Assembly: GCA_013298695.1 (NCBI GenBank)
Contig: JAAFIS010000008.1
Span: 62,001-126,000 of the forward strand
Length of the DNA: 64,000 nucleotides
Reading direction: 5' to 3'
DNA from: Betaproteobacteria bacterium
Lineage (GTDB): Bacteria; Pseudomonadota; Gammaproteobacteria; Burkholderiales; Casimicrobiaceae
Position 1 is the first letter of the stretch. Each line of letters starts with the position of its first letter. The position numbers and the translations under genes are program-made. Shown here in pieces: positions 1-64,000 of this stretch. The notes beneath the pieces were generated by a model that searched no databases, was not told where the DNA came from, and saw only the letters and a program-made list of their open reading frames with translations.

Positions 1-401
1 TGTTGCTGAGCTCGCCCGTAAACCGAGGTTTCGAGAATCCCAACTGGCGTCACGCCGACAACGGCTTCCTCGCGTGGCCTGCTACGGGCGATGCGCCGTC
101 TACAGTGAAACCGGTGTGCCGATATTTCTCACCCATTACGTCGAGTCACTTCTATTCGACCAAACCGGAAGAGTGCGCGTTGCTTAAGGCTCGTCCGAAC
201 GAGTGGATTGACGAAGGTATTGCTTTTCGTATTTTGGTGCCGGAAGGCGGCGCGTGTGGATTTGGCACGCAGCCTGTCTATCGAGCGTTTAGCGCTACCA
301 ATCGCAACCATCGCTACACGGCGGAAGCTGACACCTACCGCGCGATTCAGCTCGACGGTTGGGCGGGCGAGGGTGTTGCGTTTTGCGCGCCGCTTCAATA
401 G
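1..401 (+). CDS. C-terminal part of a DUF5648-type repeat protein (cut by the window edge)
   Basis: Only the last ~133 residues are visible; the reading frame is open to the left edge, so the true start lies outside the window. The segment contains two copies of a short aromatic-rich unit: PVCRYFSPITSSHFYST followed by an EC-x-LK stretch and ending GIAFRI, then PVYRAFSATNRNHRYT followed by a similar spacer and ending GVAFCAP. This is the pattern of the DUF5648 repeat, usually found at the C-terminus of secreted proteins of environmental proteobacteria. Its function is not known, although a surface or substrate-binding role is often assumed. The catalytic or structural part of the protein is not visible, so no specific role can be given. 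Confidence 0.7.
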   Translation, partial: LLSSPVNRGFENPNWRHADNGFLAWPATGDAPSTVKPVCRYFSPITSSHFYSTKPEECALLKARPNEWIDEGIAFRILVPEGGACGFGTQPVYRAFSATNRNHRYTAEADTYRAIQLDGWAGEGVAFCAPLQ

Positions 402-485
402 CGCGTTGCCAGCAAAATTCGTACTATTTTGCGTGACCGCCGAGCGCACCTGCGCTCGGCTCTTGGGTAGTGGATCGAGCGCTAA

Positions 486-1136
486 TTAGTAGCGATTCTC
501 ATCGCGGCGCGTGTTGTCGTTGCTGTCTTTGGTGCCGAGCAATACAGGTTTGAGCGATTCGTCGATCGGCTTGGGGCCGATCCAGATTTGCAGCAGCGCG
601 TTCCAAAACGTTTCGTCGGGGAACACTTCGCCGACGCGTTTCCCGTTGATCAATACGACGGTGCCCGTTCCCGGAAGCTGGTCTACGGAAATGGTTTCGC
701 CTTTTTTGAGCACCGGAACTTGACCGAAAATATTGCCGAGTCGCAGTAGGCTGTCGAAGTACTTTTGCTGATCGGCTTGCGACAAATTGTTGCGCATGCC
801 GTCGCGCAAGCCTTTGGAGAAATCGTTAGCGTTGATTTCGCGCAGCAGGTTGATATGGATTCGCTTCGCGCCTTTTAGCGCAGCGATTTCTGCACCCGTA
901 GAGCGCTTTTGCGGAAGATAGACAGAGTTCACGTAAACGCGAACCAGCCCAGCTGCGGCATAACGAATGCCCGATCCGTTCAATACGGCGTCGCTTCCAG
1001 CGATTTTTATTCGCTCCTCAACTTTAACGCCCGCGACGTCTGCCGCCCAAGAAAATTGGGCAGTGAGCCCAAAAGTTAGCGCCGCACCGATAACGGCAAG
1101 CGCTTTTCCGATTTCAAGTTTTTTCAATGATTTCAT
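486..1136 (-). CDS. Secreted chalcone isomerase-like family protein (paralog 1)
   Basis: A 216-residue protein with a cleavable signal peptide (hydrophobic stretch about 12-31, ending in FSWAADV). The mature part matches the bacterial chalcone-isomerase-like family: GVKVEERIKIAG, LNGSGIRY, GAKRIHINLLREINANDF, the central LPGTGTVVLINGKRVGE, and IWIGPKPIDESLKPVLLG near the end. Members have the plant chalcone-isomerase fold, but flavonoid synthesis is not expected here and the bacterial role is unknown; periplasmic lipid or fatty-acid binding is one proposal. A clear Shine-Dalgarno site (AAGGA) sits just before the ATG. A second, clearly related copy lies at 7606-8271. It is probably a single-gene unit, as the neighbouring yciO ends 62 bp from its start. 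Confidence 0.85.
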   Translation of the reverse strand: MKSLKKLEIGKALAVIGAALTFGLTAQFSWAADVAGVKVEERIKIAGSDAVLNGSGIRYAAAGLVRVYVNSVYLPQKRSTGAEIAALKGAKRIHINLLREINANDFSKGLRDGMRNNLSQADQQKYFDSLLRLGNIFGQVPVLKKGETISVDQLPGTGTVVLINGKRVGEVFPDETFWNALLQIWIGPKPIDESLKPVLLGTKDSNDNTRRDENRY

Positions 1137-1197
1137 GGTCCATCCTTATTGAGCCGATATTTTTCTACGCTGTGTAGCGATCAACGTATGGGCAAAA

Positions 1198-1821
1198 CTA
1201 AAGCCCCAAACGCGCCAGCGACCCCGCACCCTGGCGGATCACTTGCGCATCGGTTCCCGTTAAGTCCACGACCGTTGTCGCGGCTTCTGGCACCTCGCCA
1301 GCATCAATTATCAACGCAAGTCGCTTGGAAAAGGTCGACTCGATTTCGTTCGGATCGTTGAGTGGGTGCTCTGTCCCCGGCGGAATGAGCGTTGTTGAGA
1401 GTATCGGCTCGCCCAGTTCTGCCAGCAGCGCACGAACCACGGCATGCTCGGGCACCCGCAAACCAATAGTCGACCGCTTCGGATGGAGCAGCCGTTTTGG
1501 CACTTCGCGCGTACCTTCAAGGATGAACGTGTACGGGCCGGGGGTGCCCTGTTTGATGATGCGAAATGCGACGTTATCCACGCGGGCGTACTTCCCGAGT
1601 TCTGTCAAGTCGGCGCAAACGAGGGTCAGGTGGTGCTTGTCGTCAACTCCGCGAAGCGTGCGCAGAGCTTTCAGCGCATTGGCGTCGCCGAGGTGACAGC
1701 CCAGTGCGTAAGAGCTGTCGGTTGGGTAGGCGATAACGTGACCGGCGCGCAGCAATTCAGCGGCCTGCTTGATGAGGCGAGGCTGCGGGTTTTGCGGATG
1801 AATGTGGAATCGCTGAGTCAT
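1198..1821 (-). CDS. yciO: YciO family protein (Sua5/YrdC/TsaC-like fold)
   Basis: 207 residues, the usual YciO length. It begins FHIHPQNPQPRLIKQAAELL, followed by VIAYPTDSSYALGCHLGD, TPGPYTFILEGTREVPKRLL, STIGLRVP, GEPILSTTLIPPG and TTVVDLTG, all typical of the YciO branch of the Sua5/YrdC/TsaC superfamily. TsaC makes threonylcarbamoyl-AMP for the tRNA t6A modification. In E. coli YciO does not replace TsaC efficiently, so a general 'threonylcarbamoyl-AMP synthase' label would be too strong. Cytoplasmic. No convincing ribosome-binding site is seen ahead of the ATG. The gene runs toward the chalcone-isomerase-like gene and away from cysB, from which it is separated by a 288-bp region with short tandem repeats. 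Confidence 0.88.
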   Translation of the reverse strand: MTQRFHIHPQNPQPRLIKQAAELLRAGHVIAYPTDSSYALGCHLGDANALKALRTLRGVDDKHHLTLVCADLTELGKYARVDNVAFRIIKQGTPGPYTFILEGTREVPKRLLHPKRSTIGLRVPEHAVVRALLAELGEPILSTTLIPPGTEHPLNDPNEIESTFSKRLALIIDAGEVPEAATTVVDLTGTDAQVIRQGAGSLARLGL

Positions 1822-1878
1822 AATATGGGTATTCTATCTTTTACATATACAGAGCCGCGCTCTGCGCGAAGACGTCGG

Positions 1879-1942
1879 CCTCCGGTCTATAACGCCGACC
1901 CCTCGGTCTAAGACGACGCTGCCTCGGCGTAAGACGACGCCA
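1879..1942. repeat. Three imperfect 21-22 bp tandem repeats between yciO and cysB
   Basis: Units at about 1879-1900, 1901-1921 and 1922-1942. The second and third share the pattern cctcgg-N-taagacgacg with few differences; the first is more diverged (cctccggtctataacgccg). They lie in the 288-bp region between the divergent yciO and cysB genes. No protein-coding frame is credible here. Direct repeats in a divergent promoter region could be regulator binding sites or simple slippage products; the sequence alone does not decide. Confidence 0.6.
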
Positions 1943-2109
1943 CCATGGGTCGCCAGCGAGTGAAGCTTTGCAACACGACACAAACTTCTTTGAAATCTAC
2001 GTAACGAGACACTGATGCAATTCATCCCGATCACAGTCAATTCCGCCTTGCGTCCTAGCGACCGACGGGCGCGACGTCTTGGCGAAGCGACATCCTTCGA
2101 GCAGCGAAA

Positions 2110-3033
2110 ATGAATCTCCTTCAGATTAAATATCTCTGCGCGATCGTCGACAACGGGTTTAGCGTTTCCGAAGCCGCCGTTGCGTGTTTCACGGCGCAGC
2201 CTGTCGTTAGCAAACATATTAAAGGGCTTGAAGGTGAGCTCGGCGTGCAAATCTTCGAGCGTCGTGGCAAGCGCCTAACCGGGCTTACGCGCGCGGGCGA
2301 AGAGGCGTACGCTATCGCAAAGCGATTGAACGCTGACGCGCAGAGCTTGAAAGCCCTTGCGTCTGACATGACAAACGCGAAAGAGGGCGTGCTCACCATT
2401 GCGACGACGCACACGCAAGCGCGCTACGTTTTGCCGCGCGTGGTGACTCAGTTCGGCGCAAAATATCCCGACGTGAAATTGAAATTGAAGCAAGGCAACC
2501 CCAAGCAATGCGCGGATTGGGTGGCGGGTAGTGAAGCCGATATTGCAATTGCCACCGAAGCGCTTGCTGCAGAGCCGTTGTTGGTGACGCTGCCTTGTTA
2601 CCGCTGGAATCGCTGCGTGATCGCGCCGCCGAAACATCCATTGGTGAAAGAAAAAGTGCTCTCGATTGAAGCGCTAGGCAAGTATCCCTTGATCACGTAC
2701 GACACCTCGTTCACCGGTCGCTCGCAAGTCGATCGCGCGTTCGCCAGCGCTGGGGTAGTGCCAAACGTTGCGCTCACCGCCCTGGATTCGGACGTGATCA
2801 AAACGTATGTGCGACTCAACGTGGGTGTTGGCATCTTGGCCGAGATGGCGTACGAACCAAAAATTGATACTGATTTAAAACGTATTGACGCGTCGCATTT
2901 GTTTGCGCCGTCGGTGACGCGTGTCGGGCTCCGGCGCGGTGCATTTCAACGCCGCTTCGCCTATGACTTCATTGTGCTGTTCGCGCCGTCGCTCAAGCGC
3001 CGCGAAATCGAAGAGGCAGTTTTTGGACAATAA
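2110..3033 (+). CDS. cysB: CysB-type LysR-family transcriptional regulator
   Basis: 307 residues, with an N-terminal winged helix-turn-helix (about 1-62; FTAQPVVSKHIKGLEGELG) followed by a periplasmic-binding-fold effector domain. The CysB hallmark TTHTQARY lies at the start of the effector domain, with the further ligand-site segments AIATEAL and YDTSFTGRSQVDRAF and the downstream DVIKTYVRLNVGVGILAEMA. CysB/Cbl proteins activate sulfate-assimilation genes under sulfur limitation, with N-acetylserine and sulfate or thiosulfate acting as effectors. No cys structural gene is adjacent; the next gene is an MFS exporter 40 bp downstream. CysB and Cbl cannot be separated confidently by eye, and CysB is the more likely in this group. 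Confidence 0.88.
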   Translation: MNLLQIKYLCAIVDNGFSVSEAAVACFTAQPVVSKHIKGLEGELGVQIFERRGKRLTGLTRAGEEAYAIAKRLNADAQSLKALASDMTNAKEGVLTIATTHTQARYVLPRVVTQFGAKYPDVKLKLKQGNPKQCADWVAGSEADIAIATEALAAEPLLVTLPCYRWNRCVIAPPKHPLVKEKVLSIEALGKYPLITYDTSFTGRSQVDRAFASAGVVPNVALTALDSDVIKTYVRLNVGVGILAEMAYEPKIDTDLKRIDASHLFAPSVTRVGLRRGAFQRRFAYDFIVLFAPSLKRREIEEAVFGQ

Positions 3034-3073
3034 GCGAAGCGCGCACGTTGCAGAAAATTCTCCCGCGACCCCG

Positions 3074-4354
3074 ATGAACGACCCCGTTGACGTTGCCAAA
3101 GCGGCGATCCATGCAAGCGCAAAGCGCCGCGCCGCAATTACATTGTTGCTCGCGCTGCTCACCATGTTGGGCCCGTTTTCTATCGACACCTATTTGCCGG
3201 CGTTTCCCGCGATGCAGGCGGCGCTTCCCGCAACCGAAGTGCAGATGCAGCTTTCGCTCACGCTTTATTTTGTTGGCTTCTCGGTGTTTACGCTGTTCCA
3301 CGGTGCGGTAAGCGACGCGATCGGCCGGAAACCCGTGATCGTGGGCACACTCGTGATGCATGCAGTGGGCTCGATCGGGTGTGCGCTTTCGGGCTCCATC
3401 ACGTCGCTGCTTTTGTTTCGTTTACTCCAGGGAATGTTTGCAGGCGCAGGTTTTGTGGTGGGTCGCGCCGTGGTGCGCGATTTGTTTGATGGCGCCGACG
3501 CACAAAAGCAGCTCTCTCGAATTCAAATGCTGTTCGCGATCGCGCCCATCGTTGCGCCCATCCTCGGCGGATGGTTGATTGCGCACTTGGCTTGGCCTTC
3601 GATCTTTTGGTTCCTGGCGTGTTTCGCTGCATCGCTTGCCTTCCTGGCACACGTCGGGTTGCCCGAATCACATCCTCAATCCAAGCGCTTACCATTCGCA
3701 GTGAATTCGTTAGCGAAAACGTATTCGACTATTTTTTTCAACAAGCGTTTTCAGTTGCTCGCGGCAATTCCTGGGATCAATTTCATGGGTTTTTTTGTGT
3801 ACATCGCTGGCGCGCCAGCGTTTGTGCTGACCCACATGCAACTAAGCACTAAAGATTTCTGGATGCTGTTTGTCCCGGGTATCTCGGGGATCACGCTCGC
3901 GGCGTTTGCTTCGGGGCGCGTTGCCGGACGGATCACAATGCGCAAACAGGTGGCGATTGGTTTTTCAGTGATGGCAATCGCGGCGATTGGTAATTTGATT
4001 GTCAGCGCGTTTGTTCAGCCAAACGTTTTAGTGCACGTTATTCCGTTTTTTGTTTACGCGATGGGCATGGCGTTTATCACGCCCACTATTACCATCGCGC
4101 TGCTTGACGCGTTTTCCTGGGCGCGCGGAAGTGTTTCGGCGTTACAAAGCTCGTGTCATGTGGCGATGATGGCGGTGGTGACTGCGTTGATCGTAGCCCA
4201 CGCGCAAAAAACGTTGTTGGGGTTTGCTTTGGTGATGGCGATAACACCTGCCGTTGGTTTTGCGATTTGGTATGCGTATGTGAAAAATTTTGGCGACAGT
4301 GCGCCAATGATTTCAGAGAAAGAGGTTGTCAGTGATGTCTATGAGCCGACGTGA
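3074..4354 (+). CDS. Bcr/CflA family MFS drug-efflux transporter
   Basis: About 426 residues with roughly twelve hydrophobic segments. The first transmembrane segment carries PFSIDTYLPAFPAM, typical of the Bcr/CflA subfamily, and the loop between TM2 and TM3 has the MFS motif A (GAVSDAIGRKPVI). Members export bicyclomycin, chloramphenicol, sulfonamides or small peptides such as cysteine derivatives by proton antiport in the inner membrane. I chose the ATG at 3074 because the frame upstream of it runs inside cysB and has no transporter-like residues; a TTG at 3023 is possible. Its 3' end overlaps the next gene, so the two are probably translated together. The cysB neighbourhood makes a sulfur-compound substrate conceivable, but this is only inference. 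Confidence 0.85.
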   Translation: MNDPVDVAKAAIHASAKRRAAITLLLALLTMLGPFSIDTYLPAFPAMQAALPATEVQMQLSLTLYFVGFSVFTLFHGAVSDAIGRKPVIVGTLVMHAVGSIGCALSGSITSLLLFRLLQGMFAGAGFVVGRAVVRDLFDGADAQKQLSRIQMLFAIAPIVAPILGGWLIAHLAWPSIFWFLACFAASLAFLAHVGLPESHPQSKRLPFAVNSLAKTYSTIFFNKRFQLLAAIPGINFMGFFVYIAGAPAFVLTHMQLSTKDFWMLFVPGISGITLAAFASGRVAGRITMRKQVAIGFSVMAIAAIGNLIVSAFVQPNVLVHVIPFFVYAMGMAFITPTITIALLDAFSWARGSVSALQSSCHVAMMAVVTALIVAHAQKTLLGFALVMAITPAVGFAIWYAYVKNFGDSAPMISEKEVVSDVYEPT

Positions 4355-4817
4355 TTTTTTCGCTTTTGTGAGCGGGGCGGCGCTGGCCTTCCTGCAGCCG
4401 ATGACATTGAGCGCGCAAGAAAAACCGGTGAACAAAAATTTGCCGGTGATCGAGCTCAAGATCAAGACCCACAAGTTGAAGGTTGAAGTTGCCGCAGATG
4501 TAAACACTCGCACTGTGGGCTTGATGAATCGCTTCTCGTTAGCGCCGGATAGCGGCATGCTTTTCGTGTTTGCGCAGAGCGAACCGCTCGCGTTTTGGAT
4601 GAAAAATACCTTCGTGCCGCTCTCGATTGCCTACGTTGATCGCAAGGGTGTGATCTTGAATATCGTAGACATGAAACCACAAGACGAATCCACCTATCCG
4701 TCGAGCGGCCCGGCGATGTTTGCGATTGAAATGAAGCAAGGCTGGTTCAAAGAGCGCGGCATCGTTTCTGGCGATAAAGTCGATGGACTCGACAAAGCAG
4801 GGCGCGCCAAAAACTGA
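4335..4817 (+). CDS. DUF192 family exported protein
   Basis: About 160 residues with an N-terminal export signal (MSMSRRDFFAFVSGAALAF). It contains an RRDFF motif that resembles a twin-arginine signal. The mature part matches DUF192: VEVAADVNTRTVGLMNR, SGMLFVFAQSEPLAFWMKNT, PLSIAYVDRKGVI and the late GPAMFAIEMKQGWF. DUF192 proteins are small beta-rich periplasmic or surface proteins of unknown activity. The start is inferred from an AG-rich ribosome-binding stretch at about 4316-4325; an ATG at 4341 is the alternative. The gene overlaps the end of the upstream MFS gene by 20 bp, which implies translational coupling. Confidence 0.85.
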   Translation: MSMSRRDFFAFVSGAALAFLQPMTLSAQEKPVNKNLPVIELKIKTHKLKVEVAADVNTRTVGLMNRFSLAPDSGMLFVFAQSEPLAFWMKNTFVPLSIAYVDRKGVILNIVDMKPQDESTYPSSGPAMFAIEMKQGWFKERGIVSGDKVDGLDKAGRAKN

Positions 4818-4880
4818 ATGTGAGATTGCGTAGCGGTGATGTTTGAGCCGTTTAATCGCAGAGCAACTAATTTACGCTAA

Positions 4881-4963
4881 CCCCAACTGAATTGGGCTTT
4901 GTATCGATTAAATACATTGCTCGAAAATAGGTAATTTTACGCGCTTAGCCCAATTAATGCGGG
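4881..4963 (+). repeat. Paired-palindrome intergenic element, copy 1
   Basis: 83 bp. Left arm ccccaactgaattgggc (4881-4897, stem CCCAA/TTGGG) and right arm gcccaattaatgcggg (4948-4963), with an AT-rich middle. The reverse complement of the right arm resembles the left arm (ACCC..A..TTGGGCT). It lies between two co-directional plus-strand genes, DUF192 and the amidase. Confidence 0.75.
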
Positions 4964-4990
4964 TGGAGCGTGTTGTAGCTGAGGACTATT

Positions 4991-6400
4991 GTGACTGACG
5001 ACGTAATTTTTCAGAGCGTGCGCGAACTCTCGCGCCAACTTGTCACTAAGCGCATTTCGTCAGTTGAGTTGCTCGATGCATCGTTCGCGCAGATTGACCG
5101 ATTGAATCCCTCGCTGAATGCAATCGTGACGTTTGATCGCGAAGGCGCTTACGCGAATGCGCGCGCGGTGGACGAGCGTCGCGTTAGCGGAAAACCAACC
5201 TCGCCGCTCGCCGGATTGCCGATTGCAATTAAAGACATGGAGCCGGTGAGAGGCATGCGCACAACGCTTGGCTCACCGATCTACAAAGACTGGATTCCCG
5301 ATTTCGACACGATGATGGTCGAGCGTTTTCGCGCGCACGGATTAACGATTCTCGGCAAAACGAACACGCCCGAATTCGCGCTCGGTTCGCAAACATTCAA
5401 CACCTTGTTCGGTGCCACGAAAAATCCCTGGGATGACAGCAAAACCTGCGGCGGCTCAAGCGGTGGCGCGGCGGTGGCAGCGGCCACAGGAATGATTGCG
5501 TTTGCCGATGGCTCCGACATGGGCGGCAGCTTGCGCAATCCCGCCAACTTCTGCGGAATCGTCGGACTGCGACCTTCACCCGGCCGTGTGCCAGCGTATC
5601 CGGTCGCTAATCAATGGGGCACGCTCGGGGTTCACGGGCCAATCGGACGCACGGCAGAAGACGCCGCGTGGCTGCTCTCGATTCAAGCAGGCGATGATCC
5701 GCGCATCACGCTGGGTTGCTGCGGCGATCCGGGCGTTTATCGCGAACCCCTTGAGCGTGATTTCAAAGGCGTGCGCATTGCGTATGCGCCAACGCTCGGC
5801 GGTTTGCCCGTTGAGAAGCAAGTGCGCGATGCGCTCGATCAATCGATCAAGCGATTCGAGGCGCTCGGCGCGATTGTGGAAGAGGCCGAGCCTGATTTGG
5901 CGATGGCCGACAACGCATTCCAAGTATTGCGCGGTTTGCACTTACTCGGCACCTTGAGCGAGCCTTACAAACATCACAAGCATTTGATGAAAGACACGGC
6001 CGTGTGGAACGTTGAGCAAGGGCTCGCGCTCACCGCCGCACAAATTTCAGAGGCACAGTTGCAGCATTCAAAACTCTTCGAAAGAATGCAGCGTTTTCTA
6101 ACGAAATACGAATACTTGATTTGCCCGGTCAATCAAGTTGCCCCGTTTGATATCAACACGCCGTATCCGATGCAAATCGACGGCGTGCAACTCGACACGT
6201 ATCTTGATTGGATGAAGAGCGCTTTCCGCATCACGATGACGTCGCACCCGGCTGCGAGTGCGCCGGTTGCGTTCACGGCGTCAGGGCTCCCCGTGGGAAT
6301 GCAGATCGTTGGACGCTACGGCTGTGAGCGAGAGGTGTTGCAGCTGGTGCATGCGGTGGAGTTGCCGCTCGCGCACCGCATTGCTCGCGGCATGCTTTAG
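4991..6400 (+). CDS. Amidase signature family amidase
   Basis: 469 residues. The Ser-cisSer-Lys catalytic set is visible: Lys81 in PIAIKDMEP, Ser156 in CGGSSGGAA and nucleophile Ser180 in DMGGSLRNPA. Other family blocks are GKTNTPEFALGSQTFN and the C-terminal GLPVGMQIVGRYG. It hydrolyses an amide (R-CONH2 to acid plus ammonia). It is not a GatA component, since gatB and gatC are absent and the length and context differ. The start is a GTG preceded by gagga at 4981-4985. The gene stands alone, 27 bp after a paired-palindrome element, and converges with an exported hydrolase. The substrate cannot be told from sequence. Confidence 0.87.
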   Translation: MTDDVIFQSVRELSRQLVTKRISSVELLDASFAQIDRLNPSLNAIVTFDREGAYANARAVDERRVSGKPTSPLAGLPIAIKDMEPVRGMRTTLGSPIYKDWIPDFDTMMVERFRAHGLTILGKTNTPEFALGSQTFNTLFGATKNPWDDSKTCGGSSGGAAVAAATGMIAFADGSDMGGSLRNPANFCGIVGLRPSPGRVPAYPVANQWGTLGVHGPIGRTAEDAAWLLSIQAGDDPRITLGCCGDPGVYREPLERDFKGVRIAYAPTLGGLPVEKQVRDALDQSIKRFEALGAIVEEAEPDLAMADNAFQVLRGLHLLGTLSEPYKHHKHLMKDTAVWNVEQGLALTAAQISEAQLQHSKLFERMQRFLTKYEYLICPVNQVAPFDINTPYPMQIDGVQLDTYLDWMKSAFRITMTSHPAASAPVAFTASGLPVGMQIVGRYGCEREVLQLVHAVELPLAHRIARGML

Positions 6401-6439
6401 CAGAAACTCCGGGCACTGCCCGAATGGGTGGTTCTGCAG

Positions 6440-6456
6440 CCGGTGGCTACCACCGG
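6440..6456. repeat. Strong inverted repeat between convergent genes
   Basis: CCGGTGG-cta-CCACCGG, a perfect 7-bp stem with a 3-nt loop, with a second short hairpin (CGGGC-act-GCCCG, 6410-6422) next to it. Both lie in the 75 bp between the convergent amidase and hydrolase genes. Neither is followed by a T-run, so if they help end transcription they do not look like classical intrinsic terminators. Confidence 0.45.
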
Positions 6457-6475
6457 TCCGCTCGATCGGTTCGCG

Positions 6476-7330
6476 TCAGCGCACGCCAAAGTGCTGCGCG
6501 AGAAAGCCGCGCGTCGCGACACGCGCCGCGGGAAGGTTGAGCAACGTGTGTGGCGCGTCGGGCACGAGCACCACTGCAGCGTTTGGATTGTCTTTGAGCA
6601 CCGCGCCGCAGTGACCTTTCGCATCTACGTTTCCCAGCCAGGTATTCGTCTTTGAAAAGAATGGATCTACAGAGCTGATGACGTTTAGCACCGGTTTGGA
6701 CGATTCGAATGCGTTTCTAGGCGCGGTCACGAAGTAATTCGACTCGCAACTCCACGCAAACAGAATACGCGCAGCAAACTCGCTTCCGCTGTATCGTGCA
6801 ACGGGTACAGCGCCTTCGCTGGTGCCCGCCAAAACGAGACGCGACAGATCGACCCACGGCAGAGTTTTTATCGCAGCAAGTGTGGGCTCAATCTCGGAGG
6901 AGCGAAGCGCATGAATGCGCTCATAAACGTCTTTCTCAATGGGTGACTTATAGGTCAATCGGTCCGGTAGCGCGAAAGAATCCGGCGCAACGCTCGCGAT
7001 GCCAAGGCTTGCCAGCCAAGCCTGCCATTCGCCGATCGCTTTCAGACCCAGTCCGGACGATCCGTGCAGAAATAGGACGACCGGAACCCGCGAGGTTGCA
7101 CCCTTTGGCGCGTCCTTTAGTTTTCCAGCAAATGCAGTTCCGCTCGCCGATGGCAGCACTAGGTCGGCGTTATCAACGAGCGCTTTTTTTGATGCTTCGC
7201 TGTGGGTTAACGCGCTGCCCTTTAGCTCGCCTACCGGTGGCGGAGTTTGACCTAGTGCAACGGACGCTATCGCGACGCACGCGATGCTCGCGCAAAGTCT
7301 ACGAAGGTGGCGAGATTTCGACAAGCGCAT
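6476..7330 (-). CDS. Exported alpha/beta hydrolase (dienelactone-hydrolase-like)
   Basis: 284 residues with a signal peptide (about 1-27, ending ASVALGQTP). The alpha/beta-hydrolase pattern is visible: an oxyanion-region HGSSG at 89-93, nucleophile Ser171 in the elbow AGTSEGA, a probable acid Asp222 in SSVDPFF and His261 in DAPHTLL. Such proteins hydrolyse esters, lactones or amides in the periplasm; the substrate is unknown. An even number of cysteines (for example Cys195 and Cys241 in the mature region) would allow a disulfide. The gene is monocistronic, convergent with the amidase, with a 275-bp gap to the next gene upstream in which I see no credible coding frame. Confidence 0.75.
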   Translation of the reverse strand: MRLSKSRHLRRLCASIACVAIASVALGQTPPPVGELKGSALTHSEASKKALVDNADLVLPSASGTAFAGKLKDAPKGATSRVPVVLFLHGSSGLGLKAIGEWQAWLASLGIASVAPDSFALPDRLTYKSPIEKDVYERIHALRSSEIEPTLAAIKTLPWVDLSRLVLAGTSEGAVPVARYSGSEFAARILFAWSCESNYFVTAPRNAFESSKPVLNVISSVDPFFSKTNTWLGNVDAKGHCGAVLKDNPNAAVVLVPDAPHTLLNLPAARVATRGFLAQHFGVR

Positions 7331-7605
7331 TTTGTTTTCCGTGAAGCATCGGTCGCGCTCGTTCGGCGCAACATCCTACGACAGAATAGCATTCGTTCGC
7401 TTTCGCCCTGGCCCGTTTCGAATGACTCGCTAGAGAGCGTTCGAAAATAGTTGAACGAATCTGCGCGAAGCGGTGCACCTCGATTTGGGATGAGCGTCGC
7501 GAAGAGCAGCATAACCACGCTCGCTGCGCTTGCCCGCAACTTTAGAGACGCGAGTCACACAATGCAGGGCTACGCTCGCGTGCGATTAGCTCTCATAACG
7601 TGTTG

Positions 7606-8271
7606 CTAGTATTTCGCGAGGCGCTCACTGAATTCGTCGTTGGCGGTTTTCTGTCCAAGCAACGCAGCTTTTAAGCTTGCGTCTACAGGTTTTGCGCCAA
7701 TCCAAATCTGCGCCATTGCGTCGAAGAAGGATTCGTCTTTAATGATTTCGCCAACGCGCTTACCGTTAACTAACGCAACCACGCCCGTGCCGGGAATCAG
7801 GTCGATCGCCATCGATTCGCCTTTTTTCAGTGACGGTACGACACCAAAAATACCGCCCATTCGAATAATTCCATCGACGTGGCGCACCTGTTCGTCAACA
7901 CTTAAGTTTGCACGAAGTCCATTCATCATGGCGCGGCCGAAGTCGTTGGCGTTGACATCGCGCAGCAAGATCAAATGAATTCGTTTCGCGCCCTTTGCGA
8001 AACGTAGATCGGTTTCGCGCGACACACTATTCTGGGTGTAGAGTGCCGCGCCGTAAACGCGAACAAATCCGCCTGCGGTGTGGCGGATGCCTGCGCCGTT
8101 GAGCTGCAACGTTGTTCCAGCCACTTTTGCACGTTCCTCAAACTTGACGCCGTCGAGCTCAAGTGCTGCTGAAGGAACTGACGCAAGAACTGATGCGGCA
8201 AACAAAACTGACGCTGCAATCGTTTGCAAGTTGAAGACAGAATTTCGCGTATTGTGTGAGATGTTTTTCAT
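7606..8271 (-). CDS. Secreted chalcone isomerase-like family protein (paralog 2)
   Basis: About 221 residues from the ATG at 8271, which has GGAG nine bases upstream and opens directly into a signal peptide (hydrophobic stretch ending ASVPSAALE). A longer reading from 8361 adds 30 residues ahead of the signal and is unlikely. The body aligns along its length with the protein at 486-1136: LNGAGIRHTAGGFVRVY, GAKRIHLILLRDVNANDF, LIPGTGVVALVNGKRVGE and IWIGAKPVDASLKAALLG. Same family, same unknown periplasmic role. The two copies are 6.5 kb apart on the same strand and quite diverged, consistent with an old duplication rather than a recent one. Confidence 0.85.
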   Translation of the reverse strand: MKNISHNTRNSVFNLQTIAASVLFAASVLASVPSAALELDGVKFEERAKVAGTTLQLNGAGIRHTAGGFVRVYGAALYTQNSVSRETDLRFAKGAKRIHLILLRDVNANDFGRAMMNGLRANLSVDEQVRHVDGIIRMGGIFGVVPSLKKGESMAIDLIPGTGVVALVNGKRVGEIIKDESFFDAMAQIWIGAKPVDASLKAALLGQKTANDEFSERLAKY

Positions 8272-8501
8272 GGTGACTCCGAAAAAATTGATGGTGATCA
8301 ACGAACCTCGGTGGTCAACGATCGCTGTAAGTCGCGAAAACGGTGGGTGTGAACCGAGCAATGCGTAATGCTAGGTATGGTGTTAAGCGATGGCTATCAG
8401 ATGATTCCGTAATATTCTGGGATGAAGCTCAGAAATATCCGTAACAGCGTTCCAACCGCCTTTAGCGAACAAAAAGGGTTGGCGAAAATCGCGCGAGGCA
8501 C
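8272..8501. other. Intergenic region between the second chalcone-isomerase-like gene and the gdhA terminator
   Basis: No coding frame, RNA gene or repeat is convincing here. It must contain the minus-strand promoter of the chalcone-isomerase-like gene, whose ribosome-binding site (GGAG in minus-strand reading) is at about 8278-8282. I cannot place -10 and -35 boxes with confidence. Confidence 0.4.
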
Positions 8502-8529
8502 AAAAAAAGCGGCTCCGATTGAAGCCGCT
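8502..8529 (-). terminator. Intrinsic terminator after gdhA
   Basis: On the minus strand this reads AGCGGCT, an 8-nt loop, AGCCGCT, then a run of seven T (the A-run at 8502-8508 on the plus strand). It begins 45 bp past the gdhA stop codon, the expected place and direction for a Rho-independent terminator of that gene. Confidence 0.85.
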
Positions 8530-8574
8530 TCCGTTGCAAACCTTTCGAACGCGCAGTGGTTCGACTAGCGCGAT

Positions 8575-9858
8575 TTATGGATATAGCCCGCGCAGCTCAC
8601 GAGCTGCGAGTACGCGAGTGCACGCAATGATGAACGCCGCTGTGCGCAGCGACACTTTGTGTTTCTCTGACGTATACACAACCGCTTTCAATGCTTCGAC
8701 CATGATGCGCTCGAGTCGGTCGTTGATCTCCGATTCTGTCCAGAAAAAGCTTGAAAAATCTTGCACCCATTCAAAGTAGCTCACGGTCACGCCGCCCGCG
8801 TTGGCGATCACGTCCGGTACCACTTTGATGCCGCGATCATGCAGGATGTCATCAGCTTGCGGTGTGGTCGGACCGTTCGCGCCTTCGACGACGAGCTTCG
8901 TTGAGAGGTTTTGTGCACGCTCTGCGGTGATTTGATTTTCCAGCGCTGCGGGCACGAAGATATCGCTTTTCAACGCCCAGAATTGGTCTTCGCTGATGGC
9001 TGACGCGCCCTTGAATTCGGTGAGTTTGCCGCCTGCTGCGACGTGGGCAAGCGCCGCGTCAACGTCAATACCGGCTTCGTTTCCAATCGAGCCGCTCGCG
9101 TCCTGCAATCCAATAATTTTCGCTCCCGCATCACGAAAGAGACGTGCGCCGATACCGCCGACGTTGCCAAATCCTTGCACAACGATCCGTGCACCAGTGA
9201 TGTCCATTTTCATCGCGCGTGCTGTTTCACGCGCGGCGATGTACACGCCGCGTCCCGTCGCTTCTTTGCGACCCAAAGAGCCACCGAGCGCGATCGGTTT
9301 GCCAGTGACGACGCCAGTTGAGGTCGCACCGGTATTCATCGAATAGGTGTCCATCATCCACGCCATGATCTGGTCGTTAGTGTTGACATCGGGCGCCGGA
9401 ATATCTTTATCTGGCCCGATGATGAGACCGATTTCACTGGTGTAGCGGCGGGTCAAACGCTCGAGTTCAGGGCGTGTGAGGGTTTTCGGATCAACACGAA
9501 TTCCGCCTTTAGCGCCGCCGTACGGCAGATTAAGTGCCGCATTTTTGACCGTCATCCACGCCGAGAGCGCCATCACCTCGTCGATGGTGACGTCGGGGTG
9601 GTAGCGAACGCCGCCTTTGCCCGGCCCGCGTGACATGTTGTGTTGCGCCCGAAAGCCTTCAAAGTGCGCGACCGTTCCGTCGTCGCGGTTGATCGGAATA
9701 TCGACCGCAAGCACGCGTTTGCAGCGTTTGAGCGTTTCAACCCATTTCTCGAGATGCCCTAAATGCGGCGCTACGCGGTCAACCTGTTGAAGGTAGACCT
9801 GCCAAGGACTGTTGGGATTGTTTGGAACGTATGAGAGCCCGGATTTGCTCGAATGCAT
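8575..9858 (-). CDS. gdhA: Glutamate dehydrogenase (Glu/Leu/Phe/Val dehydrogenase family)
   Basis: About 427 residues from the ATG at 9858. Catalyses oxidative deamination of glutamate to 2-oxoglutarate, or the reverse, in the cytoplasm. Visible motifs are [11 protein letters not shown] and [10 protein letters not shown] around the catalytic lysines, [17 protein letters not shown], and the Rossmann motif [15 protein letters not shown]. The C-terminal half has [13 protein letters not shown] and [17 protein letters not shown] longer frame starting at 9963 adds 35 residues with no family similarity, so the internal ATG before [19 protein letters not shown] is preferred; neither start has a strong ribosome-binding site. 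The gene is followed by a good terminator and lies divergent from a glutamate/aspartate-type binding protein, a sensible functional pairing. Coenzyme preference cannot be read off reliably. Confidence 0.92.
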
Positions 9859-10129
9859 GAAAAGTGACGCTAGCTGCCCGCTTTTTGGGTGGGCGCTGAA
9901 CGTTGAGTGAAGGAAGTCACGCAATGTAGGGGTTTCTGCGCGCGCTCGCCAATGCTTTTCCATTCAAAACTTATGCAAAAAACCGATGACAGGCATAGAA
10001 AGTGCAACTACATTTACCGAACGACGTGCCGAGCAGAGCGGGTAGGCGTGGTCGAAAAAGCAAGAGCGTGCACACGCCTACGTTTGATTGACAGGTTGTA
10101 TTTTTTTATTGGTTTCCGGAGGTTGTGGA

Positions 10130-11008
10130 ATGGGTTCAGTATCTCGATTCGTATGCAGTTCGGCTGCGTCAGCGTTATGTTTTGTCGCCGCGGCATCAGT
10201 ACATGCCGATACTTTGGCCAAGATAAAAAAATCGGGTGAGTTTGTGCTCGGGCATCGCGAAAGCTCATCCCCGTTTTCGTTTAACGCGGATAACGGCACT
10301 GCGGCCGGTTACACCGTAGACATTTGTTTGCGCGTCTTTGAGCAAATCAAAGAAGAGCTCAAAATGAAGGACCTGAAGCTCAAATACGTCGCCGTGAAAC
10401 CCGCCGATCGGATCGCCGCGGTGAAAGACGGTCGCATCGACGTGGAATGCGGATCAACGACCAACACCGCCGCACGGCAAAAAGACGTTGCGTTTAGCTA
10501 CACGACGTTCGTCGCGGGCGCACGATTGCTCGCGAAGAAAGACGCGAAGCTCGGCGACATCGACAAGATGAAGGGTAAATCGCTTGCCGTCACCGAGAAG
10601 ACGACGACGGAGCGAGTGATCAATCAAACCAACGCCGAGCGCAACTTAGGCCTGAAGATCGTGGTCGCGAAAGATCACCCTGAAGGCTTCAAGAAAATGG
10701 AAACCGGCGAGGTCGATGCGGTCGCCAACGACGACGCGCTTTTGCTCGGGCTTGCAGCGCGCGCGGCAAACCCTTCGCAATACGATTTTGTTGGGAAGTT
10801 TTTATCGGTCGAGCCGTACGGAATCATGTTCAGAAAAGACGATCCGGCCTTCGCGGCGGTTGTTGACAAAGCCGTCGGCAAGCTTTTCGGCACCGGCGAG
10901 ATTTTCAAGATTTACGCCAAGTGGTTTGAATCGGGCACGTTCAAATTGCCGATGAACCAATACATGAAAGAAAACGTGCGCTTGCCGAACAAATACGGCG
11001 TGCAATAG
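10130..11008 (+). CDS. Amino-acid ABC transporter periplasmic binding protein (GltI-like)
   Basis: About 292 residues with a signal peptide ending ASVHA before DTLAKIKKSGEFVLGHRE. The mature part has the family-3 solute-binding fold (bacterial extracellular binding proteins, SBP_bac_3). Blocks such as SSSPFSFNADNGTAAGYTVD, RIDVECGSTTNT and FSYTTFVAGARLLAKK resemble the glutamate/aspartate binding protein GltI. The start at 10130 follows a textbook ribosome-binding site (CGGAGG, 10117-10122); an upstream in-frame start at 10088 is rejected because it precedes that site. No permease or ATPase gene is next to it, so the membrane partners must be encoded elsewhere. Its position divergent to gdhA fits glutamate uptake feeding catabolism, but this is inference. 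Confidence 0.87.
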   Translation: MGSVSRFVCSSAASALCFVAAASVHADTLAKIKKSGEFVLGHRESSSPFSFNADNGTAAGYTVDICLRVFEQIKEELKMKDLKLKYVAVKPADRIAAVKDGRIDVECGSTTNTAARQKDVAFSYTTFVAGARLLAKKDAKLGDIDKMKGKSLAVTEKTTTERVINQTNAERNLGLKIVVAKDHPEGFKKMETGEVDAVANDDALLLGLAARAANPSQYDFVGKFLSVEPYGIMFRKDDPAFAAVVDKAVGKLFGTGEIFKIYAKWFESGTFKLPMNQYMKENVRLPNKYGVQ

Positions 11009-11084
11009 GCATTTTGAGTACTGCTTGCGCGCGAAAAATCCGTGCAAAGTTGTTGGTATTGCGCGTTCAGCTTATCTTTTAAAA

Positions 11085-11169
11085 CGCCCATTCGTATGGG
11101 CGATGCTCGAATATCGGCGTTATATTGATATAGTATCGAAAGTAGTGTTTATCCCCGTATAACCGCCGG
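11085..11169 (+). repeat. Paired-palindrome intergenic element, copy 2 (diverged right arm)
   Basis: 85 bp. The left arm is a perfect 7-bp hairpin, CGCCCAT-tcgt-ATGGGCG (11085-11102). The right arm (atccccgtataaccgccgg, about 11151-11169) keeps only the CCC...GG frame. It lies between the convergent binding-protein and flavodoxin-fold reductase genes. The spacing matches the other copies. Confidence 0.5.
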
Positions 11170-11220
11170 TGTAGAGATAAGTCCGGGTGTTAACCAATCG
11201 TCGGCATCCACACTCAAACC

Positions 11221-11739
11221 CTACACCGCGCCCATCGCTACTGCGTTTGCGACGGCAGCGCCGAGTTCTTGCGCGGCGGCTAAGTCAGCCGAGCGCAATT
11301 CGCCTTTTGACGACCCCGCTTCACCGCCAACACGCCGTGCGATCAAGCCAGGATGCATTCGTTTCATGCGCCAACCGGTCACGATGCGTTCGATGCTGTT
11401 TAGCGCGCCGCTACCGTCGTTGCCCGCGCAAATCATCACCGCGTAAGCACGACCCGCGAGCACGCTGTCGACGCCGCCGCCGAGCGCGGTGGTGTCGGCC
11501 ATGCACGCGTAGAAAAGTCGATCAAACATTGCCTTCAGACTGCCGGCCATGTAGCCGAAGTTCTCAGGCGAAGCAAAGATCAGCGCATCGCTCGCCAGCA
11601 AATCCTCGCGCGTGCATACGTCTGCGCTGCGCGTAAGCGTGAGCACGTCATCGCACTCATGGGCACCCTCGCAAAACGCGCTCACTAAAGCACGAGTGCC
11701 GCCGCTCGCGCTGGCATGGATGATGGTGATGCGTTTCAT
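11221..11739 (-). CDS. Flavodoxin-fold NAD(P)H-dependent oxidoreductase
   Basis: About 172 residues from the ATG at 11739 (MKRITIIHASASGGTRALVSAF), which directly enters the first beta strand and phosphate loop of the flavodoxin fold. ASPENFGYMAGSLKAMFDRLFY is the second flavin-binding segment typical of NADPH-dependent FMN reductases and related quinone or iron-complex reductases. A longer frame from 11784 adds residues without similarity. Cytoplasmic, FMN-dependent; the electron acceptor is unknown. The gene stands alone between a paired-palindrome element and a divergent UDG-family gene. Confidence 0.8.
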   Translation of the reverse strand: MKRITIIHASASGGTRALVSAFCEGAHECDDVLTLTRSADVCTREDLLASDALIFASPENFGYMAGSLKAMFDRLFYACMADTTALGGGVDSVLAGRAYAVMICAGNDGSGALNSIERIVTGWRMKRMHPGLIARRVGGEAGSSKGELRSADLAAAQELGAAVANAVAMGAV

Positions 11740-11945
11740 TGCTGGGAGTGTAAGACGGCTCGCTGGCGCTCGTAGGTGCACCATCCATCGGTTCTACGCA
11801 TCGCGCGACATCAAACCGTCGCTTACAACGTGTCGATCGCGTAAGAGGCATCGAAATGCCGGCGAAGGCGCGGGATTGAACGCGCTTAGAACACTACAAA
11901 CGCCCGGCAACTCGCGAGTTCCCCGCGTTAGATATAACTACGAAG

Positions 11946-12524
11946 ATGCCAAGCCTTCCAACTCTTCTGAAATCCGTTCGTGCGTGCACCATTTGTAGCG
12001 CTCATTTGCCGCTGGGGCCGAGACCGGTGTTGCAGTTATCCGTGAGCGTGCGAATCTTGATCGTTGGTCAAGCGCCTGGGCGAAAGGTTCACGAATCGGG
12101 CGTACCGTTTGACGACGCAAGTGGCGACCGTCTTCGCGCGTGGCTTGGCATGTCGTCGACCGAGTTCTACGATTCGAAACAGGTGGCAATCCTGCCCATG
12201 GGTTTTTGTTTTCCCGGAACAGGGCGCTCAGGTGACTTGCCGCCGCGAAAGGAGTGCGCCCTCGCGTGGCGAACTGAACTGCTTTCACATTTAAAAAACG
12301 TCCAGCTCACCTTGGTCATTGGGCAGTATGCGATGCAGTTTCATATGCCTGAATCCCCCGCGAACGTGACGGACGCCGTCAGGACTTGGCGCGACTTTTG
12401 GCCGACGGTCGTTCCGCTCCCACATCCTAGCCCCAGAAACAACATCTGGCTCAAGAGAAATTCGTGGTTCGAGCAAGAGCTCATTCCACTGCTTCAAACG
12501 CAAGTTCGTGCGGTGCTTCGATGA
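11946..12524 (+). CDS. Uracil-DNA glycosylase superfamily protein
   Basis: 192 residues. The family's motif A region is ILIVGQAPGRKVHESGVPFDD (from about residue 37) and the C-terminal motif is PLPHPSPRNN, as in the UDG superfamily. A CxxC pair (Cys14, Cys17) near the N-terminus recalls the iron-sulfur-containing families, but the other two cluster cysteines are not obvious (Cys88 and Cys104 are possible). The motif A residue after GQ is Ala-Pro-Gly rather than the Asp-Pro-Tyr of family 1, so it belongs to the 'UDG-like' group whose substrate is often unproven. A DNA base-excision repair role is likely but not certain. It appears monocistronic. Confidence 0.82.
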   Translation: MPSLPTLLKSVRACTICSAHLPLGPRPVLQLSVSVRILIVGQAPGRKVHESGVPFDDASGDRLRAWLGMSSTEFYDSKQVAILPMGFCFPGTGRSGDLPPRKECALAWRTELLSHLKNVQLTLVIGQYAMQFHMPESPANVTDAVRTWRDFWPTVVPLPHPSPRNNIWLKRNSWFEQELIPLLQTQVRAVLR

Positions 12525-12771
12525 TTGCATCCCCCGCTAATAAGCGCGGCGATCTTTGTCCCCGTCATCCTAAACTGGAACCCGCCGGTAGTCCACCGCG
12601 AAAAAACGCTTTTGAATGACCAATGCCCGAGGCTCCTTGGCGATAGTGTGAGCGCTCGTACAAATTCAAGCGTCAGCAACGCGCTTAGCGTCGACGTAGT
12701 GCCTCTGCGAAAAGCGGCGAAGACTCGTGCGCGTGTCTACACTCCGCCCGCGGCGTTGCACACTGGATAAG
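12525..12771. other. Gap between UDG-family gene and terminator, no supported gene
   Basis: An 81-codon open frame (12525-12770, TTG start directly after the UDG stop) fills this gap and ends right before the terminator at 12772. It has no ribosome-binding site, no recognisable domain and no hydrophobic pattern, so I do not call it. Otherwise I see nothing structured here. Confidence 0.35.
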
Positions 12772-12799
12772 AAAAAAGCCGCCCGAAGGCGGCTTTTTT
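12772..12799. terminator. Bidirectional intrinsic terminator
   Basis: AAAAAAGCCGCC-cgaa-GGCGGCTTTTTT, a 12-bp perfect stem including the A/T tract with a four-base loop. It has a T-run on both strands, so it can stop the minus-strand OmpA/Ig gene, whose stop codon is about 28 bp away, and any plus-strand transcription coming from the UDG-family gene. Confidence 0.93.
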
Positions 12800-12827
12800 G
12801 TTTTTCGATTTAAGGTTTGCGAAACGT

Positions 12828-15053
12828 TTAAATCGGGTCTGTCAAAGTGACCGTTGCGGTTGACGTTCCGCCTTTGCCATCGCTGATGGTGTAGGTGAAT
12901 GTCGTGCGCGTGAAGCAGGTGCTTGCGCTGAAACTTACGTTGCGTCCGTTGGCACCGATAGTGACGCTGCCGACGCTCGGTTGCGTGACTGACGTGATGC
13001 TGAGTGTGTCGCCATCAGGGTCGCTATCGTTTGCGAGCAGATTGAGCACCGTAGGTGAGGTGGTGCAGCGCAAAATGTATTCGTCATTGCGCGCAACCGG
13101 TGCGTTATTCGGTACTGGCGCAGGCGTCAAGGTGACGTTGACCGCTGCTGATGCCGTGCCGCCCTTGCCATCGCTGATCGTGTAGCTGAAGGTATCGCCG
13201 CCGGTGCACGTTGCGCCCGCATTCGGGGTGTACACAATTCGATTACCGGAGATCACCGCAGTGCCTTTGCCGGGCACGGTAACGCTGGTGATGGTGAGCG
13301 CGTCGCCATCGGGATCGCTATCGTTGCTGATCACGTTAATGGTGATCGGCAAACCACAGGTAGCAGACACCGAGTCGGCGACTGCTGCCGGGCCGCGGTT
13401 GAGATACGTTTTGGTGCCTAGCGTCGTGGTTTGCGTGAACGCAGACCACGTGTAGGTGTCAACCGTTGTTTTGTGTGGCACGCTGTTGCGAAGCGCGCGC
13501 GACATCCATGGATCCGGTTGATCCTCAACCACTTCGCGCGACACCTGGCGATCAATCATCGGACGTTGCGGTGCCGGTGCGGCGGGTGCCGTCGGCGGGG
13601 TTGATGGGGCGACAGCGGCCACCGGCACGCGCACATCATCCATCCGTTCTTTTACGATCACCACGTCGGTATCGGCGCGACGATTGCGGAAGCTCTGGCC
13701 CTTAACTTCAGGATACTTTGGCGATTTACCGGCTTTTGCGTCGGTAGAAATCACGTTTGCAGGGACGCCTTTCGACACCAGATATGCCTTGACGGCGTCT
13801 GCACGTTTTTGCGAAAGCGGGAAGTTGTTGCGATCCGATCCGGTTGGACACGTGTGGCCGACGACCATCACTTTGAGCTCAACGTAGGGTTGTTGAGCGG
13901 CAATGCGCGCAACTAGCGCATCAAGCTCTTTCATCGCGGCAGGTTTCAATCGCGCCGAACCCAAATCGAAGTAAGTTTCTTGCGCGTCTTTGGTGTCAAA
14001 GCGCACCGCGCGCTTCTCCATTTTGAACTGCGGCTCTGCCGGAGCAGCGGCCACCGCTTGCGGGGCTGGCGCAGGAGCCGGCGGCGTCCAGTTAGGATCG
14101 GGCACGCGCTCCGTTGTGGTGATTGTTTTTGTGAGTTTGCTCGGACGGAAAGTAGATTTCGGCGCGCCAAATTCGTAGCGCAACATCGCCATGCCGCGCG
14201 TATCGCTGCGGTCATCGATCAGCTGGCCTTTGCGGCGCAGCGCTTCGCCCTGCAGCGCTACGGAGAAACCGGAGCCTTCGAAGAATTTTTCAAGGGTTAG
14301 CGAACCGGTAATTTGCGAGGGCTTGCCGCCTAAGCCAGTCCCGTTAACGCAGGCGGGGCCGATCAATGGCAAGCTCAACGGCGTCGCAGGATTGCTGCAG
14401 GTTACCGACGAGCGTGCTTTGCCCCATTCGTAGTCAACACCGGCCGTCAAGCGAAGCAGCGGACCTGAATAGAAATGTCCGACGCGGGCGCCTACGCCCC
14501 AGTCGAATGCGCGAGTAAAGAGTCGTGCGTTTTGCACGACGGAGTAGTCTTGACGGAAATTGCCGGCAGCATCGCTGCCGTTGAAGAAACCGGGCGTCGA
14601 AGTTGTGGCCTCAGCGGCGAGTTTGTCGCCGCTAGCCGCTTTGCTCAGGTACGTAGTCCAGAACCAGTTTTGATACTCCTGGCCGCCGCCCAAGGTGAAC
14701 TTGCGGTGGTCGCTATCGGTGATGTCAAACGCACCGAACACTTTGTTGACCGCAGTTTTGCCGCCGTTGGCCCAATGATGTGAGAGCTTCAAGCCGCCCG
14801 AGCGCTTTGCCGCCCAGAGCTCGCCAAGCGTTGACGAAGTTTCGGAGCTTTGTAGCACTTGGAACAATTCACCGCGTGCGTCGAGCTCGCTATCCCAGCC
14901 GAGGCCAACACGAGTGTCACCGCCTTGATAGAACAATGAGGCACCGGGCGTTGGCTTGGGCTCTGATGTGGATTGCGCAAGCGCCGGAGAAACAATTGCG
15001 CCGCCAAACAACAGGATGGCAAGCGCGGCGGGTGTTTTTTCTGTGGGTTTCAT
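12828..15053 (-). CDS. Large OmpA-family outer-membrane protein with two C-terminal Ig/cadherin-like domains
   Basis: 741 residues. Order: signal peptide (1-26, ending SPALAQS); a region of about 290 residues with alternating aromatic beta-strand segments (GLGWDSELDARGELFQV, GALFDITDSDHRKFTLGGG-like stretches) that looks like an outer-membrane beta-barrel; a Pro/Ala linker; an OmpA-C peptidoglycan-binding domain around residues 355-470 (YFDLGSARLKPAAMKELDAL, VVGHTCPTGSD, FRNRRADTDVVI); a second linker; then two tandem Ig-like domains (about 550-740), each with NDSDPDGD, an LTIT- or LSITSVT-type strand and FTYTISDGKGGT. Each Ig-like unit has a Cys pair. OmpA-C domains usually close the protein, so the Ig extension is unusual. 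A ribosome-binding AGGGG precedes the ATG. It probably anchors the outer membrane to peptidoglycan and exposes or packs extra adhesive domains. Confidence 0.8.
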   Translation of the reverse strand: MKPTEKTPAALAILLFGGAIVSPALAQSTSEPKPTPGASLFYQGGDTRVGLGWDSELDARGELFQVLQSSETSSTLGELWAAKRSGGLKLSHHWANGGKTAVNKVFGAFDITDSDHRKFTLGGGQEYQNWFWTTYLSKAASGDKLAAEATTSTPGFFNGSDAAGNFRQDYSVVQNARLFTRAFDWGVGARVGHFYSGPLLRLTAGVDYEWGKARSSVTCSNPATPLSLPLIGPACVNGTGLGGKPSQITGSLTLEKFFEGSGFSVALQGEALRRKGQLIDDRSDTRGMAMLRYEFGAPKSTFRPSKLTKTITTTERVPDPNWTPPAPAPAPQAVAAAPAEPQFKMEKRAVRFDTKDAQETYFDLGSARLKPAAMKELDALVARIAAQQPYVELKVMVVGHTCPTGSDRNNFPLSQKRADAVKAYLVSKGVPANVISTDAKAGKSPKYPEVKGQSFRNRRADTDVVIVKERMDDVRVPVAAVAPSTPPTAPAAPAPQRPMIDRQVSREVVEDQPDPWMSRALRNSVPHKTTVDTYTWSAFTQTTTLGTKTYLNRGPAAVADSVSATCGLPITINVISNDSDPDGDALTITSVTVPGKGTAVISGNRIVYTPNAGATCTGGDTFSYTISDGKGGTASAAVNVTLTPAPVPNNAPVARNDEYILRCTTSPTVLNLLANDSDPDGDTLSITSVTQPSVGSVTIGANGRNVSFSASTCFTRTTFTYTISDGKGGTSTATVTLTDPI

Positions 15054-15204
15054 GATTGCCCCTAGTTTTTCGAAAAAGTATCGAGGTCGAGTCTAGCAAA
15101 CGGATGCACAAAAAACGAGCTATTTCAGGCACTTGGGCGCGTTTTCAGAGCGCGCGGTCACAGGAAAACGTCAATAACCGCGCCGAACTTGAAAGACGCC
15201 GTCG

Positions 15205-15894
15205 CTAAGTGTTGGGTAAAAGCGAAATCAGCAAATCCAGGCCGCCTACGTTGATCGCGACGGGCACTTGTTCGCGCACCTTTGGCTTGGCGTGGCACGC
15301 GACGCCAAGCGTTGCAGCGTGAAGCATCGGCAAATCGTTAGCGCCGTCGCCCAAAGCAACGGTCGCGTTGCGCGACGCTGGTAGCGTTGCGGCAAGAAAT
15401 TTGAGCATTCGTTCTTTTTCAAGCGAGTCAACGATTGCTCCGCACACCGCGCCCGTAAGCTTTCCATCGTGTTCGCCTAACGTGTTTGCCCGGGTATAGG
15501 TGTAGCCAAAACGGGTGCGCATTCGCTCGGTGAAATAGGTAAATCCACCGGAAATTAGCAAGGTTTTTACTGCATGCGCGTTCGCGTAACGCATCAGATC
15601 TTCGAGACCCGCCGCGGGGCGCAAACGCGATTCGTAAACCTCATCAAGCACTTTCACCGACAAGCCTTGCAAACACCGCACACGTTGGCGCAGACTCTCC
15701 TGAAAGTCGAGTTCGCCGCGCATGGCTGCCGCAGTTATCGCTGAGACCTCGGTTTTCACGCCCGCGAAATCCGCAATTTCGTCGATGCATTCGATGGTGA
15801 TCGCGGTGGAATCCATGTCCATCGCGATGAGCCCAACGCGATTGATGGGGATGGCGCGATCTGCGGGTAGACGATTGGGTTCGTTGGAGGACAT
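15205..15894 (-). CDS. serB: Phosphoserine phosphatase
   Basis: About 229 residues from the ATG at 15894. HAD-superfamily motifs: nucleophile Asp26 and general acid Asp28 in AMDMDSTAI, Ser in LLISGGFTYFTERM (motif II), and ALGDGANDLPML (motif IV). It removes phosphate from O-phosphoserine, the last step of serine synthesis, in the cytoplasm. It is the short form without the N-terminal ACT-like domain of E. coli SerB. A frame reaching back to 15960 adds 22 non-conserved residues and would run into the paired-palindrome element at 15942-16024, so the internal start is preferred. Neighbours are unrelated. Confidence 0.9.
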   Translation of the reverse strand: MSSNEPNRLPADRAIPINRVGLIAMDMDSTAITIECIDEIADFAGVKTEVSAITAAAMRGELDFQESLRQRVRCLQGLSVKVLDEVYESRLRPAAGLEDLMRYANAHAVKTLLISGGFTYFTERMRTRFGYTYTRANTLGEHDGKLTGAVCGAIVDSLEKERMLKFLAATLPASRNATVALGDGANDLPMLHAATLGVACHAKPKVREQVPVAINVGGLDLLISLLPNT

Positions 15895-15941
15895 CGTGAG
15901 GCAAAACACTCGGTGTAAGGTGAATAAAGTTTTCTGCGCAA

Positions 15942-16024
15942 GCCAGCATGAGTTGGGCAAAAAGCGGATTTAATGATTAACTAGATAATTACAGTAAACT
16001 GTACATATGCCCAATTAAATAGGC
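15942..16024 (+). repeat. Paired-palindrome intergenic element, copy 3
   Basis: 83 bp. Left arm gccagcatgagttgggc (15942-15958) and right arm gcccaattaaataggc (16009-16024). The middle is AT-rich and holds an extra small inverted repeat, ACAGT-aa-ACTGT (15991-16002). It lies between two minus-strand genes, upstream of serB and 32 bp past the stop of the MBL-fold gene. Confidence 0.75.
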
Positions 16025-16056
16025 GTTGTGATGCGGCAGCCATAGTAAAAAAGTAG

Positions 16057-16971
16057 TTAGCCATTGCGTACGCGATCACCGTCAACTCTCAATTTTCCGG
16101 CTTTCACACCTTCCTCCACCAGCCAGTGTGCAAACGCCTCGTCGCTCATTCGAAAGAACGCGGCGTTGTAGTCGCGATGCACGCCAACGTTGTGAACGTA
16201 GGCCGGAAGCTCTGCGAGTGGCATCTCATCGCGCCACATCATCGAATAGATGAACATGCCTTTCACCACGTTGCGAGCGATTTTCATGTCATCGGCGGCA
16301 AACGCCTCAAGTTTGTCGCTCGCGCGCTTCAGTGCGCCTGAAAAATCGGTGAACATGCCGCCATGCCCTGGGATTACCAAGCCGACATCAAGCTCTGCCA
16401 AACGCTTAAACGTTTCGCGTTGCGCGGCGAGCGGTTTCGGATCAATCGCCTGCGGCACGACGAAGCCGAAACCGTGTTGCCAGAGCGCATCGGCAGAAAT
16501 CAAAACGCGCAAACGTTTTGCGTACAACACTACAGAGCCCATGTCGTGACCAGGTGTTGCAACCACATCCCAGCGCTCGCCGCCAAGTGTTAGTTGCGAG
16601 CCCGCTTCAATCGTTGAGTTCCATGTGAAGGGTTCCGCCTGTTGATCAGCGTACGAAAGCATCTGATCCGGCGAATCCCAAGCGTTGAGCATCTCTACTT
16701 CGCTGCTTGGAACGGCGAGCGTGGCGCTTGGGTAAGCGCGCTGGACAGCGGCGTTGCAGCCGATATGGTCGCTGTGAATGTGAGTATTGATGATCCGCGT
16801 GAGCGGCACGTTGTCCCACGCATGGAGCGTTTCTCGAACGCGCCGCAGCGTGACGTCGGCAAATTTTACGTAGCCGGTATCGAGAAGCGTCGCACCGTTG
16901 ACGTCGCGAAACATCACGTGATTTGCCGATAGCCAATCGCGCTCAATGAAGCTGATACTTTCGAGCAGCAT
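16057..16971 (-). CDS. MBL-fold metallo-hydrolase
   Basis: 304 residues. The metallo-beta-lactamase zinc motif THIHSDHIG (His64, His66, Asp68, His69) is intact, followed by TPGHDMGSVVLY (third metal-site His) and VIPGHGGMF. The substrate is unknown; the family spans thioesterases, lactonases and related hydrolases. No signal peptide, so cytoplasmic. Its ATG overlaps the stop codon of the upstream threonine ammonia-lyase gene by one base (TAATG), so both are translated from one message and the hydrolase may act near the threonine/2-oxobutanoate pathway, although nothing in the motifs says so. Confidence 0.85.
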   Translation of the reverse strand: MLLESISFIERDWLSANHVMFRDVNGATLLDTGYVKFADVTLRRVRETLHAWDNVPLTRIINTHIHSDHIGCNAAVQRAYPSATLAVPSSEVEMLNAWDSPDQMLSYADQQAEPFTWNSTIEAGSQLTLGGERWDVVATPGHDMGSVVLYAKRLRVLISADALWQHGFGFVVPQAIDPKPLAAQRETFKRLAELDVGLVIPGHGGMFTDFSGALKRASDKLEAFAADDMKIARNVVKGMFIYSMMWRDEMPLAELPAYVHNVGVHRDYNAAFFRMSDEAFAHWLVEEGVKAGKLRVDGDRVRNG

Positions 16972-18194
16972 TATTCGGAAGCGCCGAGCAGATGCGCTGC
17001 GAAACCATGCGCTTCGAGCTCGATCAGAAGTTGTGTAACGTGTTCGCGATCACGCGTCTCTAAGGTGAGTTCGATCTCTGTGGACTTCACGCTAAACACG
17101 CCGAACAAACGTTGATGTTCGACGTCAACAATATTGCCACCTGCAGCACCAACTACCGTGGTTAACTTAGCCAGTGATCCAGCAACGTCGGGCACGCGCA
17201 CTCGAACGCGAACCAAGCGCCCTTCACGCACTAAATTGCGCATGAGGATCGACGCAAGGATTCGCGAATCAATATTCCCGCCGCAAAGCACAACGCCTAC
17301 TTTTTTTCCGACAAATTTCTCGCGGTGTTGCAGCAGCGCTGCAATTCCAGTTGCACCCGCGCCTTCGGTTACCGTTTTCTCAATTTCGATGAGCAGCGCA
17401 ATCGCTTCTTCAATTGTCGATTCGTCGACTAATAAAACATCTCGTACCAGAGCCTTCACAACCGCGAGTGGCAATTCGCCAATGTCGCGTACCGCAAGCC
17501 CTTCGGCAATGGTCTCCGATCCGACTTTGACTTGCTCACCGTGTAACAGCTGCGCCATGGCAGGAAACGTCGTGGATTCAACGCCGAAAATCTCAATGTT
17601 CGGTTTGAGTCCCTTCGCGGCGAGCGCACACCCTGCGATGAGCCCGCCGCCACCGACCGGGATCACCAAGGTGTCAAGCTCGGGCGCTGCCTCTAGCATT
17701 TCAAGAGCGACCGTGCCTTGCCCCGCAACGATGTAGGGATCGTCGTACGGATGAACAAAAACGTACTTATGCGTTGCAGCAAGCTCGCGGGCGTGTGCCG
17801 ACGCTTCAGCGAGGGTATTGCCATGCAAAACAACTTTTGCACCGTGGCCCTCGGTGTTGCGCACCTTCACAAAGGGCGTGTATGCCGGCATCACGATGGT
17901 CGCCGGAATGCGCAGGCGACCCGCGTGATAGGCAACGCCTTGGGCATGATTTCCCGCGCTCATGGCGATCACGCCGCGTTCGCGCTCCGATTGCGAAAGC
18001 GAGAGCAATTTGTTGAGCGCGCCACGCTCTTTAAAGCTTGCAGTGAATTGCAAGTTTTCAAACTTCAGCCAAAGCTCGCAGCCGAAAATCCGCGACAACG
18101 TTTTTGAATGCAAGCAGGGTGTGTTCTCGATAGCGCCCGCAATTTTGTCGCGAGCCAACAGAACGTCGTGGAAGGAAACGGGTAGTGGGTCCAT
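16971..18194 (-). CDS. ilvA: Threonine ammonia-lyase with ACT domain
   Basis: 407 residues. A PLP enzyme that converts threonine to 2-oxobutanoate and ammonia. The catalytic Lys55 lies in TASFKERGAL, with the substrate loop MSAGNHAQG and the phosphate-binding loop VGGGGLIAG. The C-terminal ~80 residues (VRVRVRVPDVAGSLAKL onward) form a single ACT domain for allosteric control. The length and single ACT domain fit the medium-length threonine ammonia-lyase class rather than the 500-residue E. coli IlvA, so the role could be biosynthetic (isoleucine) or catabolic. It is first in a two-gene operon with the MBL hydrolase and divergent from the CBS gene, with a 142-bp shared promoter region. Confidence 0.88.
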   Translation of the reverse strand: MDPLPVSFHDVLLARDKIAGAIENTPCLHSKTLSRIFGCELWLKFENLQFTASFKERGALNKLLSLSQSERERGVIAMSAGNHAQGVAYHAGRLRIPATIVMPAYTPFVKVRNTEGHGAKVVLHGNTLAEASAHARELAATHKYVFVHPYDDPYIVAGQGTVALEMLEAAPELDTLVIPVGGGGLIAGCALAAKGLKPNIEIFGVESTTFPAMAQLLHGEQVKVGSETIAEGLAVRDIGELPLAVVKALVRDVLLVDESTIEEAIALLIEIEKTVTEGAGATGIAALLQHREKFVGKKVGVVLCGGNIDSRILASILMRNLVREGRLVRVRVRVPDVAGSLAKLTTVVGAAGGNIVDVEHQRLFGVFSVKSTEIELTLETRDREHVTQLLIELEAHGFAAHLLGASE

Positions 18195-18336
18195 GCGACC
18201 ATTCTATTCAGAGGCGGAAGCAGCCTTGGCTGAAGGTTTGCACAAAACGGGTCAGCAAGTATCGGCATCCCGCGTTTCGTTTCAGCAAAACCTGCGGTAG
18301 TATGCTGTTTCGCCTTCGCCCACCAAAGGTTTGACG

Positions 18337-18765
18337 ATGAAACCAGTTTCTGAATTGCTTAAACAACGCAACGCGACGCTCTGGCATGTGCGCCCTGACG
18401 ATACCGTGTTTGACGCGCTCAAGCTTCTCGCGGAATACGAAGTGGGTGCGCTAATGGTGATGGAGCACGGTCGTTTAGTAGGCATTGTTTCCGAGCGCGA
18501 CTACACCCGAAAGGTAGCGCTTCGAGGACTGAACTCGAAAGACACGAAGGTGGCCGACATCATGACCAAAAATGTATTGGTGGTTTCACCCGAGACCCGC
18601 ACGCGGCAATGTATGGCGCTCATGAGTGAGAAGAAAATTCGCCATTTGCCGGTTGTGCAAAACGAAACGGTCGTGGGCATGATTTCTATCCGAGACATCA
18701 TGGATGACATCATTCGCGATCATGAATTCACGATCACACAGCTAGAGGGCTACATCAATCAATAG
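18337..18765 (+). CDS. Protein of two CBS domains
   Basis: 142 residues, consisting almost entirely of a tandem pair of CBS domains (about 8-65 and 73-130). Typical segments are VFDALKLLAEYEVGALMVME, LVGIVSERDYTRKV and KIRHLPVVQNETVVGMISIRDI. Such stand-alone CBS pairs bind adenosine nucleotides or S-adenosylmethionine and are thought to report energy state to a partner protein, which is not identified here. I chose the ATG at 18337 because AAAGG lies seven bases upstream; a TTG at 18331 is in frame but less likely. The 3' end faces the mfd gene, leaving 23 bp between them. Confidence 0.88.
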   Translation: MKPVSELLKQRNATLWHVRPDDTVFDALKLLAEYEVGALMVMEHGRLVGIVSERDYTRKVALRGLNSKDTKVADIMTKNVLVVSPETRTRQCMALMSEKKIRHLPVVQNETVVGMISIRDIMDDIIRDHEFTITQLEGYINQ

Positions 18766-18788
18766 TTGATCCGCCGTCGCGCAGCGGG

Positions 18789-21700
18789 TTACCGCAGCGC
18801 CTGGAAAAACTCACGCAACATCCGTGAGCGCTCGGTGATCGTCGCAGCGGGCCGCTCAATGCGAACTCTATCTTGCCCCGCAAGCCGATACCTGCCGTCT
18901 TTTTGGATGAGCGATATGAGTTTGATCGGCTCAAAATTGGGTTTGGCTTTGAACGCGATGATCGAGCGCTCGGGGGCGCTATCAATTTTTTTCACGCCCA
19001 GCGAGCGGCCTTCAATGCGCAGCTGATGTGCTGCCACCAGTGCCTCGGTCGGCGGCGGCAACAGCCCAAAACGATCAATCAATTCTTCTTTCAACGTGTC
19101 AAGTACGTCTTGGCTGTCGCAATTCGCAAGCCGTTTGTAAATCACCAAGCGCTCATGCACGCCAGCGCAATAGTCTTCAGGCAGCAGCGCAGGCGTGTGC
19201 AGGTTGACCTCTGTGGTGATCCCCAGCGGTTCGTCAAGATCGGGTTCACGGCCGGCCTTCAGCGCTTTCACCGCTTGATTAAGCATTTCGCTGTAGAGCG
19301 AAAAACCCACCTGCTGCATCTCCCCTGATTGGTTGTCGCCCAACACTTCGCCTGCGCCGCGAATTTCCAAATCGTGCATCGAGAGATAGAAGCCTGCGCC
19401 TAAATCTTCCAGCTGTGTAATCGCTTCGAGGCGTTTCTTGGCATCGGCGGTGATGCCATCTTCGCTCGGAACCAGCATGTACGCGTACGCTTGATGATGC
19501 GAGCGACCCACGCGCCCGCGAAGCTGATGCAACTGTGCGAGCCCGAACTTGTCGGCGCGATTGATCAAAATCGTATTCGCGCTTGCAACGTCAATACCCG
19601 TTTCGATAATCGTCGAGCACAGCAAAATCTGGAATCGCTGCTGGTAGAAATCCCGCATTACGCTTTCTAGTTCGTGACCGCCCATTTGCCCGTGCCCCAC
19701 ACGGACGCGCGCTTCAGGAACGATCGCTTCAAGCCGCTCGCGCATGTTCTCGATGGTGTCGATTTCGTTGTGTAGAAAATAGACTTGGCCACCGCGCTTC
19801 AATTCACGATGAATCGCTTCACGGATGATGCCGTCGCTGCTTTTCGCGACAAACGTTTTGATCGCTAAACGCTTTTGTGGTGCCGTTGCAATCACGCTGA
19901 AATCACGAATCCCTTCGAGACTCATGGCCAGCGTGCGCGGGATCGGCGTTGCAGTGAGTGTCAACACGTCGACCTCAGCGCGCAGCTTCTTGAGCTGCTC
20001 TTTCTGACGCACGCCGAAACGATGTTCTTCGTCAATGATCACCAACCCGAGATTCTTGAATTTGATGTCGGGCTGAATCAGCTTGTGAGTGCCGATCACC
20101 AGGTCGACCGTGCCGTTGGCCATGCCTTCGAGCGCTGCTTTTACTTCTTTCGGAGAGCGAAAACGCGATAGCTCTTCAATTCTGATCGGCCACGGCGCAA
20201 AGCGATCTTTGAACGTCGAAAAATGCTGCTCCGCGAGCAGCGTTGTCGGCACCAGCACCGCTGCTTGCTTGCCACCCATGAGCGCAACGAAGGCGGCGCG
20301 CAGCGCAACCTCAGTTTTGCCGAATCCGACGTCGCCACACACCAAACGATCCATCGGTTTTGCAGCAACTAAATCCTGAATCACCGCTTGGATTGCCGCA
20401 CTTTGATCTGCGGTTTCCTCAAACTTGAAGCCAGCTGCAAACTCTGCGTAGTCGCTCCAGTCGATCTTGAAGGAGTGCCCAACGCGAGCTGCGCGCTGCG
20501 CGTAGATGTTTAGAAGTTCAGCGGCGGTGTCGCGCGCCTGCTGCGCAGCTTTACGGCGCGCTTTCTCCCACTGCTGGGAACCTAGCGTGTGGAGCGGCGC
20601 GTGCTCTGGTGAGGTTCCGCTGTAGCGCGAAATCAAATGTAGGCTTGCCACCGGAACGTAGAGCCTCGCGCTGTTGGCGTATTCGAGATGCAAAAATTCG
20701 GTAGCACCGTCGCCCAAATCAAGGGATACGAGCCCTAGGTAGCGACCGATGCCGTGTTCCTCGTGGACGACCGGATCGCCAACTTTGACTTCGCTTAAGT
20801 CCCGCAACATCGAATCGACGTTGCTTGTCTTTGCGCGTTTGCGCCGCGCTTGTCGCGGCGTGCTCGGATAGAGCTCGGTTTCAGTAATCAGCGTGAGCCG
20901 CTCCGATACGAGCATGGTGCCAGCGGAGAGCGGCGCGGCGGCGATACAAAAGGAGTCAACGCTCGCTAAGAACGCGGCAAACGAGTCGACGCGACTCGCA
21001 TTGAGTCCGTGTTCAGCAAACATCTCGTTCATCGTCTGCGCGCGACCTGCGCTCTCCGCACACACGAGAATGCGTGAGTTGGCATCTTTTGCAAGTTGCA
21101 AAAAGTCGGCAAGCGGACCCAGCGGGCGCTCTCGCCGTCGGTCAACGTCGAGCGGTGGCACCAAGCGCGCCACTTCCGAGGTCGCAGCTGGCGTTGCTGC
21201 GGCCGCCGCTTTGAGTTCGTAGCGCGAGTAGCGCTTAATCTGCTGCAAAAATTCGTCGCGCAACAAATAGAGTTGTGTCGGCGGCAACAGCGGTCGTGCA
21301 ACGTCTGCGCGCAATAAATCCCAGCGCTCTTTGGTCTCTTTTTCGAACGCGGTCAGCGTCTCGTGAATGTCTCCAACCAGCGCGAACACCGCGTTGTCGG
21401 GCGCGTGATCGAAGAGCGTTTCGGTTCGCTCAAAAAACAGCGGCAGGTAGTATTCAATGCCGCCGGGAAAGATGCCGTTTGAGATGTCTTTGTAGGTCGC
21501 CGACTTCGAGGGATCGCCCTCAAATTCCTCGCGAAAGCGCTGTCGAAACAACGTGCGCCCGGCCTCCTCGGTTGGGAATTCGCGCGCAGGTAACAGCGAG
21601 AGTTCGTTGGTCGGATAGAGCGTTCGCTGCGAGTCGGGCTCGAATGTTTTGATCGACTCGATTTCGTCGTCAAACAAGTCAATGCGAACCGGCAGCACCG

Positions 21701-22367
21701 CGCCCATCGGAAAAATATCAATGATCCCGCCGCGTACTGCGAACTCTCCGGGAGAGACGACTTGGGTGACGTGCGTGTAGCCGCCGAGCGTCATTTGCTC
21801 GCGCAGTTTCGGTACGTCAAGCGTTTGCGATTTTTTAAGAGAAAACGTTCGCGCGGCGATAAAACTTCGAGGCGAGAGTCGTTGCGTGGCCGTTGTCGCA
21901 GCAACGAGCACGACATCACACACGTTGTTAGCGAGCGCATAGAGTGCTTGCAGCCGATCACTAACTAAATCGGGATGCGGTGAAAAGTGATCATACGGCA
22001 GCGTCTCCCAATCCGAAAACTCGCGCACCCGCAGCGTCGGGTCGAACCACGAAATCTCCTGTGCGAATTGATGCACTTCTTGGGCATTCGCGCACACGAT
22101 GATGAGCGTTTGCCCGGTGTCGCGAAGGCTTGCGGTGACTCGCGCGAGTCCGAGTGCAGTTGCTGCGCCTGGCAATCGCGGGAGCTGCGCGCGTTCACCG
22201 ACGCGCGGCAGCGGCGGCAGCAACGGCGACGAAGAGACTGGAGCGGAAATGGATTTCAAAAGACTACTGCGAAAAAGCAAAAAATCATCCCGCGCGATCA
22301 CTGGTTTTCGGTGAGGAAAGGGAGTGATTGCGATGGGACGACACGGACAATACGTGCGAATCCGCAA
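18789..22367 (-). CDS. mfd: Transcription-repair coupling factor Mfd
   Basis: Up to 1192 residues. Mfd displaces RNA polymerase stalled at DNA lesions and recruits UvrA. Visible parts: the UvrB-like N-terminal module (YDHFSPHPDLVSDRLQALYAL, RGGIIDIFPMG, EIESIKTFEPDSQRTL); the RNA-polymerase-interacting segment (KVGDPVVHEEHGIGRYLGL); the translocase with Walker A (VCGDVGFGKTEVALRAAF), DEEH box (LVIIDEEHRFGVRQKEQL) and TATPIPRTLAMSL; STIIETGIDVASANT; QLRGRVGRS; and a C-terminal TRCF domain. The extreme N-terminus (first ~35 residues) is Arg/Pro-rich and not conserved, so the true start may be a downstream TTG or GTG. The gene is not clearly in an operon. Confidence 0.95.
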   Translation of the reverse strand: MRIRTYCPCRPIAITPFPHRKPVIARDDFLLFRSSLLKSISAPVSSSPLLPPLPRVGERAQLPRLPGAATALGLARVTASLRDTGQTLIIVCANAQEVHQFAQEISWFDPTLRVREFSDWETLPYDHFSPHPDLVSDRLQALYALANNVCDVVLVAATTATQRLSPRSFIAARTFSLKKSQTLDVPKLREQMTLGGYTHVTQVVSPGEFAVRGGIIDIFPMGAVLPVRIDLFDDEIESIKTFEPDSQRTLYPTNELSLLPAREFPTEEAGRTLFRQRFREEFEGDPSKSATYKDISNGIFPGGIEYYLPLFFERTETLFDHAPDNAVFALVGDIHETLTAFEKETKERWDLLRADVARPLLPPTQLYLLRDEFLQQIKRYSRYELKAAAAATPAATSEVARLVPPLDVDRRRERPLGPLADFLQLAKDANSRILVCAESAGRAQTMNEMFAEHGLNASRVDSFAAFLASVDSFCIAAAPLSAGTMLVSERLTLITETELYPSTPRQARRKRAKTSNVDSMLRDLSEVKVGDPVVHEEHGIGRYLGLVSLDLGDGATEFLHLEYANSARLYVPVASLHLISRYSGTSPEHAPLHTLGSQQWEKARRKAAQQARDTAAELLNIYAQRAARVGHSFKIDWSDYAEFAAGFKFEETADQSAAIQAVIQDLVAAKPMDRLVCGDVGFGKTEVALRAAFVALMGGKQAAVLVPTTLLAEQHFSTFKDRFAPWPIRIEELSRFRSPKEVKAALEGMANGTVDLVIGTHKLIQPDIKFKNLGLVIIDEEHRFGVRQKEQLKKLRAEVDVLTLTATPIPRTLAMSLEGIRDFSVIATAPQKRLAIKTFVAKSSDGIIREAIHRELKRGGQVYFLHNEIDTIENMRERLEAIVPEARVRVGHGQMGGHELESVMRDFYQQRFQILLCSTIIETGIDVASANTILINRADKFGLAQLHQLRGRVGRSHHQAYAYMLVPSEDGITADAKKRLEAITQLEDLGAGFYLSMHDLEIRGAGEVLGDNQSGEMQQVGFSLYSEMLNQAVKALKAGREPDLDEPLGITTEVNLHTPALLPEDYCAGVHERLVIYKRLANCDSQDVLDTLKEELIDRFGLLPPPTEALVAAHQLRIEGRSLGVKKIDSAPERSIIAFKAKPNFEPIKLISLIQKDGRYRLAGQDRVRIERPAATITERSRMLREFFQALR

Positions 22368-22431
22368 AAAAGCGTATCGCAGAAACTACTCAGCAAATTA
22401 TAGCTTTAGGGTAACAGCGATACCCAAAGAT

Positions 22432-22513
22432 CGCCGTTTGATATGGGCGAAACAGCGATTTACTCGCACTTTCGATACGGCAATAAACTATTGCTGTGGC
22501 CCATTCAATAGGC
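22432..22513 (+). repeat. Paired-palindrome intergenic element, copy 4
   Basis: 82 bp. Left arm cgccgtttgatatgggcga (22432-22450) and right arm ggcccattcaataggc (22498-22513). The reverse complement of the right arm (GCCtattgaATGGGC) mirrors the left arm (GCCgtttgatATGGGC). It lies between the start of mfd and the end of the quinone oxidoreductase gene, both on the minus strand. Confidence 0.75.
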
Positions 22514-22551
22514 TGCTGGGAGTATAAAGTTTATTAAATGAATGCCAGCGT

Positions 22552-23598
22552 CTAGCTCACGCTTTGTCCGTGAACCTGTGCTCCCGGCGCGACGGTGAGA
22601 ACAATTTTTCCGAAATGCTCGCCCGCTTCCATCATGCGATGCGCCTTGGCCACGTCGGCGAGCGGGAACGTTGCGTGAACGCGCGGTCGGAGCGCGGCAA
22701 GGTGCGCGCTAAACAGCGGCCACACCTCGCGTTCGAGCGACGCAGCAATCTCTGCTTTGGCTGATTTGGGCCGAGCACGCAGCGTCGATCCGGTCCACGT
22801 GAGCCGCTTCATCATGAGTGCTTGCATGTTGAGTTCAGCCTTAAATCCGTGTTGATACGCGACCTGTGCGATCCGAGCTTCAACGGCGCACACGTCTAGA
22901 TTTTTCTGGAAGTAGGGCGCACCCACCATATCGAGCACAACGTCGACTCCGCGCCCGTCGGTGATTGCTTTCACCCGCTCAACAAAGTCTTCGGTTTTGT
23001 AGTTAATGCCGTGATTGGCGCCCAGCGCCAAGCAATAGTCGATCTTTGCTTGATCACCGCAGGTGACGATGATGTTGGACGCGCCAAAAACGGATGCCAG
23101 CTGAATCGCGGTTGAGCCAATGCCGCTGGAGCCACCGTGGATGAGAATTGATTCGCCCGCAGTGAGCCGCGCGCGTTGAAACACGTTGGCCCAGACCGTA
23201 AAGAAAGTCTCTGCCAGCGCTGCGGCTTCGGTGATCGTGAGTCCGCTTGGAATTGGCAAGCAATGCGCCTCGGGTGTTGCGCAATACTCTGCGTAACCGC
23301 CGCCAGGCGTAAGCGCACAAACCATGTCGCCCACACGAAAGCGCGTGGTTTGTTGGCCTACGGCAACAACTTCGCCTGCTACCTCTAATCCCATGAACGG
23401 CGAGGCGTCAGCGGGCGGAGGATACTTTCCTGAACGCTGCAAGATGTCGGGGCGATTCACCCCGGCTGCGTGAACGCGAATGAGCACGCCATCGGGTTCA
23501 ACGGAAGGCAGCGCTGCGTGAGCCAGGGTCATGCAGCTCACATCGCCGCCCGCGCCGTGGTCGACTGCGCGCATCTGAGAGGGAAGGGGGTGGGACAT
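22552..23598 (-). CDS. NAD(P)H-quinone oxidoreductase (zinc-independent MDR family)
   Basis: 348 residues. A medium-chain dehydrogenase/reductase of the QOR/PIG3 type: VHAAGVNRPDILQRSGKYPPP near the start, MGLEVAGEVVAVG, the nucleotide-binding LIHGGSSGIGSTAIQLA, and GRGVDVVLDMVGAPYFQKNL. The zinc-ligand cysteines of alcohol dehydrogenases are absent, as expected for quinone reductases. It reduces quinones or other electrophilic carbonyls with NADPH in the cytoplasm. It is divergent from the LysE-type exporter gene with about 60 bp between the starts. Confidence 0.88.
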   Translation of the reverse strand: MSHPLPSQMRAVDHGAGGDVSCMTLAHAALPSVEPDGVLIRVHAAGVNRPDILQRSGKYPPPADASPFMGLEVAGEVVAVGQQTTRFRVGDMVCALTPGGGYAEYCATPEAHCLPIPSGLTITEAAALAETFFTVWANVFQRARLTAGESILIHGGSSGIGSTAIQLASVFGASNIIVTCGDQAKIDYCLALGANHGINYKTEDFVERVKAITDGRGVDVVLDMVGAPYFQKNLDVCAVEARIAQVAYQHGFKAELNMQALMMKRLTWTGSTLRARPKSAKAEIAASLEREVWPLFSAHLAALRPRVHATFPLADVAKAHRMMEAGEHFGKIVLTVAPGAQVHGQSVS

Positions 23599-23660
23599 AC
23601 GCTAAATTCAGGGTTGTTTTTCGTAGCGTATCGCATCAGCCGAAAGGAATCCGCACTGCC

Positions 23661-24287
23661 ATGAGTTCGTTGTTGACGTTAGCGCTCCTCTATCTTGCCG
23701 CGCTCTTGATTCCTGGCCCCAATATGTTGCTCCTGACGCACACGGCGGCTTCGCGTTCAAGAAGATCTGCATTCGCGGTCGCGCTGGGCATCGCATTGGG
23801 AACGCTGATGTGGGTGTCGATTGCCGTGTTTGGCTTGCGCGAATTGTTTGATGCGTTGCCGATGTTGCAAACTGTGCTCAAGCTCGTGGGCGGCTTTTAT
23901 TTGCTCTATCTCGCGGTTTCGTTGCTGCGATCTGCGAAATCGCTGCCCGCTGATTCGGTGCCCGAAGCTATGCAGTCGCATTCGTTTGCGACTAACTTCA
24001 GACGCGGCCTGCTCACCAACGTCACCAATCCAAAATCGCTTGCGTTTTGGTCGAGCGTTGCCGTGGTGAGCATCGATCCAAGCACGCCGTTTTGGCTCCA
24101 GGTGACCGCCGTTGCGCTGATCGGCGCAATGGGGCTGCTCTGGCACATAGGCGTTGCGTATGTTTTCTCCACGGCACCGGCGCAGCGCGCTTACCTTCGC
24201 GCGAAGCCCGCGCTCTCGGTGATCACCGCTGCCATCATGGCCGCGTTTGGTGCGAAATTGCTGTGGACGGTTTCGCGACATGGCTAG
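23661..24287 (+). CDS. LysE/RhtB family amino-acid exporter
   Basis: 208 residues with about six hydrophobic segments. The N-terminal signature LIPGPNMLLLTHTAASRSRR and the GIALGTLMWVS segment are characteristic of the LysE/RhtB superfamily, and a conserved FRRGLLTNVTNPKSLAFW follows the middle loop. These inner-membrane proteins export amino acids (lysine, homoserine, threonine, leucine) or other small zwitterions using the proton gradient. The substrate is not predictable from sequence. It converges with the spermidine-synthase-like gene, with a paired-palindrome element between them. Confidence 0.88.
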   Translation: MSSLLTLALLYLAALLIPGPNMLLLTHTAASRSRRSAFAVALGIALGTLMWVSIAVFGLRELFDALPMLQTVLKLVGGFYLLYLAVSLLRSAKSLPADSVPEAMQSHSFATNFRRGLLTNVTNPKSLAFWSSVAVVSIDPSTPFWLQVTAVALIGAMGLLWHIGVAYVFSTAPAQRAYLRAKPALSVITAAIMAAFGAKLLWTVSRHG

Positions 24288-24352
24288 CGTCGCACATCCA
24301 GCGACGCCGATGTCGTCGCGAAGCAGAGGGTAGACGGATAACGATGTCAAAT

Positions 24353-24434
24353 GCCGTTTAAGCCGGGCTCGCATCCTCGTAACCTAATTTTACGTCTTAG
24401 CAACGAATAGGCCGACCAGCCTAAGTAAGCTGGG
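24353..24434 (+). repeat. Paired-palindrome intergenic element, copy 5 (diverged)
   Basis: 82 bp. Left arm gccgtttaagccgggc (24353-24368), similar to the left arms of the copies at 22432 and 31751. The right arm holds the stem CCAGC-ctaagtaa-GCTGG (24416-24433) but no GCCCAATT. It lies between the convergent LysE and spermidine-synthase-like genes. Membership rests on the left arm and the constant length. Confidence 0.55.
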
Positions 24435-24479
24435 GTAGAAAGCCTAAAGCTGCAATAGTTTTTGCAGATCTGTCGTTGC

Positions 24480-25214
24480 CTACAATGCTGAACGGATGCT
24501 GCTCATGCGGTGCAACCACGCATCAAATGGCATCTTGTGCGCTTTTTTAAGCGCCACAGCATGCGCTTTCAGCGCCGGAGAATCGAGCGATTCAAACGGT
24601 GTTTTCGATGCGATGACCATCACGTTTTCTGTTTCTCGCGACGGAAGCAACAACACATTGTCGCCAAACAATTTGTGCAGCCGTTTGAGCCCTGGGCGAT
24701 AGCGTGAAACATTGCTCCACATATTGGCTACGAACACACCCTTTTTTTTGAGCGCTCGATGTGCGTGTTCGTAAAACTCAGTGCTCTCAAGCGCGCCCAC
24801 CCGGCCGCGGCCGTCGTAGCAATCAACCCAAATCCAGTCAAACGTGTTTGCGCTGCGGGTGGCAATTTCTTTTGCCGCGTCGCCCTCGGTAATCTTCACA
24901 CGCGGGTCGTCGATGGGCAGCGGAAACGCGTTGTGCGCGAGCGAAATCACGTCCCGTCGAAGTTCCACGATGTCGAGTTTTTTCACGTCATCGCCCCAGG
25001 CATGCAGCGCCCAGCGCGGCAGTGCGCCGACGCCCAATCCCGCCACATAAACCCGCGCCGGGGGGGGCACAAAAATGAGCGCTGCAGTCATCTCCTGAGC
25101 GTACGGAATCGCCAGTTCGTGCGGCCGCGACATGCGCATCCGCCCCTGAATCCATTCGGAACCAAAATGGAGCGTGCGGAAACCAGCGTGTTCGGAGATG
25201 AGAAGGTCAGACAT
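24480..25214 (-). CDS. Spermidine-synthase-like (aminopropyltransferase-fold) protein
   Basis: About 244 residues from the ATG at 25214 (MSDLLISEHAGFRTLHFGSEW). It has the SpeE-type Rossmann methyltransferase-like fold: RVYVAGLGVGALPRWAL (cofactor loop), KKLDIVELRRDVISLAHNAF, KITEGDAAKEI and WIWVDCYDGRG. The acidic residues and gate loop of true spermidine synthases are only partly recognisable, so polyamine synthesis is not assured; many such bacterial proteins are annotated 'spermidine synthase-like'. A longer frame from 25274 adds 20 residues without similarity and runs into a perfect palindrome. Cytoplasmic. Divergent from the large dockerin-tailed gene. Confidence 0.75.
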   Translation of the reverse strand: MSDLLISEHAGFRTLHFGSEWIQGRMRMSRPHELAIPYAQEMTAALIFVPPPARVYVAGLGVGALPRWALHAWGDDVKKLDIVELRRDVISLAHNAFPLPIDDPRVKITEGDAAKEIATRSANTFDWIWVDCYDGRGRVGALESTEFYEHAHRALKKKGVFVANMWSNVSRYRPGLKRLHKLFGDNVLLLPSRETENVMVIASKTPFESLDSPALKAHAVALKKAHKMPFDAWLHRMSSIRSAL

Positions 25215-25272
25215 GGATCGTGTGAGTAAGCAGAAGTGTAAGGAGGCTGAGAGGGCGGTTGAACGCCCCTTC

Positions 25273-25298
25273 AATACCTATCATTTTTGATAGGTATT
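25273..25298. promoter_or_regulatory. Perfect 11-bp palindrome in a divergent promoter region
   Basis: AATACCTATCA-tttt-TGATAGGTATT. It sits between the divergent starts of the spermidine-synthase-like gene (25214, minus) and the large secreted-protein gene (25350, plus). A hairpin this good could be an intrinsic terminator, but in a region where both genes start it more likely marks a regulator-binding site. A TACAAT box at 25316-25321 could be the plus-strand -10 element, though no good -35 is spaced for it. Confidence 0.55.
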
Positions 25299-25349
25299 TT
25301 GGGTCGACCGCGCTCTACAATGCGTTTGGACATATAAACGGATCGCGCG

Positions 25350-28300
25350 ATGCTACGGGGATTATTTACGTTTTTTGGTGCGATTTCGCTTTTTGCAGTC
25401 TGCGCAGCGCAACCTACAGTTGACTGGACAAGAACCCTCGCGCCACCGTCAGCGACTCTACAGCTCGACAACGCAAAGCTCACCAGCGCCTCGGATGGCG
25501 GCATATTTGTGCACGGAACGGCATTGTCTGGCACTACCGCAAGAATCGCGATCAGCAAGATGAACTCAGCGGGTGCACGGCTATGGTCGATGTGGCTGCC
25601 CGTGGCTAGCGGCACGACGACGCAAGAGTTCACGCTGCGTGCAGCGCCGGATGGTGGCGCTTATGCCTTGTATCGTCGCTACACCGAAAGCAGCGCGGTT
25701 CTGCTTCGCCTTTCTGGTAGCGGTGCCGTGACCTGGCGTCGCGAGATTTCGTTTGACGGGAGTTTGGCGATGCAAGTGGCTGGCGACGGCAGTGTGTTTG
25801 TTGCCGATCGCGTCAGCGCAAGCAAGTTCTCTGCTGCCGGTTTGCGAGTTTGGTTGTCACGCGACACGCAGTTCAGCTCCGAAGCTCGCGAGACCGCGAT
25901 CTCAGTCAACGGCGACTTTGTAGTGCTGCGTGTGACGGGTACGTTGGTGATCTACCGCCCTCAGGATGGCATCGCCACCGAGATCCGAGTAGGCGGCGAT
26001 GCACAAGCGCTTGCTGCGTTAGGCAGTGGCAACATCGTCGTCGCCACGGTCATCGCGCGCTACACCGACACCAGCACAATCGTCTATCGGCTTTCGTCGT
26101 TCTCTCCGGCCGGTGCGCAGCAGTGGCAACGCGATTACGCAGTGCCGACGTCTTCGCTGCCCAACATCAGGTTGGTCGGTGTGGCTGGCGGCGGTGTGCT
26201 CGCGGCCCACATTCGAGACCTTCAAACATACGGCGACGTCGCTGCGTTTGACCCCTCGGGAAATGTGCTTTGGAGCAAAAACTATTTTCGTTTCTCCGGG
26301 TTTGTGCAAACGTTGGGCGGCCTGTACGGACTGCGCTACGACGTAACGGCAGGATTCGGAGCGAACGGTTTCTTCCCCATCAACGTTGCCAACGGCAATC
26401 TCGGAACTCCAGGGTTTACAACCACAAGCAGTCCGGCGCATGAGTTGACAGCATGGATCACGACCGGCAGCGGTCTCGCGGCGGTTTCGAGCACCGCATC
26501 CACACAGCGCGTTTTGGCGATTCAGCCCACCGGCGCGGTGAGCTGGACCGAAGAGTCGGCGAGTCTGCCCGTTGAAACCGAGGTCGACAACACAAGCTGC
26601 TTAATGCCAAAGCTTGCGCTTTCGTCGCCATCACGCGTCGCAAGTTTCTCTAGGATCAACGCCGCGTCGCCAGTGTCGCTGGGCAGCACGTCGGTTTCCG
26701 GAAGCGATAGCTCCGATCGCTCGCTGCAAACCAATCACTGCACCACCGCATTTAGCGGTACGACGCGCTACGAGGCAACTGCAACTGCGCTCCGTGCGGT
26801 CGACGCTGCGGAGACCACGGTTTGGAGTGCGCCAAACGACACCCAGATTAACCCGGCCTATCGGGTGTTGAAGCGTTTATCCAGCGGCGACTTGATTGCC
26901 GTCGGTGATGGTTTCGCTAGGCGCTTCTCTCCAAGCGGAGTCCAGCTCTGGCAGGCAAGCTACGCCGCTCCCGTTGAGGGAAAGTACTTCAACAAGGCAA
27001 CGCTCGTCGCAGAGGCTGTCTCAGGCGACATTATTGTTGCCGGTACCGAGCTTGGATTTCAAGCGAGTCCGTGGGTGATTCGGCTCAGTTCTGCCGGTGG
27101 CGTGTTGAATACGGTGGTTGTTGCAAACGGGAGCTGCTACCAAAACTTCACTCGTTTTGCGGTGAATTCTGCGTCGGAAGTTTTCGCGTCTTACGTTTGT
27201 AACGAAACGGCGGTGGTGAAATTTTCCTCGGCAGGCACAGAAATCTGGAAGCAGAATCTCCAGTACGGAAACGTAGGCACGTTCCAAACGGTTACCTCGC
27301 TCGTCCCGCTCGCGTCGGGTGGCGTTGTGGCCGGAGGATGTTTTGGCAATATCTATAGCCGCATCGGCAACAACAGTTCGCGCGTTAGCCGCTTCTCGGC
27401 AACCGGTAGCGAGAATTGGACGACCTCGTTCGATACCGAAGGCGATTTTGCGGAATGTGTGTCTTCGATGGTGCTCGATCCAAGCGGACGTCTGCAGATC
27501 GGCGTAGGCAACGAAAATCCGTCTGGACGATCGCAGCTTCTGACGTTTGACGTTTCTAATGGCCGTGAGCTCTCTCGCTCGTCCACGGTGTTTCTGCAAC
27601 CAAAAGTGAAGCCCGACGAAATGCTCTCTGACGGTGCAGGCGGCCTTTTTGTGCTCGGAGCCGACCAAGAATCGCCGCGTACCAACAGCTACCCCGGCGT
27701 GAACGATTCGATCAGCTTGGCATCATTGCGCAGGGTCGCATTGGGTGCGCTGCCGACGAAGTTCCCATCTTTCTTTTCTCTGCCCATAACGATCGACTAT
27801 GGGGTGCCATTTAGCGTGAGTCTCGGTCTGGTTGATGCCGCGTCGAATGTGGCCACTGCGACGTCACCGACCGAGCTCCGTCTGCGTCGTTCAGAAGGCG
27901 GCGGAAGAATCATTGGCGTCACGAGCTGCACGGTCGCTGTTGGTGCGTCTTCCTGCACGCTAAGCAATTTATTCTTTGATGCTGCTGAGTCAAATGTGAC
28001 GCTGCTTGTTGAATTGGAAGGTAGCGCAGCGGCGACTTCCGCTCCGATTTATGTTCGTCCTGCAGCGACTCAGCTCACCGTAATCCCAGTTGATAGCGGC
28101 CCCTACACCGCGTTTGACTTTGTTCGAGTGCAAGTTGGAATCAGCAGCGCGGTCTCGCTGACCGCCATCAAAGGCACGTTCGCGACGCAGTCGCTCACGA
28201 ATTGCGTCGCGATGGTTCCCACTGCCGGGTATGCGCTGATGCAGCAATGCACGCTAGATCTTCGAGTTAACCAAGGCTATTGGTTCAGCTTTTACCCTGA

Positions 28301-29273
28301 ACCTGGGGCGGGGTACGCCGCGCCCGCGTCATTGCTTTATCAGCCCACCGTCGCGCCGACAGGTATCACCCTAACTGCAGGAACGTTTCCTTCGCCCAAC
28401 GTGATCGTCGGCAGCACGTTTCATGTAACGGCGTCGCTCACGACGTCGAAAGGCCGAAACCTTTCAGGCTTGTCAGACATTGGGCTCGGAGTTGTATCGC
28501 CCGTTAACGCAGGCTGTTTCATGAGTCCGGCAATCCCAAGTCGGACCTGTTCGCAACAATCAGCCGTAACCGGTGTTCTGGAATACACGGTCAGCGCTGC
28601 AAACAGCGCAAGTTTTTTGGGCTCACCGTCGGCTACTTTTAGCGTCAACGTTGTGCCGGGCCTCGCGGTCACGGGAGCGCTAGGGTTCTCCGATCCCAAC
28701 GGATTTGCTATGTGTGCTTCGGAGCCAGGCGCAGATTGCGAGTTCAATTCAAGCATCAATCAGTATTACTGCGCGCTCCCGACCGGCTGGCGCGGCACGC
28801 TGTATGCGCAGCCCGGCAGCCCGACCTATTTCGCTACTCCTCGAACCATCAGCATCGATGGGCAAGCGGGAGTGATCAACCGCTACATCACGCTGACATC
28901 GTCTGGCAGCTGCAGCCTCGATGCTGACGGCAATGGCGTCGTAGAAGCCATGACTGATGGCCTGTATGCGCTGCGCGCGATGCTTAATCTGCCTGCGCCG
29001 GCTTTGGCGGCGATGCCATTCGCTGTGTGTTCGCGACGAAACGCGACCGAGCGAGCAACGTTCGTTGCGAACCAAATTTCTACGCGTGAGTACGACGTGG
29101 ATGGCGATGGTGTGGTGCTGCCGGCGACCGATGGGTTGCTCATTCTGCGCGGCTTGCTTGGATTCCAGGGCGATTCGCTGGTCGCTGGGGCGCTGGGTGT
29201 GTCTGCCACGCGGCGTACCGGCGACGTTATCCGAACGTATCTGCAACGCTGTGGCGGGCTTGCGGCTCAATAA
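25350..29273 (+). CDS. Giant secreted beta-propeller-like protein with a dockerin-like C-terminus
   Basis: 1307 residues with a signal peptide (1-20, ending FAVCAAQPT). Residues ~20-800 contain many repeats of a WD/PQQ-like pattern (for example GARLWSMWLP, GAVTWRREI, GAQQWQRDY, GNVLWSKNY, AGTEIWKQN, GSENWTTSF), expected for one or more beta-propellers. A beta-rich middle region follows. The C-terminal ~120 residues carry two calcium-loop repeats, DADGNGVVEAMTDGLYALRAM (from about 1191) and DVDGDGVVLPATDGLLILRG (from about 1249), which resemble type I dockerin. In non-cellulosomal bacteria such tails occur on secreted proteins of unknown role; surface attachment or multimerisation is a guess. 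It appears to be a single gene, divergent from the spermidine-synthase-like gene. Confidence 0.8.
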   Translation: MLRGLFTFFGAISLFAVCAAQPTVDWTRTLAPPSATLQLDNAKLTSASDGGIFVHGTALSGTTARIAISKMNSAGARLWSMWLPVASGTTTQEFTLRAAPDGGAYALYRRYTESSAVLLRLSGSGAVTWRREISFDGSLAMQVAGDGSVFVADRVSASKFSAAGLRVWLSRDTQFSSEARETAISVNGDFVVLRVTGTLVIYRPQDGIATEIRVGGDAQALAALGSGNIVVATVIARYTDTSTIVYRLSSFSPAGAQQWQRDYAVPTSSLPNIRLVGVAGGGVLAAHIRDLQTYGDVAAFDPSGNVLWSKNYFRFSGFVQTLGGLYGLRYDVTAGFGANGFFPINVANGNLGTPGFTTTSSPAHELTAWITTGSGLAAVSSTASTQRVLAIQPTGAVSWTEESASLPVETEVDNTSCLMPKLALSSPSRVASFSRINAASPVSLGSTSVSGSDSSDRSLQTNHCTTAFSGTTRYEATATALRAVDAAETTVWSAPNDTQINPAYRVLKRLSSGDLIAVGDGFARRFSPSGVQLWQASYAAPVEGKYFNKATLVAEAVSGDIIVAGTELGFQASPWVIRLSSAGGVLNTVVVANGSCYQNFTRFAVNSASEVFASYVCNETAVVKFSSAGTEIWKQNLQYGNVGTFQTVTSLVPLASGGVVAGGCFGNIYSRIGNNSSRVSRFSATGSENWTTSFDTEGDFAECVSSMVLDPSGRLQIGVGNENPSGRSQLLTFDVSNGRELSRSSTVFLQPKVKPDEMLSDGAGGLFVLGADQESPRTNSYPGVNDSISLASLRRVALGALPTKFPSFFSLPITIDYGVPFSVSLGLVDAASNVATATSPTELRLRRSEGGGRIIGVTSCTVAVGASSCTLSNLFFDAAESNVTLLVELEGSAAATSAPIYVRPAATQLTVIPVDSGPYTAFDFVRVQVGISSAVSLTAIKGTFATQSLTNCVAMVPTAGYALMQQCTLDLRVNQGYWFSFYPEPGAGYAAPASLLYQPTVAPTGITLTAGTFPSPNVIVGSTFHVTASLTTSKGRNLSGLSDIGLGVVSPVNAGCFMSPAIPSRTCSQQSAVTGVLEYTVSAANSASFLGSPSATFSVNVVPGLAVTGALGFSDPNGFAMCASEPGADCEFNSSINQYYCALPTGWRGTLYAQPGSPTYFATPRTISIDGQAGVINRYITLTSSGSCSLDADGNGVVEAMTDGLYALRAMLNLPAPALAAMPFAVCSRRNATERATFVANQISTREYDVDGDGVVLPATDGLLILRGLLGFQGDSLVAGALGVSATRRTGDVIRTYLQRCGGLAAQ

Positions 29274-29366
29274 GTCGCACTTTTAGCCCGCGTTAGCGCG
29301 CGAGCTCGATCCCGGAGGCAGCGACGACTAAAATAGTGGCATCTCATCTCGAGAACGCTCTTTTAT

Positions 29367-30509
29367 ATGTCATCCCTTAAAGTTGTTGCTCAAAGCGCTG
29401 ACGCTCGTTCGTCAGCATCGCCGTCGGTTTTAGCGCCGGTTCCTGAAATCATTGCTGAGCTAAAGGCTGGGCGGATGGTGATTTTGGTGGATGAGGAGGA
29501 TCGCGAAAACGAGGGTGATTTGGTGCTCGCGGCGGATTTCGTGACCCCCGAGGCCATTAATTTCATGGCTAAGCACGGGCGGGGACTGATTTGCTTGACA
29601 CTCACGCGTGAGCGTTGTGAACAGCTCAATCTGTCGCTGATGACCGCGAAAAACCGTTCAGGCCACGGCACCAACTTCACAATGTCCATCGAGGCCGCAG
29701 AAGGCGTAACCACGGGTATCTCAGCGGCTGATCGCGCGCGCACCGTCCAGGCGGCGATTGCCTTCAATGCAAAGCCCGCCGATATCGTGCAACCCGGGCA
29801 TATTTTTCCGATCATGGCCCAGCCCGGCGGCGTGTTGATGCGCGCTGGACACACCGAAGCAGGTTGCGATTTACCGCGCATGGCGGGACTGACACCGGCT
29901 TCAGTGATCTGCGAGATCATGAAGGATGACGGCACGATGGCGCGTCTGCCAGACTTGCTCGAATTTGCAACTGAACACAACCTCAAAATCGGTGCGATTA
30001 CCGATTTGATCCACTATCGATCTGAGCGTGAGGCGTTGGTTGAATGCGTTGGTGAACGAACCATTACCACCGCGCAGGGCGAATTTGCGCTCAAAGTGTT
30101 TCGCGAAAAGCTTACTGATGCAACCCACCTCGCGCTGGTCAAAGGCAATCCAACAGCAGACATCGAGACGGTTGTGCGTGTGCACCAGCCGCTCTCGGTC
30201 ATTGACGTTCTTGACGCCGACAATCTCGTGCACTCGTGGAGCATTCCAAAGGCTTTAGCGCGTTTGCAGAGTGCAGAAGCGGGTGTGCTGATATTGCTTC
30301 ATGAAAGTGAAACGGCACAGGGCCTTGCGCATCGCGCGCTCAACGCAAAGCCGCTCAACGCACACAAAATGGATTTACGTACCTACGGCGTCGGCGCGCA
30401 AATTTTGCGGGCGCTCGGCGTTCGCAAAATGAAGGTGCTCGCGAAACCACGGCGGATGCCCTCGATGACGGGGTTTGATCTCGAAGTTACGGGTTACGAG
30501 TCGGCTTAG
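29367..30509 (+). CDS. ribBA: DHBP synthase fused to a degenerate GTP cyclohydrolase II domain (RibBA/RibBX type)
   Basis: 380 residues. The N-terminal ~200 form 3,4-dihydroxy-2-butanone-4-phosphate synthase: acidic motif DEEDRENEGDL, then HGTNFTMSIEA and RAGHTEAGCDL. This half makes the four-carbon unit for lumazine. The C-terminal ~150 align with GTP cyclohydrolase II, but the zinc-binding Cys cluster (C-x10-C-x-C in active enzymes) is missing; the corresponding stretch reads TADIETVVRVHQPLSVIDVL. This matches the RibBX hybrids known in proteobacteria, so only the DHBP synthase is expected to be active and a separate RibA is needed elsewhere. It begins a co-directional riboflavin block. I see no FMN riboswitch in the 93-bp leader. 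Confidence 0.93.
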   Translation: MSSLKVVAQSADARSSASPSVLAPVPEIIAELKAGRMVILVDEEDRENEGDLVLAADFVTPEAINFMAKHGRGLICLTLTRERCEQLNLSLMTAKNRSGHGTNFTMSIEAAEGVTTGISAADRARTVQAAIAFNAKPADIVQPGHIFPIMAQPGGVLMRAGHTEAGCDLPRMAGLTPASVICEIMKDDGTMARLPDLLEFATEHNLKIGAITDLIHYRSEREALVECVGERTITTAQGEFALKVFREKLTDATHLALVKGNPTADIETVVRVHQPLSVIDVLDADNLVHSWSIPKALARLQSAEAGVLILLHESETAQGLAHRALNAKPLNAHKMDLRTYGVGAQILRALGVRKMKVLAKPRRMPSMTGFDLEVTGYESA

Positions 30510-30547
30510 TTCGGTCGAGACCGACGCCGCTGTTTTGGACGTATTTT

Positions 30548-30585
30548 CAGCGCTTCTAAACATGAGCGCTGTTGTCGCTTTTTTT
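30548..30585 (+). terminator. Possible attenuator/terminator between ribBA and ribH
   Basis: CAGCGCT-N10-AGCGCTG (30548-30571), followed eight bases later by a run of seven T (30579-30585). The gap between stem and T-run is too large for a textbook terminator, but the position between two genes of one pathway makes partial termination plausible. Confidence 0.35.
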
Positions 30586-30614
30586 GAAATCTTTTATCAG
30601 TATCGGACTTATTG

Positions 30615-31088
30615 ATGTCACTTCAACCCACACTCAAGCTGCGCGGCGCAGGATTGCGCATCGGCGTCGTCACCGCACGATTTAACGCACCCATTTGCGA
30701 GAAACTCCTCGCGGGCGCGAAAAAAGCGCTCGCAGAAATGGGCGTTGAGCCTAGTGATGTCACTGAAATTACCGTGCCCGGTGCGCTCGAAATTCCCCTC
30801 GCCTTGCAAACGCTGGCGGCGTCAGAGGCGTTTGATGCGCTGGTAGCGCTCGGTTGCGTGGTGAAAGGCGATACCTATCATTTCGAAGTCGTGTGCAACG
30901 AGTCTGCGGCGGGAATCAACCGAGTTGGCCTTGATCTTGATGTCGCCATTGGCAACGGCGTGTTGACCGTGTACACGGATGAACAAGCGGAGTCGCGAGC
31001 GGCGCAAAAGGGCTACGAGGCGGCGCAGGCGGCGGTGGAAATGGCGCTGATCCAAGAATGGGCGCTCAACCAATACGGCGAGGAATAG
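30615..31088 (+). CDS. ribH: 6,7-dimethyl-8-ribityllumazine synthase
   Basis: 157 residues from the ATG at 30615 (a TTG one codon earlier is less likely). It condenses 5-amino-6-ribitylaminouracil with DHBP to give lumazine, the penultimate riboflavin step, and forms a 60-mer or pentamer in the cytoplasm. Motifs: VTARFNAPICEKLLAGAKKAL, TEITVPGALEIPLALQTLA and ALGCVVKGDTYHFEVVCNES with the catalytic His in GDTYHFE. The gene lies between ribBA and nusB, an order common in betaproteobacteria. No strong ribosome-binding site precedes the start. Confidence 0.96.
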   Translation: MSLQPTLKLRGAGLRIGVVTARFNAPICEKLLAGAKKALAEMGVEPSDVTEITVPGALEIPLALQTLAASEAFDALVALGCVVKGDTYHFEVVCNESAAGINRVGLDLDVAIGNGVLTVYTDEQAESRAAQKGYEAAQAAVEMALIQEWALNQYGEE

Positions 31089-31148
31089 CGTGCGTTTTGT
31101 GCACCCCTCCAAAACGCCGTACACGGAAACTCCACCTGAGAGAGCTCT

Positions 31149-31715
31149 ATGACCGATTCCGCAAACGAGCGCGATAAACCGACGACCGCTGATGCCGCAT
31201 TGCGAGCGGCGGCGCGCGATCTCAACACACCAAAGTCCGCGCACGAGCGCAATTCAGCTTCGGCTGAGGCGCCGAGTGCAGCAAAACCTCGACCGAAGTC
31301 GGCGCGGCGCTGGGCTCGTGAACACGCGTTGCAGGGGCTCTACGAATTTTTTGTCGCGCATCACGATCCGGTTGCGATTCGTCTGCGCATTGAGGGCGAA
31401 GAGGACTTCAAGCGCACCGACAAAGAGTTTTTTCGAGAAATGTGGCGCGGTCTATCAGACGATTGGCAATCGCTGATCGCGCTGGTTGAGCCTCACATGG
31501 ATCGCAAGTTTGATGAGGTGAGCCCAATCGAGCGCAGTGTGATTCTCATTGGAACGTGGGAGCTTAAACATCGCCTCGACGTGCCTTATCGCGTGGCGAT
31601 CAACGAGTCGGTGGAGCTTGCGAAAAGCTTTGGCGGCACCGACGGCCATAAGTGGGTGAACGGCGTACTCGACAAGGTCGCGCCATCGCTACGTACGGAA
31701 GAAATGAGGCGGTAG
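31149..31715 (+). CDS. nusB: Transcription antitermination protein NusB
   Basis: 188 residues. All-helical NusB binds boxA RNA with NusE/S10 during rRNA antitermination. The core starts at about residue 55 (SARRWAREHALQGLYEF) and continues with ALVEPHMDRKFDEVSPIERSVILIGTWEL, DVPYRVAINESVELAKSFGGTDGHKWVNGVLDKVA, all NusB hallmarks. The first ~50 residues are an Ala/Ser/Lys-rich, low-complexity extension not present in E. coli NusB but frequent in this group. It lies downstream of ribH with a 60-bp gap and is likely co-transcribed. Confidence 0.94.
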   Translation: MTDSANERDKPTTADAALRAAARDLNTPKSAHERNSASAEAPSAAKPRPKSARRWAREHALQGLYEFFVAHHDPVAIRLRIEGEEDFKRTDKEFFREMWRGLSDDWQSLIALVEPHMDRKFDEVSPIERSVILIGTWELKHRLDVPYRVAINESVELAKSFGGTDGHKWVNGVLDKVAPSLRTEEMRR

Positions 31716-31750
31716 CGTCGGTGGCGAGATCGGTTGGCTTTTTAGCTGTT

Positions 31751-31834
31751 GCGCCGTTTTTAGTGGGCGATACGCGTCATAATTGTAGTTAACGAGAATG
31801 AGCAATTATTTAGTAATCGCCCAATTAAATGCGG
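31751..31834 (+). repeat. Paired-palindrome intergenic element, copy 6
   Basis: 84 bp. Left arm gcgccgtttttagtgggcga (31751-31770), right arm tcgcccaattaaatgcgg (31817-31834). GGGCGA of the left arm (31765-31770) is exactly complementary to TCGCCC of the right arm (31817-31822), so a long-range stem is also possible. It lies between nusB and thiL, both on the plus strand. Confidence 0.8.
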
Positions 31835-31884
31835 AGCTAGGCGGTGAAGCTCATTTCCGCACGCACCTGTTGACAAACTGTAGT

Positions 31885-31902
31885 CGGGCCCTCCGGGGCC
31901 CG
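31885..31902 (+). promoter_or_regulatory. GC hairpin at the thiL translation start
   Basis: CGGGCCC-tccg-GGGCCCG, a perfect 7-bp GC stem ending eight bases before the thiL ATG at 31911. No Shine-Dalgarno sequence is visible, and the hairpin occupies the place where one would lie, so it could reduce or gate translation. I see no TPP riboswitch consensus upstream. Confidence 0.5.
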
Positions 31903-31910
31903 TGCACCGC

Positions 31911-32888
31911 ATGAACGAGTTTGAACTGATCAATCGCTTTTTCACGCGTCCCGTGAAAGATGCGCTTGTTGGGAACGGCGACGATGCCGCCATCGTCGCG
32001 CCTACCGCAGATCATGCCTTTGTTGTTACCACTGACTCGCTGATCGAGGGTCGGCATTTTTTGCCGACGCTTGATCCGCTCAAGCTCGGGCGGCGTCTGG
32101 TTCACGTGAATTTGAGTGACCTCGCGGCAATGGGCGCATCGCCGCGCTACGCCATGCTTTCGCTCGCACTTCCGCGCATTGATGAGACGTGGGTATCGCG
32201 ATTTGCCGAGGGCTTTTGGGCTGCGCTTGATGAATTCGGTATTGGGCTCGTTGGCGGCAACACAACGCGCGGTGCGCTCGCGCTTTCGATCACCGCATTC
32301 GGAGAGGTGCCCGTGGTGTCAGGCCGTGCAAACGCGATGCTGCGTTCAGGTGCGAAAGCGGGAGACGAGGTTTGGGTTAGCGGAGAGTTGGGCGGCGCGG
32401 GCTGGGCGCTCGGCTGCATGACTGGCGAAATCGAAGCGAGCGCTACGCGTGAGCAAATCGCGGCGTACGAAGCGCCAACAGCGCGCGTGGCGCTCGGCAT
32501 CTCCTTGCGCGCAGTGGCCACCAGCTGCATCGACATATCCGATGGTTTACTGAGCGAGGCCAACCACCTTGCGCGGGCATCTCATGTTTCGCTGGCGCTT
32601 GATTTCGCAAGCATTCCCACGAGCCTCGGCGACGTGCTCGCTGACGCAAAATTGCGCGCGCAAGCCACGCAAACGCTGCTTACAACCGGGGACGCTTACG
32701 AGCTTTTGTTTACCGCATCCAGAGATCGCCATGAAGACGTGCGCAATCTGCTGGCGCATCATGGTTTGCGCGGCGCGCGAATCGGCACGGTGCATGCAGC
32801 AAGCACGGAAACGCAGGCGGTGTCGGTGATCGATAGCGCAGGGCGTATGATCGAAATTTCTGCACAAGGCTGGGATCATTTCGCATGA
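31911..32888 (+). CDS. thiL: Thiamine-monophosphate kinase
   Basis: About 325 residues. It phosphorylates thiamine monophosphate to the active cofactor thiamine diphosphate. Motifs: NGDDAAIVAPTADHAFVVTTDSLIEGRHF, LVHVNLSDLAAMGASPRYAMLSLALP, GGNTTRGALALSITAFGEV and CIDISDGLLSEANHLARAS, all typical of the PurM-like ThiL family. I chose the ATG at 31911 (MNEFELINRFF) because it matches the usual family start; a GTG at 31902 is in frame but inside the hairpin. Its stop overlaps the pgpA start by four bases (ATGA), so translation is coupled. Confidence 0.94.
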   Translation: MNEFELINRFFTRPVKDALVGNGDDAAIVAPTADHAFVVTTDSLIEGRHFLPTLDPLKLGRRLVHVNLSDLAAMGASPRYAMLSLALPRIDETWVSRFAEGFWAALDEFGIGLVGGNTTRGALALSITAFGEVPVVSGRANAMLRSGAKAGDEVWVSGELGGAGWALGCMTGEIEASATREQIAAYEAPTARVALGISLRAVATSCIDISDGLLSEANHLARASHVSLALDFASIPTSLGDVLADAKLRAQATQTLLTTGDAYELLFTASRDRHEDVRNLLAHHGLRGARIGTVHAASTETQAVSVIDSAGRMIEISAQGWDHFA

Positions 32889-33397
32889 TTGAAGCGCCGA
32901 CACGTCCTCCGTTACAGCTTCGCGCGCCGAGCGTACGGTTGATGCTGTCTCACCCTGCGCACTTTGTGTCATTTGGCTTTGGCAGCGGACTTGCGCCGTT
33001 TGCGCCCGGAACCTTCGGTTCAATCGTCGGCTGGATCTTGGCGCGCTGGTTGCAGCCCGCTCTGGGCGACGCAATTTTCTTCTCGGCATTACTCGCGTTT
33101 TTTCTGGTCAGCGTTTGGGCGGCGCACGAGACGACAGAGGCGCTGGGTGCCGCCGACCACGGCGCGATCGTCTCCGATGAATTGGTGGCGATGGCGTTAA
33201 TCGTCGCTATGTTGCCGGGCGCGTTCTGGCAACAACTCAGCGCATTTGTGCTGTTTCGACTGCTCGATATAAGAAAACCCGGCCCGGTCGGATGGGCTGA
33301 TCGCAATGTCGACGGAGCTTTCGGCATCATGCTCGACGACATCATCGCTGCGGCGCTCACGCTGTTCTTATTGGCGCTCTGGTTCAAGCTGTTCTGA
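32885..33397 (+). CDS. pgpA: Phosphatidylglycerophosphatase A
   Basis: 170 residues with several hydrophobic segments, an inner-membrane protein that dephosphorylates phosphatidylglycerol phosphate to make phosphatidylglycerol. Family motifs: GFGSGLAPFAPGTFGSIVGW near the N-terminus, DHGAIVSDELVAM in the middle, and the later FRLLDIRKPGPVGWADRNVDGAFGIMLDDI. The thiL-pgpA-cinA order is widely conserved in proteobacteria. It overlaps thiL by four bases and is followed five bases later by the cinA-type gene. Confidence 0.94.
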   Translation: MIEAPTRPPLQLRAPSVRLMLSHPAHFVSFGFGSGLAPFAPGTFGSIVGWILARWLQPALGDAIFFSALLAFFLVSVWAAHETTEALGAADHGAIVSDELVAMALIVAMLPGAFWQQLSAFVLFRLLDIRKPGPVGWADRNVDGAFGIMLDDIIAAALTLFLLALWFKLF

Positions 33398-33402
33398 TTG
33401 CC

Positions 33403-33891
33403 ATGCTCTCAAATTTCATATTGGAACGAGCCACGTTACTCGGCGAACATTGTGTAGCGAAGAAGGCTGTTTTGTGTGGTGCGGAAAGCTGTACCGGCGG
33501 CTTAATCGCTGCTGCCATCACCAGTGTTTCCGGATCGTCGGCTTGGTTTGATCGCGCTGCGGTCACGTATTCAAATGCGGCCAAGATCGCCATGCTTTGC
33601 GTTCAGCAGTCGACGCTGGATTCGCACGGCGCGGTGAGCGAGGCGACCGCTGCTGAAATGGCGCGCGGGGCGCTTGATACCTCGGATGCAACCCACGCGT
33701 ATGCCGTTACTGGCGTCGCGGGTCCGACTGGTGGAAGTCCGCAAAAGCCTGTCGGTACCGTTTGTTTTGCCTTTGCAACCCGCGAGCAAACGCGCGCGGT
33801 AACGATGTGGTTTTCTGGCGGTCGCGACGAGGTGAGAGAGCAAAGCGCCGCATTCGTGATCAATGAGTTGCTCCGAATGGTGAAAGAATAG
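33403..33891 (+). CDS. pncC: CinA C-terminal domain protein (nicotinamide-nucleotide amidohydrolase)
   Basis: 162 residues, matching the short stand-alone CinA-C/PncC form. It converts nicotinamide mononucleotide to nicotinic acid mononucleotide in NAD recycling. Motifs: [75 protein letters not shown] and [15 protein letters not shown]. The N-terminal COG1058 domain of full-length CinA is absent. Part of the thiL-pgpA-cinA operon; five bases separate it from pgpA. Confidence 0.92.
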
Positions 33892-33928
33892 GTATCTCTC
33901 GTTTGCACCCAACGCCTTACTTTCATCC

Positions 33929-34444
33929 ATGAAATGCCCTTTCTGCGGCTCGCTCGACACTCAAGTTATCGACTCTCGAGTCTCAGAGACCGGTGACGCC
34001 ATTCGTAGGCGGCGCAAGTGCCTGGCCTGCGACAAGCGCTTCACTACGTTCGAAACCGTTGAAATGCGGATGCCGCAGGTCGTTAAATCCAACGGTACTC
34101 GACTTGACTTTAACGTAGAAAAAATTCGATCCGGATTCAACAAGGCACTGCATAAGCGTTTTGTCCCCACCGAATTTGTCGATCAAGCGATTGCGCGTAT
34201 CGTTGCCAACATTCATAGCTTAGGCGAGAGAGAAATTCCTTCGCGCTCGATTGGTGAAATGGTGATGACTGAGCTCTATAAGCTCGACAAAGTTGCCTAT
34301 ATTCGGTTTGCGTCGGTCTATCGCTCGTTCCAAGACGTCGACGATTTCCGCTCCATGCTGCATGAGGTTGAGCGTCCGGGCGTCGCTAAAGCGGTAAAGA
34401 GACCGACAAAGAAACCCGCAGGTAAAGACGTTAACGATGTTTAG
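33929..34444 (+). CDS. nrdR: Transcriptional repressor NrdR
   Basis: 171 residues. The N-terminal zinc ribbon has the four ligands in [11 protein letters not shown] and [10 protein letters not shown], followed by an ATP-cone domain (from about residue 45, [22 protein letters not shown]). NrdR senses ATP/dATP and represses ribonucleotide reductase genes through NrdR boxes. The tail after ~150 (Lys/Pro-rich) is longer than in E. coli NrdR. The last eight bases overlap the ribD start, an arrangement common in proteobacteria, and this implies coupled expression with riboflavin genes. Confidence 0.95.
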
Positions 34445-35528
34445 CGAACGCGACGAGATGTATATGCGGCGCGCGCTCGCGCTTGCCGAGCGCGCGATGA
34501 ACCATGCAACGCCGAATCCTCGCGTCGGCTGCGTGATCGTGCGTGACGATGACGTGCTTGCAGAAGGCTTCACGCAGCGCCCAGGCGAGGCACATGCCGA
34601 GGCGCACGCGATCCAGCAAGCGCGAGTCAAAGGCAAATCGCTGGTCGGTGCAACCGCCTACGTCACGCTAGAACCCTGCAACCACTTTGGACGCACCCCA
34701 CCATGCACTGAAGCGTTAATCGACGCTGGTGTGGCCCGTGTGATTGTTGCCATGCAAGACCCCAACCCCATCGTGAGCGGACGCGGGTTAGAGCGATTGC
34801 GCGCAGCGGGAATACAAGTGCGCGCGGGATTGTTTGAGCGCGAAGCGCTGGAAGTCAATATTGGTTTTGTCAAGCGCATGCGCACCGGCCTGCCTTGGGT
34901 CAGATGCAAAATCGCGGCCACCATCGATGGCCGCACAGGGTTAGCTAACGGTCAGTCGCAATGGATTACGGGAGAGGCCGCTCGCCACGACGGTCATCGT
35001 TGGCGCGCTCGCGCCTGTGCGATTGCAACCGGTAGCGGCACCGTTCGTCACGATGATCCACGCCTCACCGTGCGCGATGTTGAAACGACGCTGCCGCTTC
35101 GGCAACCGCTGCGAATTGTGTTCGATCATCTCGGTGAGATTGCGCCTAGCGCGAAGGTATTGCAAGACGGGGCGTTGGTGATTTGCGCGGATAAAAGGCC
35201 GATTGGGCTCGCCGATGATGTGGAAGTACTGAGCGTTCCTAACGGCGAGGGAAAGATTGACCTTGCCAGCGCGCTAGAGCTGATTGGTTCGCGCGGAATC
35301 AATGAGCTTCACCTCGAGGCGGGCGCAAGACTCACGGGTCCTTTCCTGCAGGCTGGTTTAGCCGACGAACTGCTGCTCTATCTTGCACCCAAAATACTCG
35401 GCCTTGACGCACGCGAAATGTTTAGCGTGCCGCAGCCGCTTTCGCTTACGGATGCACTCGAATTTAAGTTCGAACGCGTGGATCCGATCGGCGACGACCT
35501 TCGATTAATACTGCGGAGAGATCATTAA
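34437..35528 (+). CDS. ribD: Bifunctional riboflavin deaminase/reductase RibD
   Basis: 363 residues. N-terminal deaminase: zinc motif HAEAHAI and [11 protein letters not shown]. The C-terminal ~215 residues form the NADPH-dependent reductase: [36 protein letters not shown] and [17 protein letters not shown], with the late [30 protein letters not shown]. It carries out the second and third steps after GTP cyclohydrolase II. Starts inside the nrdR 3' end and shares one base with the start of ribE (TAATG), so nrdR-ribD-ribE form one operon. Confidence 0.95.
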
Positions 35529-36133
35529 TGTTTACAGGAATTGTGACGGGGCTGGGACGCGTTATCGAACACGTTGCCATTGGTGATGGACAACGCATCG
35601 GCGTGGCGTGCGGCGACTGGGATTTGAGTGACGTTGCGATTGGCGACTCGATCGCACATTCAGGGTGTTGCCTGACCATCGTGCACAAAGGCGACGGCAT
35701 CCTCAAAAGCGATGTGACCGCGCATTCGCTATCCATCGTCGCGGGACTGCAGCTGGGCGCGCTCGTGAATCTTGAGAAATCAATGACGCTTGCTGACAAA
35801 CTCGGCGGTCATTTAGTGACGGGGCACGTCGACGCGACTGGCGTAGTGACGCAATGGAAAAATATCGCTGAGAGCTGGCTCTTGGAAATCGAAGCACCGT
35901 CTTCAATTGCCAAATACATCGCGAAGAAGGGATCGATCACCGTCAACGGCGTGAGCCTAACCGTTAACGCGGTCACCGATCACGCCGACAGCGTGCGTTT
36001 TCAAATTAACGTGATTCCACACACCTTCGACGTGACCAATTTTCGTGAACTCCAGCAAGGGGCTCGCGTTAATCTTGAAATAGACACCATCGCGCGGTAT
36101 GTTGAGCGGATGACTGAATTCGCTCGTCAGTGA
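35528..36133 (+). CDS. ribE: Riboflavin synthase, alpha subunit
   Basis: 201 residues. Converts two molecules of lumazine to riboflavin and the ribityl-pyrimidine. Two tandem lumazine-binding barrels are visible: the first starts [10 protein letters not shown] and contains SIAHSGCCLTI (the corresponding SxxxxGxxLT pattern); the second begins at about residue 98 with GHLVTGHVDATGVVTQ and holds SITVNGVSLTVN. The TAATG overlap with ribD ensures coupled translation. Together with ribBA, ribH and ribD it completes the pathway apart from an active GTP cyclohydrolase II. The operon probably ends here, as the next gene is on the other strand. Confidence 0.95.
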   Translation: MFTGIVTGLGRVIEHVAIGDGQRIGVACGDWDLSDVAIGDSIAHSGCCLTIVHKGDGILKSDVTAHSLSIVAGLQLGALVNLEKSMTLADKLGGHLVTGHVDATGVVTQWKNIAESWLLEIEAPSSIAKYIAKKGSITVNGVSLTVNAVTDHADSVRFQINVIPHTFDVTNFRELQQGARVNLEIDTIARYVERMTEFARQ

Positions 36134-36206
36134 TAGTGAGCAAAGCACATTCAACGGACGAAATCGTTAAATCTCTGGCTGGGCGAAACTGGCGAACAGA
36201 ATGTGA

Positions 36207-36635
36207 TTAGTGCAACACGACCTGAGCCGCGCCCGGCGCGAATCCGGTTTGAACCGGGCTTGCCGTATGGCTGATCAATCGCCAGCCCAAAGGTGACCTG
36301 AGAAAAATGTTGGTGGCAAACACTGGGCCGCGCGGATCTTGTTCCTCGCCCACATAAATCCATTCAATTGCCCACTGCACGACCATGCCAACGGTCGTAT
36401 TCCAGCGCTCGTCTCGAAGCTCGATGCGCATGTTGGCATTGTTGCGAAAGATCGCTTCCCACGCGGCGCGCACTGCGGTGTAGCCGTAGAGTGGCGCCGC
36501 GCCCGGATGCACGCAGCAGACTTCTTCGTCCTCCGCAAAGGTCGACATCAAGGCTTCAAGATCGCGTCGGGAAAACGCTTCATAGAACGCGCGTGAACAA
36601 TCGTCAGGGGAGGCAAATGCGATTTGTGGTTTCAT
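36207..36635 (-). CDS. NTF2-like/SnoaL-type small protein
   Basis: About 142 residues from the ATG at 36635. The cone-shaped NTF2-like fold is suggested by a DDCSRAFYEAFSRRDLEALMSTFAEDEEVCCVHPGA opening and the later AAWEAIFRNNANMRIEL, VGMVVQWAIEWIYVGEE and GWRLISHTASPV. Members include ketosteroid isomerase-like enzymes and small-molecule-binding proteins; nothing here identifies a substrate. The frame extends to 36683 but the extra residues lack similarity. It converges with ribE and is divergent from the O-antigen ligase gene. Confidence 0.75.
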   Translation of the reverse strand: MKPQIAFASPDDCSRAFYEAFSRRDLEALMSTFAEDEEVCCVHPGAAPLYGYTAVRAAWEAIFRNNANMRIELRDERWNTTVGMVVQWAIEWIYVGEEQDPRGPVFATNIFLRSPLGWRLISHTASPVQTGFAPGAAQVVLH

Positions 36636-36841
36636 GAATCGAGTGATGCAAACTTCAAATTGTTTCCACTGTTTTACCTGCAAAACGGATGCGGTGCATG
36701 GCGCTGAAGCTGGCCGCGCTTGAACGGCGCGCGCGTGCGAGCGTAACTACAATGTTGCAATATGGTCGCATTTGAAAACGTCGTACGCAAGCAGCGCGAG
36801 TATCTCGCGGCGTCTCTCGCCGCAGTGGTTCAACCCGTGGC

Positions 36842-38092
36842 ATGTTGAGAAGTGACTATTTGAGCGTGGCCGATCCTCGATGGACCAACATCGCGCGTTG
36901 GTTTTTGGTTGCGCTCACGGCGTCCGTCCCGCTCGGCAGCGCCACGATGAATATTTTGAGCGCCGCGATGCTCGCGACGTTTATCGTCGCTGGCGGATTT
37001 ATGTCCTACGCACGCGCTGTTTGGCAACATCCACTCGCGTTGATCACGCTTGCTCTGTACGGATTCATTGCACTCGGCATGTTGTGGAGTACGGGAAGTA
37101 ACGACGAAGCGATTCGCGTCACCGAAAAGCACGCGCGCATTTTGCTTGCGGTGTTTGCGATAGCGTTGTTGCCGGATGCAACTTGGCGCAGGCGCGCGCT
37201 CGTTGCCTGGCTTGCCGCGATCCTGCTCACGCTTTTTTTGTCTTACGTTCATAGCGTTTGGGCATTTCCGTTGGCCCGTGCGACGCGAGAAAACGCGCTC
37301 GGAGACCATTATATTTTCAAACACCACATTACTCAGAACGTAATGATGTCCGTATTTGCGGCCGCGTCGTTATGTGAGGCGGTAAGAGCGAAAAAAAGCG
37401 GTATTGCCCGTTATTATTGGGCTTGGATCGCGATAGCTGGTTTAGCGACGATGAACGTTTTATTTCTTGTTGCAGGGCGAACGGGCTATCTGACGCTTAT
37501 CGCATCATTGGTGATCGCGGCGTTGGTGTTGAGCCGTGGCCGAATGCGCTATGCAATTTGTGCTGCGCTGATTGCCGCGGTGGCGGTGCTTGCGACATCG
37601 AGCGACACGCTCCGCCAGCGCGTTGAGTCGGCAGTCTCCGAGGCTCAAGCGCACGACGCAGCGGGTGAAAAAACGTCGGTCGGGATGCGAGTGGAATTCG
37701 CGCAACGCTCGCTTGAGCTAATCGAGGCGCGCCCCGTGTTTGGCTACGGCACAGGCAGTTACTCCCGCGAATTTTGTCGAGTGGCGGCGAGTGTGCAATG
37801 GTGCCGCGTTGGCTACTACAACCCGCACAACCAATTTCTTTTCTTTGGCGTTCAACTTGGCGTTGTCGGCGTGTTGTTGTTTTGTGCATGGATCGGGGTT
37901 GCCGCATGGGTCGTGCGAAAAGCAGCGCCGGTTGAACGCGCGGTCGGGTTTGCGCTGGTGGTGACGCTCGCGATCCACTCGTTGCTTGATTCACCGCTCT
38001 ATATCGTGACCGAAGGCGCGTGGTATCCGTTGATGATCGGAATCCTAGCCGCAGGCTATCGGCAGAACACTACGTCAGCGAAGACGCTGTAG
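36842..38092 (+). CDS. O-antigen ligase family membrane protein
   Basis: 416 residues with about ten to twelve hydrophobic segments. The Wzy_C/WaaL ligase region is recognisable by the large periplasmic loop with RVEFAQRSLELIEARPVFGYGTGSY followed by the conserved YYNPHNQFLFFGVQLGVVG. In the WaaL role such proteins join O-antigen from undecaprenyl diphosphate onto the lipid A core in the periplasm; Wzy polymerases look similar, so polymerase activity is possible. The neighbouring heptosyltransferase genes favour an LPS ligase. Its last 18 bases overlap the end of the convergent heptosyltransferase gene at 38075-39025. Confidence 0.85.
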   Translation: MLRSDYLSVADPRWTNIARWFLVALTASVPLGSATMNILSAAMLATFIVAGGFMSYARAVWQHPLALITLALYGFIALGMLWSTGSNDEAIRVTEKHARILLAVFAIALLPDATWRRRALVAWLAAILLTLFLSYVHSVWAFPLARATRENALGDHYIFKHHITQNVMMSVFAAASLCEAVRAKKSGIARYYWAWIAIAGLATMNVLFLVAGRTGYLTLIASLVIAALVLSRGRMRYAICAALIAAVAVLATSSDTLRQRVESAVSEAQAHDAAGEKTSVGMRVEFAQRSLELIEARPVFGYGTGSYSREFCRVAASVQWCRVGYYNPHNQFLFFGVQLGVVGVLLFCAWIGVAAWVVRKAAPVERAVGFALVVTLAIHSLLDSPLYIVTEGAWYPLMIGILAAGYRQNTTSAKTL

Positions 38093-39025
38093 CGCGACCT
38101 CCATAACGCGATCAACGCTTGGCCACTCAGGATACGATTGAACGATCTCAACGTGTTGGCCGAGCGGCCCCCATTGTTCGACCTTCGTTGGCCCCAAAAC
38201 GCTCAACAGGTTACCGCCGCATGAGGCGGTCATGTGGCCCGGACCAGTATCGTTTGATACCACCAGTGAGGCTTGACGAAGCACCGCTGCATACGGACCT
38301 AGCGCTAGGTTTTGCAGCAGCGTCGCGCGCGGATAGCGCTCGCGAGCGAGCGCCACTTCGTCGGGGCCAGGCGCGAGCACCACGTCGCGTCCGGTTTCTT
38401 TTGCGAAGCGCTCGATGAATTGCGCGAAGTGCGTCCATTTTTTGTCAAGTTTTTCGAAGGTGCCGCCTGCAAACGGTACCGCGACGACGTAGCCCTGACC
38501 CACCTTTGCTTCGGCAAGCGCGCGCTCTGCGATGAGCTGCGCCGCGTCGCTAACCTTGAGTGTTGCGTGGCTGGGTGCGGCCAAGTTTTCGTTGAGCAAC
38601 TGGTTTGCTAGTCGCCAGTATGAGTGCATCGCATGTTCGCCGTACACGATGGGCGCGGTTTTCTTGAGCAAAAAACTCCGTCCTTCTACGGCGTAGCCAA
38701 ACGCTTTGAGACCTGCAAGGCGCATATCCAGCGCGCTTGAAAACGAGGTGGCGAAGGTGATCGCGTTGATCTCATCTTTCTGCGCGGCCGCAGGCAGGCT
38801 CTGTCGAATCTGTTTGAGCAGGGTAGCGCGCTCACCGAGCCGCTTTGGATAGGTGTGGATCGGCCAGCCGTGTGCCTCTAGCAGTGATTTAGACCAGCCC
38901 TTACCAACGCAGGTCAGCGCGAAGCCCGCAGCTTGCAGCCTTTCGAGTGCGGGCAACATAAGCACAACGTCGCCGATGAAGTTGCGCAGCCTAACGACAA
39001 GAGGGCGACTAACAGTGCTGGACAA
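38075..39025 (-). CDS. LPS heptosyltransferase of GT9 family (WaaF-like)
   Basis: 316 residues. It has the GT9 pattern: RLRNFIGDVVLMLPALERLQ at the N-terminus (acceptor-side Rossmann domain) and VVSNDTGPGHMTASCGGNLLSVLG near the end (ADP-heptose binding). Such enzymes transfer heptose to the inner core of LPS in the cytoplasm. The second heptosyltransferase in this cluster (39836-40831) is WaaC-like, so this one is probably the WaaF or WaaQ type. Oriented opposite to the surrounding LPS genes; its 3' end overlaps the ligase gene by 18 bp and its 5' end is about 77 bp from a divergent DUF4254 gene. Confidence 0.82.
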   Translation of the reverse strand: MSSTVSRPLVVRLRNFIGDVVLMLPALERLQAAGFALTCVGKGWSKSLLEAHGWPIHTYPKRLGERATLLKQIRQSLPAAAQKDEINAITFATSFSSALDMRLAGLKAFGYAVEGRSFLLKKTAPIVYGEHAMHSYWRLANQLLNENLAAPSHATLKVSDAAQLIAERALAEAKVGQGYVVAVPFAGGTFEKLDKKWTHFAQFIERFAKETGRDVVLAPGPDEVALARERYPRATLLQNLALGPYAAVLRQASLVVSNDTGPGHMTASCGGNLLSVLGPTKVEQWGPLGQHVEIVQSYPEWPSVDRVMEVALQRLR

Positions 39026-39102
39026 ATGTTGAGCTTTCGATCAATGCGACACAGCTATGATGCTAACAATTGCCATTGATTTCTCAGACAGTTATTCACC
39101 TT

Positions 39103-39759
39103 ATGGATACTTTCGCTCACATCACGCCAACCGGCGCCACCGTCGTTGATTTTCATCGCCAATGCTTCGATTTCCCGCGCTGGCCCCACGAAATTCCCGT
39201 GCTCGACAGCGTTAACGTCTGGCATTGGGTAGCGCAAAATCACCGCAACAACTGCTTGTTGTGGGATGAGGAAGATCTCGCGCGGCGAACTCGCGCCAGC
39301 GATGGCGAGATTACCGCTAACAAGCGCGCGATTGACAAATACAACCAAGCGCGCAACGACGCGACCGAGCGGGTCGACGAGTTTTTGCTGCTTGAGCTCG
39401 GGTTGATTGATCCGGCCACAGTTGGCACCGATCAACCGCGCTCATTGGTCGCAGCCGACGCTCGCCTCAATAGCGAGACGGGCGGCAGCATCATTGATCG
39501 GCTCTCGATCATGTCGCTGAAAGTTAAAGCAATGACCGCGCAAACGGCGCGCAACGATGTTGATGTGGTGTTCATTGAAACGGCGCGCGCCAAGCTTTCG
39601 CGACTCGAAGAGCAGCGCGGTGATCTCGCGCGCTGTTTTGATGAGCTGCTGCGTGATTGTCGCTCCGGTCAGGCCTATTTCAAGGTGTATCGGCAGTTCA
39701 AGATGTACAACGATCCCAAGTTCAACCCGGTGTTGGTTGCCGAGTCGAAACACGCGTAG
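39103..39759 (+). CDS. DUF4254 family protein in an LPS core cluster
   Basis: About 218 residues from the ATG at 39103 (an upstream TTG at 39070 adds 11 residues). Matches DUF4254: WHWVAQNHRNNCLLWDEEDLARR near the start, GEITANKRAIDKYNQARNDATERVDE, and a late GGSIIDRLSIMSLKVKAM. Largely helical, with no membrane segment or signal peptide. The function is unknown; the consistent company of heptosyltransferases suggests a role in core sugar addition or its regulation, but no catalytic motif is visible. It lies 76 bp upstream of the WaaC-like gene. Confidence 0.8.
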   Translation: MDTFAHITPTGATVVDFHRQCFDFPRWPHEIPVLDSVNVWHWVAQNHRNNCLLWDEEDLARRTRASDGEITANKRAIDKYNQARNDATERVDEFLLLELGLIDPATVGTDQPRSLVAADARLNSETGGSIIDRLSIMSLKVKAMTAQTARNDVDVVFIETARAKLSRLEEQRGDLARCFDELLRDCRSGQAYFKVYRQFKMYNDPKFNPVLVAESKHA

Positions 39760-39835
39760 AAAAGCTGGTTATGATTCAGCGCGGCTTGCGTTTTATAGGG
39801 CGAGATCACGCGAATAAAAAAAGTTGTGACTGGGG

Positions 39836-40831
39836 ATGGCTCTGAAAGTTTTGATCGTAAAAACTTCGTCGATGGGTGACGTGGTGCACACCATGCCCGC
39901 GGTGTCCGATCTTGCGAAGCATCGGCCAGATGCACAAATCGATTGGCTTGTTGAGTCTGCATTTGCCGCGTTACCCGCGATGCATCCTGCGGTGAATAAA
40001 GTGCTGCCGATTTCATGGCGAAAGTGGCGGAAAAAAATATTTCAGCGCGAAACACGTGAGGCAATATCGCGCGCTCGATTAACGCTGCGCGAAACTTATT
40101 ACGACGTCATCATTGATGCCCAAGGCTTGATAAAAAGCGCATTTTTTGCCGGGCAAGCGCGCGGTTTGCGCGCTGGATACGATTGGAAAAGCGCGCGCGA
40201 AGGCGTCGCGTCGATTTGGTATCAGCAAGTTGCAACGGTCGATAAATCGCTGCACGCGGTGCAGCGCACACGTCTGCTGTTTGCAGCGCATCTGGGCTAC
40301 CGAGCTGAAGGCGCTCCGAATTTTTCGCTGCGAATGCCTGATCCGTCGTGGCTTCCTGAAGCGTCGCGACACATTCCGAAACCGTATGTTGTGTTGATTG
40401 CGGGAGCGAGTCGCCGTGAAAAGCTCTGGCCGGAGGATCGCTGGGTTGCGCTGGCAAACCACATCGCGTCGCGCAACATGGAGATCGTTTGGCTCTGGGG
40501 AAGCAAGGAAGAAGGATCACGAAGCGTTCGCTTGGCCGCCCAATCAGATGGCGATATCCCGCCGTTTTTATCGGTGCTCGACGCCAGCGCTTTGCTTGCG
40601 CGCGCCCGAGCTGTTGTGGGGCTTGACACCGGTTTCTCGCATATCGCGGCTGCATTTGGCGTGCCCACCGTGGGCATTTATTGTGACCACGAGCCAGGCC
40701 TAGTCGGTTTGTCTGGAAATGGATTTGTGGCGAGCGTTGGTGGTCGCGGTGAGATGCCGGAGACCGAGCGCATCAAGCGCCTGGTTGACGAAGCGCTTAC
40801 CCATTCAGTGGTGCGCTCCGTAGTTGTCTAG
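39836..40831 (+). CDS. waaC: Lipopolysaccharide heptosyltransferase I
   Basis: 331 residues. Opens LKVLIVKTSSMGDVVHTMPAVSDLAKHRP, close to the WaaC consensus, then DVIIDAQGLIKSAFFAGQARG, LIAGASRREKLWPEDRWVAL and GLDTGFSHIAAAFGVPTVGIYCDHEPG. It adds the first L-glycero-D-manno-heptose to Kdo2-lipid A using ADP-heptose, on the cytoplasmic side of the inner membrane. Follows the DUF4254 gene on the same strand. Two hairpins downstream (40896-40926 and 40977-41000) separate it from the molybdenum-hydroxylase genes. Confidence 0.9.
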   Translation: MALKVLIVKTSSMGDVVHTMPAVSDLAKHRPDAQIDWLVESAFAALPAMHPAVNKVLPISWRKWRKKIFQRETREAISRARLTLRETYYDVIIDAQGLIKSAFFAGQARGLRAGYDWKSAREGVASIWYQQVATVDKSLHAVQRTRLLFAAHLGYRAEGAPNFSLRMPDPSWLPEASRHIPKPYVVLIAGASRREKLWPEDRWVALANHIASRNMEIVWLWGSKEEGSRSVRLAAQSDGDIPPFLSVLDASALLARARAVVGLDTGFSHIAAAFGVPTVGIYCDHEPGLVGLSGNGFVASVGGRGEMPETERIKRLVDEALTHSVVRSVVV

Positions 40832-40895
40832 CACGGTCGACAATGTCCAGCGTCACCGCGTTCGCTAGTCGCTGACGGGTCACTGACGGGTTTTT

Positions 40896-40929
40896 AGTGC
40901 CGTTATCTGCACGCACGAGCGGCACTTTT
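40896..40929 (+). terminator. Probable terminator after waaC
   Basis: AGTGCCG-N17-CGGCACT followed by TTTT. A 7-bp stem with a large loop about 65 bp past the waaC stop codon. Plausible intrinsic terminator, weaker than those at 12772 and 43664. Confidence 0.55.
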
Positions 40930-40976
40930 GCTGCGGTGCACTATTGAGCATTTCGCGCTCACGCACTATGCTCAGT

Positions 40977-41000
40977 AAAACCCTCAGTTTGTCGGGTTTT
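40977..41000 (+). promoter_or_regulatory. Hairpin immediately ahead of the iorA ribosome-binding site
   Basis: AAAACCC-N10-GGGTTTT. The 3' arm ends five bases before a perfect ribosome-binding site AAGGAGG (41006-41012), itself eight bases before the iorA ATG. It could be a second terminator, an attenuator, or a structure protecting the 5' end of the message. Confidence 0.45.
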
Positions 41001-41020
41001 ATTCCAAGGAGGCGCACTGC

Positions 41021-41473
41021 ATGAAACTCAACGTGAACGGCAAATCAGTTAATTTTGAAGGTGATCCCGATACCCCGATTCTTTGGGTGCTACGCGATCA
41101 TCTCGATGTCACATCGCCGAAATTTGGCTGTGGCATGGCGCTCTGCGGAGCCTGCACTGTGCATCTCGATGGCGCTCCGATTCGCTCTTGCTCAACGCCC
41201 GTGAGTGCGGCCTCTGGCAAACGCATCACAACCGTTGAAGGCCTGCCCGCAAAGCTTGGCAAAGCGCTGCAAGATGCGTGGATCGCAGAGGAAGTACCGC
41301 AGTGCGGCTACTGCCAAACCGGCCAGATGATGAGCGCAGCGGCGCTGTTGACGACGAATAAAAACCCGTCAACCGAACAAATCGTTTCTGCGATGGACGG
41401 CAACGTTTGCCGCTGTGGCACCTACACCCGAATCCAAAAAGCAATTTCGCGCGCAGCGAAATCAGCGGCCTAA
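41021..41473 (+). CDS. iorA: [2Fe-2S] small subunit of a molybdenum hydroxylase (isoquinoline 1-oxidoreductase type)
   Basis: 150 residues. All eight cluster cysteines are visible: the plant-ferredoxin-type [17 protein letters not shown] with a fourth Cys in RSCSTPV, and the C-terminal cluster in [18 protein letters not shown] and [12 protein letters not shown]. It passes electrons from the molybdopterin centre of the large subunit. Start supported by AAGGAGG at ideal spacing. It lies directly upstream of the large subunit (14-bp gap), forming a two-gene operon. Confidence 0.92.
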
Positions 41474-41487
41474 ACGGAGGACTGATC

Positions 41488-43647
41488 ATGAACAAAAATC
41501 GTCTTCTCGACAAAGTAGCTTCCGATACAGCTAGCAGCTCTCGACGCCAATTTATTAAGGCGACGAGCGCACTGTCTGGCGCACTCGTGATCGGATTTAA
41601 TCTGCCTGAAGCCCGAGCAAAAGCGGCGGCTGCAGCAAATAGCGCTTCGGTATCCAATGCGTGGGTTAAGGTGGCCGGTGACGGCAGTGTGACGCTCATT
41701 TGCCATCGTTCAGAAATGGGGCAGGGCGTCTACACATCGATGCCGATGCTGGTTGCCGAGGAACTCGGCGTTCCGTTGTCTGCGGTGAAAATTGAAATGG
41801 CACCCTCGGCTCCGGTCTACATCAACGCGATGCTGGGCGGGCAAATTACCGGTGGTTCCACCTCGGTTCGTGATGCCTGGACCAAGCTTCGCGAAGCGGG
41901 TGCTTCTGCGCGCAGCGTGCTCGTTGCGGCCGCGGCTGACAATTGGAAAGTGCCTGCAAGCGAATGCACGACCGCCAATGGCGTGGTGATGCATAAGAGC
42001 GGAAAAAAAGCGACTTACGGCTCGCTCGTCGGCAAAGCTTCGACCATGAAAATGCCAGAGAAGGTGGTGCTTAAAGACGCCAAAGACTGGACGATTATCG
42101 GCAAGCAAAAAGCACGCGTTGACACACCCGCTAAGGTGTACGGAAAAGCGCAGTACGGCATCGATGTGAAGCTCCCGGGCATGCTCGTGGCATCGCTCGC
42201 ACAAGCACCGGTGATCGGTGGCAAAGCGGTAAAGGTAAACGACGCAAAAGCAAAAGCTGTGAAGGGCGTTGTACAAGTCGTGCAAATTCCAGACGGCGTT
42301 GCGGTGCTTGCGAAAGATTTCTACACCGCTAAAAAAGGCCGTGACGCGCTTGAGATCGATTGGGATAACGGGCCGAACGAGCGCCTTGATATGTTGCGCA
42401 TCGAACAAGATTTGCGCACCGCATCTGTGGGCACTGGCGCGATCATGCGCAAAGAAGGCACGGGCGACGCGGCCCTTGAAAAATCCGCGAGCAAGGTCGA
42501 AGCCGAATACATGCTGCCGTTTCTTGCGCATGCAACGCTCGAGCCGGTGAACTGCACGGCCGAAATCAAGAACGGCGAATGCCACATCACCGGCCCGATC
42601 CAATTCCAGCAAGGCGCTCAGTATGGCGTCGCCGCAGCGGTCAAAATGCCGCCGGAAAAGGTTTTTATTCACACTACGTTTTTAGGCGGCGGTTACGGCC
42701 GGAAGCTGGAGCTTGATTTCCAGATTCAAGCTGCGCAAATCGCGCAAGCAGCGGGCAAGCCGGTGAAATTGGTGTGGTCGCGCGAAGACGATATGAAGCA
42801 CGATTTCTATCGCCCAATTTCGCTCCACCAAATGACCGCCGGGCTCGACGACAAAGGCAATATTCAAGCGTTGCATTTCAAGATGACGTCGCCTTCGGTG
42901 ACCGCGCGCGCATTTCCCCCCGTAGTTCAAAACGGCAAAGATCCGTTCATGGCCGAGGGCTCGGAAAACTTGACGTACAAAGTGCCTAACTTGTCCATCG
43001 AAAACGTGATCCACGACACTGGCATCCGTGTTGGCTATTGGCGCAGCGTTTCTAACGCGCTCAATGCGTTCGCGGTCGAGAGTTTCATGGATGAAATCGC
43101 CGCGCAAACAAAGAAAGACCCGGTTCAATTGCGGATGGATTTGCTCGCTCACGACAAACGTTCACAAAACGTTTTGAAGCTCGCGGCAGAGCGCGCTGGT
43201 TGGGGTAAAGCCGCCGCCGGACGCGCCTTGGGCGTCGCGCAAATGGAGTGTTACGGTACCCATTCAGCAGTGGTGGCCGAGGTGTCGATGACGAAGGACG
43301 GACCCAAAGTTCACAAGATCACTGCGGTTGTGGATTGTGGCATCGTGGTGCATCCAGATCAGGCGCTCGCGCAGATGGAATCGGGCATTCTGTTGGGCCT
43401 CGGAAGTGGCATGAAAAACGAGATCACCTTCAAAGACGGTGTCGTTGAGCAAAACAACTTCCACGACTATCAGATGCTGCGCATGAGCGAAGTCCCGCAA
43501 ATGGACATTACGTTTGTATCGAGCGCAGCTGCGCCCGGCGGTCTAGGCGAGGTGGGCGTCCCGCTGGTGATGCCAGCGGTGGCAAACGCGATTGCCGCGC
43601 TGAATGGAAAACGTGTGCGAAAGCTTCCGCTGATGCAAAACGTCTAG
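41488..43647 (+). CDS. iorB: Molybdopterin-binding large subunit (IorB-like), Tat-exported
   Basis: About 719 residues from the ATG at 41488, which follows ACGGAGG. The N-terminus carries a twin-arginine motif SSRRQFIKATSALSGALVIGF. Xanthine-dehydrogenase-family blocks: MGQGVYTSMPMLVAEELGV, GGQITGGSTSVRDAW, TFLGGGYGRKLELDFQIQA, YWRSVSNALNAFAVESFMDEIA and the late AAPGGLGEVGVPLVMPAVANAIAAL with the catalytic Glu. IorB proteins hydroxylate N-heterocycles or aldehydes with molybdenum-cytosine dinucleotide. With its Tat signal the complex is likely periplasmic and would need an electron acceptor, which is not encoded here. The substrate is not predictable. Confidence 0.9.
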   Translation: MNKNRLLDKVASDTASSSRRQFIKATSALSGALVIGFNLPEARAKAAAAANSASVSNAWVKVAGDGSVTLICHRSEMGQGVYTSMPMLVAEELGVPLSAVKIEMAPSAPVYINAMLGGQITGGSTSVRDAWTKLREAGASARSVLVAAAADNWKVPASECTTANGVVMHKSGKKATYGSLVGKASTMKMPEKVVLKDAKDWTIIGKQKARVDTPAKVYGKAQYGIDVKLPGMLVASLAQAPVIGGKAVKVNDAKAKAVKGVVQVVQIPDGVAVLAKDFYTAKKGRDALEIDWDNGPNERLDMLRIEQDLRTASVGTGAIMRKEGTGDAALEKSASKVEAEYMLPFLAHATLEPVNCTAEIKNGECHITGPIQFQQGAQYGVAAAVKMPPEKVFIHTTFLGGGYGRKLELDFQIQAAQIAQAAGKPVKLVWSREDDMKHDFYRPISLHQMTAGLDDKGNIQALHFKMTSPSVTARAFPPVVQNGKDPFMAEGSENLTYKVPNLSIENVIHDTGIRVGYWRSVSNALNAFAVESFMDEIAAQTKKDPVQLRMDLLAHDKRSQNVLKLAAERAGWGKAAAGRALGVAQMECYGTHSAVVAEVSMTKDGPKVHKITAVVDCGIVVHPDQALAQMESGILLGLGSGMKNEITFKDGVVEQNNFHDYQMLRMSEVPQMDITFVSSAAAPGGLGEVGVPLVMPAVANAIAALNGKRVRKLPLMQNV

Positions 43648-43663
43648 TTCACGCAGTAACAGA

Positions 43664-43692
43664 AAAAACGCCGGCGCTTAGCCGGCGTTTTT
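43664..43692. terminator. Bidirectional intrinsic terminator
   Basis: AAAAACGCCGGC-gctta-GCCGGCGTTTTT. A 12-bp stem including the A/T tract, with a T-run on both strands. It lies 17 bp past the iorB stop codon and 28 bp past the stop codon of the convergent minus-strand OmpA gene, so it can serve both. Confidence 0.95.
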
Positions 43693-43719
43693 CATTGCGA
43701 AAATTGAAGCGCTACGTCG

Positions 43720-44595
43720 CTATTTTTTTACGAGTTCAACGCGACGATTTTTCGCTCGACCCTCTTCGCTGCGATTGTCGGCGACGGGGCTTTCTTGTCC
43801 GAATCCTTTAGCGGATAAACGTGCCGCAGGAACGCCTTGCGCCGCAATCGCGTTCATCACGCTGCGAGCACGATTCTCGGAAAGCGTTTTGTTCGCCGCG
43901 GCAGTGCCGACGTTATCGGTGTGACCTTCAACCGACAGCTGCAGCGACGACTGAGATTTCAGGAGTTTCGCAATCTCTGCGATCGTCGGCTGCGCGTCAG
44001 GCTTAACGTCCCATTTGTTGGTGTCAAAGTTAATGTAGAGCGTGACGAAGCCCTTTGCGTTTAGCTCATCGAACATTTTGTTAGCACTCACCACTTGCGC
44101 CATACCTGCGCGTTCAACAATATCGACGCGGTAGCTAAACGTTGGCGACGAATACACGTCGGCGAGCACCTTGATCCAAAATTCCTTGCCGCCGCTCGCC
44201 GCGCGCAGCGTGGTCTCTGCGGTGTATTCCTCAATGCGCTCCCACACCACTTCACCGCCGATGGATTTGATCGCGTTTTGATAGTTGCGTACCACCTGCA
44301 GCGGACTTGGCTCGCCTTCCTTTTTGTTGTGGAAGTAATGCAATCGCGTGGTTTCGCCTTCGACTTTTTCGCGCCGAATGCCTCCCGATTTATCGTCGCG
44401 CGCTACGGCGAAATCGACCGCATTGAAATTTTTCGAATATTCGGCAATTCGCGAATCCGGATAACGCGTGAGCAACGGATGATCGCGCGAGCCTTTCAGG
44501 TCGCCCTTGTCGGCTTGTGCAAAAGCGGGCGCTAACAGCGTGGTGGCGAAAACGAGTTGAGCTAGTGCGATGAACGAACGATGAAGCGATTTCAT
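43720..44595 (-). CDS. OmpA-family periplasmic/outer-membrane protein
   Basis: 291 residues with a signal peptide (1-26, ending LAPAFAQAD). The C-terminal ~115 residues are an OmpA-C peptidoglycan-binding domain: TLYINFDTNKWDVKPDAQPTI, LSVEGHTDNVGTAAANKTLSENRARSVMNAI and GFGQESPVADNRSEEGRAKNRRVEL. The N-terminal half (RDHPLLTRYPDSRIAEYSKNF, VVWERIEEYTAETTLRA) is a soluble region found ahead of OmpA-C in related proteins, with no clear barrel. Likely links the envelope to peptidoglycan. GGGAG precedes the ATG. Ends at the shared terminator. Confidence 0.87.
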   Translation of the reverse strand: MKSLHRSFIALAQLVFATTLLAPAFAQADKGDLKGSRDHPLLTRYPDSRIAEYSKNFNAVDFAVARDDKSGGIRREKVEGETTRLHYFHNKKEGEPSPLQVVRNYQNAIKSIGGEVVWERIEEYTAETTLRAASGGKEFWIKVLADVYSSPTFSYRVDIVERAGMAQVVSANKMFDELNAKGFVTLYINFDTNKWDVKPDAQPTIAEIAKLLKSQSSLQLSVEGHTDNVGTAAANKTLSENRARSVMNAIAAQGVPAARLSAKGFGQESPVADNRSEEGRAKNRRVELVKK

Positions 44596-44806
44596 GAAAT
44601 TCTCCCGGCAGTTGTGTGCGCAACGATCGCGCGTGATTGAGTCGGATGAGCAAGTGGAATGGTTCAGCCTTGAATGATTAAATCAAGAAAGTCATCTTGA
44701 GCGAATAGAAAATTGGGGCTAGACATCAACGACTAGCTTTATCAAGAAAAAGCTAAAAATAAGTTTTCCCTGCATAAAACTGGACGATCCGAATGATTTC
44801 TTGAAC

Positions 44807-45661
44807 TTAAGTCGCAACGCGTTTCGCAAACCATTCCCTGCCAACGATTTCGCGACCATCCCGCGAAACCTCGCCTTCGAACACGTTAATCCGTGCGCCG
44901 CGATGTCTGAAGCCGAATCGAAGTGTTCGCCCGCGAAGCCAGGCCCACGCAATTTCCACATTTGCCGCGGTAAGCGTTACGCGCTGATACTGCTGCGAAA
45001 TGTCGAACATTGGCGAAGACGTCATCCGTGCCCCTGAAAGCTGCCAGCGCCCCGAAATCTGGGCAGGAATGACCCATAAAAAAACTCGATGTACTTTGTT
45101 GGTGCCGTGCGGCTTTTCTGGCGACGGATAGGTGAGTGTTTCGTCGGCTTGCCAGTCGTCCATGTCCCATTCGTGCGACACCACGCGTGCGCCCGGGCGC
45201 ATTTGCTCCAGCAAGCGCGGGCGAAGTTTTAGGTTGAACTCCGGCAACAGATAAAGCGTGACCACGCTTGGGGTTGCGAAATCCAGAGTGAATAAGTCAC
45301 GCTCGAGAAAACGCGTTCGAGCGGCGACGCGGGCTAGCCGCGCCGCGCGGACACTCTCGGCAATCAAGTTCGGATCGATTTCAAATCCGGTGGCGCGCGC
45401 GCCAAGCTTTGCCGCCGCGATCACGATGCGGCCATCGCCTGAACCTAGGTCCCAGAGCAGGTCGGTTGGTCCGACCTCTGCAAGCTGCAGCATTCGACGC
45501 ACGACGTGAAGCGGCGTTTGCACGTACGGCACGTCTTCCGTTGGCGTCGTGACGACCGGATTTGGGTCGGTCGCGCTCGGTGTTTGCGCGGTGACGCGCG
45601 AAACTAGCGGAAGCGTTGCGAGCCCAGCGAGGAGGAGACGGCGATCAATCAATCGTTGCAT
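44807..45661 (-). CDS. Exported class I SAM-dependent methyltransferase
   Basis: 284 residues. The N-terminus (MQRLIDRRLLLAGLATLPLVSRVTAQ) is a signal sequence with a twin-Arg-like DRRLLLAG. The catalytic part has the SAM loop DLLWDLGSGDGRIVIAAAK, then TGFEIDPNLI, and VVTLYLLPEFNLKLRPRLLEQMRPGARVVSHEWDM. This resembles the FAM173/ATPSCKMT-type methyltransferase pattern. Export of a SAM enzyme is unusual because SAM is cytoplasmic, so either the leader is a membrane anchor with the enzyme facing inward, or it is exported folded. The C-terminal ~90 residues form a beta-rich extra domain. Substrate unknown. Confidence 0.72.
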   Translation of the reverse strand: MQRLIDRRLLLAGLATLPLVSRVTAQTPSATDPNPVVTTPTEDVPYVQTPLHVVRRMLQLAEVGPTDLLWDLGSGDGRIVIAAAKLGARATGFEIDPNLIAESVRAARLARVAARTRFLERDLFTLDFATPSVVTLYLLPEFNLKLRPRLLEQMRPGARVVSHEWDMDDWQADETLTYPSPEKPHGTNKVHRVFLWVIPAQISGRWQLSGARMTSSPMFDISQQYQRVTLTAANVEIAWAWLRGRTLRFGFRHRGARINVFEGEVSRDGREIVGREWFAKRVAT

Positions 45662-45819
45662 GCCGCAAAGTGTAGCGAGCTAAAAATTACGCACAGCTCA
45701 GCGCGGTGGCGCGGCGCGTCAGATGCGAAATTTGAACCTCGATCTTCGAAAACCTTGCACTTAATGTGCGAAAACTTCGGCCAAGCGCCCCGCAAATCCG
45801 TAAGCAGCTCGCGCGCAAG

Positions 45820-45904
45820 TCACCCGATTTAGCTGGGTGACACGCTAAATAAAAGTACGTCTCGAAACTCTGATTAATTTCGCGCGCTGCCCAAATAAAT
45901 CGGT
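45820..45904 (+). repeat. Paired-palindrome intergenic element, copy 7
   Basis: 85 bp. The left arm is a 6-bp perfect stem, TCACCC-gatttagct-GGGTGA (45820-45840). The right arm is gcccaaataaatcggt (45889-45904). CCGATTTAGCTGGG (left) and CCGATTTATTTGGG (reverse complement of right) agree at 11 of 14 positions. It lies between two minus-strand genes. Confidence 0.78.
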
Positions 45905-45942
45905 CAATACGCGTGATAGCTGTATTGCTTGCAAAGCGCCAA

Positions 45943-46164
45943 TCAGTGCGCGTGCGACTCACCGTCAAGCACGTATCGCGTTCCGCAATACGGACAACTC
46001 GCATCGCCCGTTTTCGCGACATCTAAATACACCTTCGGGTGTGAAGACCACAACGGCATTTTTGGGTTCGGGCAGAACACAACGCCATGACCGTGCAGAT
46101 CTTTCGCGCTAACGTGCACAGCGGCTTTAGGATCGGGCTTTTGCTCTTTTGGTTTTGCGCTCAT
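45943..46164 (-). CDS. Small zf-CHCC zinc-finger protein
   Basis: 73 residues. Zinc ligands are visible in VVFCPNPKMPLWSSHPKVYL and ASCPYCGTRYVL (Cys, His, CxxC). The zf-CHCC family includes the mitochondrial complex I subunit NDUFS6; bacterial members are small proteins of unknown role often encoded beside ilvE, as here (ilvE is 69 bp upstream on the same strand). Probably co-transcribed with ilvE. A paired-palindrome element lies 38 bp past its stop codon. Confidence 0.88.
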   Translation of the reverse strand: MSAKPKEQKPDPKAAVHVSAKDLHGHGVVFCPNPKMPLWSSHPKVYLDVAKTGDASCPYCGTRYVLDGESHAH

Positions 46165-46233
46165 CTTGTGTCATCCCGGCCGAGGCCGGGACCCATTTCT
46201 ACGTTTGTTTTCAATTAACGCGAGCTTAGCGCC

Positions 46234-47157
46234 CTACACCTTGGCAAGCCAGTGCGCGTATTTCGGATTTTTGCCGCCCACGATGTCAAAGAACGCCGCT
46301 TGAATTTTCGTGGTGATCGGGCCGCGTTCGCCCGCGCCGATTTGAATACGATCATACTCGCGAATCGGCGTGACCTCAGCCGCCGTTCCGGTGAAGAAGA
46401 GTTCGTCGGCGATATAGAGCTCGTCGCGCGTTAAACGTTTTTGAATGACTTCAATACCTAGATCAGCGGCGATGTGAAAAATAGTGTTTCGCGTGATGCC
46501 GTTTAACGCGCCCGCAGACAAATCCGGCGTGTACATCTTGCCGTCTTTGACAACGAACACATTTTCGCCCGCGCCTTCGGAGATGAAGCCGGATGGGTCG
46601 AGCAACATTGCCTCGTCATAGCCTTCATCGGTCACTTCCATGTTTGCAAGGATCGAATTGGTGTAATTCGACACGGCTTTCGCCTGCGTCATCGTGATGT
46701 TCACGTGATGGCGCGTAAAGCTCGATGTTTTCACGCGAATACCACGGCGCAGGCCTTCTTCGCCGAGATAGGCCCCCCACGTCCACGCAGCGACCATCAA
46801 GTGAATTTTGTTGCCTTTGGGCGAGACGCCAAGCTTTTCCGAACCAATCCAAATCAAAGGACGCAGATAGCCGGATTCCAGCTTGTTTTCGCGCACCACG
46901 GCTTTTTGCGCGTCCATCACTTCTTCCATCGAGAAAGGAATGTTCATGCGCAAAATTTTGCCGCTGTTGAACAGGCGCTGCGTGTGTTCTTCGAGGCGGA
47001 AAATTGCCGTTCCATCGGTGGTTTTGTAAGCGCGAACGCCTTCAAATGCACCACAGCCGTAGTGCAATGTGTGCGTCAAAACGTGAATCTTGGCATCGCG
47101 CCATTCCACCATTTTGCCGTCCATCCAAATCTTGCCGTCGCGATCGTCCATTGACAT
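46234..47157 (-). CDS. ilvE: Branched-chain amino-acid aminotransferase
   Basis: 307 residues, a class IV PLP enzyme that interconverts Leu/Ile/Val with their 2-oxo acids. Markers: MVEWRDAKIHVLTHTLHYGCGAFEGVRAY, the Lys-containing MTQAKAVSNYTNSILANM, EGYDEAMLLDPSGFISEGAGENVFVV, and FFTGTAAEVTPI. A GGAG ribosome-binding site precedes the ATG by six bases. The upstream region is shared with the divergent MarR-type gene. The downstream zf-CHCC gene is probably in the same operon. Confidence 0.96.
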   Translation of the reverse strand: MSMDDRDGKIWMDGKMVEWRDAKIHVLTHTLHYGCGAFEGVRAYKTTDGTAIFRLEEHTQRLFNSGKILRMNIPFSMEEVMDAQKAVVRENKLESGYLRPLIWIGSEKLGVSPKGNKIHLMVAAWTWGAYLGEEGLRRGIRVKTSSFTRHHVNITMTQAKAVSNYTNSILANMEVTDEGYDEAMLLDPSGFISEGAGENVFVVKDGKMYTPDLSAGALNGITRNTIFHIAADLGIEVIQKRLTRDELYIADELFFTGTAAEVTPIREYDRIQIGAGERGPITTKIQAAFFDIVGGKNPKYAHWLAKV

Positions 47158-47334
47158 AAGAATCTCCAGAATTGTTGTTCACGCGCCTCGTGAGCCCGCC
47201 ATTGTTAGCAACGCCTTATAGAGCGTAAGTGGGCATTGTAGAGACGAGCAGGGAATGATTGAGCGACGGGGTACGTCACAGGTCACGACGGAGAAGTCTC
47301 CGCGGCGACCACAGAATTGCGCGGTGGCGCTGTG

Positions 47335-47367
47335 CTTACTTGTTTTTGGGATAATAGGACAAGTAAG
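47335..47367. promoter_or_regulatory. Inverted repeat upstream of the MarR-type gene (possible operator)
   Basis: CTTACTTG (47335-47342) and CAAGTAAG (47360-47367), a perfect 8-bp inverted pair with a 17-bp spacer that contains a GATAAT box (47350-47355). It lies 48 bp upstream of the MarR start and on the ilvE-facing side, a suitable position for autoregulation and possibly control of ilvE. Confidence 0.45.
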
Positions 47368-47415
47368 TTGACCTATTTTGCAACGTGCAACAATGCTTGT
47401 CAACCCGTTTTCTGC

Positions 47416-48030
47416 ATGAAAAACATTCCCCAAATCCGAACCGCCACCAGTGCCAAGCCGATAGCAACCGTTGCTGCAACTGATCGCCTTCTAGCGGCGT
47501 GGCGAGTGATGCATTTTGCGCTGCGCGCAGTAATTGCCGAGCCCGACCGCATGCTCGCGAAGCGAGGTCTAACGCGGGTGCACCACAGAATTTTGTTTTT
47601 CGTCGCACGCACGCCGGGCTTGAGCGTAGGTGAGCTGCAATCGACGTTGGACGTCACCAAACAAGCGCTTAACCAACCGCTTAAAGACCTGCAGCTTCAA
47701 GGATTACTAGACATTCGTCGCGGCGAGAGCGACGGTCGTGTGCGCGCGCTGGAGCTCACTTTGGAAGGCGCTGCGCTGGAGCAAAAACTAACTGGCGAAC
47801 AGCTTCGTTTGTTCGAGCAGGCGTTTGCTGAGAGCGGCGAGCCTGCTGAAGCGGGCTGGTTTGACGTGATGGCGAAGCTCTCGGCGCAGCTGGTTGCGAG
47901 CGCTGACGCAACTGCAAACTCCGCCGGAGAGCCTGCGGCCAACGAGAGCACGGCAGAAACCGATCCGCTCAAAAAAACGCCAGCGAAACGCAGGATCGCA
48001 ACGGGCTCTGTTGCACGCGACTCGGCTTAA
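47416..48030 (+). CDS. MarR-family transcriptional regulator
   Basis: About 204 residues from the ATG at 47416; the frame extends upstream but those residues are Cys-rich and unlike the family. The winged-helix core is LTRVHHRILFFVARTPGLSVGELQSTLDVTKQALNQPLKDLQLQGLLDIRRGESDGRVRALELT, a typical MarR DNA-binding region with the wing at RRGESDGR. The C-terminal ~45 residues (Ala/Thr/Lys-rich) are a low-complexity tail. The ligand is unknown. Divergent from ilvE; an inverted repeat at 47335-47367 is a candidate binding site. Confidence 0.82.
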   Translation: MKNIPQIRTATSAKPIATVAATDRLLAAWRVMHFALRAVIAEPDRMLAKRGLTRVHHRILFFVARTPGLSVGELQSTLDVTKQALNQPLKDLQLQGLLDIRRGESDGRVRALELTLEGAALEQKLTGEQLRLFEQAFAESGEPAEAGWFDVMAKLSAQLVASADATANSAGEPAANESTAETDPLKKTPAKRRIATGSVARDSA

Positions 48031-48095
48031 GCCTCGGGTTTGGTGCAAGCTGGAGCGCTTGCCTAAGCGCTCCACGCGTTGAACCTACACACGGA

Positions 48096-48632
48096 TTACT
48101 TGTACATGATGTAGTCGGCTTGGTACTTCACAATTTCCTTCTTACCTTTGCTCGTCGCGTCGCACGTCATTGCGGGCGCAACGCCGCCTTTGGTAGCGAC
48201 ACGTTGGATGTAGGTGATGCCAGTCATCGCGCCTTGTCCGGTTGCGGGATTCGCTTTCACGAGCTGCAGAGGGATGTTGCCCGCGGCGGCCGGTGACACT
48301 GCGAGTTGAGTGGCGGTCACGCTAGAGCCATCATTTGCTTTCCACGTGGCCGGTGGCCCGAAATACGTGCCAACCGGTTTGCCTGCACGATCATTGAGCA
48401 CCGCGTTTGGCCCAACGAAAACCCACTCAAACTGGCCCGGCATGTCTTTCTTGTCGCGGCATTCGTAGGTGATTTCGCCGATGCCCACGGTTTCCATTGC
48501 TACCCGGTTACCGGCGGGTACGCGCACTGCCTCGGGCAGGCTGGATTGATCGAATGCGGGCGACTGGGCGATCGCGATCGAGGTTGCGGAAGCGATGAGA
48601 CCCGCAGAAACAAGCGAAGTAAAGCGAAGCAT
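48096..48632 (-). CDS. DUF3455 family secreted protein
   Basis: 178 residues with a signal peptide (1-22, ending ATSIAIAQS). The mature part matches DUF3455: LPEAVRVPAGNRVAMETVGIGEITYECRD, FEWVFVGPNAVLNDRAGKPVGTYFGPPATWKANDGS, and a late GAMTGITYIQRVATKGGVAP followed by CD. Family function is unknown; members are small secreted or periplasmic proteins frequent in betaproteobacteria and fungi. An adjacent Cys pair may form a disulfide. It converges with the MarR-type gene. A paired-palindrome element lies between it and glnE. Confidence 0.85.
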   Translation of the reverse strand: MLRFTSLVSAGLIASATSIAIAQSPAFDQSSLPEAVRVPAGNRVAMETVGIGEITYECRDKKDMPGQFEWVFVGPNAVLNDRAGKPVGTYFGPPATWKANDGSSVTATQLAVSPAAAGNIPLQLVKANPATGQGAMTGITYIQRVATKGGVAPAMTCDATSKGKKEIVKYQADYIMYK

Positions 48633-48764
48633 AGAAACTCTCCAAAGTTATTAGGCGCCGCCGCAAAGTTCGGGGGTCAAGTGCGGCGGCTAGCAACGAT
48701 ACGAGCGAGCGTACAAATCAGATGCGACAGGTGAAAGAAGGGGTAACAACTTACTTACTAGGAT

Positions 48765-48847
48765 CCCGTCTTTGTTTGGCTAAATGCGTGTCAAAGATAG
48801 TTATCGGATCACACATTTATCTGTCTCTTAGCCCAATTAAATTGGGC
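48765..48847 (+). repeat. Paired-palindrome intergenic element, copy 8
   Basis: 83 bp. Left arm cccgtctttgtttggc (48765-48780); the right arm is the most symmetric of all copies, GCCCAA-ttaaa-TTGGGC (48831-48847). It lies 10 bp past the glnE stop codon and upstream of the DUF3455 gene, both on the minus strand. Confidence 0.75.
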
Positions 48848-48857
48848 AAAGAAGAGA

Positions 48858-51497
48858 TTAGTTGCAAATTGAAGCGTAGGCCAGCGCGGTAAACACTCGA
48901 ATCGCTTGCGCTTGGGCAGCAACGGTTTCGAGCGTTACCCGCGCTCGCTCGTTGCCCTGAAGCCGCAATGCGTGTTGCTTTCGTCGCAGTTCGCGATAGG
49001 CATCGGCCGCGTGTTGGGCGATCTTTGCGCCCGAATCGCCCAACAGCCCAAGTTCGGAGGCGCGAAGCGCGAGCGCAATATTGCCGTGATCTAGGCGCAT
49101 GGTTGGGCATTGGTGCGCAAAACGCAACACCAGCGCTTGCACAGCAAACTCAAAATCAACGATCCCGCCTGCATCGTGTTTCAAATCAAACAACGTGTCG
49201 CGGTCTCGATTTGGATGTTCGCTTGCAACGCGCGTGCGCATGTCGATTACTTCTTTCGCAAGCGCTGCGCCATCGCGCTGCATCGAAATGATCTCGAGGC
49301 GCGTTGCTTCAAAACTTTGCCCGAGCGCGCGATTGCCTACCGCGAACCGCGCCCGAGTCAGCGCTTGGTGTTCCCACATCCACGCTTTATTCTTTTGGTA
49401 GTCGACAAACGCGGTCAGCGTGGACAGCAGTAAACCCGCCTGACCATCGGGTCTGAGGCGAATGTCGATGTCGTACGCGCGTCCGGCGGAGGTGAGCGTC
49501 GTCAGCCAACTTTGCAGTCGTTGGGCGAGCCGCGTCAAGGTGTCGCGATGTTCAGCTGCGCTGTCGGGTATCAAAAAAATCAGATCAAGGTCGCCCGCGT
49601 AGCCTAGTTCTTTGCTGCCCCATTTTCCGTATGCAATTACGGCGGGTTGTTCGCTATCGGGAATGTCGGTGGCGCGCAGCAAATGCCGAAGTGTTTGCTC
49701 AACGCAAACGTCAGCCAGCGCCGACAAATGATCCGACAAGGTTTCCACGGTGAGCTGACCGCCTAGGTCTTTAAGCAGCAGCCGAAACGTTTCACCTTGC
49801 TGAAAATGGCGGAGTGCGTCCATCGCCGCCTCGGTGTCGTTGCTGTTGGCGCTCAATGCGTGAGCAAGCGTTGAAGTCCACGCTGTGTAGTCAACCGAGA
49901 TCGAGAGCGAGCGCGCGTCGATGAGTTCGTCAAGCAGCAAGGGGTGTTTTGCAATGTAGCGGACGGCCCATTCACTTGCGCCGGCTAGGTCGACTAGCCT
50001 GCGCAGTGCGTTCGGGCGTTCGGTTAGCAGCGCCAGATAGCTCGAACGGGAAGCCAGTTGCATTAACAAATCCATCGAGCGGACTGCCGCGTCGTCGGGC
50101 ATTGCTGACTCAACTGCAAGCGCGAGAACGCTCCTTGAGAGCTCTTCGAGTCGAGCGCGGCTCGCCGTTGGCAATGCAAGCGCGCGACTAGACTCAAGAC
50201 TGCGTGAGAAAAAACTTCGTACCCGCTCAACGTCTTGAAACTGAGGGGGCTGCGGGCGACCATCACCGGCGTTCGCGATAGGCGTTGTTATCGCTCTATC
50301 AGGCGCCGCGGCTGGCGCTGTCGATAAATTTTTAGCACCGCCGAGTGTGGTGTCGAAAAAATTGGCCACGTCGTCTCGCGTGGCGACAAGGCGCTTCATA
50401 AGTTCGAGAGAGCTCGCTTCGCCCATGGCCATGGCTAGTGCGTCCAACTCCTCAGCGTTACTTGGAAGTGTTTGTGTTTGCAAATCGTCGCGATATTGCA
50501 ACATGTGCTCAACGCGGCGCAGGAAAACGTAGTGCGAGGTTAATGTTTCGCTTTGCGCGCGCGTCATGTCGCCGACGTCGGCGAGCGCGGCAAGCGCGTC
50601 TAGCGTGTTTCGCGAGCGCACGCGCGAATCGCGTCCGCCGCGAAGGAGCTGTCGCAACTGCACGCCGAATTCAAGTTCACGAATTCCACCGCGCCCCAGT
50701 TTGACGTTGTTTGGATCGGTTTTCTCAGCGCGCAACTGCGTATGAAGATCGCGCATCCCAGAGATTGCGTCGAAATCAAGATACCGGCGAAACACAAACG
50801 GCGTCACTAGTTCGCTCAGCGCTTCGCTCAGCGGCCCCGAAACCACGCGCGCGCGAAGCCATGCGATGCGCTCCCACATGCGCCCTTGCGCAACGAAATA
50901 CGATTCCAGAAACTCAAGTGTTGGCACGAGCGGGCCTACGTTGCCATAAGGTCGCAACCGTGTGTCGACTCGAAATACAAAATCGCGATCAATTTCTCTG
51001 TCTAGCGTTCGGCACACTCGGGTCGCGACGCGATTTATCATTTCGACGTCGCCATCGTCGGGTGCGTCGCAAACGAACACGATGTCAATATCAGATGACA
51101 CGTTGAGCTCGTTGCCCCCCATTTTTCCCATCGCCACCACCGAGAGGCTCTGCGTCGCGCGCTGCATCTCGTCGCTGTCTGGCGACTCACGACACACTCG
51201 TATCGCAGTCTCGACACTCAATTCCGCGAATGTCGTGAGATCGGTGACTAGTTCACGAAAATCAGCTCTAAACGCAACATCGCGAACGATTGTGCGCAGC
51301 ATGAGTTCTCGGCGGAGCATCCGAAGATCGTTTTCGACCGTAGAAGAAGAGGTTTCCGAGAGTGATTCGCGCCAAGCGGCAAGATTAGGGCGCGCGCTTG
51401 GATCGAGCGAGATCCGCTCCACGAGTTCGGGCGCGACGCGCGCCATGCGAGAGGCATAGCGCGAATAGTGGAACGCGAGATCGACTGAGTGGGTCAC
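48858..51497 (-). CDS. glnE: Bifunctional glutamine synthetase adenylyltransferase/deadenylase
   Basis: About 879 residues from a GTG at 51497. It adds and removes AMP on glutamine synthetase in response to PII. Two nucleotidyltransferase domains are present: the first has VVAMGKMGGNELNVSSDIDIVFV and the second has VIAYGKWGSKELGYAGDLDLIFL, each followed by further conserved blocks (FRVDTRLRPYGNVGPLV; DIDIRLRPDGQAGLLLS). The frame runs on to 51737, but those residues overlap the divergent yhdP gene and have no similarity, so the GTG before SVDLAFHYSRYASRMARVAPELV is preferred; an ATG at 51446 is another option. Only 56 bp separate it from yhdP. Confidence 0.93.
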   Translation of the reverse strand: MTHSVDLAFHYSRYASRMARVAPELVERISLDPSARPNLAAWRESLSETSSSTVENDLRMLRRELMLRTIVRDVAFRADFRELVTDLTTFAELSVETAIRVCRESPDSDEMQRATQSLSVVAMGKMGGNELNVSSDIDIVFVCDAPDDGDVEMINRVATRVCRTLDREIDRDFVFRVDTRLRPYGNVGPLVPTLEFLESYFVAQGRMWERIAWLRARVVSGPLSEALSELVTPFVFRRYLDFDAISGMRDLHTQLRAEKTDPNNVKLGRGGIRELEFGVQLRQLLRGGRDSRVRSRNTLDALAALADVGDMTRAQSETLTSHYVFLRRVEHMLQYRDDLQTQTLPSNAEELDALAMAMGEASSLELMKRLVATRDDVANFFDTTLGGAKNLSTAPAAAPDRAITTPIANAGDGRPQPPQFQDVERVRSFFSRSLESSRALALPTASRARLEELSRSVLALAVESAMPDDAAVRSMDLLMQLASRSSYLALLTERPNALRRLVDLAGASEWAVRYIAKHPLLLDELIDARSLSISVDYTAWTSTLAHALSANSNDTEAAMDALRHFQQGETFRLLLKDLGGQLTVETLSDHLSALADVCVEQTLRHLLRATDIPDSEQPAVIAYGKWGSKELGYAGDLDLIFLIPDSAAEHRDTLTRLAQRLQSWLTTLTSAGRAYDIDIRLRPDGQAGLLLSTLTAFVDYQKNKAWMWEHQALTRARFAVGNRALGQSFEATRLEIISMQRDGAALAKEVIDMRTRVASEHPNRDRDTLFDLKHDAGGIVDFEFAVQALVLRFAHQCPTMRLDHGNIALALRASELGLLGDSGAKIAQHAADAYRELRRKQHALRLQGNERARVTLETVAAQAQAIRVFTALAYASICN

Positions 51498-51553
51498 AGT
51501 AGAAGAGCAGAAAAGTATTGCTCGATAGAATCGTATGAGATTAGCACGACCCC

Positions 51554-54500
51554 ATGCCAGAAGCGCAAAACGATAGCTCCCAACATCCGCCTGCCGACGC
51601 CCGCACACAACAATCACGTGGCGCGCGGGCGCGCAGCGCTGCGGCAACCCTATCGCTGCGAACCTGGACGCTTTGTGTTCGTGTCGTCTTTTGGAGCACG
51701 CTTGCGGCGGTTGCCACGCTCGCGATTGCTGTTGCAATCACTCGATTCTGGATTATTCCAAACGTCGACGATTTTCGTCCACGGATCATCGAGGCGTTGT
51801 CGAAGCTGACCAATCAGCGCGTGGCAATTGCCGGTTTCACGGCGGGCTGGAACGGATGGTCGCCTGAGCTGCGGGTAACGCGGCTGCAAATTCTTGATCG
51901 CAGTGGCCGCACGCTGCTTGAATTGCCCGATGTCGAGACAACCGTGTCATGGCGGTCGTTGTTCACCTTCGAACCGCGATTATCCGTACTCACCATTCAC
52001 AACCCACGGCTCGTGATTCGCCGCTCCAGCGAGAACCTGTTAACCGTTGCGGGGATCGACGTTGATCTTGCTGACACCACGCCGAGTGACCCGACGGCGC
52101 TTGAATGGTTGCTCAAACAACGCTTCGTACAGATTGTTAACGGAGAGCTTGAGTGGCATGACGAATGGCGAAAACTTCCGCCGTTGCGGCTGCGCGATGT
52201 AAATCTGCGTTTGGCAAACTCGGGCGCAGAACATCGCCTCGGCGCAAAAGTAACGCCTACCTCCGACGTGGGGCTTCCGTTTGATTTTCGCGCGACGTTC
52301 TCTGGCAATGACGTCAGAAAAATTAGTGACTGGGACGGAAGCGCCTACCTGCGCACCGATTACGCGGACATTGCGCAAATCGCGCGCTACCTGCCGCTGC
52401 CGGTGTCGGTGCCGCGCGGAAGCGGAGCGCTGCAGACTTGGATTGATTTCGACGAAGGCAGACCGAAGTCGATCACTACCGACTTGGTGCTTCGAGACGC
52501 GCAAGTCAAACTGGGTGAACCGATTACCGCAACCAACAAATCGGCGGTTGTGGATGCACGCCAGGACGGCGCTGTGGTGCTCAGTGGGTTGAAAGGTCGA
52601 ATGTCATGGCAGCGGTTGCCGGATAGTTTGATCGCGAATCCGCTGCAGCGAGTCATCGGACGCGAAAGCAAAAGCCAAACTCAACGCTGGTCGTTGCGCG
52701 ACGTTGAAGTTACCGGCGCAACGGGTATTAGCCTGGCTCCCGTTTCGGGTGAACTAAAAATTACTTACGAGGGCGAGACGGTAAAGGCAGGTGAGCTACG
52801 TGCGCCAACCATCGATTTGATCGGGGCGACGGCGATTGCGAATGTCATTTCGGCGCTTCTTCCCAAAGACGCCCTCACTTCATTGCGCGAGGCAGCGCCA
52901 ACGGGCTTAGTAAGCAATTTGATCGCGAGCTGGAGCGCGGCTGGCGATGGTCCGATGAAATATGCGATCGCGGGCGACGCGACCGACGTCTCGTGGAAGC
53001 GAGGCGTATTGCCGGGCGTGTCAGGGCTCAGCGGCACGCTCAAGACCTCTGAGTCGTCCGGCAACTTTACTTTTAGTCGCGTCGAGAGCGCAAATGCAAG
53101 CTCGGCAGCTGCAAAGTCCGGCGTTAACAAATCGGCAAATGTTTCTGCATCGAACACAACGGCAGTGCGAACGCCGCTCACGATTGACTTCGGCGAGTTG
53201 TTTGAAAAAAACTTGGTGATTGTTCGCGCCAGCGGAACGGTTAGCTGGCAAGCAACGGGGCCGCTTAAGAATAAACAAGGCGTGATGGTGCCGGGTCTGC
53301 AAGTAACCTCGGACGGCATTGAGGTGGCGAACGACGATGTACGCGCGACGATTGCAGGGCAATGGCGAAGCGACGAGCTCGGTCCGGGCACTGCCAAACT
53401 CCGCGGTACGATTGCAAGCGCCAAGGCGACTGCGATCCACGAATATTTGCCCACCACGATTGGTGCACCGGCGCGCGCTTGGATCAAGAACGCGGTGCTG
53501 GCGGGCGAAGTACGGAGCGCAAAGTTTTTGTTGGAAGGCTCGCTCTGGCACTTCCCTTTCACCGATGGAAAGCTCGGCAAGTTTGAGCTTAGTGCACCAG
53601 TTACGGGCCTTGCCATTGACTACGCGGATCGCTGGCCGCGCGCAGACTCAATCGACGGTGTGCTTAATTTTTCTAACGCGTCCTTTTCGGCAAACGTTGC
53701 GCGCGCGCAGATCGCGGGCGAGGTAATCGCAGCGACGCAAGTAAAAATCGCAGACATTGCAAGCGAGAGTGCGACGGTAGATATTCGAGGCAGCGTGAAC
53801 TCAACCGCTGACCGCCTACTTAAATTCGTAGCGTCTAGCCCAGTCAATGAGTTGCTTGATCGTTTTACGGAGAATTCAAAGGGGAGTGGTCCTGCGCGCC
53901 TCACTCTTGGATTGACTATCCCTATTGCACACGCCGAGCAGACGAAGCTAGACGGTGAGCTCACGTTCGAAAACAACCGCATCGAACTCGGCGGTGATAT
54001 CCCGGCGCTCGATGCCGTGAACGGGCGGATCAGGTTTAGCGAACGCGACGTGAGTTCGCGGAATTTGAAAGCCGTTGCATTCGGCGGACCAACCACCATC
54101 GAGGTGAAGTCAGAGGGCAATGGCATCCGAACCACTGCAAGCGGACGCGCTGAGGTGGCCCGTGTGCGCGAGAGCTATGACTATCCGCTTCTTGACCAGC
54201 TTACGGGCACGATTGATTGGTCGATGGACTCGCGCGCAGGTTCCGCGAAAGAGCCGGCTGCGCTGCGCGTTACCGGCACGCTCAGCCCTCAACTGTTGCC
54301 GCTTGACCGTGTCTTTCAGTCGGTGAGCACGGTGCGTGATGTTTCGCAGCCGGTGAATTTTTCAGTTATGCGAACCGCCCTCGCAGCCGGGCGCGACCAG
54401 ATTGAGATCGAGCTGCCTGGTCAGCTTCATGCCATCCTCGAACGCAGTGCCGAAAAGCCGGGTGAGGGGCGCAGCGTCGACCGCGCGGTGGTCGATTTTG

Positions 54501-55855
54501 GCGCAGTGAAAACCTCGCTACCGGCGCGCGGATATTCGGTGCGTGGTGAGCTTACGCGTATTGACACTGATGCTGCGTTGGCGCTTTTACCGGGCTTGAC
54601 GGGTAAAAATGCGAAAAATCTAGGGGGCGTTAAAACTGAGGCGAAGTCCCCGGAATTTATCAACGTGAACATCAAGGCTGAACGTGCGATCGTCTTCTCA
54701 CACGTGTTCAATGATGTCACGCTTCGCGCGCAGCCCAGTGGCCAACGATGGCGTCTGGCGATCCGAAGCAAAGAAGCAACTGGGCTGATCTCAGTCGAGA
54801 GTGATTCCGTTACCGAGAATCTAGACGCGGTTCAAGTTCGGCTGCAACGTTTGTCGTTTCCCACGCCCGCAACGGAAGCTGATCGTCTCGTGCGTTCGAT
54901 GGCCCAAGCTGCTGCGCCTATAGCGTCGGCCAGTGTTGCTAGCAGCGACGCGATTCGATGGCCCAAACTCGACCTCATCGCCGAATCGTTCATCAGCGAC
55001 AGCCGCGATCTTGGAAAACTTGAAATCGCGGCGCAACCCAGCGCGAATGAATGGCGAATAGACCGCGTCACGCTGACCAACCCAGACGGGTCAATCAATG
55101 CAAAAGGCCGCTGGCTTTTGCCGCGAGCAGGTGCCGCCGCGGGCAACGGTGAAACGAGCGTTGAGGTGGGTCTTGACTGGAAAGATGCAGGGCGATTCAT
55201 GCAGCGTTTTGGGCTGCCGAAAGGCGTTGACCGCGCCGAAGGCGAGCTCAAAGGGACGCTTTCCTGGACGGGCTCGCCCGCTCAGTTTGCCTACACAAAG
55301 TTGGACGGACAGTTCGCCCTGCAAACGAAAGTAGGACGTTTCTCTGAGATGGAACCGGGCATCGCAAAGTTGCTCGGCATTATTTCGTTGCAATCGCTGC
55401 CGCGCCGCCTTACGTTTAATTTTGATGATTTGTTTGGTCGCGGATTTGCGTTTGACTCTATCTCTGCCGATGTAAAAGTTCAGCGGGGAAAGGCGGCAAC
55501 CGAGAACTTCACAATCGCTGGCCCCGCCGCGCGCGTGGAAATTCGTGGCGATGCAAATTTGGACGTAGAGACGACTCAGCTTCGTGTGCGCGTGTTCCCG
55601 AGCATTTCTGTGGCAACGGCGATAGGCGTCGGCTTGGCCACTGCCAATCCTGCGATTGGCGCTGCAGCATGGCTGGGTCAGAAAATAGCGCGAGATCCCG
55701 TAGAGCGTCTGCTGATGCAAGAATTTGACGTGTCGGGTGCGTGGAGCAATCCTGACGTGAAGCAAACGCGCGGTATGGGGGCAACCGGCAGCGAAGAGAA
55801 ACCCGACGCGACCGGAGCCGCGGCGCCAGCACAGCGTGAGCCGACTCGGCAGTAG
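51554..55855 (+). CDS. yhdP: YhdP family AsmA-like envelope protein (TIGR02099)
   Basis: 1433 residues. One N-terminal membrane anchor (about 40-68, TLCVRVVFWSTLAAVATLAIAV), then a long periplasmic part rich in beta strands: LTNQRVAIAGFTAGWNGWSPELRVTRLQILD near the start and a C-terminal AsmA-like region (KVGRFSEMEPGIAKLLGIISLQSLPRRLTFNFDDLFGRGFAFDSI). The YhdP/AsmA group forms long hydrophobic grooves and transports phospholipids between inner and outer membranes. Divergent glnE with a 56-bp gap is a usual betaproteobacterial arrangement; the nitrilase and tldD genes that often follow are absent. The C-terminal tail is Glu/Ala/Pro-rich. Confidence 0.9.
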   Translation: MPEAQNDSSQHPPADARTQQSRGARARSAAATLSLRTWTLCVRVVFWSTLAAVATLAIAVAITRFWIIPNVDDFRPRIIEALSKLTNQRVAIAGFTAGWNGWSPELRVTRLQILDRSGRTLLELPDVETTVSWRSLFTFEPRLSVLTIHNPRLVIRRSSENLLTVAGIDVDLADTTPSDPTALEWLLKQRFVQIVNGELEWHDEWRKLPPLRLRDVNLRLANSGAEHRLGAKVTPTSDVGLPFDFRATFSGNDVRKISDWDGSAYLRTDYADIAQIARYLPLPVSVPRGSGALQTWIDFDEGRPKSITTDLVLRDAQVKLGEPITATNKSAVVDARQDGAVVLSGLKGRMSWQRLPDSLIANPLQRVIGRESKSQTQRWSLRDVEVTGATGISLAPVSGELKITYEGETVKAGELRAPTIDLIGATAIANVISALLPKDALTSLREAAPTGLVSNLIASWSAAGDGPMKYAIAGDATDVSWKRGVLPGVSGLSGTLKTSESSGNFTFSRVESANASSAAAKSGVNKSANVSASNTTAVRTPLTIDFGELFEKNLVIVRASGTVSWQATGPLKNKQGVMVPGLQVTSDGIEVANDDVRATIAGQWRSDELGPGTAKLRGTIASAKATAIHEYLPTTIGAPARAWIKNAVLAGEVRSAKFLLEGSLWHFPFTDGKLGKFELSAPVTGLAIDYADRWPRADSIDGVLNFSNASFSANVARAQIAGEVIAATQVKIADIASESATVDIRGSVNSTADRLLKFVASSPVNELLDRFTENSKGSGPARLTLGLTIPIAHAEQTKLDGELTFENNRIELGGDIPALDAVNGRIRFSERDVSSRNLKAVAFGGPTTIEVKSEGNGIRTTASGRAEVARVRESYDYPLLDQLTGTIDWSMDSRAGSAKEPAALRVTGTLSPQLLPLDRVFQSVSTVRDVSQPVNFSVMRTALAAGRDQIEIELPGQLHAILERSAEKPGEGRSVDRAVVDFGAVKTSLPARGYSVRGELTRIDTDAALALLPGLTGKNAKNLGGVKTEAKSPEFINVNIKAERAIVFSHVFNDVTLRAQPSGQRWRLAIRSKEATGLISVESDSVTENLDAVQVRLQRLSFPTPATEADRLVRSMAQAAAPIASASVASSDAIRWPKLDLIAESFISDSRDLGKLEIAAQPSANEWRIDRVTLTNPDGSINAKGRWLLPRAGAAAGNGETSVEVGLDWKDAGRFMQRFGLPKGVDRAEGELKGTLSWTGSPAQFAYTKLDGQFALQTKVGRFSEMEPGIAKLLGIISLQSLPRRLTFNFDDLFGRGFAFDSISADVKVQRGKAATENFTIAGPAARVEIRGDANLDVETTQLRVRVFPSISVATAIGVGLATANPAIGAAAWLGQKIARDPVERLLMQEFDVSGAWSNPDVKQTRGMGATGSEEKPDATGAAAPAQREPTRQ

Positions 55856-55904
55856 CGCCATTGTGCGTTCGCCGCATCAAGTGTCAAGTGTCGAGTTGCA
55901 GTCG

Positions 55905-56744
55905 TCACCCGGTGGCGACGGGGCGTTTCGGGTCGGAACACCACTCGCTCCAGCTGCCCGCATAGAGTTTGCTGCCGAACAAACCAGCATGTTCCATCGC
56001 GATGATGTTTGCAATGGCAGACACGCCGCTGCCGCATTGGTGAATGATGTTTTCGGGCGCGCGCGCACCGATCAGCGCTTCGAACTCAGCTCGCAGTTCG
56101 TCGCGAGGTTTGAACACGCCGGCACGTAAATTCGTCGCAAACGGACGATTCGCAGCGCCAGGAATGTGACCGGCAATCGGATCGACTGGCTCAACTTCAC
56201 CGCGATAGCGCTCCGCAGCGCGAGCGTCAACGATCTTCTGCGTTGGGTCAGCAATCGCCGAGAGGGTCTCGGCGGCAGTCAAGCGCATCGCTCGTTTTTC
56301 TGATGGACTAAATGTCGCACGAGCGCGCTGGCGAGGCGTCGATTCGGTCGCGCGCCCTTCTTGTTCCCACTTTTGGAAGCCGCCGTCCAACACATACACG
56401 CGATCATGACCCAGCCACTTAAGCATCCACCACAACCGCCCGACAAACATCGCGCTTCCCTGGTCGTAGACTACGACCGTTGCGTCGTTGCCGATGCCGC
56501 GTTCGCCGAGCGTTTGCGCAAAACTCTCAGGGGACGGAAGCGGGTGACGCCCGTTGGTGCCAGTTTTTGCAGCCGATAAGTCGTCATCAATTGACATAAA
56601 AATCGCACGCGGAATATGCGATGTTAAATACGCATTGCGTCCGTACGAGGCGTTCATCAGATCGTGACGCGTATCAACGATCACAAGCGTCGGATCGTTG
56701 AGTTGTTCGGCCAGAGATTGTGTGGAGATGAGCGGGGAGATCAT
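55905..56744 (-). CDS. sseA: Sulfurtransferase, 3-mercaptopyruvate/thiosulfate type
   Basis: 279 residues with two rhodanese domains. The inactive N-terminal domain ends near ATVVVYDQGSAMFVGRLWWMLKWLGH, and the C-terminal domain holds the catalytic Cys237 in IIHQCGSGVSAIANIIAM. The CGSGVSA loop matches 3-mercaptopyruvate sulfurtransferases (CG[S/T]GVT/SA). It transfers sulfane sulfur to cyanide or thiols. The gene starts three bases past the end of dnaG on the same strand, so the two are likely co-transcribed, though they are functionally unrelated. Confidence 0.9.
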   Translation of the reverse strand: MISPLISTQSLAEQLNDPTLVIVDTRHDLMNASYGRNAYLTSHIPRAIFMSIDDDLSAAKTGTNGRHPLPSPESFAQTLGERGIGNDATVVVYDQGSAMFVGRLWWMLKWLGHDRVYVLDGGFQKWEQEGRATESTPRQRARATFSPSEKRAMRLTAAETLSAIADPTQKIVDARAAERYRGEVEPVDPIAGHIPGAANRPFATNLRAGVFKPRDELRAEFEALIGARAPENIIHQCGSGVSAIANIIAMEHAGLFGSKLYAGSWSEWCSDPKRPVATG

Positions 56745-56747
56745 GCT

Positions 56748-58763
56748 TTAAAAGGGCGGGTGTTCATCACTATCGGGCGGCGCGAAATGCGTATTGAATT
56801 CAAAAGGAATATCGTCCGGCTCAGCGGCTGTGTCGGACGGGCTTGCGATTGCCGGCATTGGCGGTGCTGGCTGTTTCGCCATGCTCGTGTTGGTGCGGGT
56901 AGGTGGGGCTCGATTGAAGCGTTCGGAGCGCACCAGCACATTTGATTCAGGTTCGGACTGTGCGGCGTCTTGAACGGCGTCAACGCGCCGCGCGCCCAGC
57001 GCGAGGATGCCAGCATTTGGCAAATGAGTGGGTACTTCGATCGCACGTTGCGTTGAGAAAAGCGCGCCGTGCTCAATTTGCGAACGCAGTTGCCGCAAAC
57101 CCTGCTCGATCTCCTCGTCGGAGAGCACTTCATCGAGTTCGTGATCGCGGTGCGTCAATAGCTGTGCGACGTCGCTCGCAAACTCAGTATCACGAAACAT
57201 TTCCAACACCGCGCCCAGGTTCGGCTCGTCAGGCAAATGAATCGCAACATCGATCACAGTTTCTAGCAAGCGCAATGCGCGCGGGCGCTGTGCAACGTCT
57301 CGCATGCCCTCCGGCCAGTGGATGTCTACCAAGAAGTGGGCGAGTTTTGGCCGAGTTAGCACTCGCCGTGCGGCCGACAACACGCGTTGCGCCGCTGGAT
57401 CGTATCGCGGCATCGCTGGGCGCTTGGCAACGTACTTCGTTCGCGGTCCGAAGTTCTCGCCCACGCTACTGGTGTCAACTGTCTTCGGTTTTAGCGGTGG
57501 CAGCAACGTGTGCGCCGCGATATTGACGTCGCCTTCGAGAGCCTTCGCGAGCGATTCGCGCATCATTGGCGCGGCAACCAGTTCAAGGTGTTGTCTGGCA
57601 GCGGACGCGCGCGCGGCCTTCGCCTCCGCGCTGTCGCCCGGATGTTTTTCGTTGAGTTCGCGAAGCCAGTACTGCGAAAGAGGTATCGCTGAGTCAATAA
57701 ATTTTTCGAATGCTTCTCGCCCGTTCTCGCGGATATAAGAATCAGGATCATGTTCTTTTGGCAAGAAGAGGAAGCGCACTTGTTTGCCGTCACGCAAAGC
57801 AGGTAGCGCGTTTTCGAGCGCTCGCCATGCCGCTCGCTGGCCGGCGGAATCGCCGTCAAACGAAAACACGACTTCGTCTGCGATGCGCAACAGACGCTGG
57901 GTATGCGCTTCTGTCGTTGCTGTGCCAAGGGTCGCCACAACGTATTCGACGCCGTATTGCGCAAGTGCAATGACGTCCATGTAGCCTTCAACGACGAGCA
58001 CGCGATTGATTTTTCGAATCGCGCTTTGCGCTTGGAACAAGCCGTAGAGCTCGCGCCCTTTGGAAAAAATCGGTGTTTCAGGGGAATTTAGGTATTTCGG
58101 GCCATGGTTGTCGTCTTTCGAACCGAGAATCCGCCCGCCAAATCCGATCACTGCGCCTTGCTGGTTGAGAATCGGAAACATCACCCGTTCGCGGAATGTG
58201 TCATACCTTCGATTCGCATCGCCCAATTTAATGAGGCCACCGGTCAATAAAAGCTCATTATCGGCATAGTCCTCGAACGCATCCGCAAGGCCTTGCCAAT
58301 TGGCCGTTGCCCAGCCTAGATGAAAGCGTTTCGCAATCTCGCCACTTACCCCGCGCTTCTTGAAATATTCGATCGCTATCGGCGCGGATTTAAGGTTGGC
58401 CTTGTAGTAGTTTGCCGCAGTGACCATCGCGTCAAACAGCGGCCCCGCCATCGGATCGGATTTTTTTGATTCGTCTCTTGGAACGGTTAGACCAACGCCC
58501 TGGGCGAGCTCTTCGACTGAGTCAGGAAACGATTTCCCCGCGTATTCCATCAGGAATTTGATTGCTGAGCCGTGCGCGCCGCAGCCGAAGCAGTGGTAGA
58601 ACTGTTTACTCGGACTGACGGTAAACGAAGGCGACTTTTCTTTGTGGAACGGGCAGCACGCAGAGTAATTTGCGCCCGCTTTTTTCAGCGGCACCATGCG
58701 GTCGACGATCTCAACAATGTCAACGCGGGACAGCAATTGCGCAATGAAATCGTCTGGAATCAT
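56748..58763 (-). CDS. dnaG: DNA primase
   Basis: 671 residues. The N-terminal CHC2 zinc finger (Cys37, His40, Cys58, Cys61 in CCPFHKEKSPSF...CFGCGAHG) is followed by the primase core with RFHLGWATANWQGL, RVMFPILNQQGAVIGFGGR and the TOPRIM segment RVLVVEGYMDVIALAQYG (metal Glu), then SFDGDSAGQRAAWRAL. The C-terminal part (from about 470) should bind DnaB helicase. It makes RNA primers at replication forks. The usual rpsU-dnaG-rpoD order is not present: no rpsU or rpoD lies on either side. Confidence 0.95.
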   Translation of the reverse strand: MIPDDFIAQLLSRVDIVEIVDRMVPLKKAGANYSACCPFHKEKSPSFTVSPSKQFYHCFGCGAHGSAIKFLMEYAGKSFPDSVEELAQGVGLTVPRDESKKSDPMAGPLFDAMVTAANYYKANLKSAPIAIEYFKKRGVSGEIAKRFHLGWATANWQGLADAFEDYADNELLLTGGLIKLGDANRRYDTFRERVMFPILNQQGAVIGFGGRILGSKDDNHGPKYLNSPETPIFSKGRELYGLFQAQSAIRKINRVLVVEGYMDVIALAQYGVEYVVATLGTATTEAHTQRLLRIADEVVFSFDGDSAGQRAAWRALENALPALRDGKQVRFLFLPKEHDPDSYIRENGREAFEKFIDSAIPLSQYWLRELNEKHPGDSAEAKAARASAARQHLELVAAPMMRESLAKALEGDVNIAAHTLLPPLKPKTVDTSSVGENFGPRTKYVAKRPAMPRYDPAAQRVLSAARRVLTRPKLAHFLVDIHWPEGMRDVAQRPRALRLLETVIDVAIHLPDEPNLGAVLEMFRDTEFASDVAQLLTHRDHELDEVLSDEEIEQGLRQLRSQIEHGALFSTQRAIEVPTHLPNAGILALGARRVDAVQDAAQSEPESNVLVRSERFNRAPPTRTNTSMAKQPAPPMPAIASPSDTAAEPDDIPFEFNTHFAPPDSDEHPPF

Positions 58764-58911
58764 CCGCGTATTATCCTCTGCTCACGACGCGATAAATCTG
58801 GCGCTTTTCGCCACAATCTTGTCTAAATGCGCGGTGATGTCGGTTTTTTCGCCGTACGCAGCGCTTCTGTGGCGGTTTGTTGAGCCATTGTGTGCTTTTC
58901 GCATGGCTTGA

Positions 58912-58934
58912 TAGCGCCTGCGAATGAGGCGCTA
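58912..58934. promoter_or_regulatory. 8-bp inverted repeat upstream of the response-regulator gene
   Basis: TAGCGCCT-gcgaatg-AGGCGCTA, 36 bp before the ATG at 58971. A second, weaker repeat (AGCCAT...ATGGCT, 58883-58908) sits next to it. Neither is followed by a T-run. Could be an operator or an mRNA leader structure. Confidence 0.4.
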
Positions 58935-58970
58935 CTCGACGCGGGCACGGATTCCGGCTAGATTAGCGGT

Positions 58971-59489
58971 ATGAGCATTTTCGATATTTTTAAGCGTCCG
59001 AAGACGTCAGAGCCGCCCGTGCTGCGCAGCGAGACGCCTGCGGAGCGTCGCGCCAAACCCCGCAAAAACGCCCGACCCGGCACCAAAATTCTCATCATCG
59101 ATGATTCAAAGACGGTGTGCACCGTGCTTCGAAAAATGTTGCGCGAGAACGGCTTCACCACCTTTGAGGCCTACGATGCCGAGTCCGGTATCGAAGTTGC
59201 CCGCACCGAACAGCCCGAGCTTATTTTTTTGGATATCGTTTTGCCGGGGATCAATGGCTTTGAAGCGCTGCGAAGAATTCGACGCGATAATGATTTGATG
59301 CACGTGCCCGTCATCATGATCAGCGGCAACGAGAGCGCAACCGAGCAGTTCTATGTTCAGCGGATCGGTGCCAACGATTTTATGAAAAAGCCGTTTTCTC
59401 GTGCAGAAGTCTTCTCGCGGGTTGAGCGTGTTATGAATTTGGTGCCAACCGTGTTGAAGCTCACGCCGTCTACCGAGATGGTGCGCTAA
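58971..59489 (+). CDS. Single-domain response regulator
   Basis: 172 residues. One receiver domain (about 37-155) with the acidic pocket Asp44-Asp45 in LIIDDSKTV, phospho-acceptor Asp88 in LIFLDIVLPG, Ser118 in MISGN and Lys140 in FMKKPF. No output domain follows, so it probably acts by protein-protein contact, as CheY, PilG or PilH do. The 36-residue N-terminal extension is basic (RRAKPRKNARPG). No sensor kinase is adjacent, so the cognate partner is elsewhere. It is followed 63 bp later by aroK. Confidence 0.88.
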   Translation: MSIFDIFKRPKTSEPPVLRSETPAERRAKPRKNARPGTKILIIDDSKTVCTVLRKMLRENGFTTFEAYDAESGIEVARTEQPELIFLDIVLPGINGFEALRRIRRDNDLMHVPVIMISGNESATEQFYVQRIGANDFMKKPFSRAEVFSRVERVMNLVPTVLKLTPSTEMVR

Positions 59490-59552
59490 CGCCGCGGCGC
59501 GCACACAACATTTCCGCACCTTGCGAGCCGCGAGCGGCCGCATCGCACTCTC

Positions 59553-60176
59553 ATGCACGAACCGAACCACAGCATCGATGAACCGGCTCGCCTAACGGAA
59601 TTCGCGTCCGCAGAATCTGCATCGGTAGTCGACATCGAGACCGCTCAGTATCCGAACCGACCCATCGTGCTGATCGGTCCGATGGGCGCAGGCAAAACTA
59701 CGATTGGAACACTGCTCGCGAAGCGGCTTGGACGCAAGTTTGTCGATTCCGATCACGTGCTCGAAGACAAAACCGGCGTGAGTGTGGCCACGATTTTCGA
59801 AATCGAAGGCGAAGTTGCATTTAGAGAGCGCGAGGCACATTTGCTCGAAGAGTTGTGTCAATCCGATGCCGCGATTGTTCTTTCAACGGGAGGCGGATCT
59901 ATTCTTCGCGAATCGACTCGTGTCATGTTGCGAGCAAGAGCCATCGTGGTGTATCTCCACGCGTCGCCAGATGTTTCGTATGAACGAGTGAAGCGCGCAA
60001 AAGACAGACCGCTGCTGAGAACGCCCGATCCTGCGCAAAAGCTGCGCGAGCTCTATGACGTTCGACATCCGCTTTACTTGGAAACGGCGCATTTCCGAGT
60101 TGAAAGTCATCGCGAGCGACCCGGGCAAGTGATCGAAGATATTGTTTCGCTGATCGAGCAATCGCAACAATTTTAA
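59553..60176 (+). CDS. aroK: Shikimate kinase
   Basis: 207 residues. It phosphorylates shikimate in aromatic amino-acid synthesis. P-loop GPMGAGKTT (residues 42-50), shikimate-binding FVDSDHVLEDKTG, RERE in VAFREREAHLLEELC, STGGGSILRESTR, and the lid RPLLRTPDP. The first ~35 residues are an extension that the E. coli enzyme lacks. In many betaproteobacteria aroK is followed by aroB; here the next gene is on the opposite strand. An aroE fragment appears at the right edge of the window. Confidence 0.95.
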   Translation: MHEPNHSIDEPARLTEFASAESASVVDIETAQYPNRPIVLIGPMGAGKTTIGTLLAKRLGRKFVDSDHVLEDKTGVSVATIFEIEGEVAFREREAHLLEELCQSDAAIVLSTGGGSILRESTRVMLRARAIVVYLHASPDVSYERVKRAKDRPLLRTPDPAQKLRELYDVRHPLYLETAHFRVESHRERPGQVIEDIVSLIEQSQQF

Positions 60177-60177
60177 G

Positions 60178-61023
60178 CTAAGGTTCGTCGCCAGTATTGT
60201 CGCGCGCGTCGTTTTCGCCCGCGCTTGACTCAACGCCGCGCAGCGCGGCTTCAAACTGCGGACGCCACGCAAAACTTGCCTCGGTTGATCCCGACGGGCG
60301 ATATTCGCAACCCACGTAGCCCGAATATCCGCTCGCTGCGACGGAGCGAGCGAAGGCTTCGAAATCAATCGCACCGGTGCCGGGTTCATTGCGCCCTGGT
60401 GCGTCGGCGATTTGGATGTGCCCAACGCGTGATCGATGCATTGCAAACTGAAGCAACACTTCGTGTTCGGTCATTTGCACGTGATAAGCATCGAACATCA
60501 ATGCGACGTTGGCTGTGGAAAGCTGCGCAAGAATTTCCGCAGCTTGATCTTGATCTGACAGGAAATAATGTGGGCGATCCGCCGCGTTCAACGGTTCAAT
60601 CAGGAGCCGAATTTTGTGTGGCTGAGCCAACCGCGCCGCCATCTCAAGGTTCTCAATAAACACCGATTTGTGCGGCCCTCGCTCAGCGCCGAGGGGCACG
60701 TTGCCTGCGAGTACATGAATGTTTGGGCACGCGAGCGACTTTGCGTATTCGAGCGCGAGTTCAAATTGGTGGTGAAACTCGTTCTGGCGCTCCCGAAAAA
60801 TAGCGAGCCCGAATTCGCCGTTGTCGGGGTCGCCCGGCGGCGTGTTGAGGCTCACTAAATCCAGCTCATGGCGTTCTAGCTGCTCGGCAATTTGTGCGGT
60901 TGAATGCTGGTATGGAAACCAGCATTCAACCGCACTCAATCCGCAATCGGCTGCTCGAGCGAAGCGCTCGAGAAACGGCACTTCAGTGAACATGATTGAG
61001 ATATTGGCGCTGAGCTTCACCAT
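60178..61023 (-). CDS. hyi: Hydroxypyruvate isomerase family protein
   Basis: 281 residues, a xylose-isomerase-like TIM barrel. Start KLSANISIMFTEVPFLERFARAADCG and later VECWFPYQHST, LLIEPLNAADRPHYFL, VALMFDAYHVQMTEHEVLLQF, VGHIQIADAPGRNEPGTGAIDF and GYVGCEYRPSG are typical of Hyi. It interconverts hydroxypyruvate and tartronate semialdehyde in glyoxylate/glycerate metabolism. No gcl or glxR gene is adjacent, so the substrate remains inferred. The C-terminal ~20 residues are acidic and non-conserved. One base separates its end from the aroK end on the opposite strand. Confidence 0.88.
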   Translation of the reverse strand: MVKLSANISIMFTEVPFLERFARAADCGLSAVECWFPYQHSTAQIAEQLERHELDLVSLNTPPGDPDNGEFGLAIFRERQNEFHHQFELALEYAKSLACPNIHVLAGNVPLGAERGPHKSVFIENLEMAARLAQPHKIRLLIEPLNAADRPHYFLSDQDQAAEILAQLSTANVALMFDAYHVQMTEHEVLLQFAMHRSRVGHIQIADAPGRNEPGTGAIDFEAFARSVAASGYSGYVGCEYRPSGSTEASFAWRPQFEAALRGVESSAGENDARDNTGDEP

Positions 61024-61039
61024 AGATCAGAGTGCCACG

Positions 61040-61771
61040 CTACCGAAATGCGTAATCGGCGATCAGCGAACGCCTGCGCATGCATACGTTGCGCGCACGC
61101 AAACTGGTGAATTCCGGCAGCGCCTGTGCAAGCGTGCGCGAATCGAGATCGCCGAAGCGACGAACTTTGCCTTCGCTGCAAGCGCTGGTGCCACGACCCG
61201 GTCGATCGCCCATCTCGATTTCAAACGGCGCAGGCGGCTCGCTCAGGTTTTGCAAGAGCGAAGTGTGCGTGCGATTCGGCTCGCTAAACACCATGCTCGG
61301 TGCGGTGCGACGCCTCGAAGTGTGCGCTGGGAAAGTGTCGCTAGCAACGCCTGCAGTACGACCGTTTGCGGCGCTGGCTGGCGATAGCGACATAGGTAGC
61401 GGCGTGCGCGATGGCGCACTAATGGCGTTGGTCGCTGCTGCCGCGCTAGAAAACACAGGACTGGTTTTCGCGGCGCGCGCGCCTTGCTGCGATGCGACGC
61501 GCGCGGCTTCGAGCTTGCGCTGCGCAATCAGGCGGTCACGGGGTGCCAGTGAGTTTGGAGGCGTCTTCCGCTCACGTTTTGCTGTCGATTTACGGGTTGG
61601 GTCAGTGCTGAGCGCAGCGCGCGTTGCTGCGGATTCGGTGCCTGTAGATGCGCTCAGAACTCTCGCGTTGAGGGAGCCGTTGGTATTCTCGCTCGCAAGC
61701 GTGAACGACGAGAGCGTCGCGACACCGAGCACGAGCCCAATCAGCTTGAAGACGCCGTCGCCCAATCGCAT
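61040..61771 (-). CDS. Hypothetical secreted protein, low-complexity
   Basis: About 243 residues from the ATG at 61771. The N-terminus (MRLGDGVFKLIGLVLGVATL) looks like a signal peptide. The rest is rich in Ala, Ser, Thr and Arg, with no recognisable domain; two Cys near the end (SACSEG and NVCMRR). The frame reaches 61801 with a TTG. A slightly longer frame exists antisense (61080-61895), but it has no signal or domain either, so I favour the minus strand. It is 16 bp from hyi on the same strand, but with no clear connection. Function unknown. Confidence 0.5.
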   Translation of the reverse strand: MRLGDGVFKLIGLVLGVATLSSFTLASENTNGSLNARVLSASTGTESAATRAALSTDPTRKSTAKRERKTPPNSLAPRDRLIAQRKLEAARVASQQGARAAKTSPVFSSAAAATNAISAPSRTPLPMSLSPASAANGRTAGVASDTFPAHTSRRRTAPSMVFSEPNRTHTSLLQNLSEPPAPFEIEMGDRPGRGTSACSEGKVRRFGDLDSRTLAQALPEFTSLRARNVCMRRRSLIADYAFR

Positions 61772-61919
61772 TCGTATCACCGCGCACCCCGTAATTGCCA
61801 AATCGAGAAGCAGCGTAGTCGCTCATCGAGTCGGTCATATTTTGCGCGTAACGCTCGGGCTTTACCAGCGCAAACTCGCTAGTCTCCCTCACTAATGGGA
61901 TATAGCTAGCGTCGTACTA

Positions 61920-62004
61920 CGCCCTAAAAGATGGGTGATAACGTTAAAAAATTGAGTTTTCGAAACAAAGCGAAAATTCGTTTACGGCCCAATTGAATAG
62001 GGCC
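61920..62004 (+). repeat. Paired-palindrome intergenic element, copy 9
   Basis: 85 bp. Left arm cgccctaaaagatgggtga (61920-61938), right arm GGCCC-aattgaata-GGGCC (61986-62004). It lies between two minus-strand genes, 23 bp past the stop codon of the fructose-bisphosphate aldolase gene. Confidence 0.78.
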
Positions 62005-62027
62005 ATAAGTGTAATTTTTGTTGGCGA

Positions 62028-63059
62028 CTATTTTGCTGCGCTTTCGCTCTCAATCGTCCACTTACCTTTTGCCGCGAGGGAATTCATCTTGCAGCGATGC
62101 GCAAACGCGTTTTGAGCGGCTTTATAGTTTTCTGGCTTACCGCGCCACACTTTGAGCGCAGCGAAGTGCAGCGCGCGACTGTAGCTAAACGTAAGCGGCC
62201 ACGGATTGCCCTCACGTACACCCGGCTTGTTCATTTCGTTTAAGTGAGCGGCGGAGTCAATGTCGCTTTGTCCGCCCGAAAGGAACACGATGCCAGGCAT
62301 CGCTGCAGGAATCGTGCGCTTTAACACCTCAACGGTGCGCGCGCCGACTTCGGCTTGGCTTGCCCGATTCTTGGCATCTTTGCCGCTCAACACCATGCTC
62401 GCCTTCAGAATTGTGTGTTCGATCGACACTTTGTTATCGGCGAGTTGGCTCATCATGGTGCGCAGCATCGCCTCTGTCACGTCGAAACAGCGATCGATGG
62501 AGTGGTCGCCGTCGAGCAACACTTCGGGTTCCACCACTGGGATGATGTTTGCTTCCTGACAAATCGCCGCGTAACGAGCTAGCGCATGCGCGTTTGCCCA
62601 AATACAGCGCGATGTAGGGATGGCCTCACCAATGGTGATCACCGCGCGCCATTTCGCAAAGCGTGCGCCCATTGCGAAATACTCTTTCATACGCTTTTGT
62701 AGGCCGTCGAGGCCGTCGGTGACGAGCTCGCCCGGTGCCATCGCTAGATCGCGCGTGCCGCCATCGACTTTGATACCGGGAATCACGCCTATTGAATTGA
62801 GATAGTCAGCGAACGACTGGCCGCTTGAATGCTGTTGTCGAATTGTTTCATCATGCAGGATCACTCCAGAAATCGTTGATTTCATGGCGGGCGTTGTAAA
62901 CAGCATTTCGCGGTAAGTGCGACGCATCTCCTCGCTATCGGCGACACCGGCCGCGGCGAAACGTTTGGCACAGGTGCCGGCCGATTCGTCGGCAGCGAGT
63001 AGGCCTTTTCCAGGGGCAACGAGGGCTTTAGCGGTGGCGGAGAGAAGAGTGCGATCCAT
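62028..63059 (-). CDS. Class I fructose-bisphosphate aldolase
   Basis: 343 residues. Metal-independent (Schiff-base) aldolase that splits fructose 1,6-bisphosphate. The start TAKALVAPGKGLLAADESAGTCAKRF is typical of the eukaryote-like class I family; Lys146 (GARFAKWRAV) and the Schiff-base Lys219 (EHTILKASMVL) are present, as are VVEPEVL and FLSGGQSDIDS. Most betaproteobacteria rely on class II enzymes, so a class I copy is notable but not rare. The gene is monocistronic, flanked by two copies of the paired-palindrome element. Confidence 0.93.
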   Translation of the reverse strand: MDRTLLSATAKALVAPGKGLLAADESAGTCAKRFAAAGVADSEEMRRTYREMLFTTPAMKSTISGVILHDETIRQQHSSGQSFADYLNSIGVIPGIKVDGGTRDLAMAPGELVTDGLDGLQKRMKEYFAMGARFAKWRAVITIGEAIPTSRCIWANAHALARYAAICQEANIIPVVEPEVLLDGDHSIDRCFDVTEAMLRTMMSQLADNKVSIEHTILKASMVLSGKDAKNRASQAEVGARTVEVLKRTIPAAMPGIVFLSGGQSDIDSAAHLNEMNKPGVREGNPWPLTFSYSRALHFAALKVWRGKPENYKAAQNAFAHRCKMNSLAAKGKWTIESESAAK

Positions 63060-63293
63060 AGCTCAATAGTGTGGTGGGGTTGAAGTCAAAAAACTGCTGA
63101 GATTCTACGAGGCGAGGTGGACGAGCGCCTGGTCGCGGCAATAGCGCAGCGTGAGTGGAATCTTGATCGCGCTCGCCGTGAGGAGTGCGCGATGTCGCCA
63201 AATGCACACGCTGCCAAACCGGCGTGCACGCGCCACATAGCGTGGCTTGATCGAAATGCCGACGTTTAGCGGAACTAAATTTGTTGCGGTAAA

Positions 63294-63376
63294 GCGACTA
63301 AATTGGGGGAGAAAGGAGGGTTGTCAGCAGTCTTAAGTGCGCAGTGAAAACTGATGTACGCCCGTTAAAACGGGGC
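63294..63376 (+). repeat. Paired-palindrome intergenic element, copy 10
   Basis: 83 bp. Left arm gcgactaaattggggg (63294-63309), right arm gcccgttaaaacggggc (63360-63376, stem CCCGT/ACGGG). Spacing matches the other copies; arm sequence is more diverged. It lies in the divergent region between the aldolase and EF-hand genes. Confidence 0.55.
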
Positions 63377-63398
63377 TTTCGGCGGGATTGACAAAACG

Positions 63399-63415
63399 CT
63401 GGCACGATCTCTGCA
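63399..63415 (+). promoter_or_regulatory. Sigma-54 (RpoN)-like promoter of the EF-hand gene
   Basis: CTGGCACGATCTCTGCA fits the -24/-12 consensus YTGGCACGRNNNTTGCW at all but one specified base, with the invariant GG (63401-63402) and GC (63413-63414) separated by exactly ten bases. It lies about 57 bp before the ATG at 63472. A perfect TTGACA at 63388-63393 could be a sigma-70 -35 box, but no good -10 follows at 16-18 bp. Confidence 0.65.
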
Positions 63416-63471
63416 AAAGCCCTCTCACGGGTTACCCGTGTTTATTCGATATGTCGATACGAAAGGAAATT

Positions 63472-63876
63472 ATGCGCAAGCAGAATTCAAACTTAATGAA
63501 CGCAACCAAACGACAACGCAACTGGACCGCTATTGCCAAGGCAAGCGTGCTAGCGACTTCAGCAGGCGTGTTGGCTGCCGCGGCAATGGCGCAAACCACT
63601 CCAACGCCAGCGCCCGCGCCCGCGCCCGCGCCGAAGATGGATAAAGCAATGCCGCCTGCAGCCGCTGCTGGTTCGAACGCACCGACATCTTCACAAAGCA
63701 TCGACGCGTTGTTTAAGCGCATTGATACTGACGCCGATGGATCGCTCTCGAAAACGGAGTTGGAAAAATTCGATCCGGAAGCCGCGAAGAGTTTCGAGAA
63801 GTACGACACTGACAAAGACAGCAAACTGTCGTTGAGCGAGTTCGATGCGATGGTGAAGGGGCTGCGCGCTAGTTAG
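63472..63876 (+). CDS. Secreted EF-hand calcium-binding protein
   Basis: About 134 residues from the ATG at 63472, preceded by AAAGGA; an in-frame ATG at 63451 lacks such a site, and an earlier frame start overlaps the promoter. An Arg/Lys-rich N-terminus and hydrophobic stretch (ASVLATSAGVLAAAAMAQ) form a signal peptide. Then comes a Pro-Ala repeat linker (APAPAPAP) and two EF-hand loops, DTDADGSLSKTE and DTDKDSKLSLSE, each with the 12-residue calcium-binding pattern. It probably binds calcium in the periplasm or outside the cell. The upstream sigma-54-like site suggests conditional expression. Confidence 0.85.
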   Translation: MRKQNSNLMNATKRQRNWTAIAKASVLATSAGVLAAAAMAQTTPTPAPAPAPAPKMDKAMPPAAAAGSNAPTSSQSIDALFKRIDTDADGSLSKTELEKFDPEAAKSFEKYDTDKDSKLSLSEFDAMVKGLRAS

Positions 63877-63893
63877 CCCAATCCCCGAGCCAA

Positions 63894-64000
63894 CTAAATG
63901 AGTGGCACCGTCAAACGCGCGATGACCTCGCGTGTTTGCGGGCGCACGCCGCGCCACCACGCAAACGCTTCAGCAGCTTGCTCGACCAGCATGCCAACGC
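63894..64000 (-). CDS. aroE: C-terminal end of shikimate dehydrogenase (cut by the window edge)
   Basis: The minus strand from the right edge to the stop at 63894 is open and encodes [20 protein letters not shown] plus 14 more residues to the stop. The [11 protein letters not shown]...WRGV pattern is the C-terminal helix of AroE, in which the Gln contacts shikimate. Only about 34 residues are visible, so the rest of the gene cannot be assessed. It ends 17 bp from the end of the EF-hand gene. Confidence 0.8.

What the first reader, a model, noticed from the sequence alone, without database searches (positions are those of the whole stretch)
4881..63376. Ten dispersed 82-85 bp intergenic elements made of two inverted quasi-palindromes
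Copies at 4881, 11085, 15942, 22432, 24353, 31751, 45820, 48765, 61920 and 63294. Each has a left arm CC-N8-12-GGG and a right arm with core gcccaattaaat-N-gg, about 66 bp centre to centre. The arms of a copy resemble each other in inverted orientation (45820: 11 of 14 bases; 31751: GGGCGA pairs with TCGCCC), while the AT-rich middles are not conserved between copies. All are intergenic, about one per 6 kb. Constant length with a free interior suggests two phased protein-binding sites or a BIME-like structure. I do not recognise the family.
Basis: seen in the sequence. Interest (0 to 1): 0.75.

Follow-up and report, generated by a model that had tools for sequence, protein, structure and literature searches.

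The report
Evenly spaced 120-bp mirror-symmetric chromosomal sites
An uncultured genus of betaproteobacteria carries hundreds of mirror-symmetric, roughly 120-base-pair sites, fairly evenly spaced, mostly just after genes but sometimes built into coding sequence, which look like docking sites for an unidentified protein rather than jumping DNA.

Summary
The ten copies are real and belong to a genome-wide family: 81 exact right-arm cores against 0 for the reversed control; about 720 copies extrapolated. The unit is a dyad of about 116-120 bp centred on TC|GA, larger than reported: A/T blocks at +-13, arms at +-33.5, AGCT/AGTT ends at +-56. Half-to-half spacing is held to about +-1 bp. Compensatory pairing was not found, so duplex DNA bound by a two-fold symmetric protein is likely. 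Spacing is more even than chance in three of five genomes tested. Copies favour gene ends and were found only in this genus among genomes searched, each species with its own arm "dialect". They need no insertion: in lpxH a copy lies in coding sequence that aligns without gaps to 15 orthologues, 13 lacking it; hutF is similar. Gyrase, REPIN and terminator readings were tested and disfavoured. Best reading: an in-situ maintained protein-binding site, probably for chromosome topology or organisation; an uptake-signal-like drive is the main rival. The protein is unknown.

The parts
4863..4982 (.). dyad element, centre 4922.5
   Evidence: 73.4 bits
11067..11186 (.). dyad element, centre 11126.5, between convergent genes
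   Evidence: 40.0 bits; context
15924..16043 (.). dyad element, centre 15983.5
   Evidence: 53.0 bits
22414..22533 (.). dyad element, centre 22473.5; relatives L031, L032 and L033 also carry one just upstream of the same 1192-aa gene
   Evidence: 49.2 bits; relatives
24334..24453 (.). dyad element, centre 24393.5, between convergent genes
   Evidence: 28.3 bits; context
31734..31853 (.). dyad element, centre 31793.5
   Evidence: 68.9 bits
44684..44803 (.). eleventh element, not in the finding, centre 44743.5
   Evidence: 22.1 bits; 38.7 with refined matrix
45804..45923 (.). dyad element, centre 45863.5
   Evidence: 58.8 bits
48746..48865 (.). dyad element, centre 48805.5
   Evidence: 67.5 bits
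61902..62021 (.). dyad element, centre 61961.5
   Evidence: 59.5 bits
63275..63394 (.). dyad element, centre 63334.5 (weakest of the ten)
   Evidence: 22.2 bits; 31.6 with refined matrix
41527..41646 (.). probable in-gene element, centre 41586.5, inside the ORF at 41407-43647 (molybdopterin-binding domains)
   Evidence: 6.3 bits; 35.2 bits with refined matrix against a shuffle maximum of 8.4; Pfam; the true start of this ORF is uncertain

Best explanation
Each copy is a dyad-symmetric double-stranded DNA site of about 120 bp that is bound by an as yet unidentified two-fold symmetric protein assembly. It reads the centre, the arms and the outer AGCT/AGTT ends, with the two halves held at a fixed distance. 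The sites are kept in place by selection on point mutations, not by transposition. They sit fairly evenly, every 5-12 kb depending on species, preferentially just past gene ends and between convergent genes, where transcription stops and positive supercoiling is expected to collect. The most likely job is chromosome organisation or topology: a boundary, anchor or topology-buffering complex at the ends of transcription units. Shown: architecture, copy number, spacing, placement, in-situ origin in genes, dialects. Inferred: the protein and its task.
For: Gap-free dyad in 30 copies. 109 sites in 464 kb above a shuffle maximum of 8.4 bits, some of them 66-bp shadows of strong sites; 82 at score above 25 with shadows merged. 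Sharp half-to-half spacing. No base-pair covariation beyond shuffles. Spacing CV 0.58 against 0.96 for uniform placement and 0.92 for placement among intergenic gaps, 0 of 2000 simulations as low in either; also in 200 kb of G002 (0.59, P 0.001) and of G010 (0.47, P 0.0007). Gap occupancy: convergent 14/25, tandem 37/120, divergent 8/43. Orthologous long gaps: 4 occupied in both species, 1 in one, 14 in neither, Fisher P 0.0013. A copy 3' of hutF in 8 of 13 species. Copies inside hutF and lpxH without insertion of an element.
Against: No binding protein was identified and no expression, ChIP or contact data exist here. Information per site (40 bits in G000, 61 in G005, somewhat inflated because sites were picked by score) far exceeds what locating the sites needs (12.5 and 13.6 bits), which is unusual for plain binding sites and fits a drive process better. 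Even spacing is not significant in the window alone (P 0.17), G011 (0.29) or G012 (0.42), where few sites were available. Tandem and divergent gaps do not differ significantly in occupancy (P 0.16). 34 of 113 strong half-sites have no partner. The orthologous-gap pairs overlap in species and one of the four is the hutF place; two pairs with a short gap in one species have the copy in one species only.
Confidence: 0.45

Rival explanations
1. A DNA-uptake or self-recognition signal spread by molecular drive, like the DUS/USS of Neisseriaceae and Pasteurellaceae but much larger: incoming DNA with the site is favoured, so copies form in situ everywhere, including in genes, and the dialect changes with the receptor.
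For: In-situ origin in genes, species dialects at an orthologous place, even spacing, a large excess of information over need, a wide range of densities within one genus. The DUS paper reports eight dialects, common intragenic copies and inverted pairs associated with terminators (PMC3630211, passages).
Against: A 120-bp dyad with +-1 bp spacing is far from 10-12-bp DUS. ComEC (PF03772) is present in 28 of 30 genomes searched, with or without the element, so it does not discriminate. No receptor was sought.
Confidence: 0.25
2. High-affinity DNA gyrase sites, kept at gene ends because gyrase may be the only type IIA topoisomerase of these bacteria.
For: Size, dyad and gene-3' position agree with the 120-130-bp symmetric gyrase motif (PMC6379681, PMC12324340, passages). 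G000 has one PF00521 protein; 9 of 12 genomes of other families have two. The G000 G+C profile peaks locally at the expected dyad of the annotated phage Mu gyrase cut (z 2.44, position rank 274 of 36578).
Against: G+C period is 9.5 bp, with 0.01-0.02 of the power at 10.5, against 10.75 in E. coli. In my mapping of the published positions, G000 has A, not T, at +3.5 and little C at +5.5, where gyrases agree (profile, paper). Arm dialects differ between species whose GyrA C-terminal domains are 97-99% identical. Not found in G016, G017 and G018, which also have one PF00521 protein. The Mu site is not a top hit, and the G005 and mean profiles do worse there (z 1.62, rank 1994; z 2.0, rank 870).
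Confidence: 0.08
3. A miniature mobile element (REPIN, MITE or ERIC-like) with decayed copies.
For: Inverted arms with fixed spacing, hundreds of copies, mostly intergenic, found only in one genus. In G013 two nearly identical half-copies 2.4 kb apart. Copies in G000 are slightly more alike than matrix-simulated ones (mean 49.6 against about 45.8 of 120).
Against: No near-identical full copies: best pair 68 of 120 among 79 in G000, 66-78 in G002, G010, G011 and G012. The lpxH copy lies in an alignment without gaps over 16 species, 13 of them without the element; in hutF G002 has the same length without the element, and ten others are only 4 residues shorter. The RAYT-like gene has a different GTAG-type REP beside it. 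REPIN doublets were reported to be randomly placed (PMC3116915, passages); these are evenly placed.
Confidence: 0.07
4. Bidirectional transcription terminators or RNA hairpins at gene ends.
For: Element centre lies a median 85 bp past the stop codon in G000, leaving little room for another terminator. Terminator-like hairpins by my own crude scan are slightly rarer where an element is present: 36 of 103 against 94 of 205, P 0.087; by genome P 1.0, 0.12 and 0.03.
Against: Copies inside genes; no covariation in hairpins or across the dyad; conserved centre and fixed spacing are unexplained; no Rfam match at gathering thresholds in the window.
Confidence: 0.07

Closest known systems
DNA uptake sequences of Neisseriaceae (DUS) and Pasteurellaceae (USS)
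   Same: Dispersed chromosomal sequence, intragenic and intergenic, species dialects, inverted pairs near gene ends (PMC3630211, passages).
   Different: Here about 120 bp, a rigid dyad with several sub-sites, fewer copies (about 360 in G005 and 720 in G000 by extrapolation, against 943 to 5918 in the passages seen); no link to uptake shown.
REPINs / BIMEs (REP doublets)
   Same: Inverted pair at fixed spacing, hundreds of copies, mostly outside genes; BIME position at gene 3' ends is recalled.
   Different: No insertion in genes, no near-identical full copies, evenly spaced, extra conserved centre and ends, no link to the RAYT-like gene.
Strong DNA gyrase sites (Mu SGS, E. coli gyrase motif)
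   Same: Two-fold symmetric, 120-130 bp, enriched past transcription units.
   Different: Different core letters, 9.5-bp instead of 10.75-bp period, dialects without matching GyrA change.
ERIC / other short palindromic repeats (recalled, not tested by sequence)
   Same: About 120 bp, imperfect palindrome, intergenic.
   Different: Here most columns are unconserved between copies and the in-gene copies are not insertions.

Membership tests
REPIN/RAYT | RAYT gene flanked by the same repeat | tested here: not met
   Single PF01797 hit in G000 (C1:100270-100635); the one side that I read carries GTAGGGTGGGCAC-type palindromes; nearest dyad elements are about 2 and 5 kb away
REPIN/RAYT | Copies are insertions, many identical | tested here: not met
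   Best full-copy pair 68/120 in G000, up to 78/120 elsewhere; in-gene copies without insertion in hutF and lpxH
REPIN/RAYT | Two inverted palindromes at fixed spacing | tested here: met
   in G011 and G013 several arms are mirrored about the dyad but not themselves palindromic
Gyrase site | Symmetric 120-130-bp motif | tested here: met
Gyrase site | About 10.75-bp G+C period in the flanks | tested here: not met
   Best period 9.5-9.6 over +-62 bp; 10.5 holds 0.01-0.02 of the power
Gyrase site | -4G/+8C and -2A/+6T around the cut | tested here: not met
   My mapping: T at +3.5, C at +5.5 from the dyad. G000: A 0.61 and T 0.26 at +3.5, C 0.15 at +5.5; G005: T 0.75 at +3.5 (agrees), C 0.13 at +5.5
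Gyrase site | Register with a known strong gyrase site (Mu) | tested here: inconclusive
   z 2.44 (G000), 1.62 (G005), 2.0 (mean) at 17881.5; not a top hit
DNA uptake sequence | Dispersed copies formed in situ, with dialects | tested here: met
DNA uptake sequence | Promotes uptake of DNA; cognate receptor | not testable with these tools
   needs transformation assays; ComEC presence does not discriminate
DNA uptake sequence | Short motif (about 10-12 bp for DUS) | tested here: not met
   116-120 bp dyad with 40-61 bits
Structured RNA / cruciform | Compensatory base pairs | tested here: not met
   Over five measures the observed value is reached by 29 to 402 of 500 shuffles (dyad) and 85 to 420 (arm hairpins); covariation score 77/500 and 206/500

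The most novel reading that the evidence does not exclude
A new class of chromosomal signal: a nucleosome-sized, dyad-symmetric site repeated every 5-12 kb, written into intergenic DNA and into genes by point mutation (in hutF and lpxH with amino-acid differences at the same place), read by an unknown symmetric protein machine whose arm specificity drifts into species dialects while the architecture stays fixed.
Probability: 0.4. Interest if true: 0.85.

Novelty: new variant of a known kind. Interest (0 to 1): 0.7.

Why it matters
If it is a chromosome-organising site, it would give bacteria a near-periodic, sequence-defined architectural element at transcription-unit ends, in a lineage that may lack topoisomerase IV, and would let one ask how a protein and hundreds of sites change dialect together. 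If it is an uptake signal, it would be by far the largest that I know of. Either way the in-gene copies suggest pressure strong enough to be seen over conserved protein sequence.

Tried and rejected
Rfam and tRNA scans of the window: nothing. Cruciform/RNA hairpin: no covariation. REPIN/RAYT. Gyrase: attractive at first (size, dyad, gene ends, one PF00521 protein), then disfavoured by period, core letters and GyrA conservation. Insertion at the dyad centre by another mobile element, suggested by half-copies: most half-copies in G005, G011, G012 and G013 keep the central GTCGA and lose one side; no split pair was seen in the stretches held. Terminators: inconclusive to negative. SMC and ComEC family counts did not discriminate. 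Searching for a regulator gene near clustered sites: only a list of neighbouring genes was made. Paper searches listed nothing that I recognised as a description of such an element; only listings, start of abstracts and passages were seen, so this is weak evidence of absence. Gene calls are from my own ORF scorer, not a standard annotator; starts are uncertain. Matrices were refined on the same data they count, with shuffles as control; some low-scoring hits are probably false (one search shows several for G013, whose matrix was then rebuilt from four clean copies).
Full report
OBSERVATION. The window lies in an uncultured betaproteobacterium (G000, 4.08 Mb in 22 contigs); a 1192-aa window protein has its closest named hits, up to 89% identity, in Betaproteobacteria/Burkholderiales MAGs. 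The exact right-arm core occurs 81 times, the reversed control 0 times. Thirty of these 81, aligned without gaps, show a dyad at TC|GA. A symmetric matrix from these 30, none of them from the window, finds all ten reported copies at 22-73 bits against a shuffle maximum of -5.5, plus one at 44743.5. All ten are intergenic by my ORF calls.

ANATOMY. From the centre outwards (G000, 109 sites in 464 kb, symmetrised): TCGA, A at 3.5; A/T at 12-15; weak G/C at 17-20; GCCC at 25.5-28.5; A/T 29-36; GGG(C) at 38-41; A/T at 43-44; A/T at 52-54, then AGCT/AGTT to about 58. Total about 116-120 bp. The 109 include 66-bp shadows of strong sites; with shadows merged and score above 25 there are 82, which scales to about 720 in the genome. 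Of 113 strong half-sites (left and right halves counted apart), 60 have a partner at the standard distance, 7 at -1, 6 at +1, 2 at -2, 1 at +2, 3 further off, and 34 none. Among 79 copies the best pair agrees at 68 of 120 positions; matrix-simulated sets reach 62-65 in the ten sets printed, and the mean pair is 49.6 against about 45.8. So the copies are a little more alike than the matrix predicts, but not recent duplicates. Best pairs in G010, G012, G011 and G002 are 75, 78, 72 and 66.

NOT BASE-PAIRED. Left and right halves of one copy match each other hardly better than those of different copies (24.2 against 23.5 matches, z 1.5). On the 41-sequence alignment the covariation score across the dyad is reached by 77 of 500 shuffles and within arms by 206 of 500; over all five measures by 29 to 402 and 85 to 420. 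In G011 and G013 several arms are mirrored about the dyad but not palindromic themselves. This points to a bound duplex.

PLACEMENT. Of intergenic gaps of 110 bp or more in 464 kb, 14 of 25 convergent, 37 of 120 tandem and 8 of 43 divergent are occupied (convergent against divergent P 0.003, against tandem P 0.02, tandem against divergent P 0.16). Among 55 element-bearing 3' ends in G000 the centre is a median 85 bp past the stop. Spacing is under-dispersed: 79 intervals, CV 0.58 against 0.96 for uniform placement and 0.92 for random choice among gaps, 0 of 2000 simulations as low. It is also so in 200 kb of G002 and of G010; the window alone, G011 and G012 are not significant; G005, sampled in separate stretches, was not tested. 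In 20 samples of 20 kb round the G005 chromosome the counts are 0 to 3, with no visible trend.

RELATIVES. With model R1, tuned to G000, 12 of 30 genomes match, all of them among the 17 of the genus. G012, G013 and G007, missed by R1, show copies in their own dialect. With a multi-species model, 5 of 399 genomes sampled over the order match (stricter filters, 8 candidates scored per genome), all in the genus, of which six were in the sample; G016 and the other family members do not match, and G008 does, at four or more places, though none was seen in 39.5 kb of it. Each species keeps the dyad, A/T at about 13 and the AGCT end but has its own arm letters, for example GCCATATTT.ATAAGGC in G010 and CGACCG...CGGTCG in G012. 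At the 3' end of hutF 8 of 13 species have a copy in their own dialect while the surroundings have diverged; G001, G003 and G004 show none there and G000 and G009 have one inside the gene. In conserved gene pairs with gaps of 100 bp or more in both species the copy is in both 4 times, in one once, in neither 14 times (P 0.0013). These pairs share species and one is the hutF place; two more pairs, with a short gap in one species, have the copy in one species only.

IN-GENE COPIES. 16 of 82 sites in G000 and 10 of 38 in G002 lie in called genes; in G005, G010 and G013 none of 33, 24 and 7; in G011 and G012 1 of 15 and 1 of 9. Ten G000 host ORFs were scanned and nine have Pfam domains. In lpxH (named by me from the GNRDF motif; Pfam says calcineurin-like phosphoesterase) the scores are 52.4 in G000, 25.3 in G002 and 17.3 in G009, and 0.0 or lower in 13 others, with zero gaps in all 16 alignments. 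In hutF (formimidoylglutamate deiminase) the copy scores 49.7 in G000 and 36.6 in G009; in the other 11 orthologues the best score is 0.9 or lower. There G002 has exactly the same length without the element, and the other ten are 4 residues shorter at one point, far less than the roughly 39 codons of an element. No other site above 0 bits lies in the 4.4-kb hutF loci of G000 and G009, so the downstream site seen in 8 species appears to be replaced there by an internal one. I conclude that these copies arose by point mutation (with, at most, a 4-codon length change in hutF), not by insertion of an element.

WHAT BINDS. The gyrase idea was tested hardest. For it: the size, the dyad, gene ends, one PF00521 protein in 13 of 17 genus members (four fragmented drafts show two partial hits) against two in 9 of 12 genomes of other families, and a local peak at the annotated Mu gyrase cut with the G000 profile (z 2.44; 1.62 and 2.0 with the other two profiles; not a top hit). 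Against it: a 9.5-bp rather than 10.75-bp period, the wrong core letters in G000, and GyrA C-terminal domains 97-99% identical among G005, G011 and G012 and 98% between G000 and G010 although arm letters differ. The gyrase papers and the DUS and REPIN papers were read as passages only.

MECHANISM. I infer a two-fold symmetric protein assembly that holds about 120 bp near the ends of transcription units at fairly regular intervals, most likely for chromosome topology or organisation. The main rival is a molecular-drive process like uptake sequences, favoured by the excess of information per site (40 and 61 bits against 12.5 and 13.6 needed; the sites were picked by score, which inflates it), the dialects and the in-gene copies. 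The present data cannot separate these.

Noticed in passing
G000 genome and its genus: One DNA_topoisoIV-type (PF00521) protein in G000 and in 13 of 17 genus members (four fragmented drafts have two partial hits), also in G017 and G018, against two in 9 of 12 genomes of other families: this lineage may lack ParC/topoisomerase IV.
   Followed up: partly
G000 C1:100270-101100: A RAYT-like Y1 transposase gene next to GTAG-type REP palindromes (GTAGGGTGGGCAC..GTGCCCACC), different from the dyad elements.
   Followed up: partly
G013, L297 3083.5 and 5497.5: Two nearly identical half-elements 2.4 kb apart, possibly a tandem duplication; other half-elements keep one side and the central GTCGA.
   Followed up: partly
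Genus-wide: Density differs strongly between species: none found in G016, at least four places in G008, about one per 12 kb in G005, one per 5-6 kb in G000.
   Followed up: partly
window 41407-43647: ORF with molybdopterin-binding domains overlaps a likely element near its called start; the true start may lie further in.
   Followed up: no
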